Assembly: GCF_041260155.1 (NCBI RefSeq)
Contig: NC_091932.1
Span: 42,110,125-42,174,124, forward strand
Source of the DNA: Ptychodera flava
Taxonomy: Eukaryota > Hemichordata > Enteropneusta > Ptychoderidae
Direction: 5' to 3'
DNA: 64,000 bases
Shown here: one piece after another, positions 1 to 64,000 of the stretch
How positions within the stretch are numbered: the stretch's first letter is position 1
Layout: every line of letters begins with the position of its first letter
Notes under the pieces: generated by a model
Database searches by the model: none
What the model saw: the letters and a program-made list of their open reading frames with translations, nothing else
Told to the model about the DNA's origin: nothing
Position numbers and translations under genes: made by a program

Positions 1-357
1 GCTGGAGGAAAAACGTAGCATCATAATGCCAGGTATTTTGTAGGGATTTGTTCGGGGGGGGGGGAGAGGAGACATATGGTTGGAGAAGACCCTAATCTAG
101 ATGTAAATAAGTCTGAAATATTTGCATAGTGCATTCTAAATCATCGTTCTGTGCATAGATATTGCGTACCCGTCCACAGGCATGACATTTTTCACTCTTT
201 TGAAATAAGAATCGACCATGCATTTGATGACTGTACATCTGTACATATACCAAACTATGGTAACCTGAGTTAACCATATTCATCGGAGATTGATGCGTGT
301 AGTGCCCCGTGTGGTCGTCAAATCATCATAGTTCCCTTCTATACCTGTTTGTACCAT

Positions 358-677
358 TTAAGGTAGCACGCGCCTCGGGGACAGATAGATTGACTCTCAA
401 ACTTTTACAATTCTTTTCTGACCCACTACTTGTGGGGATTCATTTTTTAACTCTTGGTTTAAGAAAATTTCACCGTCTTAGTTTTTCGGAAATTGAATTT
501 TTTTTCTCCATAGAGTGAACACAGGGTTGGTGGATATTTTGAATTTCACATATCAATAAATCTTTGGAATTAGTTACTCTCGTACAAAAATTTGCATGGT
601 GAGCCCTGATTTTTATTCTTGATTTTCAAAGAGAATGGTTGAAATATCCATTACTTGCGAGGAGCATACTACCTTAA
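358..677 (+). repeat. MITE-like element, TTAAGGTAG family, copy 1
   Basis: The copy starts TTAAGGTAG and ends CTACCTTAA, so the ends are inverted repeats that include TTAA. The interior (CGCGCCTCGGGGACAGATA near the left end, a T-rich middle, an AGAGAATGGTTGAAA block near the right end) recurs at 6062, 16095 and 19473 and inverted at 46408. It has no coding capacity. TTAA ends suggest a piggyBac-like non-autonomous element, but that is inference. Confidence 0.7.
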
Positions 678-1880
678 GCCAGAATGCGACTCAGGAACAT
701 ATATTCGGACTCTCACATTTTACGATACTATTCTAGCCGCTGCTTTTGGTGACATACTTTGAACACTTCAGAGGAGGGAAGTTTTTATGGTTTTCGTTTG
801 TTTTGTAAAAATCACAACTCCAATTTTATGCATGGCGTTAACTCTGGGTATAGCGACCATTAACTTTAAATACGAGTACCGATAGATTTTCGGTAATTTC
901 CTTCGTTAATCTGAAACTTTGATCGGTGACTTCTGATTTTGATCTTGATTATAAAAGATAACGGTTTAAAGAATAGAGGAAAATATCAAAACATTGCTAA
1001 TATTTCTGTGTCAATATGCCTATTACATAAATGTACATTCCTTAACCAAGCTGTTTATGAAATGATAGCATAGCCGTTTTTCAAAGTCGCTTGATTTAAG
1101 ATGTTCCGTCATCAACAATTGGGGGGGGGGGGGGGGGGCTGAAACATTTGTAAAATCGATGACATATGCGAAATTGTATCAGTCAAGTGGCGACAGACCT
1201 CCATGTTTCTGCTGATTACTAAAACAGAAACATGTTAAATTCAACTAAAATTTCGAAAGCGTACGTGGTTAACACTTTAATTAATCGTGTTTGAGAAATT
1301 CAACCCAAAAATGTTTGAAAAAAAAGCTTGAATAGAGAATTTATTGTCTGAAGACAATATTTTATTGAATATGCTGTTCGGAAACATTTTTGTCATTCCG
1401 TGAAATTCTCAATTTTAAAATATTTGTTTAAAAAGTCTCTGGGAATGACGTTTTAGTTTTTAATATGAAATAAGCAGATGCTTCATTTGTTTTCACTGCC
1501 CTTTTGAACGACGCGACACGATAGCTCAAGTTGCACGTGAAGTCTTTCCGATATAAACGACACAAAACTTGCATAGAATCGTCATGATTTCAGTGAAAAG
1601 TTGGCAGAGAAATAGGGTGAAAAATGATGGACATTTTGTAAAGGAACAGTGAATTCATCAATTTGAAACGCTATGAATTAAATGTCAACATAGTATAGAA
1701 TTGATAAGCTGACTTATGACCACAATTGTACATGTACAGACGGATGCTGATCAAAGAGACAGATAGCGACAAACAGATAGCGACAAATAGACAGTAAATA
1801 ACAAAAACAGGTACGACACTAACAAACTGTCAAACGAAGACATCACAGAGAATACAACATTTGAAACAGGCGAACTGCGA
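678..1880. other. No gene recognised
   Basis: AT-rich sequence with stops in all frames. The only notable item is an 18-base G run at 1121-1138; a shorter G run lies at 54-64, left of this stretch. Confidence 0.6.
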
Positions 1881-2423
1881 CAAACCGATTAGTATTTTCC
1901 TTTATTTAGTGAAGTGGACGAGATTTATAAGAGATCCTGCAGGGCTGAACAATCCAATACGAACCGGGATACCAAGTAACTGGTAAGTACTATATTTCTT
2001 TTCGTATGGTCAATTTGTCGTGACTTAACGCTATATGACACTTGGGTGGCGTTATTTACACTACTGTCTAACACTCGGCCACATCTCCGCAATGGTAATC
2101 AATACTTGTCTGTGGTGCCTGTAATGTTCAGTATATATTACAAAATAGCCTCTAAAGTTAATGTTGAATTATAATTACAAGTTATCATTATGCAAGTTTT
2201 TTCAGTCTTTCCGCACACTGTTTTATTGTCAGTCAAGCCCAGCAGGAAGTCTTTATAGAATTTTTTCTCATTATCAGCCAAGTAGTAGTTTCAAGAAGAT
2301 TTCAAGAAACACAGTAAATCAATATTTCTGACTGAGAATTCGCTATCATTATTGATTCATTGATTTTACCATATTTATTTTAATTGACATTTGGATGCAA
2401 TTTCATTGTTTTTCCATGCCCAG

Positions 2424-2595
2424 GACAATTTACACTGAAATGGAAGTTCTGGACTGTGCCATGGAATGTTCAAGGCTGGGGGAATGTTGGTCGTTTTTCC
2501 ATGACAACACAACCGCGAAATGCTTTACACAGACTTTACCCGAGTTTACTCCACGGCTCTACGTCAAGGCCAATACTTTCTGCTCCGATTGCTGA
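2424..2595 (+). CDS. Terminal exon of a PAN/apple-like protein (partial gene)
   Basis: A pyrimidine-rich acceptor ending in CCCAG at 2423 opens a 56-codon frame that ends in TGA at 2593-2595. The peptide is cysteine-rich (CAMECSRLGECW, then AKCFTQ, then NTFCSDC at the end), the spacing expected of a PAN/apple module, which usually mediates protein or sugar binding outside the cell. A good donor (AACTG then GTAAGT) lies at 1982/1983 and would join in the right phase (phase 2) to give ...SNWTIYTEMEVLDC. The frame upstream of that donor is open back to about 1790 but has no ATG, so earlier exons are missing or that exon is untranslated. I see no signal peptide. The domain name rests on cysteine pattern only. 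Confidence 0.45.
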
Positions 2596-2599
2596 TGGG

Positions 2600-3660
2600 A
2601 CGGTTAAAAAGCAACAGCAGTCTATAGGTAGACCCAATTACCACGTGATCCAAAGGAACCAACTGAAAACTCACCTGCGATGATCGGGATGTGAAGCATA
2701 GTCCTAAACCAATGGTGTCCATCGGTAATCGTGGCAGTCACGCTGGTTGTCAAGCAGGTGACCATACAAAAACAACCGTGTTGCGGGACTGTATAACGCT
2801 ACTGACGCTTACGGGTAAATGAAGCTGACTCACCTCTGTGACCATATATGGATGCCAGTATATGCAAATTTACGGTGACGGAGGACCTTTCATTAAAAGA
2901 GCGGTTTTTATCAGCTTTTTCACAAAACAAATTAATGAACTTGGCACATTTTAAAAAGAAGAATAATAGATTAACACCATGTACATCGTTAATGTCAACA
3001 TGCACTGATACGAGAAACTGGGATTGATCGTGGATTGAGGAATGCCATTTGAAAGCCCCCACTCAATTATCATATTTATCTAATATAAATATTATCTAAT
3101 TGATAAAATATTCAATGGAAAACAAAAGAATGACAAACTGTTAATGAGCTATTGACACATTTGCTAATGCGAGAACCTGGAATTGAGAAGGGCGCCTTTA
3201 AGCTTTTTTTACTATCCCTATATTTATGAAGAAGATTGTCCGTAGATAACCTCTAGAACACATTCAATAGTATATGCGTAGCGCTCTCCGTGTTGACATC
3301 AAGACAATATTTCAAGAGTAAAGTGTTAGTTCTGACAAACCATACAAACACATCTGGGATATCATTGCCATGATGCGAAATTGGACTCATGAAAGCAGGT
3401 TGGGGAGTGGTTGAAGGGCAATGCCTCGTTTTTTTGATGTTCGTTCATTTACTTAATATATTTCATCGATCGTGGACAATTTATGAATTCTCTCCACAAG
3501 TGCGTGAATCTAATAGACGAGCTTTGGGTCAGTCCCATAAGAGTGTGTGGTAATTTCTATTGAATAGAGTCCATCACTGTACTTTAACAATCCTTAAAAT
3601 GACATGATACAAAAGACAGAAACATTCCAATGTACATTAATGCATTTTACTTAAATTTGC
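2600..3660. other. No gene recognised between PAN exon and FAM187-like gene
   Basis: AT-rich sequence with no long frame, no paired splice sites and no repeat that I could match elsewhere in the window. Confidence 0.5.
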
Positions 3661-3661
3661 C

Positions 3662-3667
3662 TTTATT
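3662..3667 (-). terminator. Polyadenylation signal AATAAA of the FAM187-like gene
   Basis: AATAAA on the minus strand about 110 bases downstream of the stop codon at 3777-3779, a normal spacing for a short 3' UTR. Confidence 0.55.
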
Positions 3668-3776
3668 ATTTGATGTTAAACCAATACAGAACAGCATTGA
3701 GACAGCAAGCAGATATTGCCGCATCGAAGAAAATACTCTTAGTCGATACAATAATCGTTTAATACGGCCTTCATTG

Positions 3777-6700
3777 TCACTGTGATAAGTGTTTCCTGGA
3801 GTAACGGTGCCTTATCACCATGACTACGATAAAGACTGTTGTCAGAATGATGAAGTAGATGAATAGGTAGCCAAAGTATTGCCAAGCACCTGAAAAAAAG
3901 TGATTGTGTAAGACTGTTGGCTAAATCGCCAACTTGTGACGTCATAATTTGTAAGATCAGTGATCACAATAAGCCCCTTTATTGCATGCTTCGAATATCG
4001 AACGCCGCGCGCTCCACTAGGATTCAACGTGACCTTTGGTGGTGGGGTGGGGTGGCGCATAGTCAATATTGACTGAAACGAACCAGAACTATTTTCAAGT
4101 TTACAACGTTTGGAGTTAGCAATGTTCAAACTACATGTTTTACGCAGGAAATCTGATCTTCAAAAAAGTTCACCTAAAAATATTTGATAAACCGCATAAC
4201 AGTGATTTAAATATATCAATGCGCCATTCGATGATGAATACAGGTCTATTTTTAACGGATTTTGTTCTTAAAATGATTAAAGCATTTAATTACCATTTGC
4301 CAATAAACATAAACATTTGGAGTGAAAACTATATGTAAGACAGGTATGTAATAAAAACAGTTAATATAGCCAAAACAAGGGACTATGGTTAGCTACCCTA
4401 AGGCACAAAATCCCTTGTTTGGACGATAAGATGACTGTTTCATCCTAGCCTTTATCCTGTAAATGTTTGGGTGTTCAAGATGTCACAGTTTTCAGACAGA
4501 ACGCTATAGAGCAATATCAAACGCGTTGCTATTTATAATTATCAGCGACTGCATAAGACACGCTCAGTCCAAAGGATATGTATTTCTATGCAAAGCTGTC
4601 ATCCGTTTGTTTCGCAAAGAATGAGTACGGAGAATTACAAGTGTAAAAATTCTGGTCAACAATATAAAGGAAATGTTGATGTCCTGTATATTTTTGGAGA
4701 AGAAAAAGTCCTGCTATATAATTTCCATGTTTTGACGCCATCGTTGTTATAATTGTGTCGCTTTGAACATGGTGGTTATTAGATAAATTTTGCTGCGTTT
4801 GCCAAGAAAAACTTTTTACAGGCATTTTATTCGATAATGATCGCAGCAATCTACAAGCTGAACGATTTTATTGAAAGGTGTATAAGACCGTAGGAAATTA
4901 CCTTTATTCACCAATGGCTTCGTTACTGTATGGAAGAAAAAGAAACGTGGGAGGTCAGTGTACATTTCATTATGCCGTTTCATCCAAAAACGAAAACGGC
5001 AAAGTTTTGGTGAATTTGTGGAACGCATTGCTGTATGACAAGTGTTTTCGTAAACTCGCTCATGTGAATATTTTCATGAACAAAATGAAGTAGAAATACT
5101 TGGAAGAACATTTTAAAGGTAAAATCAGGTGGTAATCACTTAAAATACTTACAATACTTAAAGTGTTGTGCAGATACCCGCTTTGAGTGGGATTTAGTTA
5201 TTATCAGTAAATGTGAGAAACTACAAATGTATCTAAAGAACAATGGAATATTGGCAAGTTACCTTTAAGCCTGAAGTCCGCCACTTTTCTGCCCTTAATC
5301 CAACAAGTGTACGATCCTGAATCAAATCTCACGAGATCTCGTATATGCAACACGTTCATGACGTCAATTTTCATCCTACTCTGTCCTCTGTGCAATTCTG
5401 AAGATTTCAACGTTTTGGTTCCATTCATCCACGTGATCGGAGTTGTCATAGAACCCCTGTCATTGGAAGATTATTTATTTCTATGAAGATAATGCACTCC
5501 AATATTTGTTTCACACACAAACTTAAAACAAAGTAACTAAATTTCATTCACATATATCCACTCTTTACTGCATCACAAGTGCGTACATGCGTAAATTAGT
5601 TAGGTTGTCATGAGTGAAACACTTACCCAGGGCACTGAAGCCGCACGCTCTCACCAAAAACTCGTCGGACAATTTTCGTTTGGAGTTTACCTAGAGGCAC
5701 TGAAAAGGGAAAGTTTTATTGGAAGCTGAAATAGTGTAGGATAAAGATGTTCAAATACGACTCCAGTGTATAAAGGGTGAAGGCCAAGAAAGTTTATTGT
5801 AGGATCTGTCTTTATGTAGAAGAAGAGTTTTGAGTATGAGTGTTAAATCTGACTTAAAAATTATCAATTACATTAAAGGTATACTGTCACCTGTTCCAAA
5901 ATTGCCACAGTTACCATGGAAAGAGAAAATCTAACCAATCACAGATTTTAAGCGGGTCGCCGCTTTTTACAAACAGCGCCGTCACATGGGCATTTTGATA
6001 CCACGGAACGCCCTCTTTGGCCATATATGGGCATATTTAGATTACAGGTGACTGTATACCTTTAAGGAAGAATGCGCATCGAGGACAGATATTTGGACCT
6101 TCAAATTTTTACAATACGTTTTTGAGTCTACTGCTCGGGATGGGGGGGGGGGGGGCTTATTTTGAAATTCATGGATGAAATATAGTTTTCACCGGCTTAT
6201 TTGTGTGAATATCGAAAAGATTCCCGTATATTAACACAGGAATGGTGGCCATTTTGAATTTCAGGTGAAGGTAAGTATTTAGTAATTTCTCTATAGTTAA
6301 TTTTGCACGGTGATCCCTCATTTTTACTCTTTATTCCGAAAAGGAATGGTTTAAAGTTTCCTTCTGGAAGGTTCGATATCGTGGCGCGTAATACCATAAC
6401 TAACTCACTTTCCAATGAAACATTCCTTCAAATACAACTGCACATCTCGTGAATGCACAGTCGTCTAGATTTCTTTCCCACTTTTAGCGCCGACTGCAAT
6501 AGTGAGTGCGCAGCCAGCGGCAGAAACGGGGCAGGGAACCGGACTGGAACGTACAGGGGCTTCTCAGTTTCTACAGATATGCCTCTGCTGGTTCCTCCCT
6601 TGTGCTCAAATACAAATATCGAAATATTCCAGATGTCTTGCGGATATAACATGTGAAAGTTGTAAAGCTTTTATACAGTCCGTTGTTATCAACGGTGAAT

Positions 6701-9700
6701 GTTATAGAAATAACGGGCGACGCGCTGACCATTAACTTTTATTTGTGGGCAAGGGCGAGAGGAAAGCCAAAAATTAACGGGCGAGGCTTGCCGAGCCCGT
6801 TAATTTGGCTTTCCTCGAGCCCGCGCCCACAAATAAACGTTAATGGTCAGAGCGGAGTCTGTTATTTCCATTATATTATCAGCGAACCCGAGAAATCCGT
6901 CAAAATTTGCGAAAATTTCCGGAGCGAACGACAACTGGGCCCCAGAAACTGAGCAATACGCGACGCACTGTCACGCGCGCTGTAAAAATTGGCAAATCCG
7001 GAGATGTTTTCAGAAAAAAGTATCTCAACATGACCTACAAGTGCTTCATTTTATTTTGTGATTGATGGTGATTTACGTTTGAGCTGTAAAGTTACGATAC
7101 TTTGAGTTGTTAATCTTATTATTCATATTCACGGGCATGTAAACGAACCATTACTGTGTATTTGTGGTCAGTCACGTGGTTCAGCTCGACCAATCAAAAT
7201 GCGACAGGCAGGGCATGGTAATATAATTGTCTTTAAAGGGCTGTGTACAGTGACTGCAAACTGGGCGTTATGATCGGTCGGTCATTCACCGTACCATAAG
7301 CGATGTGTATACCCAAGTGTAAAATATTTGAAAAGTGCATAAATGTATATTTGACTTACCTGTGTGATCAATACTTGACTCCATTTTTGGTAGGCTGGTT
7401 CCGTCATCTGAAATCGTAAATGTTGGTGATAGTTAGATTAAGGGCCGATACAAAGCTATGCTGTATTCTTTAATTTACAGTATATCAACCAGTCATACAG
7501 ATGGAAATTTTGATAAATTATCATACTGTCATGCAACAAGTGTCATATTTGGTTGTTGCTATCACAACATACAACCTTGCTCCCTTATCGTCTGGTATAA
7601 ATGCCATAACGCGGTCGTTGAAGCATCATACACTCGATGACTGGCAAGGCAGGGCATTCCCGACCGGATGTTCCATGAGGAAATTGCAGGCACTAGGCTT
7701 GGAATGCATCATGGAATAAAACGAATGCATAAAGTCTAACAGGCAACGTATTCTGCAGTGAACACTAGCGTCTGAGAGATGAGAGGCTATGAGCTCGCAC
7801 GTGGCTACTAGCATTTTCTTTTTCTTGTGTGTAATTGTAGATTGTCTGGTTATGCACGCGTACATGTCTTGGAAAACAAGATAAATCTAAGCAATTATAA
7901 AAACTAAGTTTATAATCAAATTTTAAATGTTCACAAATTGAAATCTGATTCGTTACTATCATCATGTACTTAACCTGTATTATCGCAAGGTTCATGGCAA
8001 ATGTCGATCATCTTTTCATCCTTGCGGTGCACGAAAATTTTTCGGTGACGATCGGAAAGTTTCGTAGAGGAACAGGGTAGACCATACGCATACTGATCGA
8101 GTAACACCTCGGCAAAGCAGTAACCTATGACAAAAATCGAATCGGTGAATAATCATTTGTTAAAAAATTGACAAAAAAAAAAGAAAAACGAATTTAAACA
8201 AATACAAACTGATTCCTTTATTTGATCTACCCAATTTTGAACTGATAAACACAACCTTTCCAATTCATTCATAAAAAGTGCGTACATTTACATAATTTTA
8301 GCATTTTTCAGAGTCACAGTGAGCAACGAAAGGTCCACAATTTGACATGTCAAAAGGCATGGTACAGGTGTGCGTGTCCGTTGACTTTTCATAATCTGAA
8401 AATAAGACTTTGGAAACTGCCGGTAGATTAATTTTGTCCGCTCTATTCTGGGATATAGTATGTACACCACAACGCTAGGTATTTGTCACTGGTTGTGGTC
8501 AATGTTTTCATGAGGATAGAAAGCTTGTTGAAGAAGACCTAATCAAGGTGTTAAATATTTACATGATGGAATATATACAAATAAAATTTTCACCACTCAA
8601 ATTTCCTGTATCCCGCAGGACAAAACATACCAACTACGCTTAGCATCCATTTGATTTGATAAAGATTGTAGATATTTTTTTATTTATTCATTTATTTATT
8701 TATTTTTATTGATATTTGGCAGCAGAGGTACTATACAGTAATTTCCATCGGGGCCCATTCAGAAAACAAAATTTGAATAACTACAGATCACAGAAATACG
8801 TACACGAAGAGAAAAACTACAGGGAATACTCTGATATAATCTTTCAAGATCTGATTTCAAGATTCTGATATAATCTTTCAAGTTACATTTGAAGGTATAA
8901 AGACCTAGTACTGTGATATCTATATGAAAGGCATTCCACTCTTTAGACCCTCGGAAGTGTAACCTACGTTGACCAGCTTTTGAAATACATCGTGGAACAT
9001 AACAGACCTGTCGATACGCAGATCGTGTGTTATGATCATGAACATTGCAGTTGTAGAGTAAATAAGCTGAATAAATTTTTGGACAAATTCAATTCATACA
9101 TTTAAAAAGTAAAATTGCCATTTAAACATTAATGAACTGATCAATTGCTTGAATGACATGTGACAAGGTGGCCTGGTGGAAGGAAGAGTATTGTACTTGT
9201 CCTATGATTACAACAGAGTGAACTATAAATGAAAGAACAAATTCACCTGTTTTCACACATCATTTTTTTGTTTAGAAATCGATTTTCTGTTGTTTACCAA
9301 CAACAGCTCCATAAAAAACATAATGCTGCTGTATGTGATAAACACGCGTTATGTTTTAATCACGGACTATCTTGTGCACATTGGAATATATGACGTGGAG
9401 TTCCCCGCTTACCCATTCGAACTCTTTCTCCTTCCTCGCCACACTTGCTACAATCACTCCATTCGCTCCATTTGGTGTATAAACGCACGCCCTCTTTAGT
9501 TTCATCGGTGAGAGGCGTTTCCGGTTCTGTGAGAAACACTTCATGGACATCACTCTCTTCTTTGACTTCCACATTGTACATTCCTAGGATTCTTCAACAG
9601 AAATTGGAAAACTTGTTTTACTGCCAATGTATTTTGAACAGAAATTAAACATAAGTCTACCATTCGAGCATTCTTGAACACTCCACGAATTCTAGTTAGG

Positions 9701-12700
9701 ATTTTTGATCAAACTTTTGGATCACTCAAGTATCCAGAGGCACCGATGAAATAAAAATTCAAAACAAGATGCATTGTTACTCGTCTGGTTTAAAAATTCT
9801 ACGCGGCGGACACTCATCTCACTTAAAAAAGAAACAAAAGTGTCGGGCTATTGAAACAAGATATTTCGTCGGCTGTTGTTATTTGTTTGCTTTACATTTT
9901 TACCTCATAGAATGCGTACTATCTACTTGTCGTCTGCCTGTGCCAATGATTTGTATCACAAATATCACACTCACTTTCCATCTTTGATGGCTCTGCATCG
10001 ATATATCCCGGCATCCTCTGGTGAAGACCTCCTAATTTGCATAGACATGGTTTCTGTCAAGACAACGCGATTGTCTTCTTCGTCGTCATGGAAATCAAAT
10101 GCTATTTCCACTTCACGTGATCCGACATCGTCAACGATTTCCTTGAACCAGTGTACATGCTCACTTGACCTAGAACTTCAAGGAAAAGATGATTAGAGTG
10201 TTAAACTGAGGAAAGGTCAAATTCTGAAACGTACCAGATGACGGCCTATATGTACTGATAACGTCCACAAGTCTGTTCTTCAACACACGCTTGTATTCTC
10301 GCAATTGATGTTCATGTCTTGTAACTGAACACTTGGACTACACAGACTTAGTCTGAAAATAGCGCAAGCAGGCAACAAAACCACATTTACTAATGTAGGT
10401 TTACGTAAATGGTGGTCAGATGCAAAAATGTTATCCGACCTCCATTCTTGAAAGTTAATCATATTTGTTACATTTTCTTTATTCAAAAGAACAGCATTAC
10501 ATTATGAATGATGAGATAGACCGACGGGTAATTTTGGAATGAATTTCCAGTACAAGCATATCGTATGATAACACTTACCAAGGGTCACATGGCATATTTA
10601 TGTGTTGTGTTTGATGGGTTACCAACGCCATGATAAGATTCTCCTTTATGCAGTACGCCGCCGTGTTCCTCTTTACGCTGTCATGTTCATCTGCGCTGTT
10701 GCCAAGTAACCGACGGATCAGAACTCCGCCTGAAATAGGCTGATCCGTTTCAACAGGTGCAGATGAGACAGCTCTTGGCTCACTCAAACGAGTCTCGGGG
10801 CTTTCTATGTCAGGAAACAGATCAACAGACTCTTCACCGTTGGCTACCATTTTTTTGAAGTCACCAAGTAAATTATCCACTGTTTCATCTTCTCCGATGA
10901 CGTCAGCCAGATTAAACATTGCTTCCATGGCAACATTTTCTGAGGGACTGTCTGAAAATTTCACTTCCTTGTCGCCCGGTATTATCTTGGCAACCAGTGA
11001 TGACGTCACGTTCCGGTAGCTGTCGTCCATCAGAGCATCCTCACCACCTTTTGATGTTGAAGTTGCTTTGCTTTCGTTTGCAGATTTTTGTCTTCCTCCA
11101 GAAAGCTTCTCACTTTCCTCGGTGCCACTCCTTCACCTTGCTTGGAACAATTGATATTTTTTCCGTCGTCATCGACACAAATATGGACTGTATACTTGAC
11201 ATGATATTCTTTTCGTTTGTCCAAGAATTCCTGTGGTACTGCGATAAGACCGCTATCACTGTGATTCAGCGTTTCGTCTCCGTATTCTACAAACAAATCA
11301 CTTTTCATCGGAACCTTTCTTTTTCCCTTTTCATTTTCATCGAGTAGCTGACTTCCAAAGGCTTCTGGTCCTACCCCCAAGCGTGATGTCGATTCTGTAG
11401 GTTTCTTGTTACTTTTCTCCAAAGACACTGAATTCGAGTAGTCATCGCCATCCGATTCTAATTTTACCGTGGTGTCGTTAGCTTTCCCGGTTTCGCTCAA
11501 ACTCATTTCATCATCATCATCATCATCATCATCTTCGTCTTCTAAAGGTATACTGCTATTCGACTCATCGACTGTAAGTTTTTCGTTGTTTGTCCGACCA
11601 GATTCCTTCAAAATTACATCTTTACTGTTTGTCGAATTCATCTTCACTGATTGGGACATGCTATCATTGTCGGGTTCTTCAACACTTCGGATTGCTAATC
11701 TATGAGGTATAACGTTGTTGTTTCCGCCGCCTAGGTAGAGAGTATCGTCTCCGAGTATAGCTCCTAATAGACGAGACACAAGTTTTCCTTCTGCAAACGC
11801 AGACGACAGGCGTTTGCCTAGTGTATCAAGGTTCGAAACGTCTGATTGGTTCATTCTCATGTTCGCGATGTGAAACTCGACATGATTGGATGTGTCGCTG
11901 CCATCACTATCGACATCGATGGTGATGTTATCGACGTATCTATCGACCAAGTTTGACATATCATCAGAGAATTCTTCGACATCATGGAACCGAAAGTTCC
12001 CGAAGAAACCCGATAGAGCATTTCGCAATGCCGATAGTTTGTAGTCGGTGACCTCCCTTAAAATTTGCTTCTTTAATTTAGAATTCCGATGTGAACTCCC
12101 TTTTGCTGTAAAATAAGACACTATGAATTATTTTCTCAAAACTAAATAACCTATTTGACAACAAATATTTCAATACGATCGATTATATTTGACCGAGAAT
12201 TTCACCTTCAATTGTGCCGAATGGAAATGCAGCTTTTTATGAAGAACTAGTTTCGCATACAAATCAAAATCAAACAACAAAGTGCTTTAAATTTCTAAAC
12301 AGTAGACTAAATACTGGAAGGATAATGACAAGGAGCAAAACAATCCATGGGCAGGATATTGAATGGGAAATAGAAAGTTGGGGAAATAGGAAGAGGAGTA
12401 GAAGTAAATAACGAATAGATATCAATGGAAAGATCACTGCCTAGCAATAGTTACACGGTGTTTGGTAAGCGAAGTTCGAAATTTCGAGGATATATTCGAG
12501 TTTGATGTGCAATTGCCTTATTGTTCCCTTCTGCGATATAACTTTAAAATTTGTTATATCGTCAATTCTTTAAAACATTTACTGACATTGGCGCGATGTC
12601 CGTGACATCACTTGTCTTTCACAAAAATCATAGATTGACTACTTTTGCTAATATTATCAAGAATATACTCACAATAAGAGATTGTCAAAAGTATCAGAAC

Positions 12701-12730
12701 CAACACAATTTGTAAAGATACTTTTTTCAT
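3777..12730 (-). CDS. FAM187-like two-Ig single-pass membrane protein, ten coding exons
   Basis: Exons, minus strand: 12730-12673, 12105-10579, 10169-9975, 9591-9413, 8124-7975, 7407-7360, 5699-5627, 5456-5263, 4925-4902, 3889-3777. All have GT-AG borders and joining phases. The product begins with a signal peptide (MKKVSLQIVLVLILLTISY). A long acidic, Ser/Asn-rich region from exon 2 follows, with a run of nine Asp. Next comes an Ig domain (MPCDPW, then HWFKE, then DAGIYRCRA), a TSP1-like WSEWSDCSKCG...RVRMGYC segment, and a second Ig domain (VRLQCPG, then ITWMNG, then DSGSYTCW). It ends in a membrane helix (FIYFIILTTVFIVVMVI) and a short basic tail, RHRYSRKHLSQ. This Ig, WxxWxxC, Ig, TM order is what I know of FAM187 proteins, though exon 2 makes it about 850 residues, far longer than usual. 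Exon 2 does not stay in one frame: frames overlap at 11135-11032, so there is either an unseen small intron or a one-base change. The gene is head to head with the Ig gene at 13298. Function is unknown; a cell-surface role is likely. Confidence 0.72.
5873..6065. repeat. 193-bp MITE, TTAAAGGTATACTGTCACCTG ends, copy 1
   Basis: The inverted ends are TTAAAGGTATACTGTCACCT and AGGTGACTGTATACCTTTAA. The interior (GCCACAGTTACCATGGAAAG and ATATATGGGCATAT) matches the copy at 56174-56366. It lies in an intron of the FAM187-like gene. Confidence 0.8.
6062..6402 (+). repeat. MITE-like element, TTAAGGTAG family, copy 2
   Basis: Starts TTAAGGAAG with the GCGCATCGAGGACAGATAT block, and abuts or shares TTAA with the preceding MITE. 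It contains a G run (6142-6155). The right end is degraded, so the end coordinate is approximate. Confidence 0.55.
6695..6880. repeat. Foldback element, ~85-bp arms
   Basis: The left arm (CGCTGACCATTAACTTTTATT, AGGAAAGCCAAAAATTAACG) is mirrored on the right (CGTTAATTTGGCTTTCCT, AATAAACGTTAATGGTCAG), with the centre near 6788. Long, GC-rich, imperfect arms and no ORF fit a non-autonomous foldback DNA element in an intron. Confidence 0.7.
8298..8395 (-). other. Possible alternative terminal exon of the FAM187-like gene
   Basis: A strong acceptor (TCTTATTTTCAG) at 8396 precedes a stretch that joins in phase to the exon ending at 9413 and reads 31 residues to a TAA at 8298-8300. The peptide has five cysteines (THTCTMPF, MSNCGPF, VAHCDSEKC). 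Use of this exon would replace the second Ig domain and the membrane helix, giving a secreted form. It could also be chance. Confidence 0.3.
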
Positions 12731-13297
12731 CTTTTGGTGTCATTGGAACAGACGATAAAGATGAGTGAGTCCGATCTTGCTGTAGGTTGCCGATCCTTGT
12801 CGGTTTCTGTATGCGTATGTGGATCGATCGAACTTGAAAACCGAATACAAGCATCGAATTCGAAAAAGTGTTCCAGTGTACGCGTGGTGCAGATTTGCAT
12901 AAGCGGTGGACCGAGTGCAATGTTCAGCGCAGTGCGTCGAATATGGCGCGCATCCTCATTCAGCCAACAGTTTTTCACTTCCAGAAATTTGGTTCAAAAA
13001 TACAAGATTGCTTTGCAATTACGATGAAATCACGAAACATTAATAACTTACTTGAAAGATTCCAAACTGTGGATACCTGATGGTTGTTGAACTGTTAAAC
13101 TTAGTCCAAGAATTTGCACTACATCGCACGAGGTGCGATGAAGTCGATGCGCGCTGAGGCGAAAATGTTCGAAAATCGGCACTTTTCGAACGATTGAGCA
13201 ACGGTTCGCACTTGGACAGTTTACGGGCGATTAAATGTGACGGACCTTGTGAAATCACAAGCTGACAAAATGACTTTCGACGTCATTTTGTTCAAGT
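12731..13297. promoter_or_regulatory. Shared upstream region of the two head-to-head Ig genes
   Basis: The start codons of the FAM187-like gene (12730, minus) and the single-Ig gene (13298, plus) lie 567 bp apart and point away from each other. Both promoters and 5' UTRs must lie here unless upstream noncoding exons exist. The segment is richer in CpG than its surroundings and holds a small palindrome, CATCGCACGAGGTGCGATG (near 13121-13141). No TATA box is convincing. Confidence 0.5.
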
Positions 13298-16200
13298 ATG
13301 CTGATGTTATCACTTAGTACTCTGATTGGACTCTGGGTATATGTTATTTTGAATATGACGACATTAGTGCACGGGCAAGGTAAGAACTTTACGAAGCACA
13401 CACCCTTGCATGCACGCCTATACGCATGTGTCTACGTCAGCTTTAGTTTGTTGTTTACCTGTCAACCGTGGCTTAGCTTATCGTGTTTATGTTTTCTGTC
13501 GTTCACATGGTCTGCTTTCGATTCTTCAAAACTAACGGATCTTACGTTTAAAAAAGTGAGAGAGATGACAGTTTTCGTAAAGTATAAGGCAGACACTTAC
13601 TACACTGAGGGAAATAAATATGCAAAGAAAATCAAGATAGCAGTGATTTTCACTGAATTTCAAAAATGGCTTTATGACATTGAATGCCTAGTCATTTCCG
13701 GTGTGTAACAAAGAGAGAGTGTTGAATATGTTTAATAAAATAAATCCATTCTGTAATAGAAATTAACGGGAGCAGAATCATAGGTTTTGCATCGCATAAA
13801 CTTGTAATGTGAAAGTGTTTATATGTATTTTCAGGTATATTAGAAGACGTTGTAAAATTCGGTGAAAGTAGAAACGCCCATCCCTTGTAACAGTTCTTTA
13901 ATTTGGGTAGATCTAAGGAACAATCCTACTGTATGAGATAGACAAAGACAGGGCTATTCCTAGAATTTTAATAGAAAGCAGCATGAGTTCGCAGTTGTCT
14001 GTACTTGCAACTGATGAACAAGAAAGTGTATGAAAACCTGCATAGCTGTTAAATTCACATCTTTTTGTTGGAAATACACATCCAATTAAACAGTAAATTA
14101 GCACTTACGTCGAGCTGCTGTCTGATATATCGGTCACGTTGCTCTATTTCCAGGACAAACATTCCAGGAAAAGCTGGCTTTTCGGAAAGGAGAAAGAGTG
14201 TCTCTACCTTGTAAGGCAGAATTGTTATTGATGTATCAACCCAGTGCCGTTGTTGGGTAAGTATCAGCATAGAAACCATCACAAAAACTACAGATAGATT
14301 TTGTCCTGTTTATGCGGAATGTAAAAAAAGTCAACATCACAATGTCAGGTATTTTTTGTGTACGGATTATCTGAGGCGGCAGGACAGCTGGTCTTAATCA
14401 AGGTGTTAACAGTTCAAACGTATTTGCATAATATCACACCAGTAAACAAGGCCGGACAAAAATCCACTTGCCCGGCTCAGCATGTTCATTCCCTTTTAAA
14501 GTAAGCCCGTAGATCATGCGAACCGACCGGGTGAGAACTTTCATTGTACGTAGAACGAGTCATCATTATTCTCATCAAATAATTGGGAAATGTACAAATT
14601 CGTCAAAATTCTCGTTTCCGTATTTCAATAACAAAATTACTTGATGAAAAGTTGGAGTGTTGTGAACGTTGTGAACTAATTTTCCTGCTTCATTTAAATC
14701 CCTTTAAATACTTTAAAGACGTATTGTATCAAATGTTGACCCAAATAACTTTATTTGAATGTAAAACAGCTTTCTGTTTTCTTAAAGTCTTTCCCATATC
14801 TCTAGCGTCAGAATAATTTATCGGAATCAGTTATTCCTTTTCCTGTTATTAAATCGTTGTGTTATTACTCGTACTTTACTGCAGCTGTGAACTAATCAGT
14901 CACGTCTTTAACATTCTTTTTCAGGTGGTATAAAAATGGACGCTTTATGGAAATCAAGCCGAGCAAAATTGACATAGATGAAACTTTCACGTTACACATG
15001 AGCTCGATAACTTCAAATGATGCTGCCATATATACGTGTCAGTTGACCTATTGGGATGTTACTGTAGTTGCTAATGAAATCGCGATAATATCGGAATCAA
15101 AGAAATCACAAGGTATGTATTTTATTAATTTCGCCATTTTATCATGATTTCAAGGTCAGGTTGAAAACAACTCCCTGCCCATCGATGGCCAGAAGTCAAG
15201 GTTACTAGTTAGACATTTAAAGGCCCGTAGTCCCTGTGTCCGTCTTATAGTGTGTGCATATTTTACACTTCAGAATCCCGGCTTTGACCGACACACGTTG
15301 AGTATGTTAGACCCTGTAGCCTTTCATCAGCCTTCATAGAACATTACAGTTTATGATTATACGGTATTTTAGAATTCAACTTTCACAAGGCAACTAAAAC
15401 AAGTTCTGCAGACCTTAACCCTTTCATCTCCATGGTTTTGCCCAGAACCATTGTTATTTATTATGGTGATTGTGGACCTGTTTACATGGAATTGGGGGTG
15501 AACAGTAAACAGGTTAAATGAGTAAGGTCTAATTTCAGACATCATGGAAGTCGTCTGAGGTCTAAAATGTGTTTGAAACACGGTACCTAACGGTATCTAC
15601 CTCCGAATTCCAAGATGTCAATTTATCGAACTCTAAAATGTCAATCTTTTCTAAACGCTTTTTAAATGTCAGACATTCATTTTATGTTGCCTTGTCAAAG
15701 TTTGACTGTAAAATTTTACGGTACAAGTCTCGTCATATTGCTCGGTAAAACCTATAATGCACACGTTTTAATGTTGTGATGTACACAAAATATCTGATTT
15801 GGAGCTCATCTAAAATGCCAATCTTGAAGGTTTAAAATGCTCTGTGCAGATCCAAATACTATACAGATCTAAAACATGTTTGGTCTAACGTGTCTAAATG
15901 TCTAGCTTGTAGTTCATATTCAATTTTCTTCCGACATCCGAACCAACATATCAAATGTGCCGACATAAAATGCAATGTGCATTCCTCAGTAGTATAGGGT
16001 ATAACTTTTCTAAAATCTATAACTTGCTGTTCATTTTAGCTAAACTTCCTAAGTTGAAAGTGAAATCCATGGCCCAGTGCAAGAGGGGCGTATGTAAAGG
16101 TAGAACGCGCCTCGGGGTCAGATAAGCGGACTCTCAAACTTATACAGTTCTTTTCTGATCTACCACTTATGAGGGCTCATTTTGAAGCTCTTGGTGTAAG

Positions 16201-19165
16201 AAAACCTTTTACCCGCTTTGTTTTTTGAAAATCGATAATTTTATTTTTCTCCATAGAATTAACACAGGGATGGCGGCCATTTTGAATTTTAAATAACGGT
16301 AAATCTTTGGTTATTTGTTTCTCTAGTACCAAAATTTGCATAGTAACCCCCGAATTTTATTCTTGATTTTGAAAGAGAATGGTTGAAAGATTCTTTAAGG
16401 AAAGTTTGAGCAAAATTTTTAAGTCTTTCACTTTCGAGGTACATAGGGCCTACTACCTTAAAGCATAGGCGATACGCCCCTCTTTCACTGGGTAATGATA
16501 CGGCCTGTCTCTAGACATGGGCGTTTAAAATGCCGAGTGTGCTGACGGCCAACTGCACGTAGACACGTGGTCCAGGCGTTAGATCCAAAGGCCAACCTAC
16601 GTTGTTATGTGAATACTCAGAATACTAAATGTGTCGGGTCGGACGTGTCAAAAATGACAAACTTGCAACTGACAGTTCAGCACTTATGGTCATTTAAACA
16701 TCAAATGTCTGGAGAGAACTTAAAATGAGCTGCACTTAAAAGAATTTTGACAAGTTACTCCACATTTTAGGTCATGCACGTCACATTTTTATCTTTTCTT
16801 TTGACATTTAGTGTTCGACATCTACAATGAGCTGCGCGTTTGTTGTTTTAGACACGTACATTATATATAAATTTCAGGTCTATAGACCTAACTTTGCCAC
16901 TGTCAAGTCAGACTCTAAATATTACACGTAAGGACCTAATGTAAAGCTTAAGTTCTACCCACAATGTATAAGATCATAAGTGTTAAAAGGAAGGGGAATG
17001 TCAGAACTGTGCCCGGTGTGCGACTTTCTTGTTTATAAAGAGTGTGCTAGTATCTCATGAATGATATCTAGCTGAATCAGGTCAACATGCATGTAGCTAC
17101 AACACATGAATATGATGTACATTATGACAAAACATGTTTCGACATTCATCAATCGCCAAGGTACTTGGATACAGTGTTTATATCGGCTATGTTGGCCCAC
17201 CTTTGAGCGCAGTTCCGACGACCATCCGCCCCACTTTAAATTATCTAATTTGCAGTTCATTTTAGGTCTTGTAACCGATGTCAGACTCTTTAAACGTCAG
17301 AATCTTTATTTTCAGACGTACCCGCCTGGTATGAACTGTGCGGACCTGTTACGTATAACTTCAGAGTCTAACACGCATAAATTTTCTTCCGAGTTGTCCT
17401 TATGCAAATAACACGATTTGAACTAATTTGGGATAATTGGATTTTTATATTATTAAATTCTAAAAGTCTTAGGGGCAAGATAGTTGATTGTTGCAATAAT
17501 ACAAATTACTCATGAAAACAATTGTGTAATGTAAAAAGAAAAGCAGATGAGATTACATTTGTACATTAAATCGGCATTACTTCACCATCCAATTATCCCG
17601 AATTAGTTCCAATCGTGTTAAATACACATCAATAGTGGATAAATTAACAATTAAGATTCACTGAATTCTGCAAGAAACAAAGTATTTGAATAACAGTTAT
17701 AGGTTGATCTTGATTAAATTTGCAAATGCTACCACATAACTCTCTTATTGTCACTAATTCGATTTTTATTGATACCAAAAAGTAAATTAAATGCACCGGA
17801 AGGGGGGGGGGGGGAGATTAATTTGTTTATTATCGTGCAATGATATACAATATTTGGTGCGTTATTTTAAGGGTTTCCAATGATTTGAGTATACAATTCT
17901 TCCAGTGGCTATCATTTTAGCGTATTCTCTATGAAATGATCTTCCACCGGAGATAATTCGGAAACCGAATATTCAAGCAGGTAATTTCAAACAGGCTATC
18001 GTGGCAATAGCGATGGTATGCCAAGCAAGGCCTAGATTTTTTCCGGTCTGATACACAAAATTTGCAAAAAGGTTCATTACTATGCTTATGCAAATGTTGC
18101 ACCCCTATAAAATATCCATTGGGGTCTTCTCAAATTGTTATGTTTCTTTCCAAAATCATATACTACAAATTCTACAGGCGATTTTTTCCTTACGGAAAAG
18201 TGAGGGAATACCGAAGTTTATTGTTTTTATGCGATTTGGGTGCACGGATTGCGGCGCATAGCGTTTCAGTAAACTGTTGGTCACCCTTGATAGAGTTTGA
18301 ATGAAATATCTTTTTCAGAAATTTCATATTTTTATTGTTTTTATTGTTATTTGTAACACCAAGGTCTCTGGGTAATTCAACACAACGACACCATCGGTGC
18401 CAGTAATCTGTGGATTGTTTCGTCGATACTTTGTGCTGTAATATTTACTACCTGGGTGATTGTTGCTCTGGTGATACGGAGGAAAAGGTCAGTATTGTCA
18501 GTGATCCCCCTGATCCCCTGCCCCGTTAATGCTTTCACCCTTGCTAAATGGTTGGTCAACAGAACACTGCCCTCACCCTGTTAACATAGTTGCTGACCTG
18601 CCAGTCATCAGAACCACTGCCCTCGATCTGCCCACAGACTTGCTGATTTTCCAATCGACGTCGTCAGAACGTTGCCCTCAGTCTGCTCAAGGATCTAGAC
18701 TTGCTGAATTGCCAGTCACGAGTACACTGCTCTCACTGTGCTGACAGACTTGCTGAATTGCCAGTCACCATAACACTTCCCTCACAGTGCTGACAGACAT
18801 ACTGACCTGTCAATCATCGAAGCACTGCCGCCCCTCGTTTTCTTGCCAAATTTTCAGTCATCAAACCACTGTTTTCACCGTGGCAACAGACACATTGAAT
18901 TGTCAGTCATCAGAGCGCTGTTTCCACTTTGTTACGGACCTTTGCCTAGTCTACTGAAACAGATTGCCGTTTCTGTTCGAGAAATTTCTGATTTGTTGCT
19001 TATAATCACCTAATAATTATTAAATTCACATTAAAGAATCTGTACTTTTTACAAAGCAGCACGAAGTTTCATTAATAAAGAGTTTCTTGTTTAATTTACA
19101 GGAGGGGACGCGGTGGATATAAGTCTCTGGACTCCGATGAAAGTGATGATGATGATAGCGATTAA
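13298..19165 (+). CDS. Single Ig domain type I membrane protein, five exons, complete
   Basis: Exons 13298-13379, 14154-14256, 14925-15112, 18364-18487 and 19102-19165 have GT-AG borders and consistent phases and total 561 bases (186 residues plus stop). The order is signal peptide (MLMLSLSTLIGLWVYVIL, cleavage near VHGQ), then one V-like Ig domain with its first cysteine in RVSLPCKAE, tryptophan in GWYKNGR and second cysteine in DAAIYTCQL. A short stalk, a membrane helix (LWIVSSILCAVIFTTWVIVA) and a basic stop-transfer (IRRKR) follow. The acidic tail reads GYKSLDSDESDDDDSD. The Ig is split just before the core Trp by a phase 2 intron and followed by a phase 1 intron before the helix, as in the neighbouring FAM187-like gene. 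It is probably a cell-surface adhesion or receptor-type protein. No named family can be fixed by eye. AATAAA is seen only at 19879, about 715 bases downstream of the stop. Confidence 0.75.
15540..17330. repeat. Degenerate minisatellite built on TAAAATGTC-type motifs
   Basis: Words such as CTAAAATG, AAAATGCC, AAATGTC and AACGTC(AG) recur every 20-60 bases across this intron of the Ig gene, interrupted by the MITE at 16095. The period is irregular, so this is an old decayed tandem array or an AT-biased simple region. It has no coding frame. Confidence 0.4.
16095..16462 (+). repeat. MITE-like element, TTAAGGTAG family, copy 3
   Basis: Begins TAAAGGTAGAACGCGCCTCG and ends CCTACTACCTTAAA. The interior matches the copy at 358-677 almost base for base over long runs. 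It is inserted in the degenerate minisatellite; the flanking array motifs continue on both sides. Confidence 0.75.
17410..17619 (+). repeat. 210-bp MITE with ~30-bp terminal inverted repeats, copy 1
   Basis: Ends AACACGATTTGAACTAATTT and AAATTAGTTCCAATCGTGTT (allowing one mismatch), followed inward by GGGATAATTGGAT and its complement. The same element is at 25380-25591 and, inverted inside, at 32670-32882. No ORF. Confidence 0.85.
18530..18940. repeat. Intronic minisatellite, ~50-55 bp period, about seven units
   Basis: The unit is roughly CACTGCCCTCAC..TGCTGACAGACTTGCTGAATTGCCAGTCATCAGAA, repeated with 10-25 percent drift in the last intron of the single-Ig gene. Confidence 0.7.
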
Positions 19166-19472
19166 GACTGGATTTGATGGATAATATGAAATTCTCGGTC
19201 AGCTTTTAATTCAGATCACGATTCTCATTGACTCAGTGACTAGTAATCGGGTTTAAGGCTGATGAGAAAACAGTGATATTAGATTTGACAGTTTCATCAT
19301 AATTTATTTTATTCAAAATTCTGCCTATGGAAACTGTCATCGATTCGAAAAAAAAAAGACTATTATTAAGGGTAATTGTCATCCATCAGAATACTGCACT
19401 CATTGGCAAGTTAGCGCCCTTTGACATTTTTGTTTCTTTGTTTGCTCAGTATAGTAAAAGCTGAGCTGCCTG

Positions 19473-20280
19473 TTAAGGTAGAGAGCGACTCAAGGACAGA
19501 TATTTCGTATACCACTTGTGAGTGCTCACTTTCAAGCTCTTGGAGAGAGAAAAATTTTCACCATCTTAATTTTTCGAAAAAGGAAAATTTTATTCTTCCC
19601 TAAAAAGTTAACACAGGAATGGCGGCCATATTGAATTTGAAATATAGGTATATGTTCGGTAATTCTTTCCTCAGTACAAAATTTCGCACGGTGACCGCTG
19701 ATTTTTAGTTTTGATTTGGTAAGAGACTAATGAAAAGTTTATTGGAGAAAGTCTGTGCAAAAGTTTAAAAATTTCACTCTCTTGGCGTAAACTACCTTAA
19801 GGAGAATAACTCAGCTGTAATAATGGTTACTTTGCTTTTGTTTTCTTCACAATTGTGTTTTAGGAGAACATTTTTTTAAATAAACAGAATTTTACACATC
19901 GACATACTCATAGAGTACTGTCTTAGTTTTAAGTTATAGTAATATTACTTTAAATTTTCAAACTTCTACTTCGTCCATTTGCTCAGGTTTTGCAGTTTAA
20001 ATTGTTACAGCGCTTTAGACCAGAAAGCATTGAATCATAACACAAATACAGTACAGTGACCGACTATAGGTCGTGTACCAGGCATTAGATTGTCTTGCCA
20101 GGAAATTTACTTATTAGATTACAATGTCAATAGGAAAAGGCTGTGACACCGCTACAATCCTCTAACAGACTAGAACAAACTTGACCCCTGGGATCTAGTC
20201 CTCTACCTTTAAATCCACAAGCAAATTCGGGGTGAAACATTGTTGTCGACAACAAACCATCTTATCTACAGAAAAGTTAT
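19473..20280 (+). repeat. MITE-like TTAAGGTAG copy 4 plus a longer repeated flank
   Basis: 19473-19800 begins TTAAGGTAGAGAGCGACTC and ends AACTACCTTAA. The following 480 bases (ACTCAGCTGTAAT, TTCTTCACAATT, CATCGACATACTC, then TTGTCGACAACAAACCATC) also recur at 31000-31390, so a larger compound repeat exists. Confidence 0.65.
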
Positions 20281-22079
20281 TAATCCGTGCATTTTTTTTC
20301 ACGTATCACGCCCGGCCCGGTTCCCAAATTTAGATGAACGCGTCGAATCCCAGACCTACCTACTTCTGCATTTAGAACGTTTTACTGTAAACAAAAGTGT
20401 ACGGGATTCGAAAGTTGCAGTGCGGACGCATATTATGCGATTTTTCCGTTGTTGCTAAGCATGCTTATGCCAAATTCCATCGTTGCCAAGGGGTCCTGGC
20501 GTGCGCTTCAGAGCAACATCAGACTGACTGGGTGACGGTTCAGGTAGGTGAAGCTCTCAAAATTTTCGTTTAATTTCGTCAAGTAAGTTTGAGATCGAAT
20601 ATTTTAAGTAATCTTATTTTAAGAATACTGGTCTCCGATCAAAATTGACCGTTCATGCAGTAATCCTCCTCTAAATAATGTAAATATGCCCAAAGAAAAT
20701 TGACATTGCTGACGATAGTGGATTGCATCGTTAGGAGAAAGTTGTCGGTATTATGTCCTGCTTTCTGATGTTAACATTTTCGTCTCACGGCCTTATCTTG
20801 AACAATTTTGGTAATTTTCGTAACAGTTTATGTATAGGAATAGATTTTGTGAATATCGCTTCTGGAGGAGGTCATTTGACAGTACGATAGCGTATGAAAT
20901 GCAGACACCTGAAAACCGGAAGTACATTCTTTCCAGGCGATATAATTGATGATATTAAACTTCGTTCACAATATTCATATTTAGTATCACGGTCGTTTAA
21001 TCCAGTTATTTGTTAGGGAAGCATTAAGTTGACAATCTTCTGTCGCTTACTTAATGTATTATCATGCAGAATAGCTATAACAGGCGCGGTATTTCAAAAA
21101 CAATACCCTGCAAGTTACCCTCGAGCCACAGTCAGTTGCTGTTCGATATACGGTGATGGCCGCTTTGGTATGCATTAGAAACATAGGAAGTCGGGAAATG
21201 GAATAGCCGCTATACGCACGTACAGCCGATTCGGAGACGGATTTTCCTGTCAAAAAGCTATAGTTTACTCAATAACCAGCATCGATGGCTTCCAATACGT
21301 CTCTGAATCCATACCTGTTATAGTTTATCGTCAATAACGATCTTCTTGCATTTTGATTTTCCTCTGAGTGTTTACAATGTGACGTAGTATTAAACATGAA
21401 AAAAACAAAGTCCCCTTCCTATGACCCGCGTCTTTAGCCATAGCAGTGACTATTTTTTAGCTTCACCTGTACACATTAGAGAAAATGTTAGTCTAGAGGG
21501 CGATGCTGTATACTAATTAGGCTGAAGTTCATATCAAGCATAGGGAGTCTATTGGGAGTTCACATCGGATGTGCATTAAGTTTGTGAGATGAGATCCTAT
21601 CAGAAACAAATGAGAGCATTTCAGTCGGACGATTCCACAGAACAGCTGATATGGAAGGATGTTTTGTGAAAATCCTGTTTTATATAACAATATCTGCTAC
21701 TGATATCTGTTAATATATCATGCATGTTTATCCATTGAAGTGATAATTTTCAAAGAGTGTCATTCTTTGTACAATTTACGCACTAAATTGTCCTAACAAG
21801 TGACTGAGGACTTGACAAATAATCATTGACAAATACTTTAAAAAACATGTGTATAATAAATAATAAATTTGCTGGTTTTTAATATGCATGTTTATTAATA
21901 AGTGTTGTGAACTTATTCTTTCAGATCAACACTACATGGACTGACGGCCAGTGAACGTTATGCGTGACAAGACTGAAACATTTAAATTTCTTTTTGACAT
22001 GTCATTACAACAATGATTTATTTCTATTAAAGACATTAATCATTATTACAATCTAGATTTGCTGCAATTTTATGAATTT
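20281..22079. other. No gene recognised
   Basis: No paired exons or long frame. A CpG-richer patch at 20300-20550 ends in a possible donor (GGTTCAG then GTAGGT near 20540) and could be a promoter with a first noncoding exon, but nothing downstream connects to it. Confidence 0.4.
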
Positions 22080-22740
22080 TGGTTGAAAATGAACTCAAAG
22101 TTCCATTATAAGATGGTGACAGTGATATTGAAAATGTAGAAAGCGAAAAGCTGCTTGGTGTGGAAGATTCAGAGTCATGTTGATAGTATTGTGAAAAAAT
22201 AAAGAGTGATCTGTATCTTCTTGCCAGAATTTAAGCATTTTTACCAGTTTCAGCAAGGCGTCAATTTTATAACAGTTTCATTTTACCATATTTTGATTAT
22301 GGTCTCGGTATTTGGAGTTGTTGTAGTCAAAAGGATATGGATCACTTGAACTGTCTTTTAAAGCGGGCAATGTGACTGATTTTGAATTGTGACATTGGTA
22401 CCTCATCCATTGAAATGTTTACACTTCTACAATAGTATCTGCTATCCCATCGCTATAAGTACAACCTAATAGTGTCTGTTTACAAGTGTATGTTGTGGCC
22501 AGTCTCCTCCATACATCCGGGATATAACAACGAAGTACAAAGATCCACAAAGATTTTAAGATTTATTAGTAATAAAGCTCTACAAGTTACATTTGCTAGA
22601 ACCGAATTATTTAAGCAGTCTTTTTGAGTAATTACCTGTACAACAATTTGCCTTCAGCAATAAGAAGTTGTACAAGTGTCAGAGGTTTTAAGCAGGCTTG
22701 TTACAAATTTTATCGACAAAGCGTTTTCGACACTTTTACA
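22080..22740 (+). mobile_element. LINE fragment, CR1/L2/Jockey-like reverse transcriptase C-terminus
   Basis: Broken plus-strand frames read KLLGV, SDLYLLARI, FYNSFILPYFDYG and IWSCCSQKDMDHLNCLLKRA, then NKALQVTFARTELFKQSF. This is the thumb and C-terminal region after the catalytic core of APE-type LINEs. Several stops and shifts mark it as an old 5'-truncated copy. Confidence 0.75.
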
Positions 22741-23220
22741 TGAAACCTGTCTGTGTTGTAATATTGTTGTTATCATCCTGTACTCTGTCTTCTGTGTATA
22801 AGTTTTCTTTTGTGTTTGACCATTGTGAAAAGAGGCGTATACCTATCATGGCTATACAGTTAAAATAAGTTTATAGGGCCTATTTTTGTTGTATTGTTAT
22901 AAGATACTTATTGCATCAAATTGTATAAGATTTATAAAAAATATGTATTTTAGTTTAGGTAAATCGCATAACCGTACTTTTAGAACAATAATTGTTAAAA
23001 TAACTGAACTCAGGTATAGCCTTGAAGCTGTGATACTTGTAATTTTTTTCCCCTTTCTGGCTCAATATGCAAGTGTGCATTTCAGAAAAATCAGTGACAA
23101 TCAGTAATAGTTCATTTATGTTTTTTTACTAAATTTATATTGGCCACTTTAGAGATACAAGGCTTCAGTAAATCGCCTCATTTTTTATGCTTAATTTTCT
23201 GCACTTTTATAGGGGAGATA
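22741..23220. other. No gene recognised
   Basis: AT-rich; probably includes the 3' UTR of the LINE fragment to its left. Confidence 0.4.
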
Positions 23221-23224
23221 CTTT

Positions 23225-23350
23225 CTCCGGCGCAAAAGTTCAGGATGAGAAACGGTAAACGGTAGCCGACTGGTTTTGTGTGAGGCCTAGCAGCTAGGCG
23301 ATGTTGCTGTGAGTGTGTGGGGGTTCGAATCCCGTTTGGGTTATTGTAAA
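23225..23350 (+). repeat. tRNA-derived SINE
   Basis: A B-box (GGTTCGAATCCC, around 23323) lies about 60 bases after an A-box-like GTAGCCGACTGG, followed by an unrelated A/T-rich tail. The intervening sequence does not fold into a proper tRNA cloverleaf, so this is a SINE or tRNA pseudogene rather than a tRNA gene. Only one copy is visible here. Confidence 0.6.
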
Positions 23351-24212
23351 AATTATATTTGAGAAACGCTATAATGAGTATCGTCGCTAGAGGGCAACCT
23401 TCACGCATGCGCTTTAGTTGTTATTTTAGGGATTTGCAAGGACAACCTGTACCCGCCAGTGCTATTTTAAGTTAACATTTCCGTCTCACGGCCTTATCGC
23501 CAAAACTGAGGGCGTAGCGTTTCAGTTGGATGTCTGTGTAAAAGGACAGTGACAAAATCAAACTTGGAGAAGAAACATGTAATGAGCATGACCGGAAAAT
23601 TCAGGAGTGAATGAGTTGTATTTTCTGTCAAAACGCACGAGACAACATTTTGACTTCGCGATTTTCAGCGATATGAACTAATAAGACACTAAATAATGTA
23701 CGATTTGGTAAATCTAACTATTTATCTTTCAATTCGCCTAGTTATAATTAACATAAGTTGAATTCTCGATGAACTACAGGCGATATTTCTTTACAATGTG
23801 AAGCGCTAGATTTAGTGATTTTTTTGAAATTTTCGCGTTCCATACCACCCACGAAGGAAAATCGATTTGCGCGTCTCGGGTATCTGCGTCCGCACTGTTG
23901 TAGACACACTGCATCCAAATATGGGCAATCGCGTGCATTCGTGAACTACCTCGATTCTGGTTACAACGCGCGTTGCTATCCGCAAACGTTCCATTCATAC
24001 ACAAAGCCAGCACGAGGTTGAGAAAACGTCTGCTCGCTCAGATTGTTGCACAGGGTATTGCACGCAATATTAGTCTAAAAATTATAATGATCAATAAATG
24101 CAATATATTTAACTGTTTTCATTATACAAGCCTTACCTGTGTCTAGTGTGTGTCTATTACTTTATTCTCGCTATCTCAGTGAAGTATTTCAAAGAAATCA
24201 GTTAATTTGTTC
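23351..24212. other. No gene recognised; CpG-richer patch 23830-24020
   Basis: The patch has several CG dinucleotides and frames open on both strands for about 60-80 codons, but no splice pairing or recognisable protein. It could be an upstream regulatory region. Confidence 0.35.
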
Positions 24213-24367
24213 TACCGATCACAAGGGGGGGGGGGGGGGGCTTATCGCCCCGAGCAAATAACTCGTCAGCAGCTTATAAGGTTACAAACGGATTTATTCC
24301 GTCTTTTACCTTATGAGCTGCTAACGAGTTATTTGCTCAGGTCGATAAGCCCCTGCGCTGTTGATCG
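24213..24367. repeat. Hairpin foldback element with a G run in one arm
   Basis: Arms 24240-24282 and 24308-24350 pair with few mismatches (GAGCAAATAACTCGT against ACGAGTTATTTGCTC). The outer parts CCGATCA...GGGG and CCCC...TGATCGG also pair. The G run (24225-24240) is longer than its C partner, as expected of slippage. Confidence 0.8.
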
Positions 24368-24940
24368 GCAGGGTATTGGGGAGGGTAATTAAGAGATATA
24401 AACTGTTTTATTTGAAATAGCCCTACTGTGCACTGATAGTGAGGGTAAAGTAATACTCAAACACGCGACCAAGGTAAGGCTTGAATAATGTAAAAAGTTT
24501 AATACATGACATTGATTGATCATATTCATAACTTCTAGACGAATATTGCTTGCAATGATCGCAGTGGCTCGTGGCGACAGTGGAGACGCGCCGGTGACAT
24601 AGGTTGATATTTCCTAATTCTAGTGAAATCCTAAGTATACTAAGTGCGTGCCTGTTCAGTATAAATATTACAATGATTTACATCACGCCTTGGTCCTTCT
24701 TACACCTCGATTTCTGTTGGTCACGTACGAGTATGTTGCTTTGCGTGTTCTGGAATTCTACAGATAAATAAATGGCGTCATATATATGTCAACCCGCGAT
24801 GGGAAGCGGTCATCGCTTTCCTGAAATATTGGCAAATATAGATGATTTTTTGGTATCGCACGCATTTCTATCGTCGAAACAATGTTGAATATTGTGTTAA
24901 CTACATATTTATCATTCCAGATCAGATATATTGTACAACC

Positions 24941-25911
24941 TTTACGGCCCTGATACGGCTTTTGCGGGCCTTGGTCGTACGGCGTACAAAGCATAGGGGC
25001 TGCCTACATGTCTGTCCACAAGGGTGGGTATACGGTGTTTTCTTTTTATTGCTAATAAAGGTTTATCCTACCAACCTTTAGTGTTTTGGTCTTAACTTAG
25101 CACTGCCCTTGACGATCTTCCGTAAACGTTTTATCACCATGCTGCATCTATTATTTGAAAAGTTTGATCGCATAATGCGCCAAAGCAAGCAAGGGTAAAT
25201 TACTAATCGGTGAACGCTGTCATCAGATTATCACAGGATTAACTTTGACAAAGTCAACAACGAACGCGCCAGCTAGGTATCTTCTGTTATACCTTGCTGG
25301 TGCGTTCGTTGTTGACTTTGTCAAAGTTAATCTAGTGATAATCTGATGACAGTGTCTACAGATTAGTAATTTACCCTTAAGACGATTGGAACTAATTTGT
25401 GATAATTGGATCTTCATATTTTTGAAATTTCTCAAAAATATTAGGTGCCCTATGGCCGAATGTCTGAATATTACAAATTGCTTATGAAAACAAGTGTGTA
25501 ACGTAAAAGGAAAAGCAGATGAGCTTACATTTGCAGATTTTAAAGACATTATTTCATCATCCAATTATCCCAAATTAGTTCCAAGCGTATTCCTTGCTTG
25601 CTTTAGTGCATTAGGCAAACAAACGTATCAGATAATAGACGCAATACAGTGACAAAACTTCGCGTAAGATTGTCAAAGGACAAATACGTGCCACGACGAA
25701 GGAGAAAAGGAAATTGTTACAAAATCAGTGCTACCATAAGACCAAGACACCAAAGGCTGGCAGTATTCTTTATTGGCAATACATATCGAACGTATTAAAA
25801 TAAAGTAAACCATAGCAAGAAGAACTCCGTGTTGAGCCCAAGACACCCTACCTTGCCCCCTGCCCTTTGAGACGGGCATTTTGTGCAGCCCCCTATGATC
25901 AGGGCCGTAAA
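24941..25911. repeat. ~1-kb foldback element with a MITE nested in its right arm
   Basis: TTTACGGCCCTGAT at 24941 is mirrored by ATCAGGGCCGTAAA ending at 25912. Inward, AACCTTTAGTGTTTTGGTCTTA, CATCTATTAT, AAAGCAAGCAAGG, AAATTACTAATC and GACAAAGTCAACAACGAACG are all mirrored, centring near 25280. The right arm is interrupted by 25380-25591. The outer arms are more diverged than the inner ones. No ORF. Confidence 0.75.
25380..25591 (+). repeat. 210-bp MITE copy 2, nested in the foldback element
   Basis: Ends GACGATTGGAACTAATTT and AAATTAGTTCCAAGCGT. It interrupts the foldback right arm between TTACCCTT and CCTTGCTTGC, so it is younger than that element. Confidence 0.85.
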
Positions 25912-26261
25912 GATTAAAATTGCATTTTTTTGAGGAGACGCGTTGATAGTGATATGTTTTCAACAGCTTGGCGAGCTGCCAACTCCCCTATACGCCCGTC
26001 ACATGACAAATATTAGCCCACAGTAAATGTTTGCTCAGGCTGCGTTCTCGAACACCTCTAGGGAAGGGAATCTAGGAATTTTTTTTTCACTAAAACATCC
26101 CCCCAGCTCTGAAAACCTCTAAAACTTCAAGTACCCCTTTCAACTCATGATTAATTTCACGCCTCCACCCCCTTCCACCAAAATCGTCTCCAGTCCGCAG
26201 AGGTGACTTCCCTCACTTTCAGAAAACTATACATAATTGCACAACTCCTTTTTTACCGTCA

Positions 26262-26363
<102 letters not shown>

Positions 26364-27214
26364 CATATTGACTGGTAATATCTATGAAGAATATAATGTC
26401 TCAATTCGATCTTGATCCGTCACTATGAGTTATCTATGTATTTGAGACTATGTTTGTCTTGGAATTGTTTCGAGTGACTCGGGCTATGGAGATATGTTCA
26501 GCCAATGCATCATGGCCAGCCTTGCAGTCAATGTATGCATACTGTTCCTTTTTTCTTCTGTCATCCAGTGTGCATGTATAATAGTGGGATCCCTCGAGGT
26601 CGGTCAGTACCTATATGGTTTAATCAGTTTTGTAAACGAACATACGCCTTTGGTTTCATGTCTCTGCTGAAGAATAATGCAGAGTATCGTGTATACACTG
26701 TGGACATGATTGAGTTCAGACACACTGAACTAAGGCTTACGAGGAGAGGGTAGCTTTCTTCTTGCTGCTCTAATAAAAAATCAGCGTTTCTCTTGACACA
26801 AAAATGGCGTTTGAGCAGTTTCATGTGATTTGTGCAAAACTCTATGCGTTTCAGAAAGTATCCGTTTTTAAAGTATATGATGGAAGCTTTCAAATTTCGT
26901 TCACTTAATGGTTGTGTGACATTTTGTTCAATAATATTCAAGTTACTATTCTGTCCTAATGTATTTTCAAGTCCACGGCGCAAACGCCATGGTGCCTTCA
27001 GTTTTTCAGGCCCCTCCTCAACTCTCCCTCCGGACGAGTTTTTGAAAACAGCCTTACAGTCTGTTGACTAACCCTATACGCCTGTTAGCCTGATCCTCGT
27101 GGTGCCAGTTACATGAATTATGGTTCCGTGTAATTAAAAGTAGCAATATCGGATATGTTAGAGTTTCATGTCGAAACACATCCATAATCGATCTCCAGTC
27201 TTTAGTGTGCAAAC

Positions 27215-28648
27215 ATGGCTAAATCTTGCTACGTAGAAAACAGAAAATTTTGGGAATCTTTTCTATCACCGCTGAAAATATCCACCTTCTGTGCTACCAG
27301 CGATCGACTACTACAACCATTGGGAGATACAGACTATTCACTTCCACCCGATGATACATTGGCGAGGCGTTTCATCAACGAAGTTGAGGAACCGAAAATA
27401 ATGGCCGCCAACCTGTCAAAAAAACCTAAAACGCCCCGTTCTGGAGGTGAAGGGACCACAGCTGGGGTTTGTGCGAGCGCTACCCCGTCCACCAGTGGCA
27501 CACAAACTCTTACTGTAGACGATTCGTGTAATCTTGGTGACGTTGACTGGGACGATGGCGTTATAAACATGGGCAAATATATTGGTAATGTGAAATTGGT
27601 ACGCAGGGAGTCCACAGATATTGGTACGGCTGAAGCAAATCTGGCTGTTGAACATGATGACAAAAGAATCGATGACGCTTCGCAGTTAAAAGGTAACGGC
27701 CGAGGCGTTGCTGGCAAAGAGATGTCGGATGAGCGAAAATGTTCATCTCCCAAGAAGGCAACATCGAAAAGCGGGGGTGACTCATCCAAACGCCAACGTC
27801 AACTTAGCTTCGAAAGAACAAGGCCACGCCTTGAGCGCCAAAGCTCCTTTGAGATCGAAAATATGTCGGAAAAAAAGAGAATTTCGGCCTTGTCGAAGGG
27901 CAAGAAAAATCCTCGCAAGCGAGGTCTGGACAAGTTTGACATAGACAAACCCGCTTCCCAATGGACTCTTGATATGATTGCAAACTACTTTGGGGAAGGA
28001 GATGTCTTTGAAAGTTGCTTTTCTCCAAGACCACTGGAATTGAGTAGTCCTGGAAAAACCTTGATGAGGTCAAGACGCGACTTAGTGAGGTTAGAGACAT
28101 CCTTGGCGTTCAACTTGATGACACAGATTCAAGCACCACTGGGTTAGAGCTTATGTACAGTAATAAAACTTAGCGAAGCAGACTGTAGGCTCATTTTAAA
28201 TTCCATAATTTTTCTGTTGTGTAAATTCAATGATGTCAGAATCGCAACAGAACAAGAGCTTGATAGTAATCTGGGTCCAAAGTGTAAGTATGATTACTGT
28301 TTCTATAAGGGAGATCGCTGCATTGGTATCATGGAGGCTAAATCCACTTCAGCGACAGGTATGGTTCCCAAAGCTGTAGCTCAGGTAATTATCCAGTTGT
28401 TTGGTCTAACATTGCAAGTTCAAAAGGGAGAAAACGAAAGTGAAAGAGAATGGTCCCATTCTCCATTTGCTATACTGTCTAATGGTTTCCAATATGTGTT
28501 TATGCGTTTGTCAGAAAATTATCTACGATTTGAGTGCGCATTACCTAATGGAAATTCAACGCGAAAAATACTAGTTAATGAGGCTAAAACGTGGGAGAAT
28601 TTGAAAGAGATTGTTGAGAAAATCAACTATCTGTTTTCAGATTGCTAA
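27215..28648 (+). pseudogene. PD-(D/E)XK-like nuclease family, copy A (broken)
   Basis: The start (MAKSCYVENRKFWESF) and the first 280 residues align to copies B and C. The C-terminal nuclease-like domain is also present and nearly identical at the DNA level. The reading frame is broken about midway, with roughly two changes, so no full-length product is expected. It sits in unit A with the same 3' UTR-like sequence as the other copies. The broken state beside an almost perfect nuclease-coding stretch suggests either very recent damage or copying of that stretch from an intact relative. Confidence 0.75.
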
Positions 28649-28950
28649 TTTTTAACAACTATTAATAGATGAGGAATTTGTATTTTGCTGCACACTTCAT
28701 GTTTTTTCCCGATTTTGTGGTTTTGTGGTTTTCATTCAAAAACCCGGTTTCTGTTCCTTATTTGCAGGAGTGTAATGTTTTACTACACTTTTAAGAGTGA
28801 TTCATTGTGTCATTTGAAAGATTAGCCACATCTAATTGATTTACAAGATGTAAAGTTAAGTAAAGTAAGCCTTTATTGAAATCGTATCCCAATTTGGATC
28901 TTGATCAGAAAGTAATATAAAGGTTTTGCAAAACCAACAAAAGAGTAATA

Positions 28951-28953
<3 letters not shown>

Positions 28954-29036
<83 letters not shown>
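28954..29036. repeat. (AT)n microsatellite
   Basis: About 40 AT dinucleotides. It is preceded by a 75-bp sequence (AGTAAGCCTTTATTGAAATC) that recurs at 31545-31610. Confidence 0.95.
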
Positions 29037-29039
<3 letters not shown>

Positions 29040-29174
29040 CACAAGAAAAAATGAAAAAAACAAAGCAAAATATTGAACATGTAATATCCTCACTTCATAT
29101 ATATATGAAGTCAGGATATTACATGTTCATCAATATTTTGCTTTGGTTTTTTTTTTCATTTTTTCTTGTGTGAA
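29036..29174. repeat. Palindrome, ~65-bp arms, centred on ATATATAT
   Basis: TTCACACAAGAAAAAATG is mirrored by CATTTTTTCTTGTGTGAA, and GAACATGTAATATCC by GGATATTACATGTTC. Unit B keeps only the right half (34858-34925), so the left half arose here by inverted duplication. Confidence 0.85.
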
Positions 29175-29284
29175 TTTAAAACATGTATGTATGTTTTTTC
29201 CCAATTCACATAATGATGATTTGTCTGTTCTTTATAAAAAGTTTATAAGGTCTTATGTCTCTCAATGTGTTTTTACAAATGTAT

Positions 29285-29830
29285 CGGATAACCAGGATAT
29301 TGTTCATGAGAGAATTGTTATGAATACTTTATCAGAGGATTTTAAATGACAGTGAAATTTGTACGAATTGAAACAGATAGAGCGAATATGTTTGCTATGC
29401 GATAGGAACGAGGTTGAAAATACCGCTTTGTTGTAATGTGTAACATATTTTGATAGTTTAATTTATCCTCCGACAGAGAGAGAAATTTATCTCTGTGATG
29501 AAATCAAATGATCCAAATATTCTTCAGCGTATAACAGCATATACGTTCCATGCTGTGAAATTATGAAAAGAGCTAGGTGAACAGTATTGAGGGCATGAAG
29601 TAAGTGTTTATAGTATTTACCTGTCAATTGTATTATTTTGTCAATTTCGCTGTAATGTTATTGTGTTGAGCCGATGGTCTTAAATCATTGGCTTAAAACC
29701 TTACAACAACGTTCTGTCATTTTAGTTTGATTAAAGCACATGATTAACAGAGACAAGATTAAAATTAATTGAATTAGAAGACACAACTCAGAAAAAATAT
29801 TCTGTCATCAAATGCAACTGATGTCCTGGG
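29285..29830 (+). mobile_element. LINE C-terminal tail at the 3' end of unit A
   Basis: A broken frame reads ICLLCDRNEVEN, then CVTYFDSLIYPP, and in another frame NDPNILQRITAYTFHAVK. The C-x2-C...E...C pattern and the final helix are typical of the C-terminus of APE-type LINE proteins. The same tail follows copies B, C and E. Confidence 0.65.
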
Positions 29831-30030
29831 ATGCAAGTATGATTAACTCTCTCATTACATCAGAAAATAAAAATCATACTTGTAAAATGTAGGAAAATAG
29901 GCATCCGATTTGCGTAAAAATTGTGTAACGTTATTTTTGTACCAGTTATCAAAATAATAATCCACAGCACAAATGCTTTGAACAGCTTCCTTTGGATGTT
30001 AAATAGGGCTCCTCATTCCCTAGGCAATTT

Positions 30031-31505
30031 CGAGGCAGCCTTGAGCAATGTGCTCGCGTAATTTGGTCACTTTTGTCTTTGGTAAATTTTCAAACCGTAT
30101 GATGAAAGTTTGAGTTATTATCGTACTTGGAATGCATTATATTTTAATTTAAAAATTGTAAACCAGTTGGCGTTTGTCTTATGTCTTAACGGTTTCTAGA
30201 TTAGTCAGAGTATCTCAAGAACGGAAGGAAATCAAGGATCTGGCTATCCTGTGGACTAGAGTGCGCTCGCGTCAATCTTCTGCCGAGTTGACAGCGTGTG
30301 TGTACGTACATGTGCTTGAATAGAACTTCACTGACATTGCAACCACTTGGCTTTATATTGAAGTGACGCCTAATATTGTGATATGGGTTTGAAAGCAATC
30401 TCCTGTGCTCGGTGAATTACTACTTAATGTTCGAGTTACAATACGGCAGAAATATTCACTGTATGTTTTATCAAACATCAGCCATGTCAGCATACTCAGA
30501 GTGAATATTGCAACTTCTTGCCGGTGATTATTCCGCTATTTTGTTTCGAAATCTTCTGTAGTCATGGTAACGAATTGCATTGAATGCATCTATTCCGAAA
30601 TCAGATTTGAAGTGACTAAAAATTGCCATGCATTGAATTTTTTTTGGTTCTATCTCATCGCTGTTGCAGCTGTTTGACACAGTGAGGAAACAGAAGTAAA
30701 ACAAGAAAATCCATGTACAGCGAAGATAAACATGAAGTCACCTTTACGTCACTTTAAAATTTTAACATTAAATCAATTTATATTACTACTTCTGTTTTAT
30801 AAGAAATGTAAAATGTTCAGTTCAATATACTATCGATGGATCATGGAGCCATGATTATTCACATGTAGGTAGTTATGGGTTTAGAATGTTTAATTGAAGG
30901 AATTCATCTTTCTGTGAACATGGTTGAATGACATCACTCATGTCATCCTTATATACTTTTGACCGATGTCGGCAAACAGAAAGCAGTGTTGCGGGTGAAA
31001 TAGTTGAAAGTTTGATAGAAGAAAGCTTGAGCAAAAGTTTAAATATTTCACAGTCGAGGGCATACCACCTTAACGAGAAAAACTCAGCTGTAATTTTGAA
31101 ATTTGCCGTTGTTTTCTTCACAATTTTGTTTTAAGGAATATTTAAAAAAAAACCAACAGAATTCTTCACATTGACACTCTCAGAGGGTCCTGTCTTGGCT
31201 TTATGTTATGGTGATATTACTGTAAATTTTCAAACATCTACTTCATTCGTAGTTGAAATTATGAAAGCCCTTAAGACCAGAACGCATTTAATAGTAACTA
31301 ATATAGTATAGTGACCAACTTCAATCTAAATATGCAAAATCGCTGAGACACTGTTGTCGACAACAAACCATCTTATCTACTGGAAAGTAACACACAGGTG
31401 AAAACTGATACAAGACGTGTGTGTGAGCTGTTGGCGAGTTTCAAGTATAAATCGAGGGGATAATTCTCCACGTTTGTGGCATTCGTTAAGGGAGGGGATT
31501 AGAGG

Positions 31506-31537
<32 letters not shown>

Positions 31538-31656
31538 AGTAAAGTAAGCCTTTATTGAAATCGTATCCCAGTTGGGATCTTGATCATAGAGTACAATAAA
31601 GGTTTTGCAAATACACAGGTAAAAACTGATGCAAGACATGTGTGTGAGCTGTTTGA
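30031..31656. other. No gene; partial copies of repeats
   Basis: 31000-31390 is a partial copy of the compound repeat at 19720-20280 (TTGTCGACAACAAACCATC shared). 31507-31534 is a (GTAT)n run. 31545-31610 repeats the sequence found before the (AT)n of unit A. I see nothing coding. Confidence 0.5.
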
Positions 31657-33044
31657 TATGTTTTCATAAGCTTTCAAAAGCAAGGCGAGCTGCCAACTCC
31701 CCCATACGCCTTCTGCAGACATGTATGGGCGAACAGCAAATGTTTGCTTAGACTGCGTTCTCGAACACCTCTGGGCGGGAAATGCAGAACATTTTATCTC
31801 ATTTTAAACGTCCTCTCTGAAAGTCTAAAACCTTCAAGTATCCCCTTCGAAATCATAATTGTATTGAACCCCCCGCATTTTTTCGGTCCGCAAAGGTGAC
31901 TTCCCCTCACCTGACGAAACACTGTACACAAATGCACCTATAACTAACATACATCTTTATTGAACATATCGACTGGTAATATCTGTGAACGACAGAATGT
32001 TTCAATTCGATTTTGGCCTGTCAACGTGAGTTATCTATTTTAGACCATGTCATAGAATTGTTTAGGATTACTCAGGTCTATGGGGAAGTATCGCCATCCA
32101 ATATTTGCATTACTGCTTCACTGCTCTTCTGTCATCCAGTGTGGATGTATAGAAATGGGATACTACCCCTGGGGTCCTACGAGGTCGGTCAGAACCTACA
32201 GAGTAATAGTAAGTCTTGTAATTTAACACGCGCTTTTCGTTCCATGTCTCTGCTGAAGAATATTGCAAATTATTGTGTGTACACTGTATAATTCAGAGTC
32301 TGCACTCACGCTGGCCAGGAGAGGGTGGTTTGTTTAATTTAGATCACTACCTTTGTACCAGCTGCTCTGATAAAAATCAGGGTTTCTCTTGACCCCGAAA
32401 ATGATGTTCAAGTAGTGTCATGTGATTTGTGCAAAGCTGTATCAGTGTCAGAAAGTATCTGACTGTGAAAGCTTTTTCGCTAAGACAATTATTTTGTGAT
32501 ATTTTGTTTATTAGTGATCCATTATGTTGATTCAGAAGCAATCAGTTTTCAAGTCCTCATTCTGTCCTACGGTATTTTCAAGTCCACGGTGGAAACGTGC
32601 CTTCATATTTTTCAAGCCCCTCTTCAATTTCCCCGGGCCCCTCCAGACTTGTTCGTGAACACAGCCTTAAATACGATTAGAACTAATTTGGGATAATTTG
32701 ATGGTGAAGTAATGCCGATTTAATCTACAAATGTTATCTCACCTGCTTTTCTTTTTTATATTACACACTTGTTTTATTAGTAACTTGTAATATTGCAACA
32801 TTCAGCTATACGGCACCTAACTCTTTTGAGAAATTTGAAAAATATGAAAATCCAATAATCTCAAATTAGTTCCAGTCGTGTTCTTTAATAGAGTCTGTTG
32901 ACTAACCTTACGTCAGTTGCCTGATCCTCATTGTGCCAATTACATGAATTAGGGTCACTCCCGGTCACACCCATAAAGCCCTGTTAGATATTTTCATGTC
33001 TAAACACAGCATAACAACCGTTCTCCAGTCTTTAGTGTGTAAAC
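31657..33044 (+). repeat. 5' flank of unit B
   Basis: Matches the 5' flank of unit A (AAGGCGAGCTGCCAACTCC, then the GTCATCCAGTGT and ACAGCCTTA blocks). It carries one extra MITE at 32670. The last 100 bases before the ATG (GGGTCACTCCCGGTCACACC, CCAGTCTTTAGTGTGTAAAC) are shared with copy C and partly with A, and may hold the promoter. Confidence 0.6.
32670..32882 (-). repeat. 210-bp MITE copy 3, inserted in the 5' flank of unit B
   Basis: Ends AATACGATTAGAACTAATTT and AAATTAGTTCCAGTCGTGTT. The interior is in the opposite orientation to copy 1. Units A, C and E read ACAGCCTTACAGTCTGTTG across the site without it, so it inserted after the units duplicated. Confidence 0.85.
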
Positions 33045-34469
33045 ATGGCGTCATCTTGTTATAGAGAAAACAGAAAATTTTGGCATTCTTTCCTATCACC
33101 TCTGAAAATATCAACCTTCTTTGCTACAAGCGATCGACTACTACAACCATTGAGGGACACAGACTATTCACTTCCACCCGGTGATACATTGGCGAGGCGT
33201 TTCATCAACGAAGTTGAGGAACCGAAAATAATGGCCGCCAACCTGCCAAAGAAACCTAAAACGCCCCGTTCTGGAGGTGAAGGGACCACAGCTGGGGACT
33301 GTGCGAGCGCTACCCCGTCCACCAGTGGCACACCAACTCCTACTGTAGACGATTCATGCAATGTTGATGACGTTGACTGGGACGATGACGTTATATGCAT
33401 TGGCGAATATACCGATATACAATTGGTTCGCCCGGAGTCCACAGATATTGGTACGGCTCAAGCAAATCTGCCGGTTGCATATCATGGTGACGAAAGAACC
33501 GATAACCCCACGCATGTAACAGGTAACGGCCGAGGCGAAAGGTCAGATGAGCGAAAAATTTCATCTCCCAAGAAGGCAACATCGAAAAGCGAGGACGACT
33601 CATCGAAACGCCAACGACAACGTAAACATGGCAACGAAATAACAAAGCCACGTCTTCAGAGCGAAAACTCCATTGAAATCGAAAATATGTCCGTAAAAGA
33701 CAGAGTATCTGCATTGTCGAAGAGCAAGAAAAATCCTCGCAAGCGAGGTCTGGACAAGTTTGACATAGACAAACCAGCTTCCCAATGGACGCTTGATATG
33801 ATTGCAAACTATTTTGGGGAAGACGATGTCTTTGAAAGTTGCTTTTCTCCAAGACCAGTGGAAATGAGTAGTCATGGAAAAACCTTTGATGAGGTCAAGA
33901 CGCGACTTAGTGAGGTTAGAGACGTCCTTGGCGTTCAACTTGATGACACTGATTCAAGCACCACTGGGTTAGAGCTTATGTACAGTAATAAACTAAGCGA
34001 AGCAGACTGTAGGCTCATTTTAAATTCCATAATTTTTCTGTTGTGTAAATTTAATGATGTCAGAATCGCCACAGAACAAGGGCTTGATAGCAATCTGGGT
34101 CCAAAGTGTAAGTATGATTACTGTTTCTATAAGGGAGATCGCTGCATTGGTATCATGGAGGCTAAATCCACTTCAGCGACAGGTATGGTTCCCAAAGCTG
34201 TAGCTCAGGTAATTATCCAGTTGTTTGGTCTAACATTGCAAGTTCAAAAGGGAGAAAACAAAAGTGAAAGAGAATGGTCCCATTCTCCATTTGCTATACT
34301 GTCTAATGGTTTCCAATATGTGTTTATGCGTTTGTCAGAAAATTATCTACGATTTGAGTGCGCACCTAATGGAAGTTCAACGCGAAAAATACTAGTTAAT
34401 GAGGCTAAAACGTGGGAGAATTTGAAAGAGATTGTTGAGAAAATCAACTATCTTTTTGCAGATTGCTAA
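33045..34469 (+). CDS. PD-(D/E)XK-like nuclease family, copy B, intact 474 aa
   Basis: Single open exon from MASSCYRENRKFWHSF to INYLFADC, with the start conserved in copies A and C. Residues 1-60 are conserved and partly helical. Residues 65-235 are low complexity and charged, with basic clusters (KKPKTPR, KKNPRKRG) that could be nuclear signals and an acidic patch (DDVDWDDDV). Residues 236-270 form a conserved block (QWTLDMIANYFGEDDVF). The last 165 residues contain a helix, KCKYDYCF (Asp), IMEAKS (ExK) about 13 residues later, and VAQVIIQLFGL. That D...ExK...Q order and spacing fit the PD-(D/E)XK nuclease superfamily. No signal peptide or membrane helix, so it acts inside the cell, perhaps on nucleic acid. 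I do not recognise a named family. Activity and role are inferred from the motif only. Confidence 0.7.
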   Translation: MASSCYRENRKFWHSFLSPLKISTFFATSDRLLQPLRDTDYSLPPGDTLARRFINEVEEPKIMAANLPKKPKTPRSGGEGTTAGDCASATPSTSGTPTPTVDDSCNVDDVDWDDDVICIGEYTDIQLVRPESTDIGTAQANLPVAYHGDERTDNPTHVTGNGRGERSDERKISSPKKATSKSEDDSSKRQRQRKHGNEITKPRLQSENSIEIENMSVKDRVSALSKSKKNPRKRGLDKFDIDKPASQWTLDMIANYFGEDDVFESCFSPRPVEMSSHGKTFDEVKTRLSEVRDVLGVQLDDTDSSTTGLELMYSNKLSEADCRLILNSIIFLLCKFNDVRIATEQGLDSNLGPKCKYDYCFYKGDRCIGIMEAKSTSATGMVPKAVAQVIIQLFGLTLQVQKGENKSEREWSHSPFAILSNGFQYVFMRLSENYLRFECAPNGSSTRKILVNEAKTWENLKEIVEKINYLFADC

Positions 34470-34731
34470 TTTTTTAACAACTATTAATAGAGTTATCTTT
34501 AAATCACAGCTGATTGCCGTTTGAAATGAGACGATACTATGGTCACACTAACAAACGATTGCATCCGCATTGTGTATTTTGCTCCACACTTTATGTTTTA
34601 TGGTTTTCGAACAGAAACCCGGTTTCTGTTCCTTATTTGCAGTAGTGTAGTGTTTTACCGCCCTTTTAAGAGTGCTTCATTGTGTCATTTTAAAGATTAG
34701 CTACATCTATGTGATTTACAAGATGTAAAGT

Positions 34732-34741
34732 ATATATATAT

Positions 34742-34836
<95 letters not shown>
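34732..34836. repeat. (AT)n then (GATA)n microsatellite
   Basis: AT dinucleotides to about 34788, then about 12 GATA units. It sits where unit A has its (AT)n. Confidence 0.95.
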
Positions 34837-34837
<1 letters not shown>

Positions 34838-35293
34838 TACATATATATGTATATATAAGGTCAGGATATTACATGTTCATCAATATTTTACTTTGTTTTG
34901 TTTTTTCATTTTTACTTATGTGAATTTAAAATATGTATGTATGTATTTTCCCAATTCACATAATGATGATTTGTTTGTTCTTGAAAAAAGTTTTTAAGGT
35001 CTTATGTCTCTGAATGCGTTTTTACAAATGTACCAATTACAACTTCGCCGATGCTAACTCGCCATGTATACCACCCCGAAATTCCGGGGTTAGTTAATAT
35101 GCTAAGCCGGTCGGAAGGTGCAGGTGTGAATCACGATGACGTCAATAATACCAAAATCAAAATACTCGGACAGCCTTTGCATGCGAGGCAGTGTGCGGAA
35201 ACAGCGACTATCTCCCTTATGAAGTTTGACTGAATGTTAGTTTCGTCAAAGTCACTCCATGAGGGACTGTGGTTTCGTGAAGGTTAGGCTGCG

Positions 35294-36892
35294 TTCACAA
35301 AAAATGGGGGGGGGGCTGGAGGAATTCAGGGGGGATTCAAAAATTTCCGGGGTAGTGGAGGGAGGGGACTTGAAAATTTTGCTCTACCTTTAGGGGGGGG
35401 GGGCTTGAACATTTTTGGGTCCCTTTTGAGTTTGACATTTTCCAATTCCAAGTTTTTGTAGGTAATTCAATGAAAAATGAATACCATTTTTTAAGTCATC
35501 AAAATGTTGTAATGTTAGTAATAATTTAACAAAATCTAGAACCATTTTGTCACATTTCATGACTTTTATCTCGAAAAAATCTAAATCTGTGATTTGTCGT
35601 AAAAAACAAACTTGAGCCTCGTAACAGGGCAGAAGCTGCTAATGATTTCTGCAATATTTCTATGCAATATAACAACTACAGTTTCTTGCTATCTCCCTAC
35701 AGCATGCTAAAACACACAATATTTAGTTTGTGGACAAAGCCTGTATATATAAATATAAATATGTATTTGGTGATAATTTAATTAGAGTCCAGACTCACAG
35801 TCAGTTGTCAGTGATACAAATGCATGGTACACGTACATAGGCTGTGATAGCAAGCTGAATACTGAACAATTCAACATGCTGTAGGGAGTTGAACAAGAAC
35901 GCAGTTGTAAAACTGAACAAAAATATTGCCAAAATTATCAAAGTTAATACAGCTACTGCCTACGGGTAGTGTCACTATCAGATACTGCAGTGTCACTGTC
36001 ACTGCATACCTGAACAGTGACAGAGATAGCTCTGACTCTGATGTACATGGTAGTTGAAGAAGAGTTTTGGTCAAATGACACTCATGACAGTGAAACTCAC
36101 TCGTACACAAGATCAGGCCAGAGAGCAACACATGGAAGAAAACATAGAAATGTTTGAATTCTGGCATATGAGAATAATCAAATATTAAAGAAAAAAGATG
36201 GGGTCACCATGCTTGATTTTCTAAATTTTCACACTCTTATTATGGAATGATACATAAGTAAAACTTTGAATAGTAAAGACTAAAAGAAAAAATATGTGAC
36301 CAAATGGAATTATTTATTTTTTAACCAAATTTGCAATTATCACACCCAAAATTTCAGAGATTAAAACATTTATTTGATGAAATATTTTAACCTTCCAGTA
36401 TTGTCAATTTTGAGTAGCATCTAATTCATATACGTCTTGTAGTTTCAAAACAATTTTGGTAGGTCACTGTGCAATACGGCAATTAGCCAGAATTCACAAT
36501 TTTCCTACTCTCTCATGATTGCATTTTGTGTGCTCTTCAACAGGAGCAATTGACCTGTCCAGAGTTGATTAACTCAAGTTGGCTTTTAGACCAATAAATC
36601 TAAAAAATTCGCTGATGCATTTAAAGAACTTGCCTTGGGAATATGACTATACAAAGTGCTAATACAGGTAGTGTTGAACACCTGTGAGCAGAACGGCGCA
36701 ATACATGTTTATTTTTTCTGCGCTCACATCCTTTACAAATATGCGGGCCTGTGATACTTTGGGGGGACTTGAAAAATTTTGACCATATAGAGGGGGGCAT
36801 TTGAAAATTTTTTAGGGTACTTAGGGGGGGGATCTGAAAAAAAAAAAGATTTCAATCGAGATTCCTCCAGCCCCCTAATCGTTATTTGTGAA
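35294..36892. repeat. G-rich foldback element, 1.6 kb
   Basis: The left end (TTCACAAA..., G run, GCTGGAGGAAT) is mirrored at the right end (ATTCCTCCAGCCCCCT, TTTGTGAA). Inside both ends lie repeated units of the form GGGGGG..CTTGAAAATTTT. A partial reverse copy lies at 40380-40705. No ORF. Confidence 0.7.
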
Positions 36893-37045
36893 GGTTATTG
36901 GTATTTTGAAAGTCTGACACCCGACTTGGCAATTGCGATGCGACATCGGTACAAAAGAACTGAAAAGACGCTTCGTTGTGCCAACACCTGACACAATAAC
37001 TGAAAATGGTCGAAGCCAGGAGTGTGCGTAAACACGGCCACTCCA

Positions 37046-37163
37046 CAGACTTCGCTCGATCGGCGACTGGTGTATTGACTGCAACCACAGCTGCAACAAA
37101 AGAGTGGAGTGACCGTTTCGTACAGACTTTGCTCGATTGGCGACTTGTGTATTGACTGCAACT
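37046..37163. repeat. Tandem duplication, 77-bp period
   Basis: CAGACTTCGCTCGATCGGCG...TATTGACTGCAAC at 37046 recurs at 37123 with few changes. Confidence 0.8.
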
Positions 37164-37199
37164 AAAATCCATATTTTACGAGCATAACTCCTACTTTCG

Positions 37200-40100
37200 G
37201 CCCGTACTTATGACATAGCTACAGCTGTATACTTCATACCTCACCTCACCTCACGAGAAAGACAGAGACATTGTCTATGTATTTGACTCGGGTGTATCGC
37301 ATCTACATCTAGCCTCGCTAATCACAATCGTACGATCAAATATTTTGAATCAGACAAGGCCTTCGTCAGAAGAAAATACTCTAAGTGAAGGTATATAAAG
37401 TTATTTTCGAATTAATAAATATAAAAATACGAGTTGAAAGTCTCTGGGTGACGCCAATTTCTTACGCTGGTGATAATGAGGGGGCCGGGTTCTTCGGACT
37501 ACAGTCCCTCCACACTGTGTTCGGACTCACCATTTGCTCGTCTAAAGCGCGTAAAGGGCACAACGAACGCTCATGACTGCGGTATTTACTGAACTGGTCA
37601 TTATACCACGGTCACACCACCAGAATTTTGAATCCAACAGACGGCAGTGTGAATCACTTGGCTTGCCTATCTCCCTCGGCGAAAGCTTAGATCATTTTTG
37701 CCTAAATAATGCGATCAAAACATCGCGAACTTTGTGGAAACAACATTTGATGGACATTCATGGATTCATGAAGCATGAAAACGTGTCGAAATTATTCCTC
37801 TGTTAGTGATTCGCGTACTTTTTGGAGAGCTGTCTTTCACATTGTTACCTCCATGGTTTAGGCTGGCATAAACGCTAGAAGCGAGGACTGCGTTCGCTTT
37901 TAAATCGCTAACAAAATGCAATTTACCGGCGGTACACATTGATTTGGAAAGTCTGCTAAGCTATAAAACATAGTGAGAGTGACTGTCATCGAAGGAAGAC
38001 CATTTTCACGAAAACACAGAGTAATATCAGACAGAGTGGCAACAGCTATTGTTTAAGGCGTGAAGCGGTTACGTAAGCAATCCATGTTTGCCTCGCCTCA
38101 CGAAGCTCTTGGCTCTCTTTTCCGAAGAGTGCCGACCATGCACCCTTCGGTAATTTCGGATTTTCACCAATTGTTCAGTGAAAGTATGTTCGACAAAGCT
38201 TGTGTTGTTGTTGTCGTGTGGTGCTGATCGGAATTGATGTGCTGGCGAAAACGGAAGTGTTTTGAGCTTCAGGAAGTGGGTTTTACCGTTTTAAAAATTC
38301 CTCTCATATTTTTATGAATATATAATGAGTGTGTTTGAACCAAATTTGAAAGTCTTTTATCGATACTGTCTGGTTTTACTCAATGGTTTACGGTCAGTCA
38401 TACCGTCTTTTACACGTGCGCCAAGAAAGAACATGTTTATGAAACTGCTGGCGTGTTATGTTTTGATTGGCGTGAGGCAGTGTTTCTGGCCTGAGAGCTC
38501 ACAAAGTAACTATGGTTGCTACGCGACTGGCAGTACGATGCCATCTCGTCGTATGTTTCGCATAATCTCGTGTAATTATCAACCACAAACCAAGCCTCCA
38601 AAAGTTTAACACCTTTTAAGCTCATTTTAATATGAAAAGCCAATAGTCTACAGAGACGACCATGGAACAAAAGGCATGCAAGTGTTGCCACTCTGTCTAT
38701 GATATTACTCTGTGACGAAAACAAGGATGGAGTGTCGTTGAAAGGCGATCAATACCAATATCCCACTCTATTTTATTGCATAGGTGCCTTCAAAGGTATA
38801 TATCACATTATAATCACATCATTTCATAGCCAACCCAATGACCATAAAGTTCGAATTTCCATTTCCACACTAATGTTGGTATTTTAGTTCTGTTGGTTTA
38901 GCGTCGCCTTCGATTTTAAAACTTCACTGAACGAACTCGGCGAACAATGATCGCTTCCTTTCTCCACAGTCCTCTATGTTGGATAGAGGGACTGTGTCTC
39001 TACATACGCAGTCCCTGTCACACAGAGAATCTATCTACCTACCTATCTGTCTATCTGTTTATCTTTAGCTATTTCATAAGTTATGCAAATGGCAACTATT
39101 GGTCGAAGGTTTTATAGGTCGTTGATTTGCTCCGAACGACAATTGAATGGGGGGGGGGTGGGGGGTGCGATGGGTGCGACTTTTTTTCTGTACCGGTCGG
39201 CGGACATTGTTCTCAATAGGGGGCGGACAGCGGGAGTGTGTAATTTTCTTGCTCATAAAAGGCAGGGAGTGTGGCTTTCGTGTTATCAAATTAAAAGAGA
39301 TTAAATTTGTACTCTATACCCCTTGACTTTTGTGTAAATTGCCCCTTTTTTAAATTGCTTACTGAGGATTAGAATGAAATATTCCTGCCCGCGTGAGAAA
39401 AAAATGCCCAGCCAAAGGACATAGCATACGAAGAGTTTTGCGCGAACAGCTTTTTTTGCTACGCCTGATAAATCTGTTTTTATAACGCCAACAATACACA
39501 TATAAGCGCGTTTGATTTTCAAACGTACATGTTACTCGACTTACTCAACAAAGACAGTACGAATATGAACAAAATCAAAAGAGTCCGTTTTCTAAATATT
39601 CGTCGTGTATGTATTTTTCCCTGTAAGGTGAAAAAACGTTCACTTTGGCTGTGTGATGTGGTCACCTGGGGATAAATTGGAGTCGTCTGAAGGTCATACA
39701 ACTATTTAAACAGGTAGATAGCAATGCCATGCGGTAGCCCTTGACTTGTGATAAAGCGCCCTCAAAATATTCGTCATCCCCTAAGATCAATGACCCCAAT
39801 CTCAAGTTCACACTTAACGGCTCCATGAATGTATTGGAACATTTCGGATGCTATAGAATCACCATACACTTAGTACTACAAATGAGTGCCTTTGTAACAA
39901 TGGAGGGGAAATATTTCACTTCCAAATTTATTTTCTGGCCCTATGTGTTGAATGTGAGTTGACCTTGTAGATGATCAAAAATAACTACGGCTTGTTTTAA
40001 CCACCTCTGTGTGCACGCGGTATGCTTTGCAAACACCTGCAATGTCCAAAAAGTGCTGAGTTTCGGGAGATCGTCAACGGGTTTCGTTCCATGACTGTAT

Positions 40101-40379
40101 CCGCAACCTGGAAAAGTTATCGTCTTAATAGAGAAACCGTATGAAAAATCTCCTTTTAAAGATCCATTAGCTGTAACTTCGTCATTTTTTAAAATTTTGT
40201 TTGTTCTGTGTATCATCTGCAGTTTCCGGTTTGAATCCCAGAACCATGGAGAAATTCCTAATATTTAGCTCATAAATATACCCTATGTGAGTATAATCTG
40301 CGTTGTTATTGTTTAAATGTTGTATTCAGGTCCGGACTATAATACATTTATCAACAATAACAATGGTCATTTCACATAT
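37200..40379. other. No gene recognised
   Basis: Only short unlinked frames. One near-palindrome at 38965-38996 (CACAGTCCTCTAT and ATAGAGGGACTGTG) resembles the hairpin at 48859. 39140-39160 is G-rich. Confidence 0.45.
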
Positions 40380-40705
40380 ACATTGTCTGGTGCAGGGTCT
40401 ACTTGTTGTATTTGTTATGAAAATTGAATGGCATTCATACTTTTTTAGATTTTTTCGAAATAAATTTAATTAAATGAGACATAATGGTTCTAGATTTTGT
40501 TTAATTATCATTAACATTAGAACCATTCTATGACATGAAAATGCAATTAATATTTATTGAATTACCTACCAAAGTACAGGATTTTGATAGTGTAAAATAT
40601 AATCACTGAATAGGGAACAAAAATGTTATCAGGTGTCCCCTATACATAGAGCAAAAATTTCAAGTCCCTCTTCTACTACCCTCAGAATTTTAACCCCCCC
40701 CCCGG
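40380..40705 (-). repeat. Partial reverse copy of the G-rich foldback element
   Basis: Blocks such as GAATTACCTACCAAA, AACCATTCTATGACA and CAAGTCCCTCTTC ending in a C run are inverted relatives of 35400-35580. Confidence 0.55.
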
Positions 40706-41436
40706 CCCACTGGGCAAAAATGCTTGATATACAACAATATCCATACATATGCTGACTCAGTACATTTGTGAAATGCGTTACGTATACACGTGCGTATATT
40801 AACAAAATGAACAAGTACAGTGTACTCCTGTTCTGCATAGATATACGCTGTCAAAGTATTGATATGTTCCATATACAAAGATATACGTAAAATATACCAC
40901 TAATTTTGCGTTCTGTATACGTAAATTATACGTTCAATATACGTAAATATTCCTTTAGCCCCTGCCCTCACCAGAATTCGTGCAATGCAGCCTCACAAAT
41001 AAAAGCCTCAGTAAATATGACGTCATACACACCTGAAATTAAAAAGTGTCGAAATTACAACTGGTTAATTAAATAGAGTTGAAAACTCTGAAACTACAGA
41101 CAAGCAATAATTCTTTCTTTGTCGTGACATTTCAGTTCTTGTTTTAATTTGCTATTTTCATTTGCAGATGTAATATTTACCCCTGCTGGCACTAGTCAAG
41201 TGAGACTAATTTATGAATAAAAATGCATTTATAACTAACTTCAACACAAACAGTGTCTGGATCACAAACCTCTTCGAACGTTCGGTGTCCAGTAAAAGTG
41301 TGATAAGGCCGTTGTGTTCGCTTGTTACTTGTTTTCATAGTATTTGTTTTTATTTGTTTTATCGCCTATCGTTTTTCATGATAACAACTAAACGCGAACG
41401 CACACAGAGCCAATATTTTCGGTATGCGTATACTAA

Positions 41437-41870
41437 GCGGATAACCAGGATGTTGTTGATGAGAGCATTTTTATGAATAATTTATCAGAGGATTCTAAAT
41501 GACAGTGAAATATGTACGGATTGAAACGGATTCAGCGAATATGTTTGCTATGCGATAGGATCGAGGTTGAAAATACCGCTTTGTTGTGATGTGTAACATA
41601 TTTTGATAGTTTAATTTATCCTCCGACAGAGAGGAAATTTATCTCTCTGATGAAATCAAGTGATCCAAATATACTTCAGCGTATAACAGCATATACGTTC
41701 CATGCTGTGAAATAAAAAAAAGAGATACGTGAACAGTATTGAGAACGTGGAGTAAGTGTTTATAGTATTTACCTGTCAATTGTATTATTATGTCAATTTC
41801 ACTGTAATGTTATTGTGTTGTGTCTTAAATCATTGGCTTAAAACCTTACAACAACGTTGTGTCATTTTTT
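41437..41870 (+). mobile_element. LINE C-terminal tail of unit B
   Basis: Starts CGGATAACCAGGATGTTGTTG and reads ICLLCDRIEVEN in a broken frame, followed by the same CCGACAGAG...ACAACGTT sequence as 29285-29710. Confidence 0.65.
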
Positions 41871-43190
41871 GCTCACGTGTTCACACACGTGAGCATATGT
41901 CGCAACGATGTCTGTCTGTCTGTGTGTCTGTCTGTGTGTCTGCTGTCTGTGTGTCTCTGTGTCTGTCTGTGTGCTCGATATCTCAAAAACGGCTCATCAG
42001 ATCAGAATCAAATCTGGTATATAGATTCAGTTTGCAAATGGCAAGAACTGATTAGTTTTTGGTGGGTGTGGCTTGCTTACTTTTTGCTCATTTGCATAAT
42101 TAATGATTTTAGAAAAAAACATATATTTACAACGACTGCATACAATTTGATGAGATTTGCTACAAATGTTGATCACACCAAGATATATCAGCTGTGAAAG
42201 ATATTAAGGGGTGACATAAAAGATAATGGATAATTTGCATATTTAATGAACTTTCCTAATTAGGGATATATATCTGATTTGACTAGATCAAAATTGACAA
42301 AACTTGGTATGCATATTGAAGATACTATGATTTAACATTATTGAAAGTCATTAAGCATTTTCACTTCATCAAACTCTTAATAAGCATATTTAATGAACTT
42401 TTGAAATTAGGGATACTTATTTGAATTGACTAGACCAAAATTGATGAAACTTGCTATGTACATTAAAGATACTATGATATAACAATGTTGAAAATCATTA
42501 AGCATTTTTACTTCAGCCAAATACTTATTTGCATATTTAATAAACTTTCGTAATTAGATATATAAATCTGAATTGACTTGACCAAAGTTGATGAAATTTG
42601 CTATGTACATTGAAGATACTATATGATATAACATTATTGAAAATCATTTAACATTTTTACTTCAGCCAATTCATAATTTGCATATTTAATGAGAACACTT
42701 CACTAATATTGACTCGACCAAAGTTGATGAAACTTGCTACATATATTGAAGAAAACAACATTATTGAAAAGTCATTAAACTTTTTTACTTCAGCCAATTC
42801 CTAATTTGCATATTTAATGAACTTTCCTTATTAGGGATATTTATCTGTATTGACTAGACCAAATTTGACGAAACTTGCTATGTACATTAAAGATACTATG
42901 ATACAACATTGAAAGTCATTAAGCATTTTTACTTTAGCCAATTCCTTATTTGCAAATTTAATGAACTTTCCTAATTAAGGATATTTATCTGTCTTGACTA
43001 GACCAAAGTTGACGAATTGCTTTGTACATTAAAGATACTATATGATATAACATTATTGAAAATCATTTAACATTTTTACTTCAGCCAATTCATAATTTGC
43101 ATATTTAATGAGAACATTTCAGTCAATTCTTAATTTGCATATTTTAATGAACTTTCCTGATCCAGGATATATACTTGGATTTAAAATTAA
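41871..43190. repeat. Tandem array, ~115-bp period, with a palindromic head
   Basis: GCTCACGTGT/ACACGTGAGC (41871-41894) and a (TGTC)n run lead into eight or so imperfect units. Each has TTTGCATATTTAATGAACTTTC, then GACTAGACCAAA..TTGATGAAACTTGCTATG, then CATTAAGCATTTTTACTTCAGCC. Conserved TTTGCAT and ATTTAATGA words recur in every unit. Confidence 0.8.
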
Positions 43191-43359
43191 TCTGTGGTGA
43201 ATATTATTCATTGTGTTGATCATAACACTTTCAATGAAGTTGCAAACATGTGGCAAAGGTTCAAATTAACTACTAAATCTCCAAGACTGTATGTAGATGG
43301 AGTACTTTTCGCTCGGGCTGGCGAACTTTGGTAGGAATTCAACATTGCCAATGGTGCTT

Positions 43360-43550
43360 CACAATGATGATAATGATGAAAATAACAACAACAACAACAA
43401 TTTTCATATTTTTTATATTTCTTTCATAATTTTCATATGTTCCATATATAATAATAATAATTATAATCATCATCATCGTCATCATCATCATCATCATCAT
43501 CATCATCACCACCATGATCATCACCATCATTTTCATATTTCTTTATTATC
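43360..43550. repeat. AAC, AAT and (CAT)n simple repeats
   Basis: Runs of AAC, AAT and ATC triplets immediately upstream of the short 5' flank of copy C. Frames here encode only His, Asn or Met runs. Confidence 0.9.
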
Positions 43551-43762
43551 ATTGATGACTACTGAATCTCCTCTGTCCAGACTTGTTCGTGAACACAGCC
43601 TTACAGTCTGTTGACTAACCAAACGTCAGTTGCCTGATCCTCATTGTGCCAATTACATAAATTAGGGTCACTCCCGGTCACACCCATAAAGCCCGGCCCT
43701 GTTGGATATGTTTATGTCCAAACACAGCACCATAACCGAGCTTCAGTCTTCAGTGTGTAAAC

Positions 43763-45193
43763 ATGGCGTCATCTTGTTATAGAGAAAACAGAAAATTTTG
43801 GCATTCTTTCCTATCACCTCTGAAAATATCCACCTTCTGTGCGACAAGCGATCGACTACTACAACCATTGCGGGATACAGACTATTCACTTCCACCCGAT
43901 GATACATTGGCGAGGCGTTTCATCAACGAAGTTGAGGAACCGAAAATAATGGCCGCCAACCTGTCAAAGAAACCTAAAACGCCCCGTTCTGGAGGTGAAG
44001 GGATCACAGCTGGAGATGGTGAGAGCGCTACTCCGTCCACCAGTGGCACACAAACTCCTACTGTAGACGATTCGTGTAATTTTGATGACGTTGACTGGGA
44101 CGATGACGTTATATGCATGGGCGAATATATCGGTAATGTAAAATTGGTTCGCCGGGAGTCCACAGATATTGGTGAGGCCCCAGCAAATCTGCCGGTTGCA
44201 TATCATGATGACGAAAGAACCGATGACCCCACGCATGTAACAGGTAACGGCCGAGGCGAAAGGTCAGATGAGCGAAAATTTTCATCTCCCAAGAAGGCAA
44301 CATCGAAAAGCGAGGACGACTCATCAAAACGCGAACGACAACGTAAACATGGCAACGAAATAACAAAGCCACGTCTTCAGAGCGAAAGTTCCATTGAAAT
44401 CGAAAATATGTCGGTAAAAGAAAGAGTATCTGCATTGTCGAAGGGCAAGAAGACTCCTCGCAAGCGAAGTCTGGACAAGTTTGACATAGACAAACCCGCT
44501 TCCCAATGGACGCTTGATATGATTGCTAACTATTTCGGGGAAGACGATGTCTTTGACAGTTGCTTTTCTCCGAGACCACTGGAAATGAGTAGTCATGGAA
44601 ATACTTTTGATGAGGTCAAGACGCGACTTAGAGAGGTTAGAGACGTCCTTGGCGTTCAACTTGATGACACCGATTCAAGCACCACTGGGTTAGAGCTTAT
44701 GTACAGTAATAAACTAAGCGAAGCAGACTGTAGGCTCATTTTAAATTCCATAATTTTTCTGTTGTGTAAATTTAATGATGTCAGAATCGCTACAGAACAA
44801 GGGCTTGATAGTAGTCTGGGTCCAAAGTGTAAGTATGATTACTGTTTCTATAAGGGAGATCGCTGCATTGGTATCATGGAGGCTAAATCCACTTCAGCGA
44901 CAGGTATGGTTCCCAAAGCTGTAGCTCAGGTAATTATCCAGTTGTTTGGTCTAACATTGCAAGTTCAAAAGGGAGAAAACAAAAGTGAAAGAGAATGGTC
45001 CCATTCTCCATTTGCTATACTGTCTAATGGTTTCCAATATGTGTTTATGCGTTTGTCAGAAAATTATCTACGATTTGAGTGTTCATCACCTAATGGAAGT
45101 TCAACGCGAAAAATACTAGTTAATGAGGCTAAAACGTGGGAGAATTTGAAAGAGATTGTTGAGAAAATCAACCATCTTTTTGCAGATTGCTAA
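43763..45193 (+). CDS. PD-(D/E)XK-like nuclease family, copy C, intact 476 aa
   Basis: Single exon with the same start as copy B. Candidate catalytic residues are Glu345 (RIATEQG), Asp359 (KCKYDYCF), Glu373 and Lys375 (IMEAKS), and Gln389/Gln393 (AVAQVIIQLFGL). Basic clusters lie at 69-75 and 228-235, an acidic patch at 108-116. It differs from B by scattered substitutions in the first 300 residues (for example MGEYIGNVKLVRR against IGEYTDIQLVRP), but the nuclease-like part is almost identical down to silent sites. Only the last 200 bases of the 5' flank are shared with the other units, ending in the same CAGTGTGTAAAC before ATG. The 3' side continues into a duplicated C-terminal fragment and a LINE tail. 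Nuclease activity is inference from motif spacing; function is unknown. Confidence 0.7.
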   Translation: MASSCYRENRKFWHSFLSPLKISTFCATSDRLLQPLRDTDYSLPPDDTLARRFINEVEEPKIMAANLSKKPKTPRSGGEGITAGDGESATPSTSGTQTPTVDDSCNFDDVDWDDDVICMGEYIGNVKLVRRESTDIGEAPANLPVAYHDDERTDDPTHVTGNGRGERSDERKFSSPKKATSKSEDDSSKRERQRKHGNEITKPRLQSESSIEIENMSVKERVSALSKGKKTPRKRSLDKFDIDKPASQWTLDMIANYFGEDDVFDSCFSPRPLEMSSHGNTFDEVKTRLREVRDVLGVQLDDTDSSTTGLELMYSNKLSEADCRLILNSIIFLLCKFNDVRIATEQGLDSSLGPKCKYDYCFYKGDRCIGIMEAKSTSATGMVPKAVAQVIIQLFGLTLQVQKGENKSEREWSHSPFAILSNGFQYVFMRLSENYLRFECSSPNGSSTRKILVNEAKTWENLKEIVEKINHLFADC

Positions 45194-45314
45194 TTTTTTA
45201 ACAACAATTAACAGAGTTAACTTTGAATAACACCTGATTGCCATTTGATTGCCATGGTAGGGTCACAACTTCAGACTTTTTTCTTCACACACTGACAAAG
45301 GATTGCATCTGCAT

Positions 45315-45383
45315 GAGGCTAAAACGTGGGAGAGTTTGAAAGAGATTGTGTTGAAAATCAACTATGTTTTTGCAGATTGCTAA
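45315..45383 (+). repeat. Duplicated last 69 bp of the copy C reading frame
   Basis: GAGGCTAAAACGTGGGAGAG...TTTTTGCAGATTGCTAA repeats the 3' end of the gene about 190 bp downstream, with four to six changes. It is an internal duplication, not a gene. Confidence 0.85.
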
Positions 45384-45639
45384 CGGCCTATATTGGGGTC
45401 ATCCTATGTTCACGACTTCCACAGCAGGTATTGAGTCTCTCATCGCACACTGACAAAAGGTTGCATCCGGAACGTCTGTTTTATTGATCCACACTTCATG
45501 TTTTATCTCGATTTTAAGGTTTTCATCCAGAAAACCCAGTTTCTGTTTTCTTTTGCAGTAGTGCAGTGTTTTCACACCCTTTTAAGAGTGCTTCATTGTG
45601 TGATTTGAAAACTTAGCTACATCTATGTGATTTACAAGA

Positions 45640-45830
45640 TGTATCAGATTACCAGGATGTTGTTGGTGAGAGCATGTTGATCATTTTTTCAGAGATACAG
45701 ATACAGATACAAAATTAAGAAATGGTGTACATCAACTGATATGTTTGCTCCGCGATAGAAACGAGGTTGAAAATGAATATTGCTTTGTTTTACTGTGTAC
45801 TATTTTTTCGATAGTTTAATCATAGACAGT
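45640..45830 (+). mobile_element. LINE C-terminal tail of unit C
   Basis: CAGATTACCAGGATGTTGTTG follows directly after the 3' UTR-like ACAAGATGTA, and a broken frame reads ICLLRDRNEVENEYCFVL. Copies C and E lack the insertion seen in A and B at this join. Confidence 0.6.
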
Positions 45831-46407
45831 AGAGAAACGACTCTCAAGTAAACCAAAATTTTCTGTTTGGGATGTCGGTCATTGGCAAAGATCACTCAAA
45901 ACACTAAATGCTGCATAAAACTTGTAGTTTAATGAAAAATTAACTAACGAATTGAAAATAAAATGCCAGTTATCACAACGGCTTTAAACTAAGCGTGACC
46001 AGGTAACTAGAAGTGAACAAAAAAGGAGAGCACAGACCCGTCAGACATGTTCTCTGTTCTTGAACCGAGTTGAGGTTCTCTACGGCACGAGTCGAACAGA
46101 CTAGACACAGTTCAGTTCTTGTACGACATTTGATCAATGACGGAGAGCTCGACGGCCGAGGGAGTACGCCGACCTCACGTGAGCGACAGTAAGGTTTACA
46201 GTGATTGCCAAGCCCAAACATCTATCGTGTACGTTTACCACTTGATGTCCTGCGATAATTTGCAAAGCGGTGCTGTTCAATAATTATAATATTTCTCCTT
46301 AACTGGTACCCAGCTGGCAAAAATACAGCTAGCTGCCGGATTCTAATGAAAACAATGAATGGCAGTAAGCGTACTTTCAGATGAATTTGGCTTTGGAATC
46401 AAGATAG

Positions 46408-46723
46408 TTAAGGTTGTAAACACCCTGAGAGTTAAAGACTTAAACTTCAGCTGAAACATTCCTCTAAACTTTCTCCCAGTCTCTTTCAAAATCACCGGTA
46501 CCAGAGAAACAAATTTATTTTAACGTTACCGATATTTGAACTTCAAAATGGCTAAATCCGTCTGGTAAATCTATAAGGAAAATCACATTTCTAATAAGCT
46601 AAAGATGCTGAAAATTTCACTTGGATGAAGAGCTTTGAAAAGATAATGTACAAGCGACTGATAAGAAAAGTACTGGAAATTTGAGAGTCAAGATAGCTGT
46701 CCAAGAGGCGCATTCTACCTTAA
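46408..46723 (-). repeat. MITE-like element, TTAAGGTAG family, copy 5 (reversed)
   Basis: Ends CTACCTTAA at 46723, with AAGAGGCGCATT inside it, the complement of the GCGCCTC block. Diverged but alignable with 16095-16462. Confidence 0.6.
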
Positions 46724-48858
46724 CTTGTAAAAATAAAGAATCTGCTACTTTACCATTTGAAATTCAACCAGCTTTGTACTGAATAACGAGACAAAAAATC
46801 AAAAAAGACATTTATAAGATTCTAGTTTTCAATATGACAATGAAGTGCATTTCGATTTGGGAAATTTCTCCTATAATTATCTGTTCGACCCGGTCAAAAA
46901 ATAAAAAGATTTGCGACCTAATGACTCTATTTCTTATAGGGGTGTTACAGGTTACAAACAATTACAGTTTTGAGCTGCTGGAATTTTAAGTTTTAGGACA
47001 TAAGTTCATGGGATCGGAAGTTAGGTCCGAATTCGAAGTAGGTCAACTTTCGAGGGTGTCAAGTTGTGAATGGAAGTTTCGAAGTAGGGCCAAAATCCTC
47101 GGTCAAATATTCAGGGGCATCGTCAGTCCAAGATTCTCAGCTCACTCTATCATTACATACAGTCCTGTGATTCCTTCATAAATGTCAATGATAGAGCTGT
47201 TCGTTGAACCGAACGCCTGTCCTTGCAGTAGCTTTCAACGCGTGGGCCTATTGCATCAAATATATAAACCTGTCAATTATGACGGCCACGGACCAAAGAT
47301 GTTGACGCACGAAACCACAAAAAAAATGACACGATCAGCTAAATTGCACTACTCGGACGCAGGAGAAAAAGGAATTCAACTTCCTTTATCACAATGCAGT
47401 ATCACAATTGAGTACCTCTTATCACAATATAAATACAACCTGTAACCTAACATCTTCATTACCTATGCCACACTCGGCTGGTCTGATAAATGACACAAAA
47501 ATTGAATACAGAGATAAGGCATTCGCCTTCGAACAGCTAACAAGAGAAGCAAAGACCAGGTAAGCTTATAACGATGGACAAGCCGCCATCTCTACAGACG
47601 TCAGATTAAGTGTCTCTGTGTCCTGGCAACCCATGCCGAAGGTTAGAGGTGAGGCTGAATTAAGCCACATGTTCGCACAAGTTAAAATTTTTAATCGGGG
47701 CTTGACAGTTGCCAAAAAGGGTCGTCTAATTTTTTAACAACAATAATGGTATCATACCAGATCAGCAAACATTTTGAAATACACCGATATTTCAAAACCT
47801 TAGTGGATGTGGTTGAGTCGCTGATATACGGTGACATCTTGATCCTACGATAATTAACGAAATCGGGTCGGTGATAATGGTACACTAAACCTAAAGTCGA
47901 TCATACTAAAATTCGCTGTTCGTAAATTTTAACACAGTGACAAAATCAAAAAAGGCCATATAAACTTATCCAAGCAAGTGATGTGTTGGAAAAATTAAAG
48001 TGCGATCCACAATTAGTTTTCAAAAAGTTGGTAACTATTTTATCAATACCTCCGAGTAACATAATAAATTTGTGTTGAATATGGAAGGCTAATTATTCGC
48101 TTCAACTGGCTATCACTATGAGCATTGGAGGGACCGTGATATGAACAAAACAACATACATTGAGATGGAGTAAAACCATGGATTCATTTCTTCTCAGCTT
48201 GGTATTATGTCATTATTCCAGCCAGCTCGACGTGTGCAGGACACATTGTTAGTCAGCGGTTCTATAATGCGTGTATTTCTCATCCAAATACTCTCAAAAG
48301 AGGTTACAGACTGGACTGAATATGAAGTCAAAATGTTGGCCTGTGATTGGACGTATGAAAAATACTGAGCTCTATCTAGATGCTGCAAAATCTGATCTCT
48401 ACATAATTTGGTGTGAAACTTGTTATCTGCAAAAATATTTTTCTTAAAATACTTATTTGTCATGTTTATAGGTGTAAATGGTCTTCCTTCATTATCCCTT
48501 TCGGACAACTACAATTAGTTGGAGCAACTTAAATCTCCTTTAAAAATCGTGATATCACGTGGTAAAGCCTAATTTTTAACAATTTTTTCATATTTTTGAT
48601 TCAAATTACATCCTCAGTATGTGCAAGTAGATCATAATTAATACTGAATCGCATGGTTTGCATACCCAGCCCGCCTAAAACACGTGTACGATTAACAGTA
48701 AAAGGAGAGATATATGACTTGTTGTTCAGACCAGAATCGGGGTTCGTTGACACACGAAGCGAAACGTAATCACACAACCGCCCATGCTCAACCACTTCTA
48801 CGCAAGTTTTACTGTGGCGTCCATAGAAACCTATGCTCTTCCTAACGGTCTGGCCAAT
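46724..48858. other. No gene recognised
   Basis: Short unlinked frames only. No repeat from elsewhere in the window was matched. Confidence 0.4.
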
Positions 48859-48888
48859 CACAGTCCCTCTGTGGATAGAGGGACTGTG
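48859..48888. repeat. Perfect 12-bp-arm hairpin CACAGTCCCTCT/AGAGGGACTGTG
   Basis: Arms 48859-48870 and 48877-48888 around GTGGAT. Related hairpins are at 38965-38996 and 63763-63798. It is followed by (AT)n at 48902-48964. Confidence 0.85.
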
Positions 48889-48898
48889 GGTCAATCGA

Positions 48899-48901
<3 letters not shown>

Positions 48902-48964
<63 letters not shown>
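48902..48964. repeat. (AT)n microsatellite
   Basis: About 31 AT dinucleotides between the hairpin and truncated copy D. Confidence 0.95.
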
Positions 48965-48967
<3 letters not shown>

Positions 48968-49045
48968 TATAGATTGTTCCGACTATAATGAGTTGTGCAA
49001 ATAAAAGTCCTGAAAATCTAAACTAACGATCGAGGCAGTAGATTG

Positions 49046-49622
49046 CAAATGGACGCTTGACATGATTGCAAACTACTTTGGGAAATACAATGTCTTTGAA
49101 AGTTACTTTTCTCTGAGACCACTTGAAATGAGTAGTCATGGAAAAACCTTTGGTGAGGACAAGACGGTTCATTTTAAATTCCAAATATTTCTGCTGTGTA
49201 AATTCAATGATGTCAGAATTGCCACAGAACAAAGGTTTGATAGTAATCTGGGTCCAAAGTGTAAGTATGATTACTGTTTCTATAAGGGAGATCGCTGCAT
49301 TGGTATCATGGAGGCTAAATCCACTTCAGCGACAGGTATGGTTCCCAAAGCTGTAGCTCAGGTAATTATCCAGTTGTTTGGTCTAACATTGCAAGTTCAA
49401 AAGGGAGAAAACAAAAGTGAAAGAGAATGGTCCCATTCTCCATTTGCTATACTGTCTAATGGTTTCCAATATGTGTTTATGCGTTTGTCAGAAACATATC
49501 TACGATTTGAGGGCGTACCTTATGGAAGTTCAACGCGAAAAATACTAGTTAATGAGGCTAAAACGTGGGAGAATTTGAAAGAGATTGTTGAGAAAATCAA
49601 CTATCTTTTTGGAGATGGCTAT
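49046..49622 (+). pseudogene. PD-(D/E)XK-like nuclease family, copy D (5'-truncated)
   Basis: Similarity begins abruptly at the WTLDMIANYFG block, so the N-terminal half is absent, and an internal piece of about 120 bp before the nuclease domain is also missing. The nuclease-coding stretch from KCKYDYCF through GFQYVFMRLSE matches copies B and C almost perfectly. The normal stop is lost. Neither 5' flank nor LINE tail of the repeat unit is present, so this is an isolated fragment. It is unlikely to be functional, although an open frame persists. Confidence 0.8.
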
Positions 49623-49890
49623 TTTTTAACAACTATTAACGGGGTCAAAAACGGAGTATTGAATAAAAGATATATATATTTAAAAACTATCTACTGTTGA
49701 TTGACCAATCAGAGTACTCAATTCAGGGTGTTTTATCTACTCGTAAAGCCTTGGTCACCAAATTCCAGAAACGAATGACAGCGCCGTAGTAAAGTACTGT
49801 CCAATTAAAAGTGAACATGTCATATTCTGTAGACATCTGGTACGTTTTAATATTCAAATTTGGCAACACAGCGGAAACCACCTGCAATAC

Positions 49891-50054
49891 AAAATCTGCT
49901 GTGGTACAAACATAAACTAATGTGCCCTAGGGCATTTATAGGATGTTCCATTACATTGGAAGGCTATTTCACAAAATCTGCTGTGTTACAAACATAAACT
50001 AATGTGCCCTAGGGCATTTATAGGATGTTCCATTACATTGGAAGGCTATTTCAC
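49891..50054. repeat. Tandem duplication, 82-bp period, two units
   Basis: AAAATCTGCTGTGGTACAAA at 49891 recurs at 49973, and the units differ by about one base, so the duplication is recent. Confidence 0.95.
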
Positions 50055-50884
50055 AAATAAAAGTTTTAATTCATATCCTAAACATGTTACATTGACAAAG
50101 GGGACGGTTGACGTAAACACATTGAAAACAAAAATATATCAGTTAGGGGTGATAGTTTTTAAGTCAGATAAAACCCTCGTACTCGGGCTCTTCTGGTATA
50201 TAAAGTCCGACCCTATGATAAAATGTCTCGGCATGCGGCCTCGACATGTGTCGACTAACTAATTACAAGATGTGTATATGAGAGATAAACGTCCTTGTAA
50301 TGGGGTGTAAAATGAAAAAAGAGTCAAGATACTAGGTTAGGTTATATCATTATTTATTTTATTTACTCCAATCAATCAGAGCATGAAGAAAGGAGAGGAA
50401 AACTGAAAAAAAACCTCAATACGTCTGGGTCTTCTTTGTTGTGAGGAGATGCGTCAACAGTAATATGTTTTGTATTTCAAAATCTTGGCGAGCTGCAAAC
50501 TTTCTTTGCGCCCTCGCAAGACATATATGGGCGAACAGCATTTGTTTGCTTAAGCTGCATTCTCAAACACCCCTGTGCGGGAAATGTGGAACATTTCGTT
50601 TTCTCATTTTGAACATTCCTCTGAAAGCCTCAAACCCTCAAGTGTCCCTTTCAACATCATAATGATGTTGAAACCCCCCCCCCCCGGAATCGTTTCTGGT
50701 CCACAAAGGTGACTTCCCTCTTCGCTTGCCGAAATACTGTAAGCTTACACAAATGCACCTAAAACAAACATACATCTTTATTGAACTGGTAATATCTGTG
50801 AATGACAGAGTGTCTAAATTCGATTTTGAACTGTCACCGTGAGTTACCTATTTGAGACCTCGTCATAGAATTGGTTCGGGTTAG

Positions 50885-51405
50885 GGAGCCTTCAGAAATT
50901 ACAGGGGGTTGGGCAGGGGGAATGGGGGGAGGGTCACTTTTTAGCAAACAGTTCAAGGGGGAGGGTCATGCACTTTTTATAAACCTATCTTGAGGAGAGG
51001 GTCACTTTTGACAGAAACTGATTTTACAATCGCAATTTATCATGCTAGAATTTTTGAAGAGATATGGTATTTCATACCATGGATAGTGAATCAACTTTTT
51101 AGATGAAATTCAGAAATCAATTCTTGTACACAAATGCACATTTTACTTTCCTATTCAAGCAAAGTACATTTAAATACATTATCAAACATATATAATATAC
51201 AGATATAGCATGTTTTGTGGGGGAAAATTGTCAATAATTTGCCTGATAGACTCCATGTATTTTGATATTTTTGGATGAAGCACTAAATCAGCTACATCTT
51301 GCCTTCTCATAGTTGCACAAAATATGGTGACCCTCCCTCAAATGTATGAAATACCATATCTCTTCAAAAATTCTTGCATGATAAATTGCGACTGTCCCTC
51401 CAAAT
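50885..51405. repeat. G-rich foldback element inserted in unit E
   Basis: ATCATGCTAGAATTTTTGAA near 51038 is mirrored by TTCAAAAATTCTTGCATGAT near 51362, and the left GGGGGAGGGTCAC repeats face GTGACCCTCCCTC. Units A and B lack it at the matching position. Confidence 0.75.
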
Positions 51406-51879
51406 TTAGATCACAACCTTTGTACCAAGTGCTCTATTAAAAAATCAGAGTTTCTGTTGAACCGCAAATATGAAGGTGAAGCAGTGTCAAGTGATTTGTA
51501 CAAAGCTGTATCAGTACCAGAAAGTATCTGTCTTTTATAGTAAATATAACTGTGAAAGCTTTTTCGTGACTATAAATTTTGCATAATATTTTGTTTAATA
51601 GTTATCCATTTCAAGTTCACATTCTGTCCTAATGTTTGCAAGTCCACGGTGCAAATTTGCCTTCAGTGTTTCAGGCCCCTCTGCAATTCTCCCCTCCAGA
51701 CGTATTCGTGAACACAGCCTTACAGTCTGTTGACCTATATCTGTTCGTCTTATCCTCATTATGCCAATTCCATAAATTAGTGTCACTCCGGTCATGTCAC
51801 TCTCATATTGGATATGTTAGAATTTCTTGTCGAAACACACCACCATAACCGATCTCCAGTTTTTCATGTGAAATCATCG

Positions 51880-53224
51880 CTGTATCTTGTTATAAAGACA
51901 ACAGAACGTTTTGGGATTCTTTTCTATCACCTCTGAAAATATCAACCTTCTGTGCGACAAGCGATCGACTACTACAACCATTGCGGGATACAGACTATGC
52001 GCTTCCACCCGATGACACATTAGCGAGGCGTTTCATCGACAAAGTTGAGGAACCGAAAATAATGGCCGCAACCTGTCAAAGAAACGTATAACGCCCCGTT
52101 CTGGAGGTGAAGGGACCACTACTCCGTCCAGCAGTCACACACCCTGTCCTGCTGTTGACGATTCATATACTAGTAAGCTTAGTGAAAGGGATGATGACGT
52201 TATATATGTGGGCAAATATAGGAACTCTACAGATATTGATACGGGTCAAGCAAATCTGCCTGTTCCATCTGCTGACAAAAGAACCTATGTAAAAGGTAAC
52301 AGCCGAGGCGAAAGATCGGACAAGCGAAAATTTTTATCTCCCAACACGGCCACATCAAAACGACAACGACAACATAAACATAGCTACAAAAGAACAAAAC
52401 TGCTCCTTGAGAGCCAAAACTCCTCTGAAATCGAAAGAATGTCGGTTGAAGAAAGAAAATCTGCATTGTCGAAGGGCAAGAAAAATCCTTGCAAGCGAGG
52501 TCTGGACAAGTTTGACATAGACATACCCTCGTCCCAATGGACTCTTGCTATGATTGCAAAGTACTTTGGGGAAAGCAATGTCTTTGAAAGTTGCTTTTCT
52601 CAAAGACCAGTGGAAATGAGTAGTCATGGAATAACCTTTGATGAGGTCAAGACGCGACTTAGTGAGGTTAGAGACGTCCTTGGCGTTCAACTTGATGACA
52701 CCGATTCAAGCACCACTGGGTTAGAGCTTATGTACAGTAATAAACTAAGCGAAGCAGACTGTAGGCTCATTTTAAATTCCATAATTTTTCTGTTGTGTAG
52801 ATTCAATGATGTGAGAATTGCCACAGAACAAGGGCTTGATAGTCATCTGGGTCCAAAGTGTAAGTATGATTACTGTTTCTATAAGGGAGATCGCTGCATT
52901 GGTATCATGGAGGCTAAATCCACTTCAGCGACAGGTATGGTTCCCAAAGCTGTAGCTCAGGTAATTATCCAGTTGTTTGGTCTAACATTGCAAGTTCAAA
53001 AGGGAGAAAACAAAAGTGAAAGAGAATGGTCCCATTCTCCATTTGCTATACTGTCTAATGGTTTCCAATATGTGTTTATGCGTTTGTCAGAAAATTATCT
53101 ACGATTTGAGTGCGCATCACCTAATGGAAGTTCAACGCGAAAAATACTAGTTAATGAGGCTAAAACGTGGGAGAATTTGAAAGAGATTGTTGAGAAAATC
53201 AACCATCTTTTTGCAGATTACTAA
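51880..53224 (+). pseudogene. PD-(D/E)XK-like nuclease family, copy E (broken 5' end)
   Basis: The N-terminal coding region is recognisable (DNRTFWDSF-like, then TFCATSDRLLQPL) but lacks the start codon and is broken about two to three times. From 52208 a 338-residue frame is open through the conserved WTLAMIAKYFG block and the complete nuclease-like domain (KCKYDYCF, IMEAKS, AVAQVIIQLFGL) to the usual end. A shorter protein from an internal start is possible but unsupported. The N-terminal half is the most diverged of the five copies, while its nuclease DNA is as similar to B and C as they are to each other. Confidence 0.75.
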
Positions 53225-53514
53225 TTTTTTAACAACAATTATCTCTGAGTTCACTTTGAATAACAGCTGATTGCAATTTGAATTGTGGCAATGGTAGGAT
53301 CATAACTTCAGATTCTTTCATCACACACTGACACAGGATTGCATCTACATTGTGTTTTGTTGCACACTTCCTGTTTTATCCCGATTTTATGGTTTCATCC
53401 AGAAAACCGGGTTTCTGTTTTTATTTACAATATTGTAGTGTTTTACCACCCGTTTAAGCAGTGTTTCATTGTGTCATTTGAAAGATTAGCTACATCTATG
53501 TGATTACAAGATGT

Positions 53515-54300
53515 AGCGGATAACCAGGATGTTGTTGATGAGAGCATTTTTTATGAGTTCATTTGCAGAGAATTTTAAAAGGCAGTGTAATATTGTAAGA
53601 ATTGAAATATACAAAATTAAGAAATGGTGTACTTCAACAAATATGTTCGTTATGCGATAGGAACGATGTTGAAAACGAATACCGATTTATTGATGAGATT
53701 ATGATGAGAAAACTAAATTTACCTTTTCTGCCATACCGGTAATCAGCCTGAGAACGGGATCAGAGAAATTAGGGTTGGTGATACTTTGATTCCTGTTCAC
53801 TTTCAGGCCAAAAGCTTAGGAGCCACTCTCGACTCGAGCCTCACAATGAAGCCCCTTGTTGGTCAGATCTGCTGTTCAGCCATTTTTCATTTACGTCACA
53901 TTGCACTTATAGGCAAGTATCTTTCTAAATCTGACACAGAGCAATTAATCCATGCATTTGTTACATCTCGTATTGATTAACTCTCTTAATCGTGTTCAAC
54001 GTATTCAGAATATTGCTACCAGAATTGTCATTCGTTCTAAATCCACTTCACATATCACTCCTGTACTTAAGCAATTACATTGGTTACCTGTTTCTCAAGG
54101 CATATTTTCTAAGATTTTAATTGTAGCTTACATACCAATGAAATGTATCCATTCCATTGCTTCATTATATATTATTATTATTTTACTGTGTAATATTTTT
54201 GATAATTTAAATCATCCCCGGACAGGGAGAAAATTTACCTCTCCGATGTAATCAACTAATGAATAAATAACTCTACGTCTAGCAGCATATTTTGAAATTA
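53515..54300 (+). mobile_element. LINE tail of unit E, split by a second LINE fragment
   Basis: The outer tail reads ICSLCDRNDVENEYRF before the break and resumes at about 54175 (ACTGTGTAATATTTTTGATA). The inner piece, about 53745-54165, reads SLGATLDSSLTMKPLVGQIC, LRHIALIGKYLS, LIHAFVTSRID, then NRVQRIQNIATRIVIRSKS and LKQLHWLPV. This is the CR1/L2-type reverse-transcriptase C-terminal region. Confidence 0.8.
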
Positions 54301-54380
54301 AGAAATGAGATAAGTGAACAGCACTAAGAGCGTGGAGTAAGTGTTTATAGTATTTACCTCTCAATTGTATTATTTTGTCA

Positions 54381-54708
54381 ATTTCACTGTAATGTTAATT
54401 TGTGTTTGGCCGATGGTCTTAAAACATTGGCTAAAGACCTTACAACAGCATTATGTCATTTTAGCTTGTTTTAAGCACAAGATTGTAACAAACCACAAGA
54501 TTAACAATTGAATAAAAAACTCAGAACAAAAATTCTGTCATCAGATTTCACTGTAATGTTAATTTGTGTTTGGCCGATGGTCTTAAAACATTGGCTAAAG
54601 ACCTTACAACAGCATTATGTCATTTTAGCTTGTTGTAAGCACAAGATTGTAACAAACACAAGATTAACAATTGAATAAAAAGCTCAGAAAAAAAATTCTG
54701 TCATCAGA
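54381..54708. repeat. Tandem duplication, 164-bp period, two units
   Basis: ATTTCACTGTAATGTTAATT at 54381 recurs at 54545, with the whole unit through TTCTGTCATCAG repeated nearly unchanged. Confidence 0.9.
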
Positions 54709-54959
54709 TAGGTATTATTTACTCCCTCGTTACTTCAGAAAATAAAATAATTCATATTTGTAAAGTGTACGAAAAAAGACATTCGGTAACAATCTAGCAG
54801 TATAAAATGCTTTGAAAGCTTTCTTTTGATGTCAAATAGGATTCCTCCTTCCCTAAAAGTGCTAGAAAGTAATGGTTTTGAATTGTTGAACTAACTTTAG
54901 TTTGGCTGCCAAACGTGTGTTAACTTTTTTCGCCTTGTTGTACTATACATTAACGTTGG

Positions 54960-54961
<2 letters not shown>

Positions 54962-55018
<57 letters not shown>
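54962..55018. repeat. (GA)n microsatellite
   Basis: About 28 GA units. A second (GA)n run is at 55709-55761. Confidence 0.95.
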
Positions 55019-55020
<2 letters not shown>

Positions 55021-55701
55021 GCTTTAAGTTGTAATCACATTTTTACCTTTATGTCAACAGATTCTTTTTCTACTCCCTAAAGCATGTTGCAAAATCCTCT
55101 ATTCGGCATGTCAACACAACGTCTATATAAAATGCATCGTTAATGTTGAAAATTTGAATTTACCTTCAGACTTATTAGATGTTCACTTGTCAATAACAAC
55201 AATGCAGTTTACACATCTACGGGCTGAGTTGACAAGCTGAATACAGTGCATCTCAACATGCTTGGAGAGTACAACCAGAAACTCTTGTTGACATTAAAAA
55301 TACAAAAATCGTGAAAAATGATCACCAGGTACATCTTTTTCAAACAGTGTTATAGTTACCAGTTCTAACTGACGTCCGAAAAGGGACATAACCCTTGAAC
55401 ATTGAAAACTACAAATCATTTATATGGACATGGTTTTAGTGTTGTTTTGGAAACACAAAACGTACATATGTAGGTTACAAAAGTCTGTTCTCATCAAATT
55501 AAATCGAAAGTCTCTGGATACTTGATGGCAGAAGTGGTCGCAAGTTTCATTGAAGTTAAACACTTACGATACCATTTTTATAAAAATACAGTAATCTAGA
55601 GAAAGATTTTAGTGCAATGTGCAATCAGATATATAGAAGAGCTTTATGAAGGTTTAGAAAATCGAGCACTCGGTTACGAAGAGAAAACGGAAGACCCAGA
55701 A

Positions 55702-55764
<63 letters not shown>

Positions 55765-56173
55765 AATAATATTTCAATGATGAATATTGAGCAAGTTAAT
55801 AATGAATATGATAAAGTGGGGCCGGTACATGTCATCTGCCAGTCTGATACGAAAAAGTTATATTGTAAAAGGTCATTATGCCATTATGCAAATATTTTAT
55901 ATCTCGATTCGGGCCTTCTCCAACCAGTGGTTTTGAGTTTCCTGCTACTTGTACACCTCGCATGCATCTGTACGTAACATTATTTTTCAATGTTACCTAT
56001 TAGAGGACTAGAGTCCATTGTACTGAATAAACGACGTTACTACTGTACTTAAATGTCGGTTATGATACATCAATAGGAAAACAAAAGGCAGAATTTACGG
56101 TGAGTATCCAAACACTGAACTCAGGATGACGTCAGAGATGTAGAATACGTTTTCAATAAAGAAGAGTTAATTG
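55019..56173. other. No gene recognised; second (GA)n at 55709-55761
   Basis: The longest plus-strand frame here runs through the GA repeat as an Arg-Glu run and has no other support. Confidence 0.5.
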
Positions 56174-56366
56174 TTAAAGGTATACTGTCACCTGTTCCGA
56201 TTTTGCCACAGTTACCATGGAAAGAGAAAATCTAACCAATCACAGATTTTAAGCGGGTGGCCACTTTTTAAAAACACCGCCCTCACTTGGACGTTTTGAA
56301 TACCAAGGAACACCCCTTGGTCATATATGGGCATATTCAGATTAAAGGTGACTGTATTACCATTAA
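56174..56366. repeat. 193-bp MITE, TTAAAGGTATACTGTCACCTG ends, copy 2
   Basis: Matches 5873-6065 over its full length with about 10-15 percent differences. Confidence 0.85.
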
Positions 56367-56709
56367 ATGTACTATCATGATTTGTTTCAAATTTTGGCAC
56401 TGATCTTGTATGAACATACACTTGCCCCAAAATAAAAATTTGGAGGGGAAAACGGAAAACTAAAAGTTGTCTTTGCCTGCTGATTTGAAAAAGATTTCCC
56501 GATAGGATGGTTTGTGAGCATCCCTGCATTTGCTCTGATTTGATCACGGCTGACCATAAGTACGACTGTTCAAGTGACGACAGGTTTCGCCCAAATGCGA
56601 ATAGAATGTTCACTCCTTGACAAGTGATGGGGTTGCAAATGGCAACAGTCGACAATACTGTAACAATAAGCGTCAGTATTTCGGGTGTTTTATAGACCCA
56701 TACACATAC

Positions 56710-56889
56710 CTGGAAGACAGACTGGTTGTGTTGCAAATAGCTGCCGACTTGCACGTAGAACTGTTGGCATAGTAGCAGGAAAATGTCTGTGTTTCTGGTG
56801 GATGGCTGATTTGGCCGAAAACAGTCTATCCTTGTAAACTCATCACCCGAGGCTGTGCAGAATACATCGACTCCTCTTGTAGAAGTGGG
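56710..56889 (-). CDS. Possible internal coding exon, unidentified
   Basis: A 60-codon open stretch ends at a good donor (TTCCAG then GTATGT at 56709). It reads GVDVFCTASGDEF, IDCFRPNQPS and FLLLCQQFYVQVG, with three cysteines, which looks extracellular. I found no convincing acceptor or partner exon, so this may be chance. Confidence 0.25.
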
Positions 56890-57220
56890 TCACGAGATCC
56901 TGACGAGCAGTCTTCAATAATGTCTTCATTTGGTGGCTAATTTGGTGCCGTTGTTGAAACCAGATGAATCACTCGCTATATGCAGATTAGTTGACCTTCG
57001 TAAGAGTAGAACAAAATATTTGTCTCTGTATACGCTGCGATGTACACGAGCGATGTGCGTACTATAAGTCGTTTCATGGATAATGATGATGATGATGATG
57101 GAAATTGAAGTTATTCAAAATAATATTAACAGCTTTTCAATATTTGTAAATTATGTGACTCCCTCAGTAAATATCCAGTATTGTGGCCCAAACATCTGCA
57201 AAATCCCTGGCATTGCCTAA

Positions 57221-57407
57221 GGGACTGGTCAGTTTCTTCGGCTGGGGGGGGGGGGGGGCGGTGGATTATTTTTTGCCGACGTCAAAAAGTGGCTGACCCC
57301 CCCTATGCCAAATTTTGAAAACAGGGTGACCCCCCCCCCTATTCCAAATTTCGAAAACAAGGTGACCCCCCCCGGCGCGCGACATAGGTAAAGCAAAAGG
57401 TGGACAA

Positions 57408-57480
<73 letters not shown>

Positions 57481-58643
57481 TTTACATTTTACATATATTT
57501 ATATTTTAAATAGTCATTCTATGTTTTAATGAAATTGTTGACATGTCAGTTGTAAGATAGGAATTTCAAAGTGTCAATCTTAAAGTTTGAATACAGTACA
57601 TTTTGAATGAGCTTTATTTTGAATGAGCTTTGAATGTATTTCACACTATATGCTTAACCAGATGTCCTGAACTGTTGTACAGAAATGGATGTCAATCATT
57701 AATATCAAAGAGGAAAAAGCAGTGAATCAAAAACTTTGATGGGTGTAAAGACTTGCCAACCATCCAATTAAATCTCCTGAGGAGCCTTAGAGAGCTTTTT
57801 TAGCCAAATCTGATGTGTACAGTGTCTGAGAGGACCATTTCTTGTAATAAAAGCACAGCTAATAATGACAAAAACTGCCTTTTTAACTGTTATTTTGTTC
57901 ATAAAAAAGCATCTTTCTACAGAAAACCTGTGACACAAAGGAAAATAATTGCATCAATGAGAAGGAAAGATATCTTGTCATTTTTCTATCTCTAAAATAA
58001 GTCACTGTATCAAATATATATTGTGAAATATTTGTGCATGTTGCTTTCTCATACTGAATTCTCATAGAGAGAACAGAAAAGTATCAGAAATTTTTCATCC
58101 TTTTCATATGAAATGCAGATTTCATAATGGTACACTTTCACTTAGCAAACATCAAGATATCTCTGATTTATTAAAGTATGGCGCCCGAAGGGCGCGCCGA
58201 AAAATATGAAACATCCTGATATCTCTGATATATATGCCTTGTATATTAAAGTCATGCACCTGAACGGCATGCTGAAAAATGTCTGATATATATTAAAGTA
58301 ATGAGCTTGAAGAGCACGCTGAAAAATATTGAACATACAGATATCTCTGATGTATGTATGCTTGATATGTTTAAGTTGGGTGTGCTGAAAAATATGACTG
58401 ATTATTAAAGTTACGCGCCCGAAGGGCGCGCCGAAAAATACAACTGAATAATGAAATTTGTGGCTGACACTAGCATTTTAGGCAATGATGAGCCTGTGTC
58501 AAAATTCAAAAACACACTGACCCCCCCTATTGGGCATTTCAAAAACAATGGTGACCCCCCCTATCACCAAAGTCAAAAACAGGGTGACCCCCCCCCCATG
58601 AATCCACCGCCCCCCCCCCAGGCTGAAGAAACTGACCAGTCCC
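57221..58643. repeat. 1.4-kb foldback/MITE with Harbinger-like target duplication
   Basis: The inverted ends are GGGACTGGTCAGTTTCTTC and its complement, flanked on both sides by TAA, which fits a 3-bp duplication. G/C runs and GGGGGGTCACC units lie inside both ends. The centre holds (AT)n (57412-57474) and, at 58170-58440, four or five units of ATTAAAGT..GCGCCCGAAGGGCGCGCCGAAAAATA. No transposase ORF. The superfamily is inferred from the TAA duplication. Confidence 0.65.
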
Positions 58644-58903
58644 TAAACAATAATATCAGGCAATAATGTACCCTCGCCCGACCCATCATAAACGCATGCA
58701 CCCGTGTAGCTATAGGCCCAGGCCTACTCGTCTTCGCCTCGTGATCACATGTTGTGCGAACTTTCTTTTCGTCCATGATTGGCCGAGAGGGGGTACATCA
58801 TTCCGTAATCGATAGTCCACTTTGACCGTTAGAATGAGTTTCAGGTGCATCATTTACCATCAAGGCTCACAAGACTTGAAAATTTACCGATACAATCTAC
58901 AGC

Positions 58904-58944
<41 letters not shown>

Positions 58945-58961
58945 AATACTAATACTAATAC

Positions 58962-58995
<34 letters not shown>
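58904..58995. repeat. (AAT)n/(ACT)n microsatellite
   Basis: AAT triplets with a short AATACT block in the middle. It lies at the 3' side of the minus-strand LINE tail to its right and may have begun as that element's tail. Confidence 0.95.
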
Positions 58996-58996
<1 letters not shown>

Positions 58997-59059
58997 TTAG
59001 CTCTACGACCCCTTTTGGGGTAAGACTTGAGATCACAGTAAAATTGCCTAAATAAAAAA

Positions 59060-59470
59060 AATAAATTGCTATAAAAGCAAGCACATTTTAAAAGGCAAAA
59101 AAATGAAAAAATATGGTTCAAAAATACAGAAAAAAAGTACAAACACCACACTATGGAACAAAAGGACTAAAAGTCATAATAAACATAATAAGTTTGGTGA
59201 ATTTGGCTAGATTTAAAATTTCGGAGAAATTACTGCTGTTGAAAAGCTTCTCAACTTTAAAGTGATTGGCTTTTATAATAATAAGTCTCCGGTTGCCGTT
59301 TTCTCTAATCTGTTCTCTCATCTTTTAGCTCGATCTGAGCATACAAGAACATACTGCATTTCGTAATCTTTTTCGCCAGTTTTACAAAGCGAGCAGAAAT
59401 TACGAGTGGCATAGATTTTCTTAACGAGCTGAAATAAAGAGCTTATGGTTTCCACAGCGGACAATCTCAG
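59060..59470 (-). mobile_element. LINE C-terminal tail, old copy
   Basis: The minus-strand broken frame reads NFCSLCKTGEKDYEMQYVLV, then CSDRAK, then KVEKLFNSSNFSEILNLAKF. This is the C-x2-C...C terminal pattern of APE-type LINEs, ending near a triplet repeat as such elements often do. Confidence 0.6.
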
Positions 59471-59915
59471 TGAAATAGGGAGATTATGTTTCCACAGCGG
59501 AATTGGTGAGACTAATTGTAGTTATCAAAAATACATTCATTTTCAAAAATGCAATAGTTTTTACACAAATTATTATTTTTAAGCTTTGTATGCTTATCTT
59601 TGATCATCAGCTCTAAACAAATCATTACTATGTAGGCCTAAGCTTAGGCCCATCAGCATTTCGTTTTTACCTTTTTAAGCTTATGCTCATACCAAATGTT
59701 TAAGAAACCACACTTGTCAAGAATGCGTTTGATTTGTACAATCCAGGCTGACTGAAAGGAGTTTTATATAGACTTTAGACGTCTAAACGTAGTACAGGAT
59801 AATTTACTCTCCTTCAAGTTTGAACTTAATATTGGATATATCTGGAAGTCGCAGTGCGCACCGCCATGGTTGGTTGGTTGGTTGATACAAATCCCTCCTG
59901 TTATGTAGGAGCACC
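59471..59915. other. No gene recognised
   Basis: AT-rich, probably the 3' UTR of the LINE to its right; includes a (GGTT)n run near 59870. Confidence 0.4.
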
Positions 59916-62900
59916 CTATGATGAGGTAAAATAAAGGTTATCAGTATTGCTCAAAGTGCGCATGCGTAGGACGTGACATGCAAATAAGTAGCGCCTGGAA
60001 ATGTCTTCAACTTTGCAAATGACTTCCATGTGGTTTGGTGAAATGAAGTGAGAAGCGTCCAGTATGAATAGGAGCATATCTTTGTTGGATGATTTGAGGG
60101 AGCCAATGAGTGTTGGGTAATTGTTAGCAGCAAGGATATCCCATAAAAGTGGAAAATATTTATCTCTCAAGTGGTTCATATGGGTACAATGGCACACTAA
60201 ATGCAGTCTATCTTCTGCTCCATCTCCACAAAGTTTGCAGGTTGGATCGACTTGGTTTTGGTTAAATTTAGCTTTGTTAGCTTGTAAGGTGTAAGTTCCA
60301 GTAAGAAATCTTGCTTTAATGCAGGCTCTTTCAATGTCGCGAATGTTAGTGTTAGTTGAAGACCAAACATGATGTGGCTTATTCAGAGAACAGGCTTGAA
60401 GATTAACGAATCTGGTTGACTGCTTTGATGCAACATCGTTCTTGAGTTTTGAATGCCAATATGTATCGATATGAATCCTTAACAAGGTTTTCCACTGGTT
60501 CTTCGATGGAGGTTCTGAAGAAGCTGATAATAATTTGGAAGATCATATTTTTGAAGGATATCTTCGACCGTATTAAACCAGGATTTACTCTTGAAGTTGC
60601 TCATACTATATTGACGAAGAGCAAGGTTGTGTTCTGTAGAGTTTTTAAGACGGCAAATGTTAACAAACAAGGTAATGATAGTTTTGTCACGAAGGGCTTC
60701 TAGAGTCTGTGCACCGAGTAATAGCAGAACAAGAGAGTTGTTGCATCTATTAGGGAGGTGTTGAAGTTGTTTTAGTGTTTTAACTTGAAAACTCTCAATA
60801 GTAGTTATGTCCTTCTTCTTTATGTCGATGATTTCAAGACCAAATAGGAGTCTTGGGATAACATAAGTTTTCCAAATATGAGAAGAGATAATTGGGTTTA
60901 AGCCGTTACGTCCGTGGAGTCCAGCGCCAAACAATTGGTACAATGTTCTTCTAGCAATTTGAATGTTTTCTGAGATATCGAATTTTCCGTCTTTTCTTCG
61001 TATGATGCCTAAGTGTGAGATAATGTCACCACTGGAAATGACGTCATTGTTGATCTTTGGTTGGGAAATGGAGAAGTCTGTAGACTTGGCGTTTTTAGAG
61101 ATACAGATACTCTTAGATGCGTTGATCAGTTGTCTTTTACTATTAACATTGTCTTCGACGATTTGTACCATGGCGTTTATGTTGTGATCACTATCGGACA
61201 GTAAAGCGATGTCATCTGCGCATGTTGGGCTGCCAATATAGACATGTCCATTGTGCAAACCCAGCTGAGAATTTTCGAGTGTCTGTAAGGTATTATGAAT
61301 AAAGATTTTGAAAAGTTCGGCGGAGAGGGTACTGCCTTGTCTTGTGCCTTGTTTGAGTATGATGTCTTGTGACATGAGACCATTCCATTTGACACGGGAA
61401 AATTGCTTTGAATACATATCAGCGATGAGGTTCCAGAGTTGACCTTTGATCCCTTGGTGGAACAGTTCTACTAAAAGTTTGTTGTGCCAGACCACGTCAA
61501 ATGCTTTGTGTGCATCTAGAAAGACTTGATGAAGAGACGATTTGTTGTTATCTGCAGCCAGGTTTGCTTCTGAGATAATCATGGCTGCCATCATAGAAGA
61601 ACACTTCGCCGTGAACCCTCTTTGCAGTGTTGTTTGTGAGAAACTATATTTTGTAAACGAACCAATACAAGCTTTTCAAACACTTTATTAATAATGGACA
61701 GGTTGGTGATACCTCTATAGTTTTCTGGTCTTGAGGGGTCTTTGCCTTTCTTGAGAATTGGAGTTAAGATACCGCCTTTTAGGCTCTCAGGAATACATCC
61801 ATGGTTCTTTATGGCGTTTAAGAGGACGTGAAGAAAGTTGATAACCTTATCCCCACCATACTTAAGGTGCTCAGCAGAGAGACTTGAGATATCAGGAGAT
61901 TTGTTGTTGTTGAGGGAGGAAATTGCTTTTTTAACTTCGGCTAAGGAAAAATCAGTGAAATTTTCATCATTGCTGCAAATATTTTCAATCAGCAGCCTGT
62001 TAAGTTCCGTGTTCTGAAGCTCCTTCGGATCGAAGTTGTCGTTGTCTAGTGGTTCAGCTAGTTGTTGGAAGTGGCTTTCCCAGGCATGTATGGTTTCCTG
62101 TCCTTTGTAAACAATACCATCAAGTTTTAATCATTAGCCAAAACAGCACTTGTAGAGCGTTGACGATTGATAAGCTTATGGAAAAGAATATGATCATCTT
62201 TATGGCTGACATGATACGATTATATAATTGATCACGATTCTGGGCTAATAATTGTCGTTGAAGACATCTCAGATGGTGTTTGCTTTTTGTGCGTTGAATA
62301 TTACTAGGGTGATCTTTATTTGTGGGTCTATCAGATGCTTTCCAGTTGAAGTAAGCCATCTTATTTTCTCTAATTGTTTGCGCTAGTTGTGGAGAGTACG
62401 GCATCCGACAATGAATAGATTTCTTTAGGTGATTATTTTTACTTGAATGGTTAGACAGGGAACCAGCTGCATATGTATTGCTGCAGTACAGTAGCTCGAG
62501 GTTTTGCCTGGGTATTTGGGTCGGACGGCAAAACCAGATGGTTTTCTGGTTTTGCCGTCCGACCCAAATACCCAGGCAAAACCTCGAGCTACTGTACTGC
62601 AGCAACATTATGTAGAGTGTTGATAAGGTAATCAAGTTCAAGTTGTAGGCCTATATCAAGCGAGTTTGTGATGGTGTTACAAGGTCGAAGAGCATCTTGA
62701 ATCTTAGAATAATATGACTCTTTAATTTTCCACCACTGTGGCCGTCTGTCAACCAAGGTAGCCTTTTTGCTGTCAATGCGTTCTTCAAACAAGGTTGATT
62801 GGAAAGGATATGTAAACTGATGGGAGTATGGTCAGACATATTATCCAGTTCAAAATTGGTCACCTTGCAGGTGAGTCCAGACAGTAAACTGTTGACATGC

Positions 62901-63110
62901 AGAAGGAATAATCCAATTGTGCCCTATCTCTTCCATTTACGTGAAGAAAGGTGTAATTGTCTGCAGGAGTTAAAGAGTGTAGATTCAGATCTAAGATGAA
63001 TTTGCCAAATTTTTTGTCCCTGGAGTATGACGCCCTCATCGGCCAGTCTCGCTTTAGAAATATCAAGATGGCGGCGCTCTGTGTTTGGCGGTTGACATTT
63101 GTTTTCAATT
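59916..63110 (-). mobile_element. APE-type LINE, 5'-truncated, with endonuclease end, RT and zinc-finger tail
   Basis: From 63110 downward the minus strand encodes the end of an APE endonuclease (TFLHVNGRDRAQLDYSFC, MSDHTPISLHI), a linker, then reverse transcriptase. RT blocks seen are SLNNNKSPDISS, ILTPILKKGKDPSRPENYRG, FLDAHKAFDVVWHNKL, KQGTRQGSTLSAELF and the catalytic CADDIALLS (a variant of YADD). The C-terminal region has a knuckle, CKLCGDGAEDRLHLVCHC. The longest open frames are 61594-60479 and 60485-59916. A handful of frame changes plus the palindrome at 62478 mean it is dead, but identity to the family pattern is high, so it is fairly young. The 5' half of the endonuclease and any ORF1 are missing. 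Confidence 0.88.
62478..62605. repeat. Near-perfect inverted duplication, 61-bp arms, inside the LINE
   Basis: Arms 62478-62538 and 62545-62605 are exact complements by eye around a 6-base centre (TGGTTT). The outer part of both arms (TTGCTGCAGTACAGTAG) encodes LINE sequence (AAVQY on one side, LLYCSN on the other). Confidence 0.9.
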
Positions 63111-63762
63111 CGTGATTCTTCCGCGTAATAATGCAAGATGATAAATAACGCACAAGAACGTTATTTTTAAACCATTTGTGCACATAATCTTCTCATTTCA
63201 TAACACACACAGATCATAAACTGGTCAACATTGAAAAAAAGTAAATTTTTATACATTTATGGCACTATATTCGCGGACTCAGATAATAGATACATAACAC
63301 GTAAACAAGTTTGGGGAAATACCTCAGTGCAGGGGGAATCCTGACGTACACGGATTTTGGCAAAAGAAGAGAATCCGAAGCAAAATGACGTCAGAGGTGG
63401 AAGAACATATATTGCGGAAATATGAAATAAAAACACGTCTTGGCAAAGGGGTAAGTATGGTATTTGTATATGCTTGAGTCTTTTTCCTACTGATCTGAGA
63501 CTGAGCGGATTGAGAAATACAATAATATTTACAATATTGTATGATACCAATATACTACAATACTACAGCCAAGAAGAAACATCGTCACGTAACACTAAGG
63601 TCACAATAAATATTTGTAGTCCCTAGACCAGGCCGGCCTTGATTTAGGCCTTGGACCCAGCACCTATGCTTCCGGATCCACGTACACCGGGGTGCAATAC
63701 CATACGCTCGCTTTATTCATGGTGGTTGAGTAAGGCTGGCATCAACCATGGAGCTATGGTAG
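63111..63762. other. No gene recognised
   Basis: Only short frames. No link to other repeats in the window. Confidence 0.4.
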
Positions 63763-63798
63763 CCCACGGTCCCTCCACTTTTGTGGAGGGACCGTGGG
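63763..63798. repeat. Perfect 16-bp-arm hairpin CCCACGGTCCCTCCAC
   Basis: Arms 63763-63778 and 63783-63798 around TTTT. Confidence 0.9.
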
Positions 63799-63871
63799 TA
63801 GCCCATGCATCAACAGTGACCACGGCACAATCATAGCTCTGCATGGCAGAGCTGTGTGTTACCGGCGTTAT

Positions 63872-63914
63872 ACGGCCTCCCACCACAATTTGTTGGTATG
63901 TGGTGGGAGGCCGT
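63872..63914. repeat. Perfect 16-bp-arm hairpin ACGGCCTCCCACCACA
   Basis: Arms 63872-63887 and 63899-63914. It lies 74 bp from the preceding hairpin and is similar in style, so both may belong to one foldback cluster. Confidence 0.85.
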
Positions 63915-64000
63915 GTAATGCAGAGCGAAGCACAATCATTGCTTGGTTGTTGCTGCCATTTGCAGTCACGTTACATCTCCCTTGACTAATCACACCAGTT

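Follow-up and report, generated by a model that had tools for sequence, protein, structure and literature searches.

We report a cluster of five copies of an intronless gene, lying within the 64,000-nucleotide stretch of DNA analysed here (the window), and conclude that it probably arose through segmental duplication, old and in tandem, of a gene encoding a PD-(D/E)XK nuclease of the HsdR/RecB type, with gene conversion keeping the nuclease core alike. Were this correct, the cutting domain of a bacterial restriction motor would have become, in a eukaryote, a family of compact, stand-alone nucleases that lack the helicase and are joined instead to a disordered half that evolves fast. The array would also represent a case where the seemingly perfect conservation of a catalytic core owes more to conversion than to selection on the protein, and reading conservation as function would be a trap in arrays of this type.

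The likeness among the five copies is far beyond chance. The initial annotation had described a five-copy family at these positions; the family is real, homology having been verified for all five members, and the copies given there as intact (B and C) are so. The conserved peptides that it had picked out, KCKYDYCF, IMEAKS and AVAQVIIQLFGL, are found in every copy. Copy C is used as the reference for numbering throughout.

27215..28648, + strand: copy A, frameshifted, with two open frames (27215-28147 and 28148-28648); nuclease D, E and K retained
33045..34469, + strand: copy B, intact and intronless, encoding 474 aa
43763..45193, + strand: copy C, intact and intronless, encoding 476 aa
49014..49700, + strand: copy D, a fragment whose open frame spans 228 codons and has its first Met at 49062
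51880..53224, + strand: copy E, which has lost its start ATG; the frame is open over 52049-53224, with 52439 as the position of the first in-frame Met

The gene blocks of A, B, C and E are 82-95% identical over 1.6-1.9 kb in the six pairwise comparisons, and D is 95-96% identical to each of these four over approximately 0.48 kb (blastn in both cases). Large deletions in D have removed most of its N half and also affect the stretch preceding the nuclease core, and E carries shifts of 4 and 1 bases close to its 5'-end, ahead of the open stretch. Relative to C, 10 of the 14 indels in A, B and E are multiples of three, as are all nine of those in codons 66-281 (D excluded; range picked post hoc). 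These in-frame indels, together with the low dN/dS of residues 1-62 given below, support the coding status of the gene.

Sequence profiles support the earlier assignment of the product to the PD-(D/E)XK nucleases and point more specifically to the HsdR/RecB type, the putative domain occupying the C-terminal end of the protein.

44753..45190, + strand: predicted HsdR/RecB-type PD-(D/E)XK domain, C residues 331-476, with D359, E373, K375 and the downstream helix residues Q389 and Q393

Six stretches of this domain (three overlapping ones from C and one each from B, D and E) were compared with Pfam. HSDR_N was matched in all six, at library-corrected E-values of 0.0032-0.028 that all lie under the curated cut-off, and was the best match in five; in the B stretch a staphylopine dehydrogenase profile (E 0.0082) outscores it (E 0.027), and this profile appears in five of the six stretches. 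HSDR_N was again the best match for a fragment of copy A (E 0.0059, under the curated cut-off), and Pfam returned no HSDR_N match for full-length B or for the E frame. The sole NCBIfam match, from one of three queries, was to the type I restriction endonuclease model PRK11448 (E 0.12, under the curated cut-off), such that no match to either library attains its curated threshold. A custom HMM of 13 bacterial sequences, EcoKI HsdR plus 12 relatives, matched all five copies with E-values of 7e-5 to 0.0022, ranking them above every decoy among 2,000 shuffles and 456 other open reading frames of the window (best decoy E 4.2), and alignment of the family with HsdR by hhalign gave a probability of 90.5% and an E-value of 1.3e-6 (for one comparison) over 68 columns.

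D359, E373 and K375 of C fall upon D298, E312 and K314 of EcoKI with identical spacing, and EcoKI mutants at these three positions fail to cleave DNA (PMC2602864). The pattern D-13 residues-E-x-K, shared with the N-terminal nuclease region of the type I HsdR subunits (HSDR_N, PF04313; approximately residues 290-390 of EcoKI HsdR), occurs once in C and in 12 of the 13 bacterial sequences of the HMM, the remaining one (L012) being without the spaced triad. Both have the tripeptide EAK, followed in register by a PF...NG..Y strand motif, which reads PFAILSNGFQY in C and PF..S(T/C)NGR.Y in HsdR. With the RecB-like nucleases the family has motifs II and III in common, and low-confidence models predict the same a-b-b-b-a-b order of helices and strands, though the QxxxY of those enzymes is replaced by QxxxQ (Q389-V-I-I-Q393) in the helix after K375. 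EcoKI is likewise given as having no distinct QxxxY (PMC2602864), from which it follows that this motif is not required for the HsdR/RecB type. The AlphaFold models have mean pLDDT values of 32 and 44, too low to show a fold with D359, E373 and K375 clustered, and structure searches gave no clear match. A sequence search of the PDB with the C protein and with a profile of A2 returned no match; EcoKI HsdR itself had three PDB matches, each confined to residues from 410 onward, outside the nuclease region.

At the DNA level, identity between the copies is concentrated in the nuclease core, broken copies included, a feature absent from the initial annotation.

44815..45081, + strand: near-invariant DNA core of C, 267 nt; relative to C, B and E are identical, A has 1 difference and D has 3
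28270-28536 (A), 34094-34360 (B), 49247-49513 (D) and 52846-53112 (E): equivalents of this core

Third-position variation among A, B, C and E is limited to 1 of 89 core codons, as against 67 of 294 upstream (Fisher 6.6e-8), and variation at fourfold sites to 0 of 36 as against 20 of 94 (Fisher 0.001), the core interval having been picked post hoc for both comparisons. An invariant run of 89 codons in these four copies was reached in none of 20,000 shuffles; for the intact copies B and C alone the run was reached in 1,683 of 20,000 and is not significant. Synonymous divergence amounts to 0.09-0.33 over the first 240 codons (the six A/B/C/E pairs) and to 0.03-0.07 over codons 331-476 (ten pairs, D included), and is uneven, with codons 331-351, directly before the core, varying at 5 of 21 third positions. 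The downstream flanks of A and B, 84-89% alike, are no more diverged than the linker. Purifying selection acting solely on the protein was rejected as an explanation for the core identity: third positions are near-invariant even though A and E are broken, so that conservation of the core is not mainly a matter of protein selection.

These patterns suggest repeated gene conversion as the simplest cause. Ectopic conversion, tightest on the nuclease core, would homogenise the DNA of all five copies, while linker and flanks diverge, a picture drawn from the silent sites. It is unlikely, in our judgement, that the core identity stems instead from a strong constraint on the DNA or RNA sequence or from an artefact of assembly or polishing. 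Admittedly, conversion would need to strike one and the same interval in every copy, an assembly in which near-identical repeats were collapsed or polished could mimic it, and the core contains an 18-nt near-palindrome (44991-45008), a weak lead whose 8-nt arms were attained by 10 of 300 shuffles. However, the broken copies show the same core identity, the linker and flanks of these same copies are clearly resolved, and no Rfam family was found in the window at gathering thresholds.

The remainder of the protein is organised differently from that of HsdR. On the reading that we favour, of a duplicated HsdR/RecB-type nuclease gene, the product would be a single-chain DNA nuclease with no helicase, in which a short constrained N-terminal segment is followed by a linker, disordered and evolving fast, then by a short stretch around WTLDMIANYF and finally by the C-terminal nuclease domain.

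43763..43948, + strand: constrained N-terminal segment, C residues 1-62; dN/dS 0.14-0.37 (six pairs)
43949..44482, + strand: disordered-like linker, C residues 63-240, with in-frame indels; dN/dS 0.56-1.06 across the six A/B/C/E pairs

The N half had been described as disordered and basic. Its disordered-like character holds, for the linker (residues 63-240), by composition and by the charge-hydropathy boundary; its basic character does not, since residue counts over positions 1-300 make it net acidic in both C (K+R 46, D+E 54; pI 5.4) and B (K+R 44, D+E 50; pI 5.6), the few basic patches being KKPK, KRER and RKR. Whereas in HsdR, a bacterial protein, the nuclease region is N-terminal, in this family, from an apparently eukaryotic window, the nuclease domain (scoring under the curated Pfam cut-offs) lies C-terminally, behind the disordered half; Pfam recognises no SF2 helicase, and C ends 101 residues past K375. 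With no helicase or motor recognised, targeting would have to stem from the N half or from partners.

The same layout bears on the possibility that these are Crinkler-like (CR) effectors of eukaryotes, having a C-terminal domain of the REase superfamily behind a trafficking header and being delivered to, or acting in, nuclei. The CR domains were reportedly defined by Zhang et al. in 2016. The family is multicopy and, like the Crinkler/CR REase effectors of oomycetes and fungi, sets a nuclease-like C-terminal domain behind a non-enzymatic N part; the REase domains of CR C-termini are described as coupled to NTPase or kinase domains (PMC5289972). We nevertheless think this identity quite unlikely, for no CR header, NTPase, HTH or kinase was recognised by Pfam, which gave no match up to E 10 in C residues 1-266.

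The duplicated unit takes in flanking DNA at both sides, which had escaped the initial annotation.

25925..27055: upstream part of the unit at A, with counterparts, in pieces, within 31656-32669 (B) and 50436-51722 (E)
28669..29907: downstream part of the unit at A, with pieces near 34492-35032 (B), 45215-45820 (C) and 53241-54785 (E)
41436..41868: solo downstream flank, geneless; 41438-41868 is 92% alike to 29285-29723 (blastn)

The upstream pieces of A, B and E are 66-77% alike (separate blastn pieces) and the downstream pieces about 71-89% (blastn). The solo flank, likewise absent from the initial annotation, is probably the relic of a further, lost copy. We rejected separate transposition of each copy, as flanks are common to the copies on both sides; shared flanks favour segmental duplication, and the unit so duplicated would be about 4 kb, tandem and old. 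The related proposal that the gene encodes a mobile-element endonuclease, or one domesticated from such an enzyme, and that its copies came by insertion, draws on their being intronless and repeated in repeat-rich DNA, and on a reverse transcriptase at 59919-62130 in the window. The aged flanks common to copies at both sides make this decidedly unlikely, as does a search for terminal inverted repeats, which brought up nothing convincing around A, B, C or E: its longest pairs are AT microsatellites, the two arms of the repeat that lies upstream of B and, in C, a single pair of 23 nt, among the best 5 of 143 pairs for A, the best 5 of 34 for B, and those for C and E.

By analogy with HsdR, D359 and E373 of the favoured duplicated nuclease would bind a divalent metal and K375 would assist attack on the phosphodiester bond, and the D-E-K triad offers a direct mutational test. 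Some REase-fold proteins have lost their activity. On this precedent the domain, whose activity is predicted, could be catalytically dead and serve as a DNA- or protein-binding module, but we hold this to be very unlikely because the triad is retained with canonical spacing in all five copies; gene conversion among the copies lessens the weight of this invariance, making it weak evidence of function. In an extremely improbable extension, the nuclease may cut or nick its own coding core (for example near the near-palindrome described above), with repair from sister copies overwriting every core, broken ones included; if true, an HsdR-type domain would here underlie a behaviour resembling homing, restricted to a gene array in a eukaryote.

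As to a role, our guess is that the likeliest is that of an intracellular nuclease acting against foreign or mobile DNA, or else in recombination or repair. Scans seeded by short exact peptides, which distant relatives would escape, gave 4, 1 and 7 pattern matches in viral contigs and 49 in contigs of prokaryote genomes, none of them confirmed by tblastn. Searches by tblastn found nothing in phages and a single match in plasmids, at E 6 in a Tn3 transposase, which we took as chance. Three queries gave no match in PADLOC, a tRNA scan found none, and among the titles and abstract openings listed in literature searches none describes an HsdR-type nuclease array in an animal, though one may still be in print. 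In PHROGs, three families were weakly matched (best E 0.032), two of them unnamed and one labelled as an ATPase. Finally, part of the gene is present once more directly behind copy C:

45309..45380, + strand: remnant of the 3'-end of the gene, 24 codons

The family is real, coding and tandem. The initial annotation had described five copies of one gene, two of them intact, and five homologous copies, A to E, were indeed found on the forward strand between 27215 and 53224, with B and C both open throughout. Codon and residue numbers follow copy C.

Gene copies of the family
Copy A, open frames 27215-28147 and 28148-28648, + strand: split by two one-base indels
Copy B, 33045-34469, + strand: intact open frame of 474 aa, coding part without introns
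Copy C, 43763-45193, + strand: intact open frame of 476 aa, coding part without introns
Copy D, + strand: N-terminal half mostly deleted; a 228-codon frame spans the nuclease core
Copy E, + strand: ATG lost; frame shifted by 4 bases and by 1 base close to the 5' end, then 391 codons open

Copy A has lost one base at codon 282 and gained one at codon 316, and both frame breaks adjoin short single-base runs. Relative to C, 10 of the 14 indels in A, B and E are multiples of three, as are all nine within codons 66-281, a range picked after the list had been seen; copy D was omitted from this count because of its large deletions. Over six pairs, dN/dS is 0.14-0.37 for residues 1-62 and 0.56-1.06 for the linker, the disordered-like stretch at residues 63-240. 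The indel pattern and these ratios together indicate that the family has been coding for most of its history, A and E having probably been broken late. Since a splice-acceptor-like stretch, judged by eye, lies upstream of the ATG in A, B and C, these copies may have a 5' non-coding exon. The N-terminal half had been described as disordered and basic; it is disordered-like but acidic overall, with 46 K+R against 54 D+E and a pI of 5.4 in residues 1-300 of C. It contains basic patches, by which nuclear import of the protein would be possible.

The proposal of a PD-(D/E)XK-like nuclease is backed by sequence profiles, which point to an HsdR-type domain at residues 331-476. Pfam searches gave matches below the cut-off to HSDR_N, the profile of the nuclease region of type I restriction subunits such as EcoKI HsdR, for the A fragment (E 0.0059) and C (E 0.19) and none for full-length B or for the E frame. 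The same profile was found in all six domain stretches queried, three of them overlapping stretches of C (E 0.0032-0.028), and a seventh query, C residues 1-266, had no match. The Staph_opine_DH profile appears in five of these six stretches, and in that of B it ranks (E 0.0082) above HSDR_N (E 0.027). Our own HMM was built from 13 rows, namely EcoKI HsdR and 12 plasmid sequences taken from among 40 listed of the 50 plasmid records matched by a 254-residue EcoKI HsdR stretch; by annotation these are eight hsdR, one type III res subunit, two DEAD/DEAH helicases and one unannotated sequence. It was run on the copies together with 2,000 shuffled versions of the C domain and 461 window ORFs at least 50 codons long, among which the copies themselves account for five. 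All five copies came out at E 7e-5 to 0.0022 (14.9-19.8 bits), the best decoy reaching E 4.2 (4.1 bits). Aligned with the five copies by hhalign, the 13-row alignment gave a probability of 90.5% across 68 columns (E 1.3e-6 for a single comparison).

In the HMM alignment, DYCFYKGDRCIGIMEAK of C is in register with DYVLFVGLKPIAVVEAK of EcoKI, as is the PF...NG..Y motif further on, and the triad D359, E373 and K375 of C falls on EcoKI D298, E312 and K314. The EcoKI mutants D298E, E312D, E312H and K314A show no DNA cleavage, according to PMC2602864. The spaced triad is present in 12 of the 13 bacterial sequences and absent from one of the plasmid set (L012). AlphaFold models are of low confidence (mean pLDDT 32.1 for whole C with six near-identical rows, 43.9 for the domain with five), and structure searches with such models are not trustworthy; the element order in the models, helix-strand-strand-strand-helix-strand, suits a PD-(D/E)XK core.

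On the sequence evidence an HsdR-type nuclease domain is well supported, and we infer that the protein works like the HsdR/RecB branch of these nucleases, from which it probably descends. The lack of a helicase rules out a type I restriction subunit. In CR (Crinkler) effectors, according to PMC5289972, REase domains are joined to further parts, whereas Pfam recognised no such partner part in the family protein. Relatives in viral, phage, plasmid and prokaryote collections were not confirmed at the sensitivity used.

The pattern of concerted evolution in the family is notable. Inside the nuclease domain lies a core of 267 nt (44815-45081, codons 352-440) in which B and E match C at every position, A has one difference and D has three. 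Among A, B, C and E, third positions vary in 67 of 294 codons in 1-330 against 1 of 89 in the core (Fisher 6.6e-8; 12 of 43 against 2 of 89 with D added), and fourfold sites in 20 of 94 against 0 of 36 (Fisher 0.001). Silent divergence, with dS of 0.087-0.33 in codons 1-240, 0.03-0.10 in 281-330 and 0.033-0.074 in 331-476 (D included), is not smooth, since 5 of the 21 third positions in codons 331-351, directly before the core, vary. The core interval was picked after the pattern had been seen, but a run test does not hinge on that pick: with 20,000 shuffles per set of copies, the 89-codon invariant run was never equalled in the set A, B, C and E, was equalled once in each of the triples A, B, C and B, C, E, and was equalled 1,683 times when only B and C were compared. 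Gene conversion would be the simplest explanation of the core identity; an assembly artefact arising from near-identical repeats is possible, and protein selection is rejected as the main cause because silent sites and broken copies show that identity too. The core also holds an 18-nt near-palindrome at 44991-45008, GAGAATGGtcCCATTCTC, with arms equally long in 10 of 300 shuffles.

Pieces of the sequence upstream of A (25925-27055) are 66-77% identical to pieces in 31656-32669 (B) and 50436-51722 (E); just ahead of the gene, copies A and E resemble each other more, with 83% in one 150-column block. Downstream, pieces of 28669-29907 are found again behind B (84-89%), C (72-79%) and E (71-81%), and a solo downstream flank with no adjoining gene lies at 41438-41868 (92% to 29285-29723). 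The array looks like the product of an old segmental duplication in tandem, its unit measuring about 4 kb; separate insertion of each copy is opposed by flanks common to the copies on both sides.

Other repeats lie nearby. A dispersed repeat of about 215 bp occurs at 17406-17622, 25378-25591 and 32667-32886 (80-85% alike), the third copy having imperfect terminal inverted repeats and lying directly upstream of gene B. Between B and C stands a tandem array (42197-43121, unit about 147 bp), and the downstream flank of E contains two 164-bp tandem units, 97% alike (54381-54709).

Microsatellites, an apparently low coding density and a non-LTR reverse transcriptase suggest that the window is eukaryotic. 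The reverse transcriptase, whose frames are broken, occupies 59919-62130 on the reverse strand; RVT_1 matches at 60482-61675 (E 6.6e-18), and the adjacent frame has a zf-RVT match below threshold (E 0.0033). Two long open frames that overlap, one of 185 codons and one of 365, lie at 10578-12127 on the reverse strand; they contain acidic stretches and are perhaps host gene exons. Their sole Pfam match is a weak one to RE_NgoFVII_C (E 0.094) in the longer frame. The 500 bp at 24057-24556 match their own reverse complement at 70%, forming a long imperfect palindrome.
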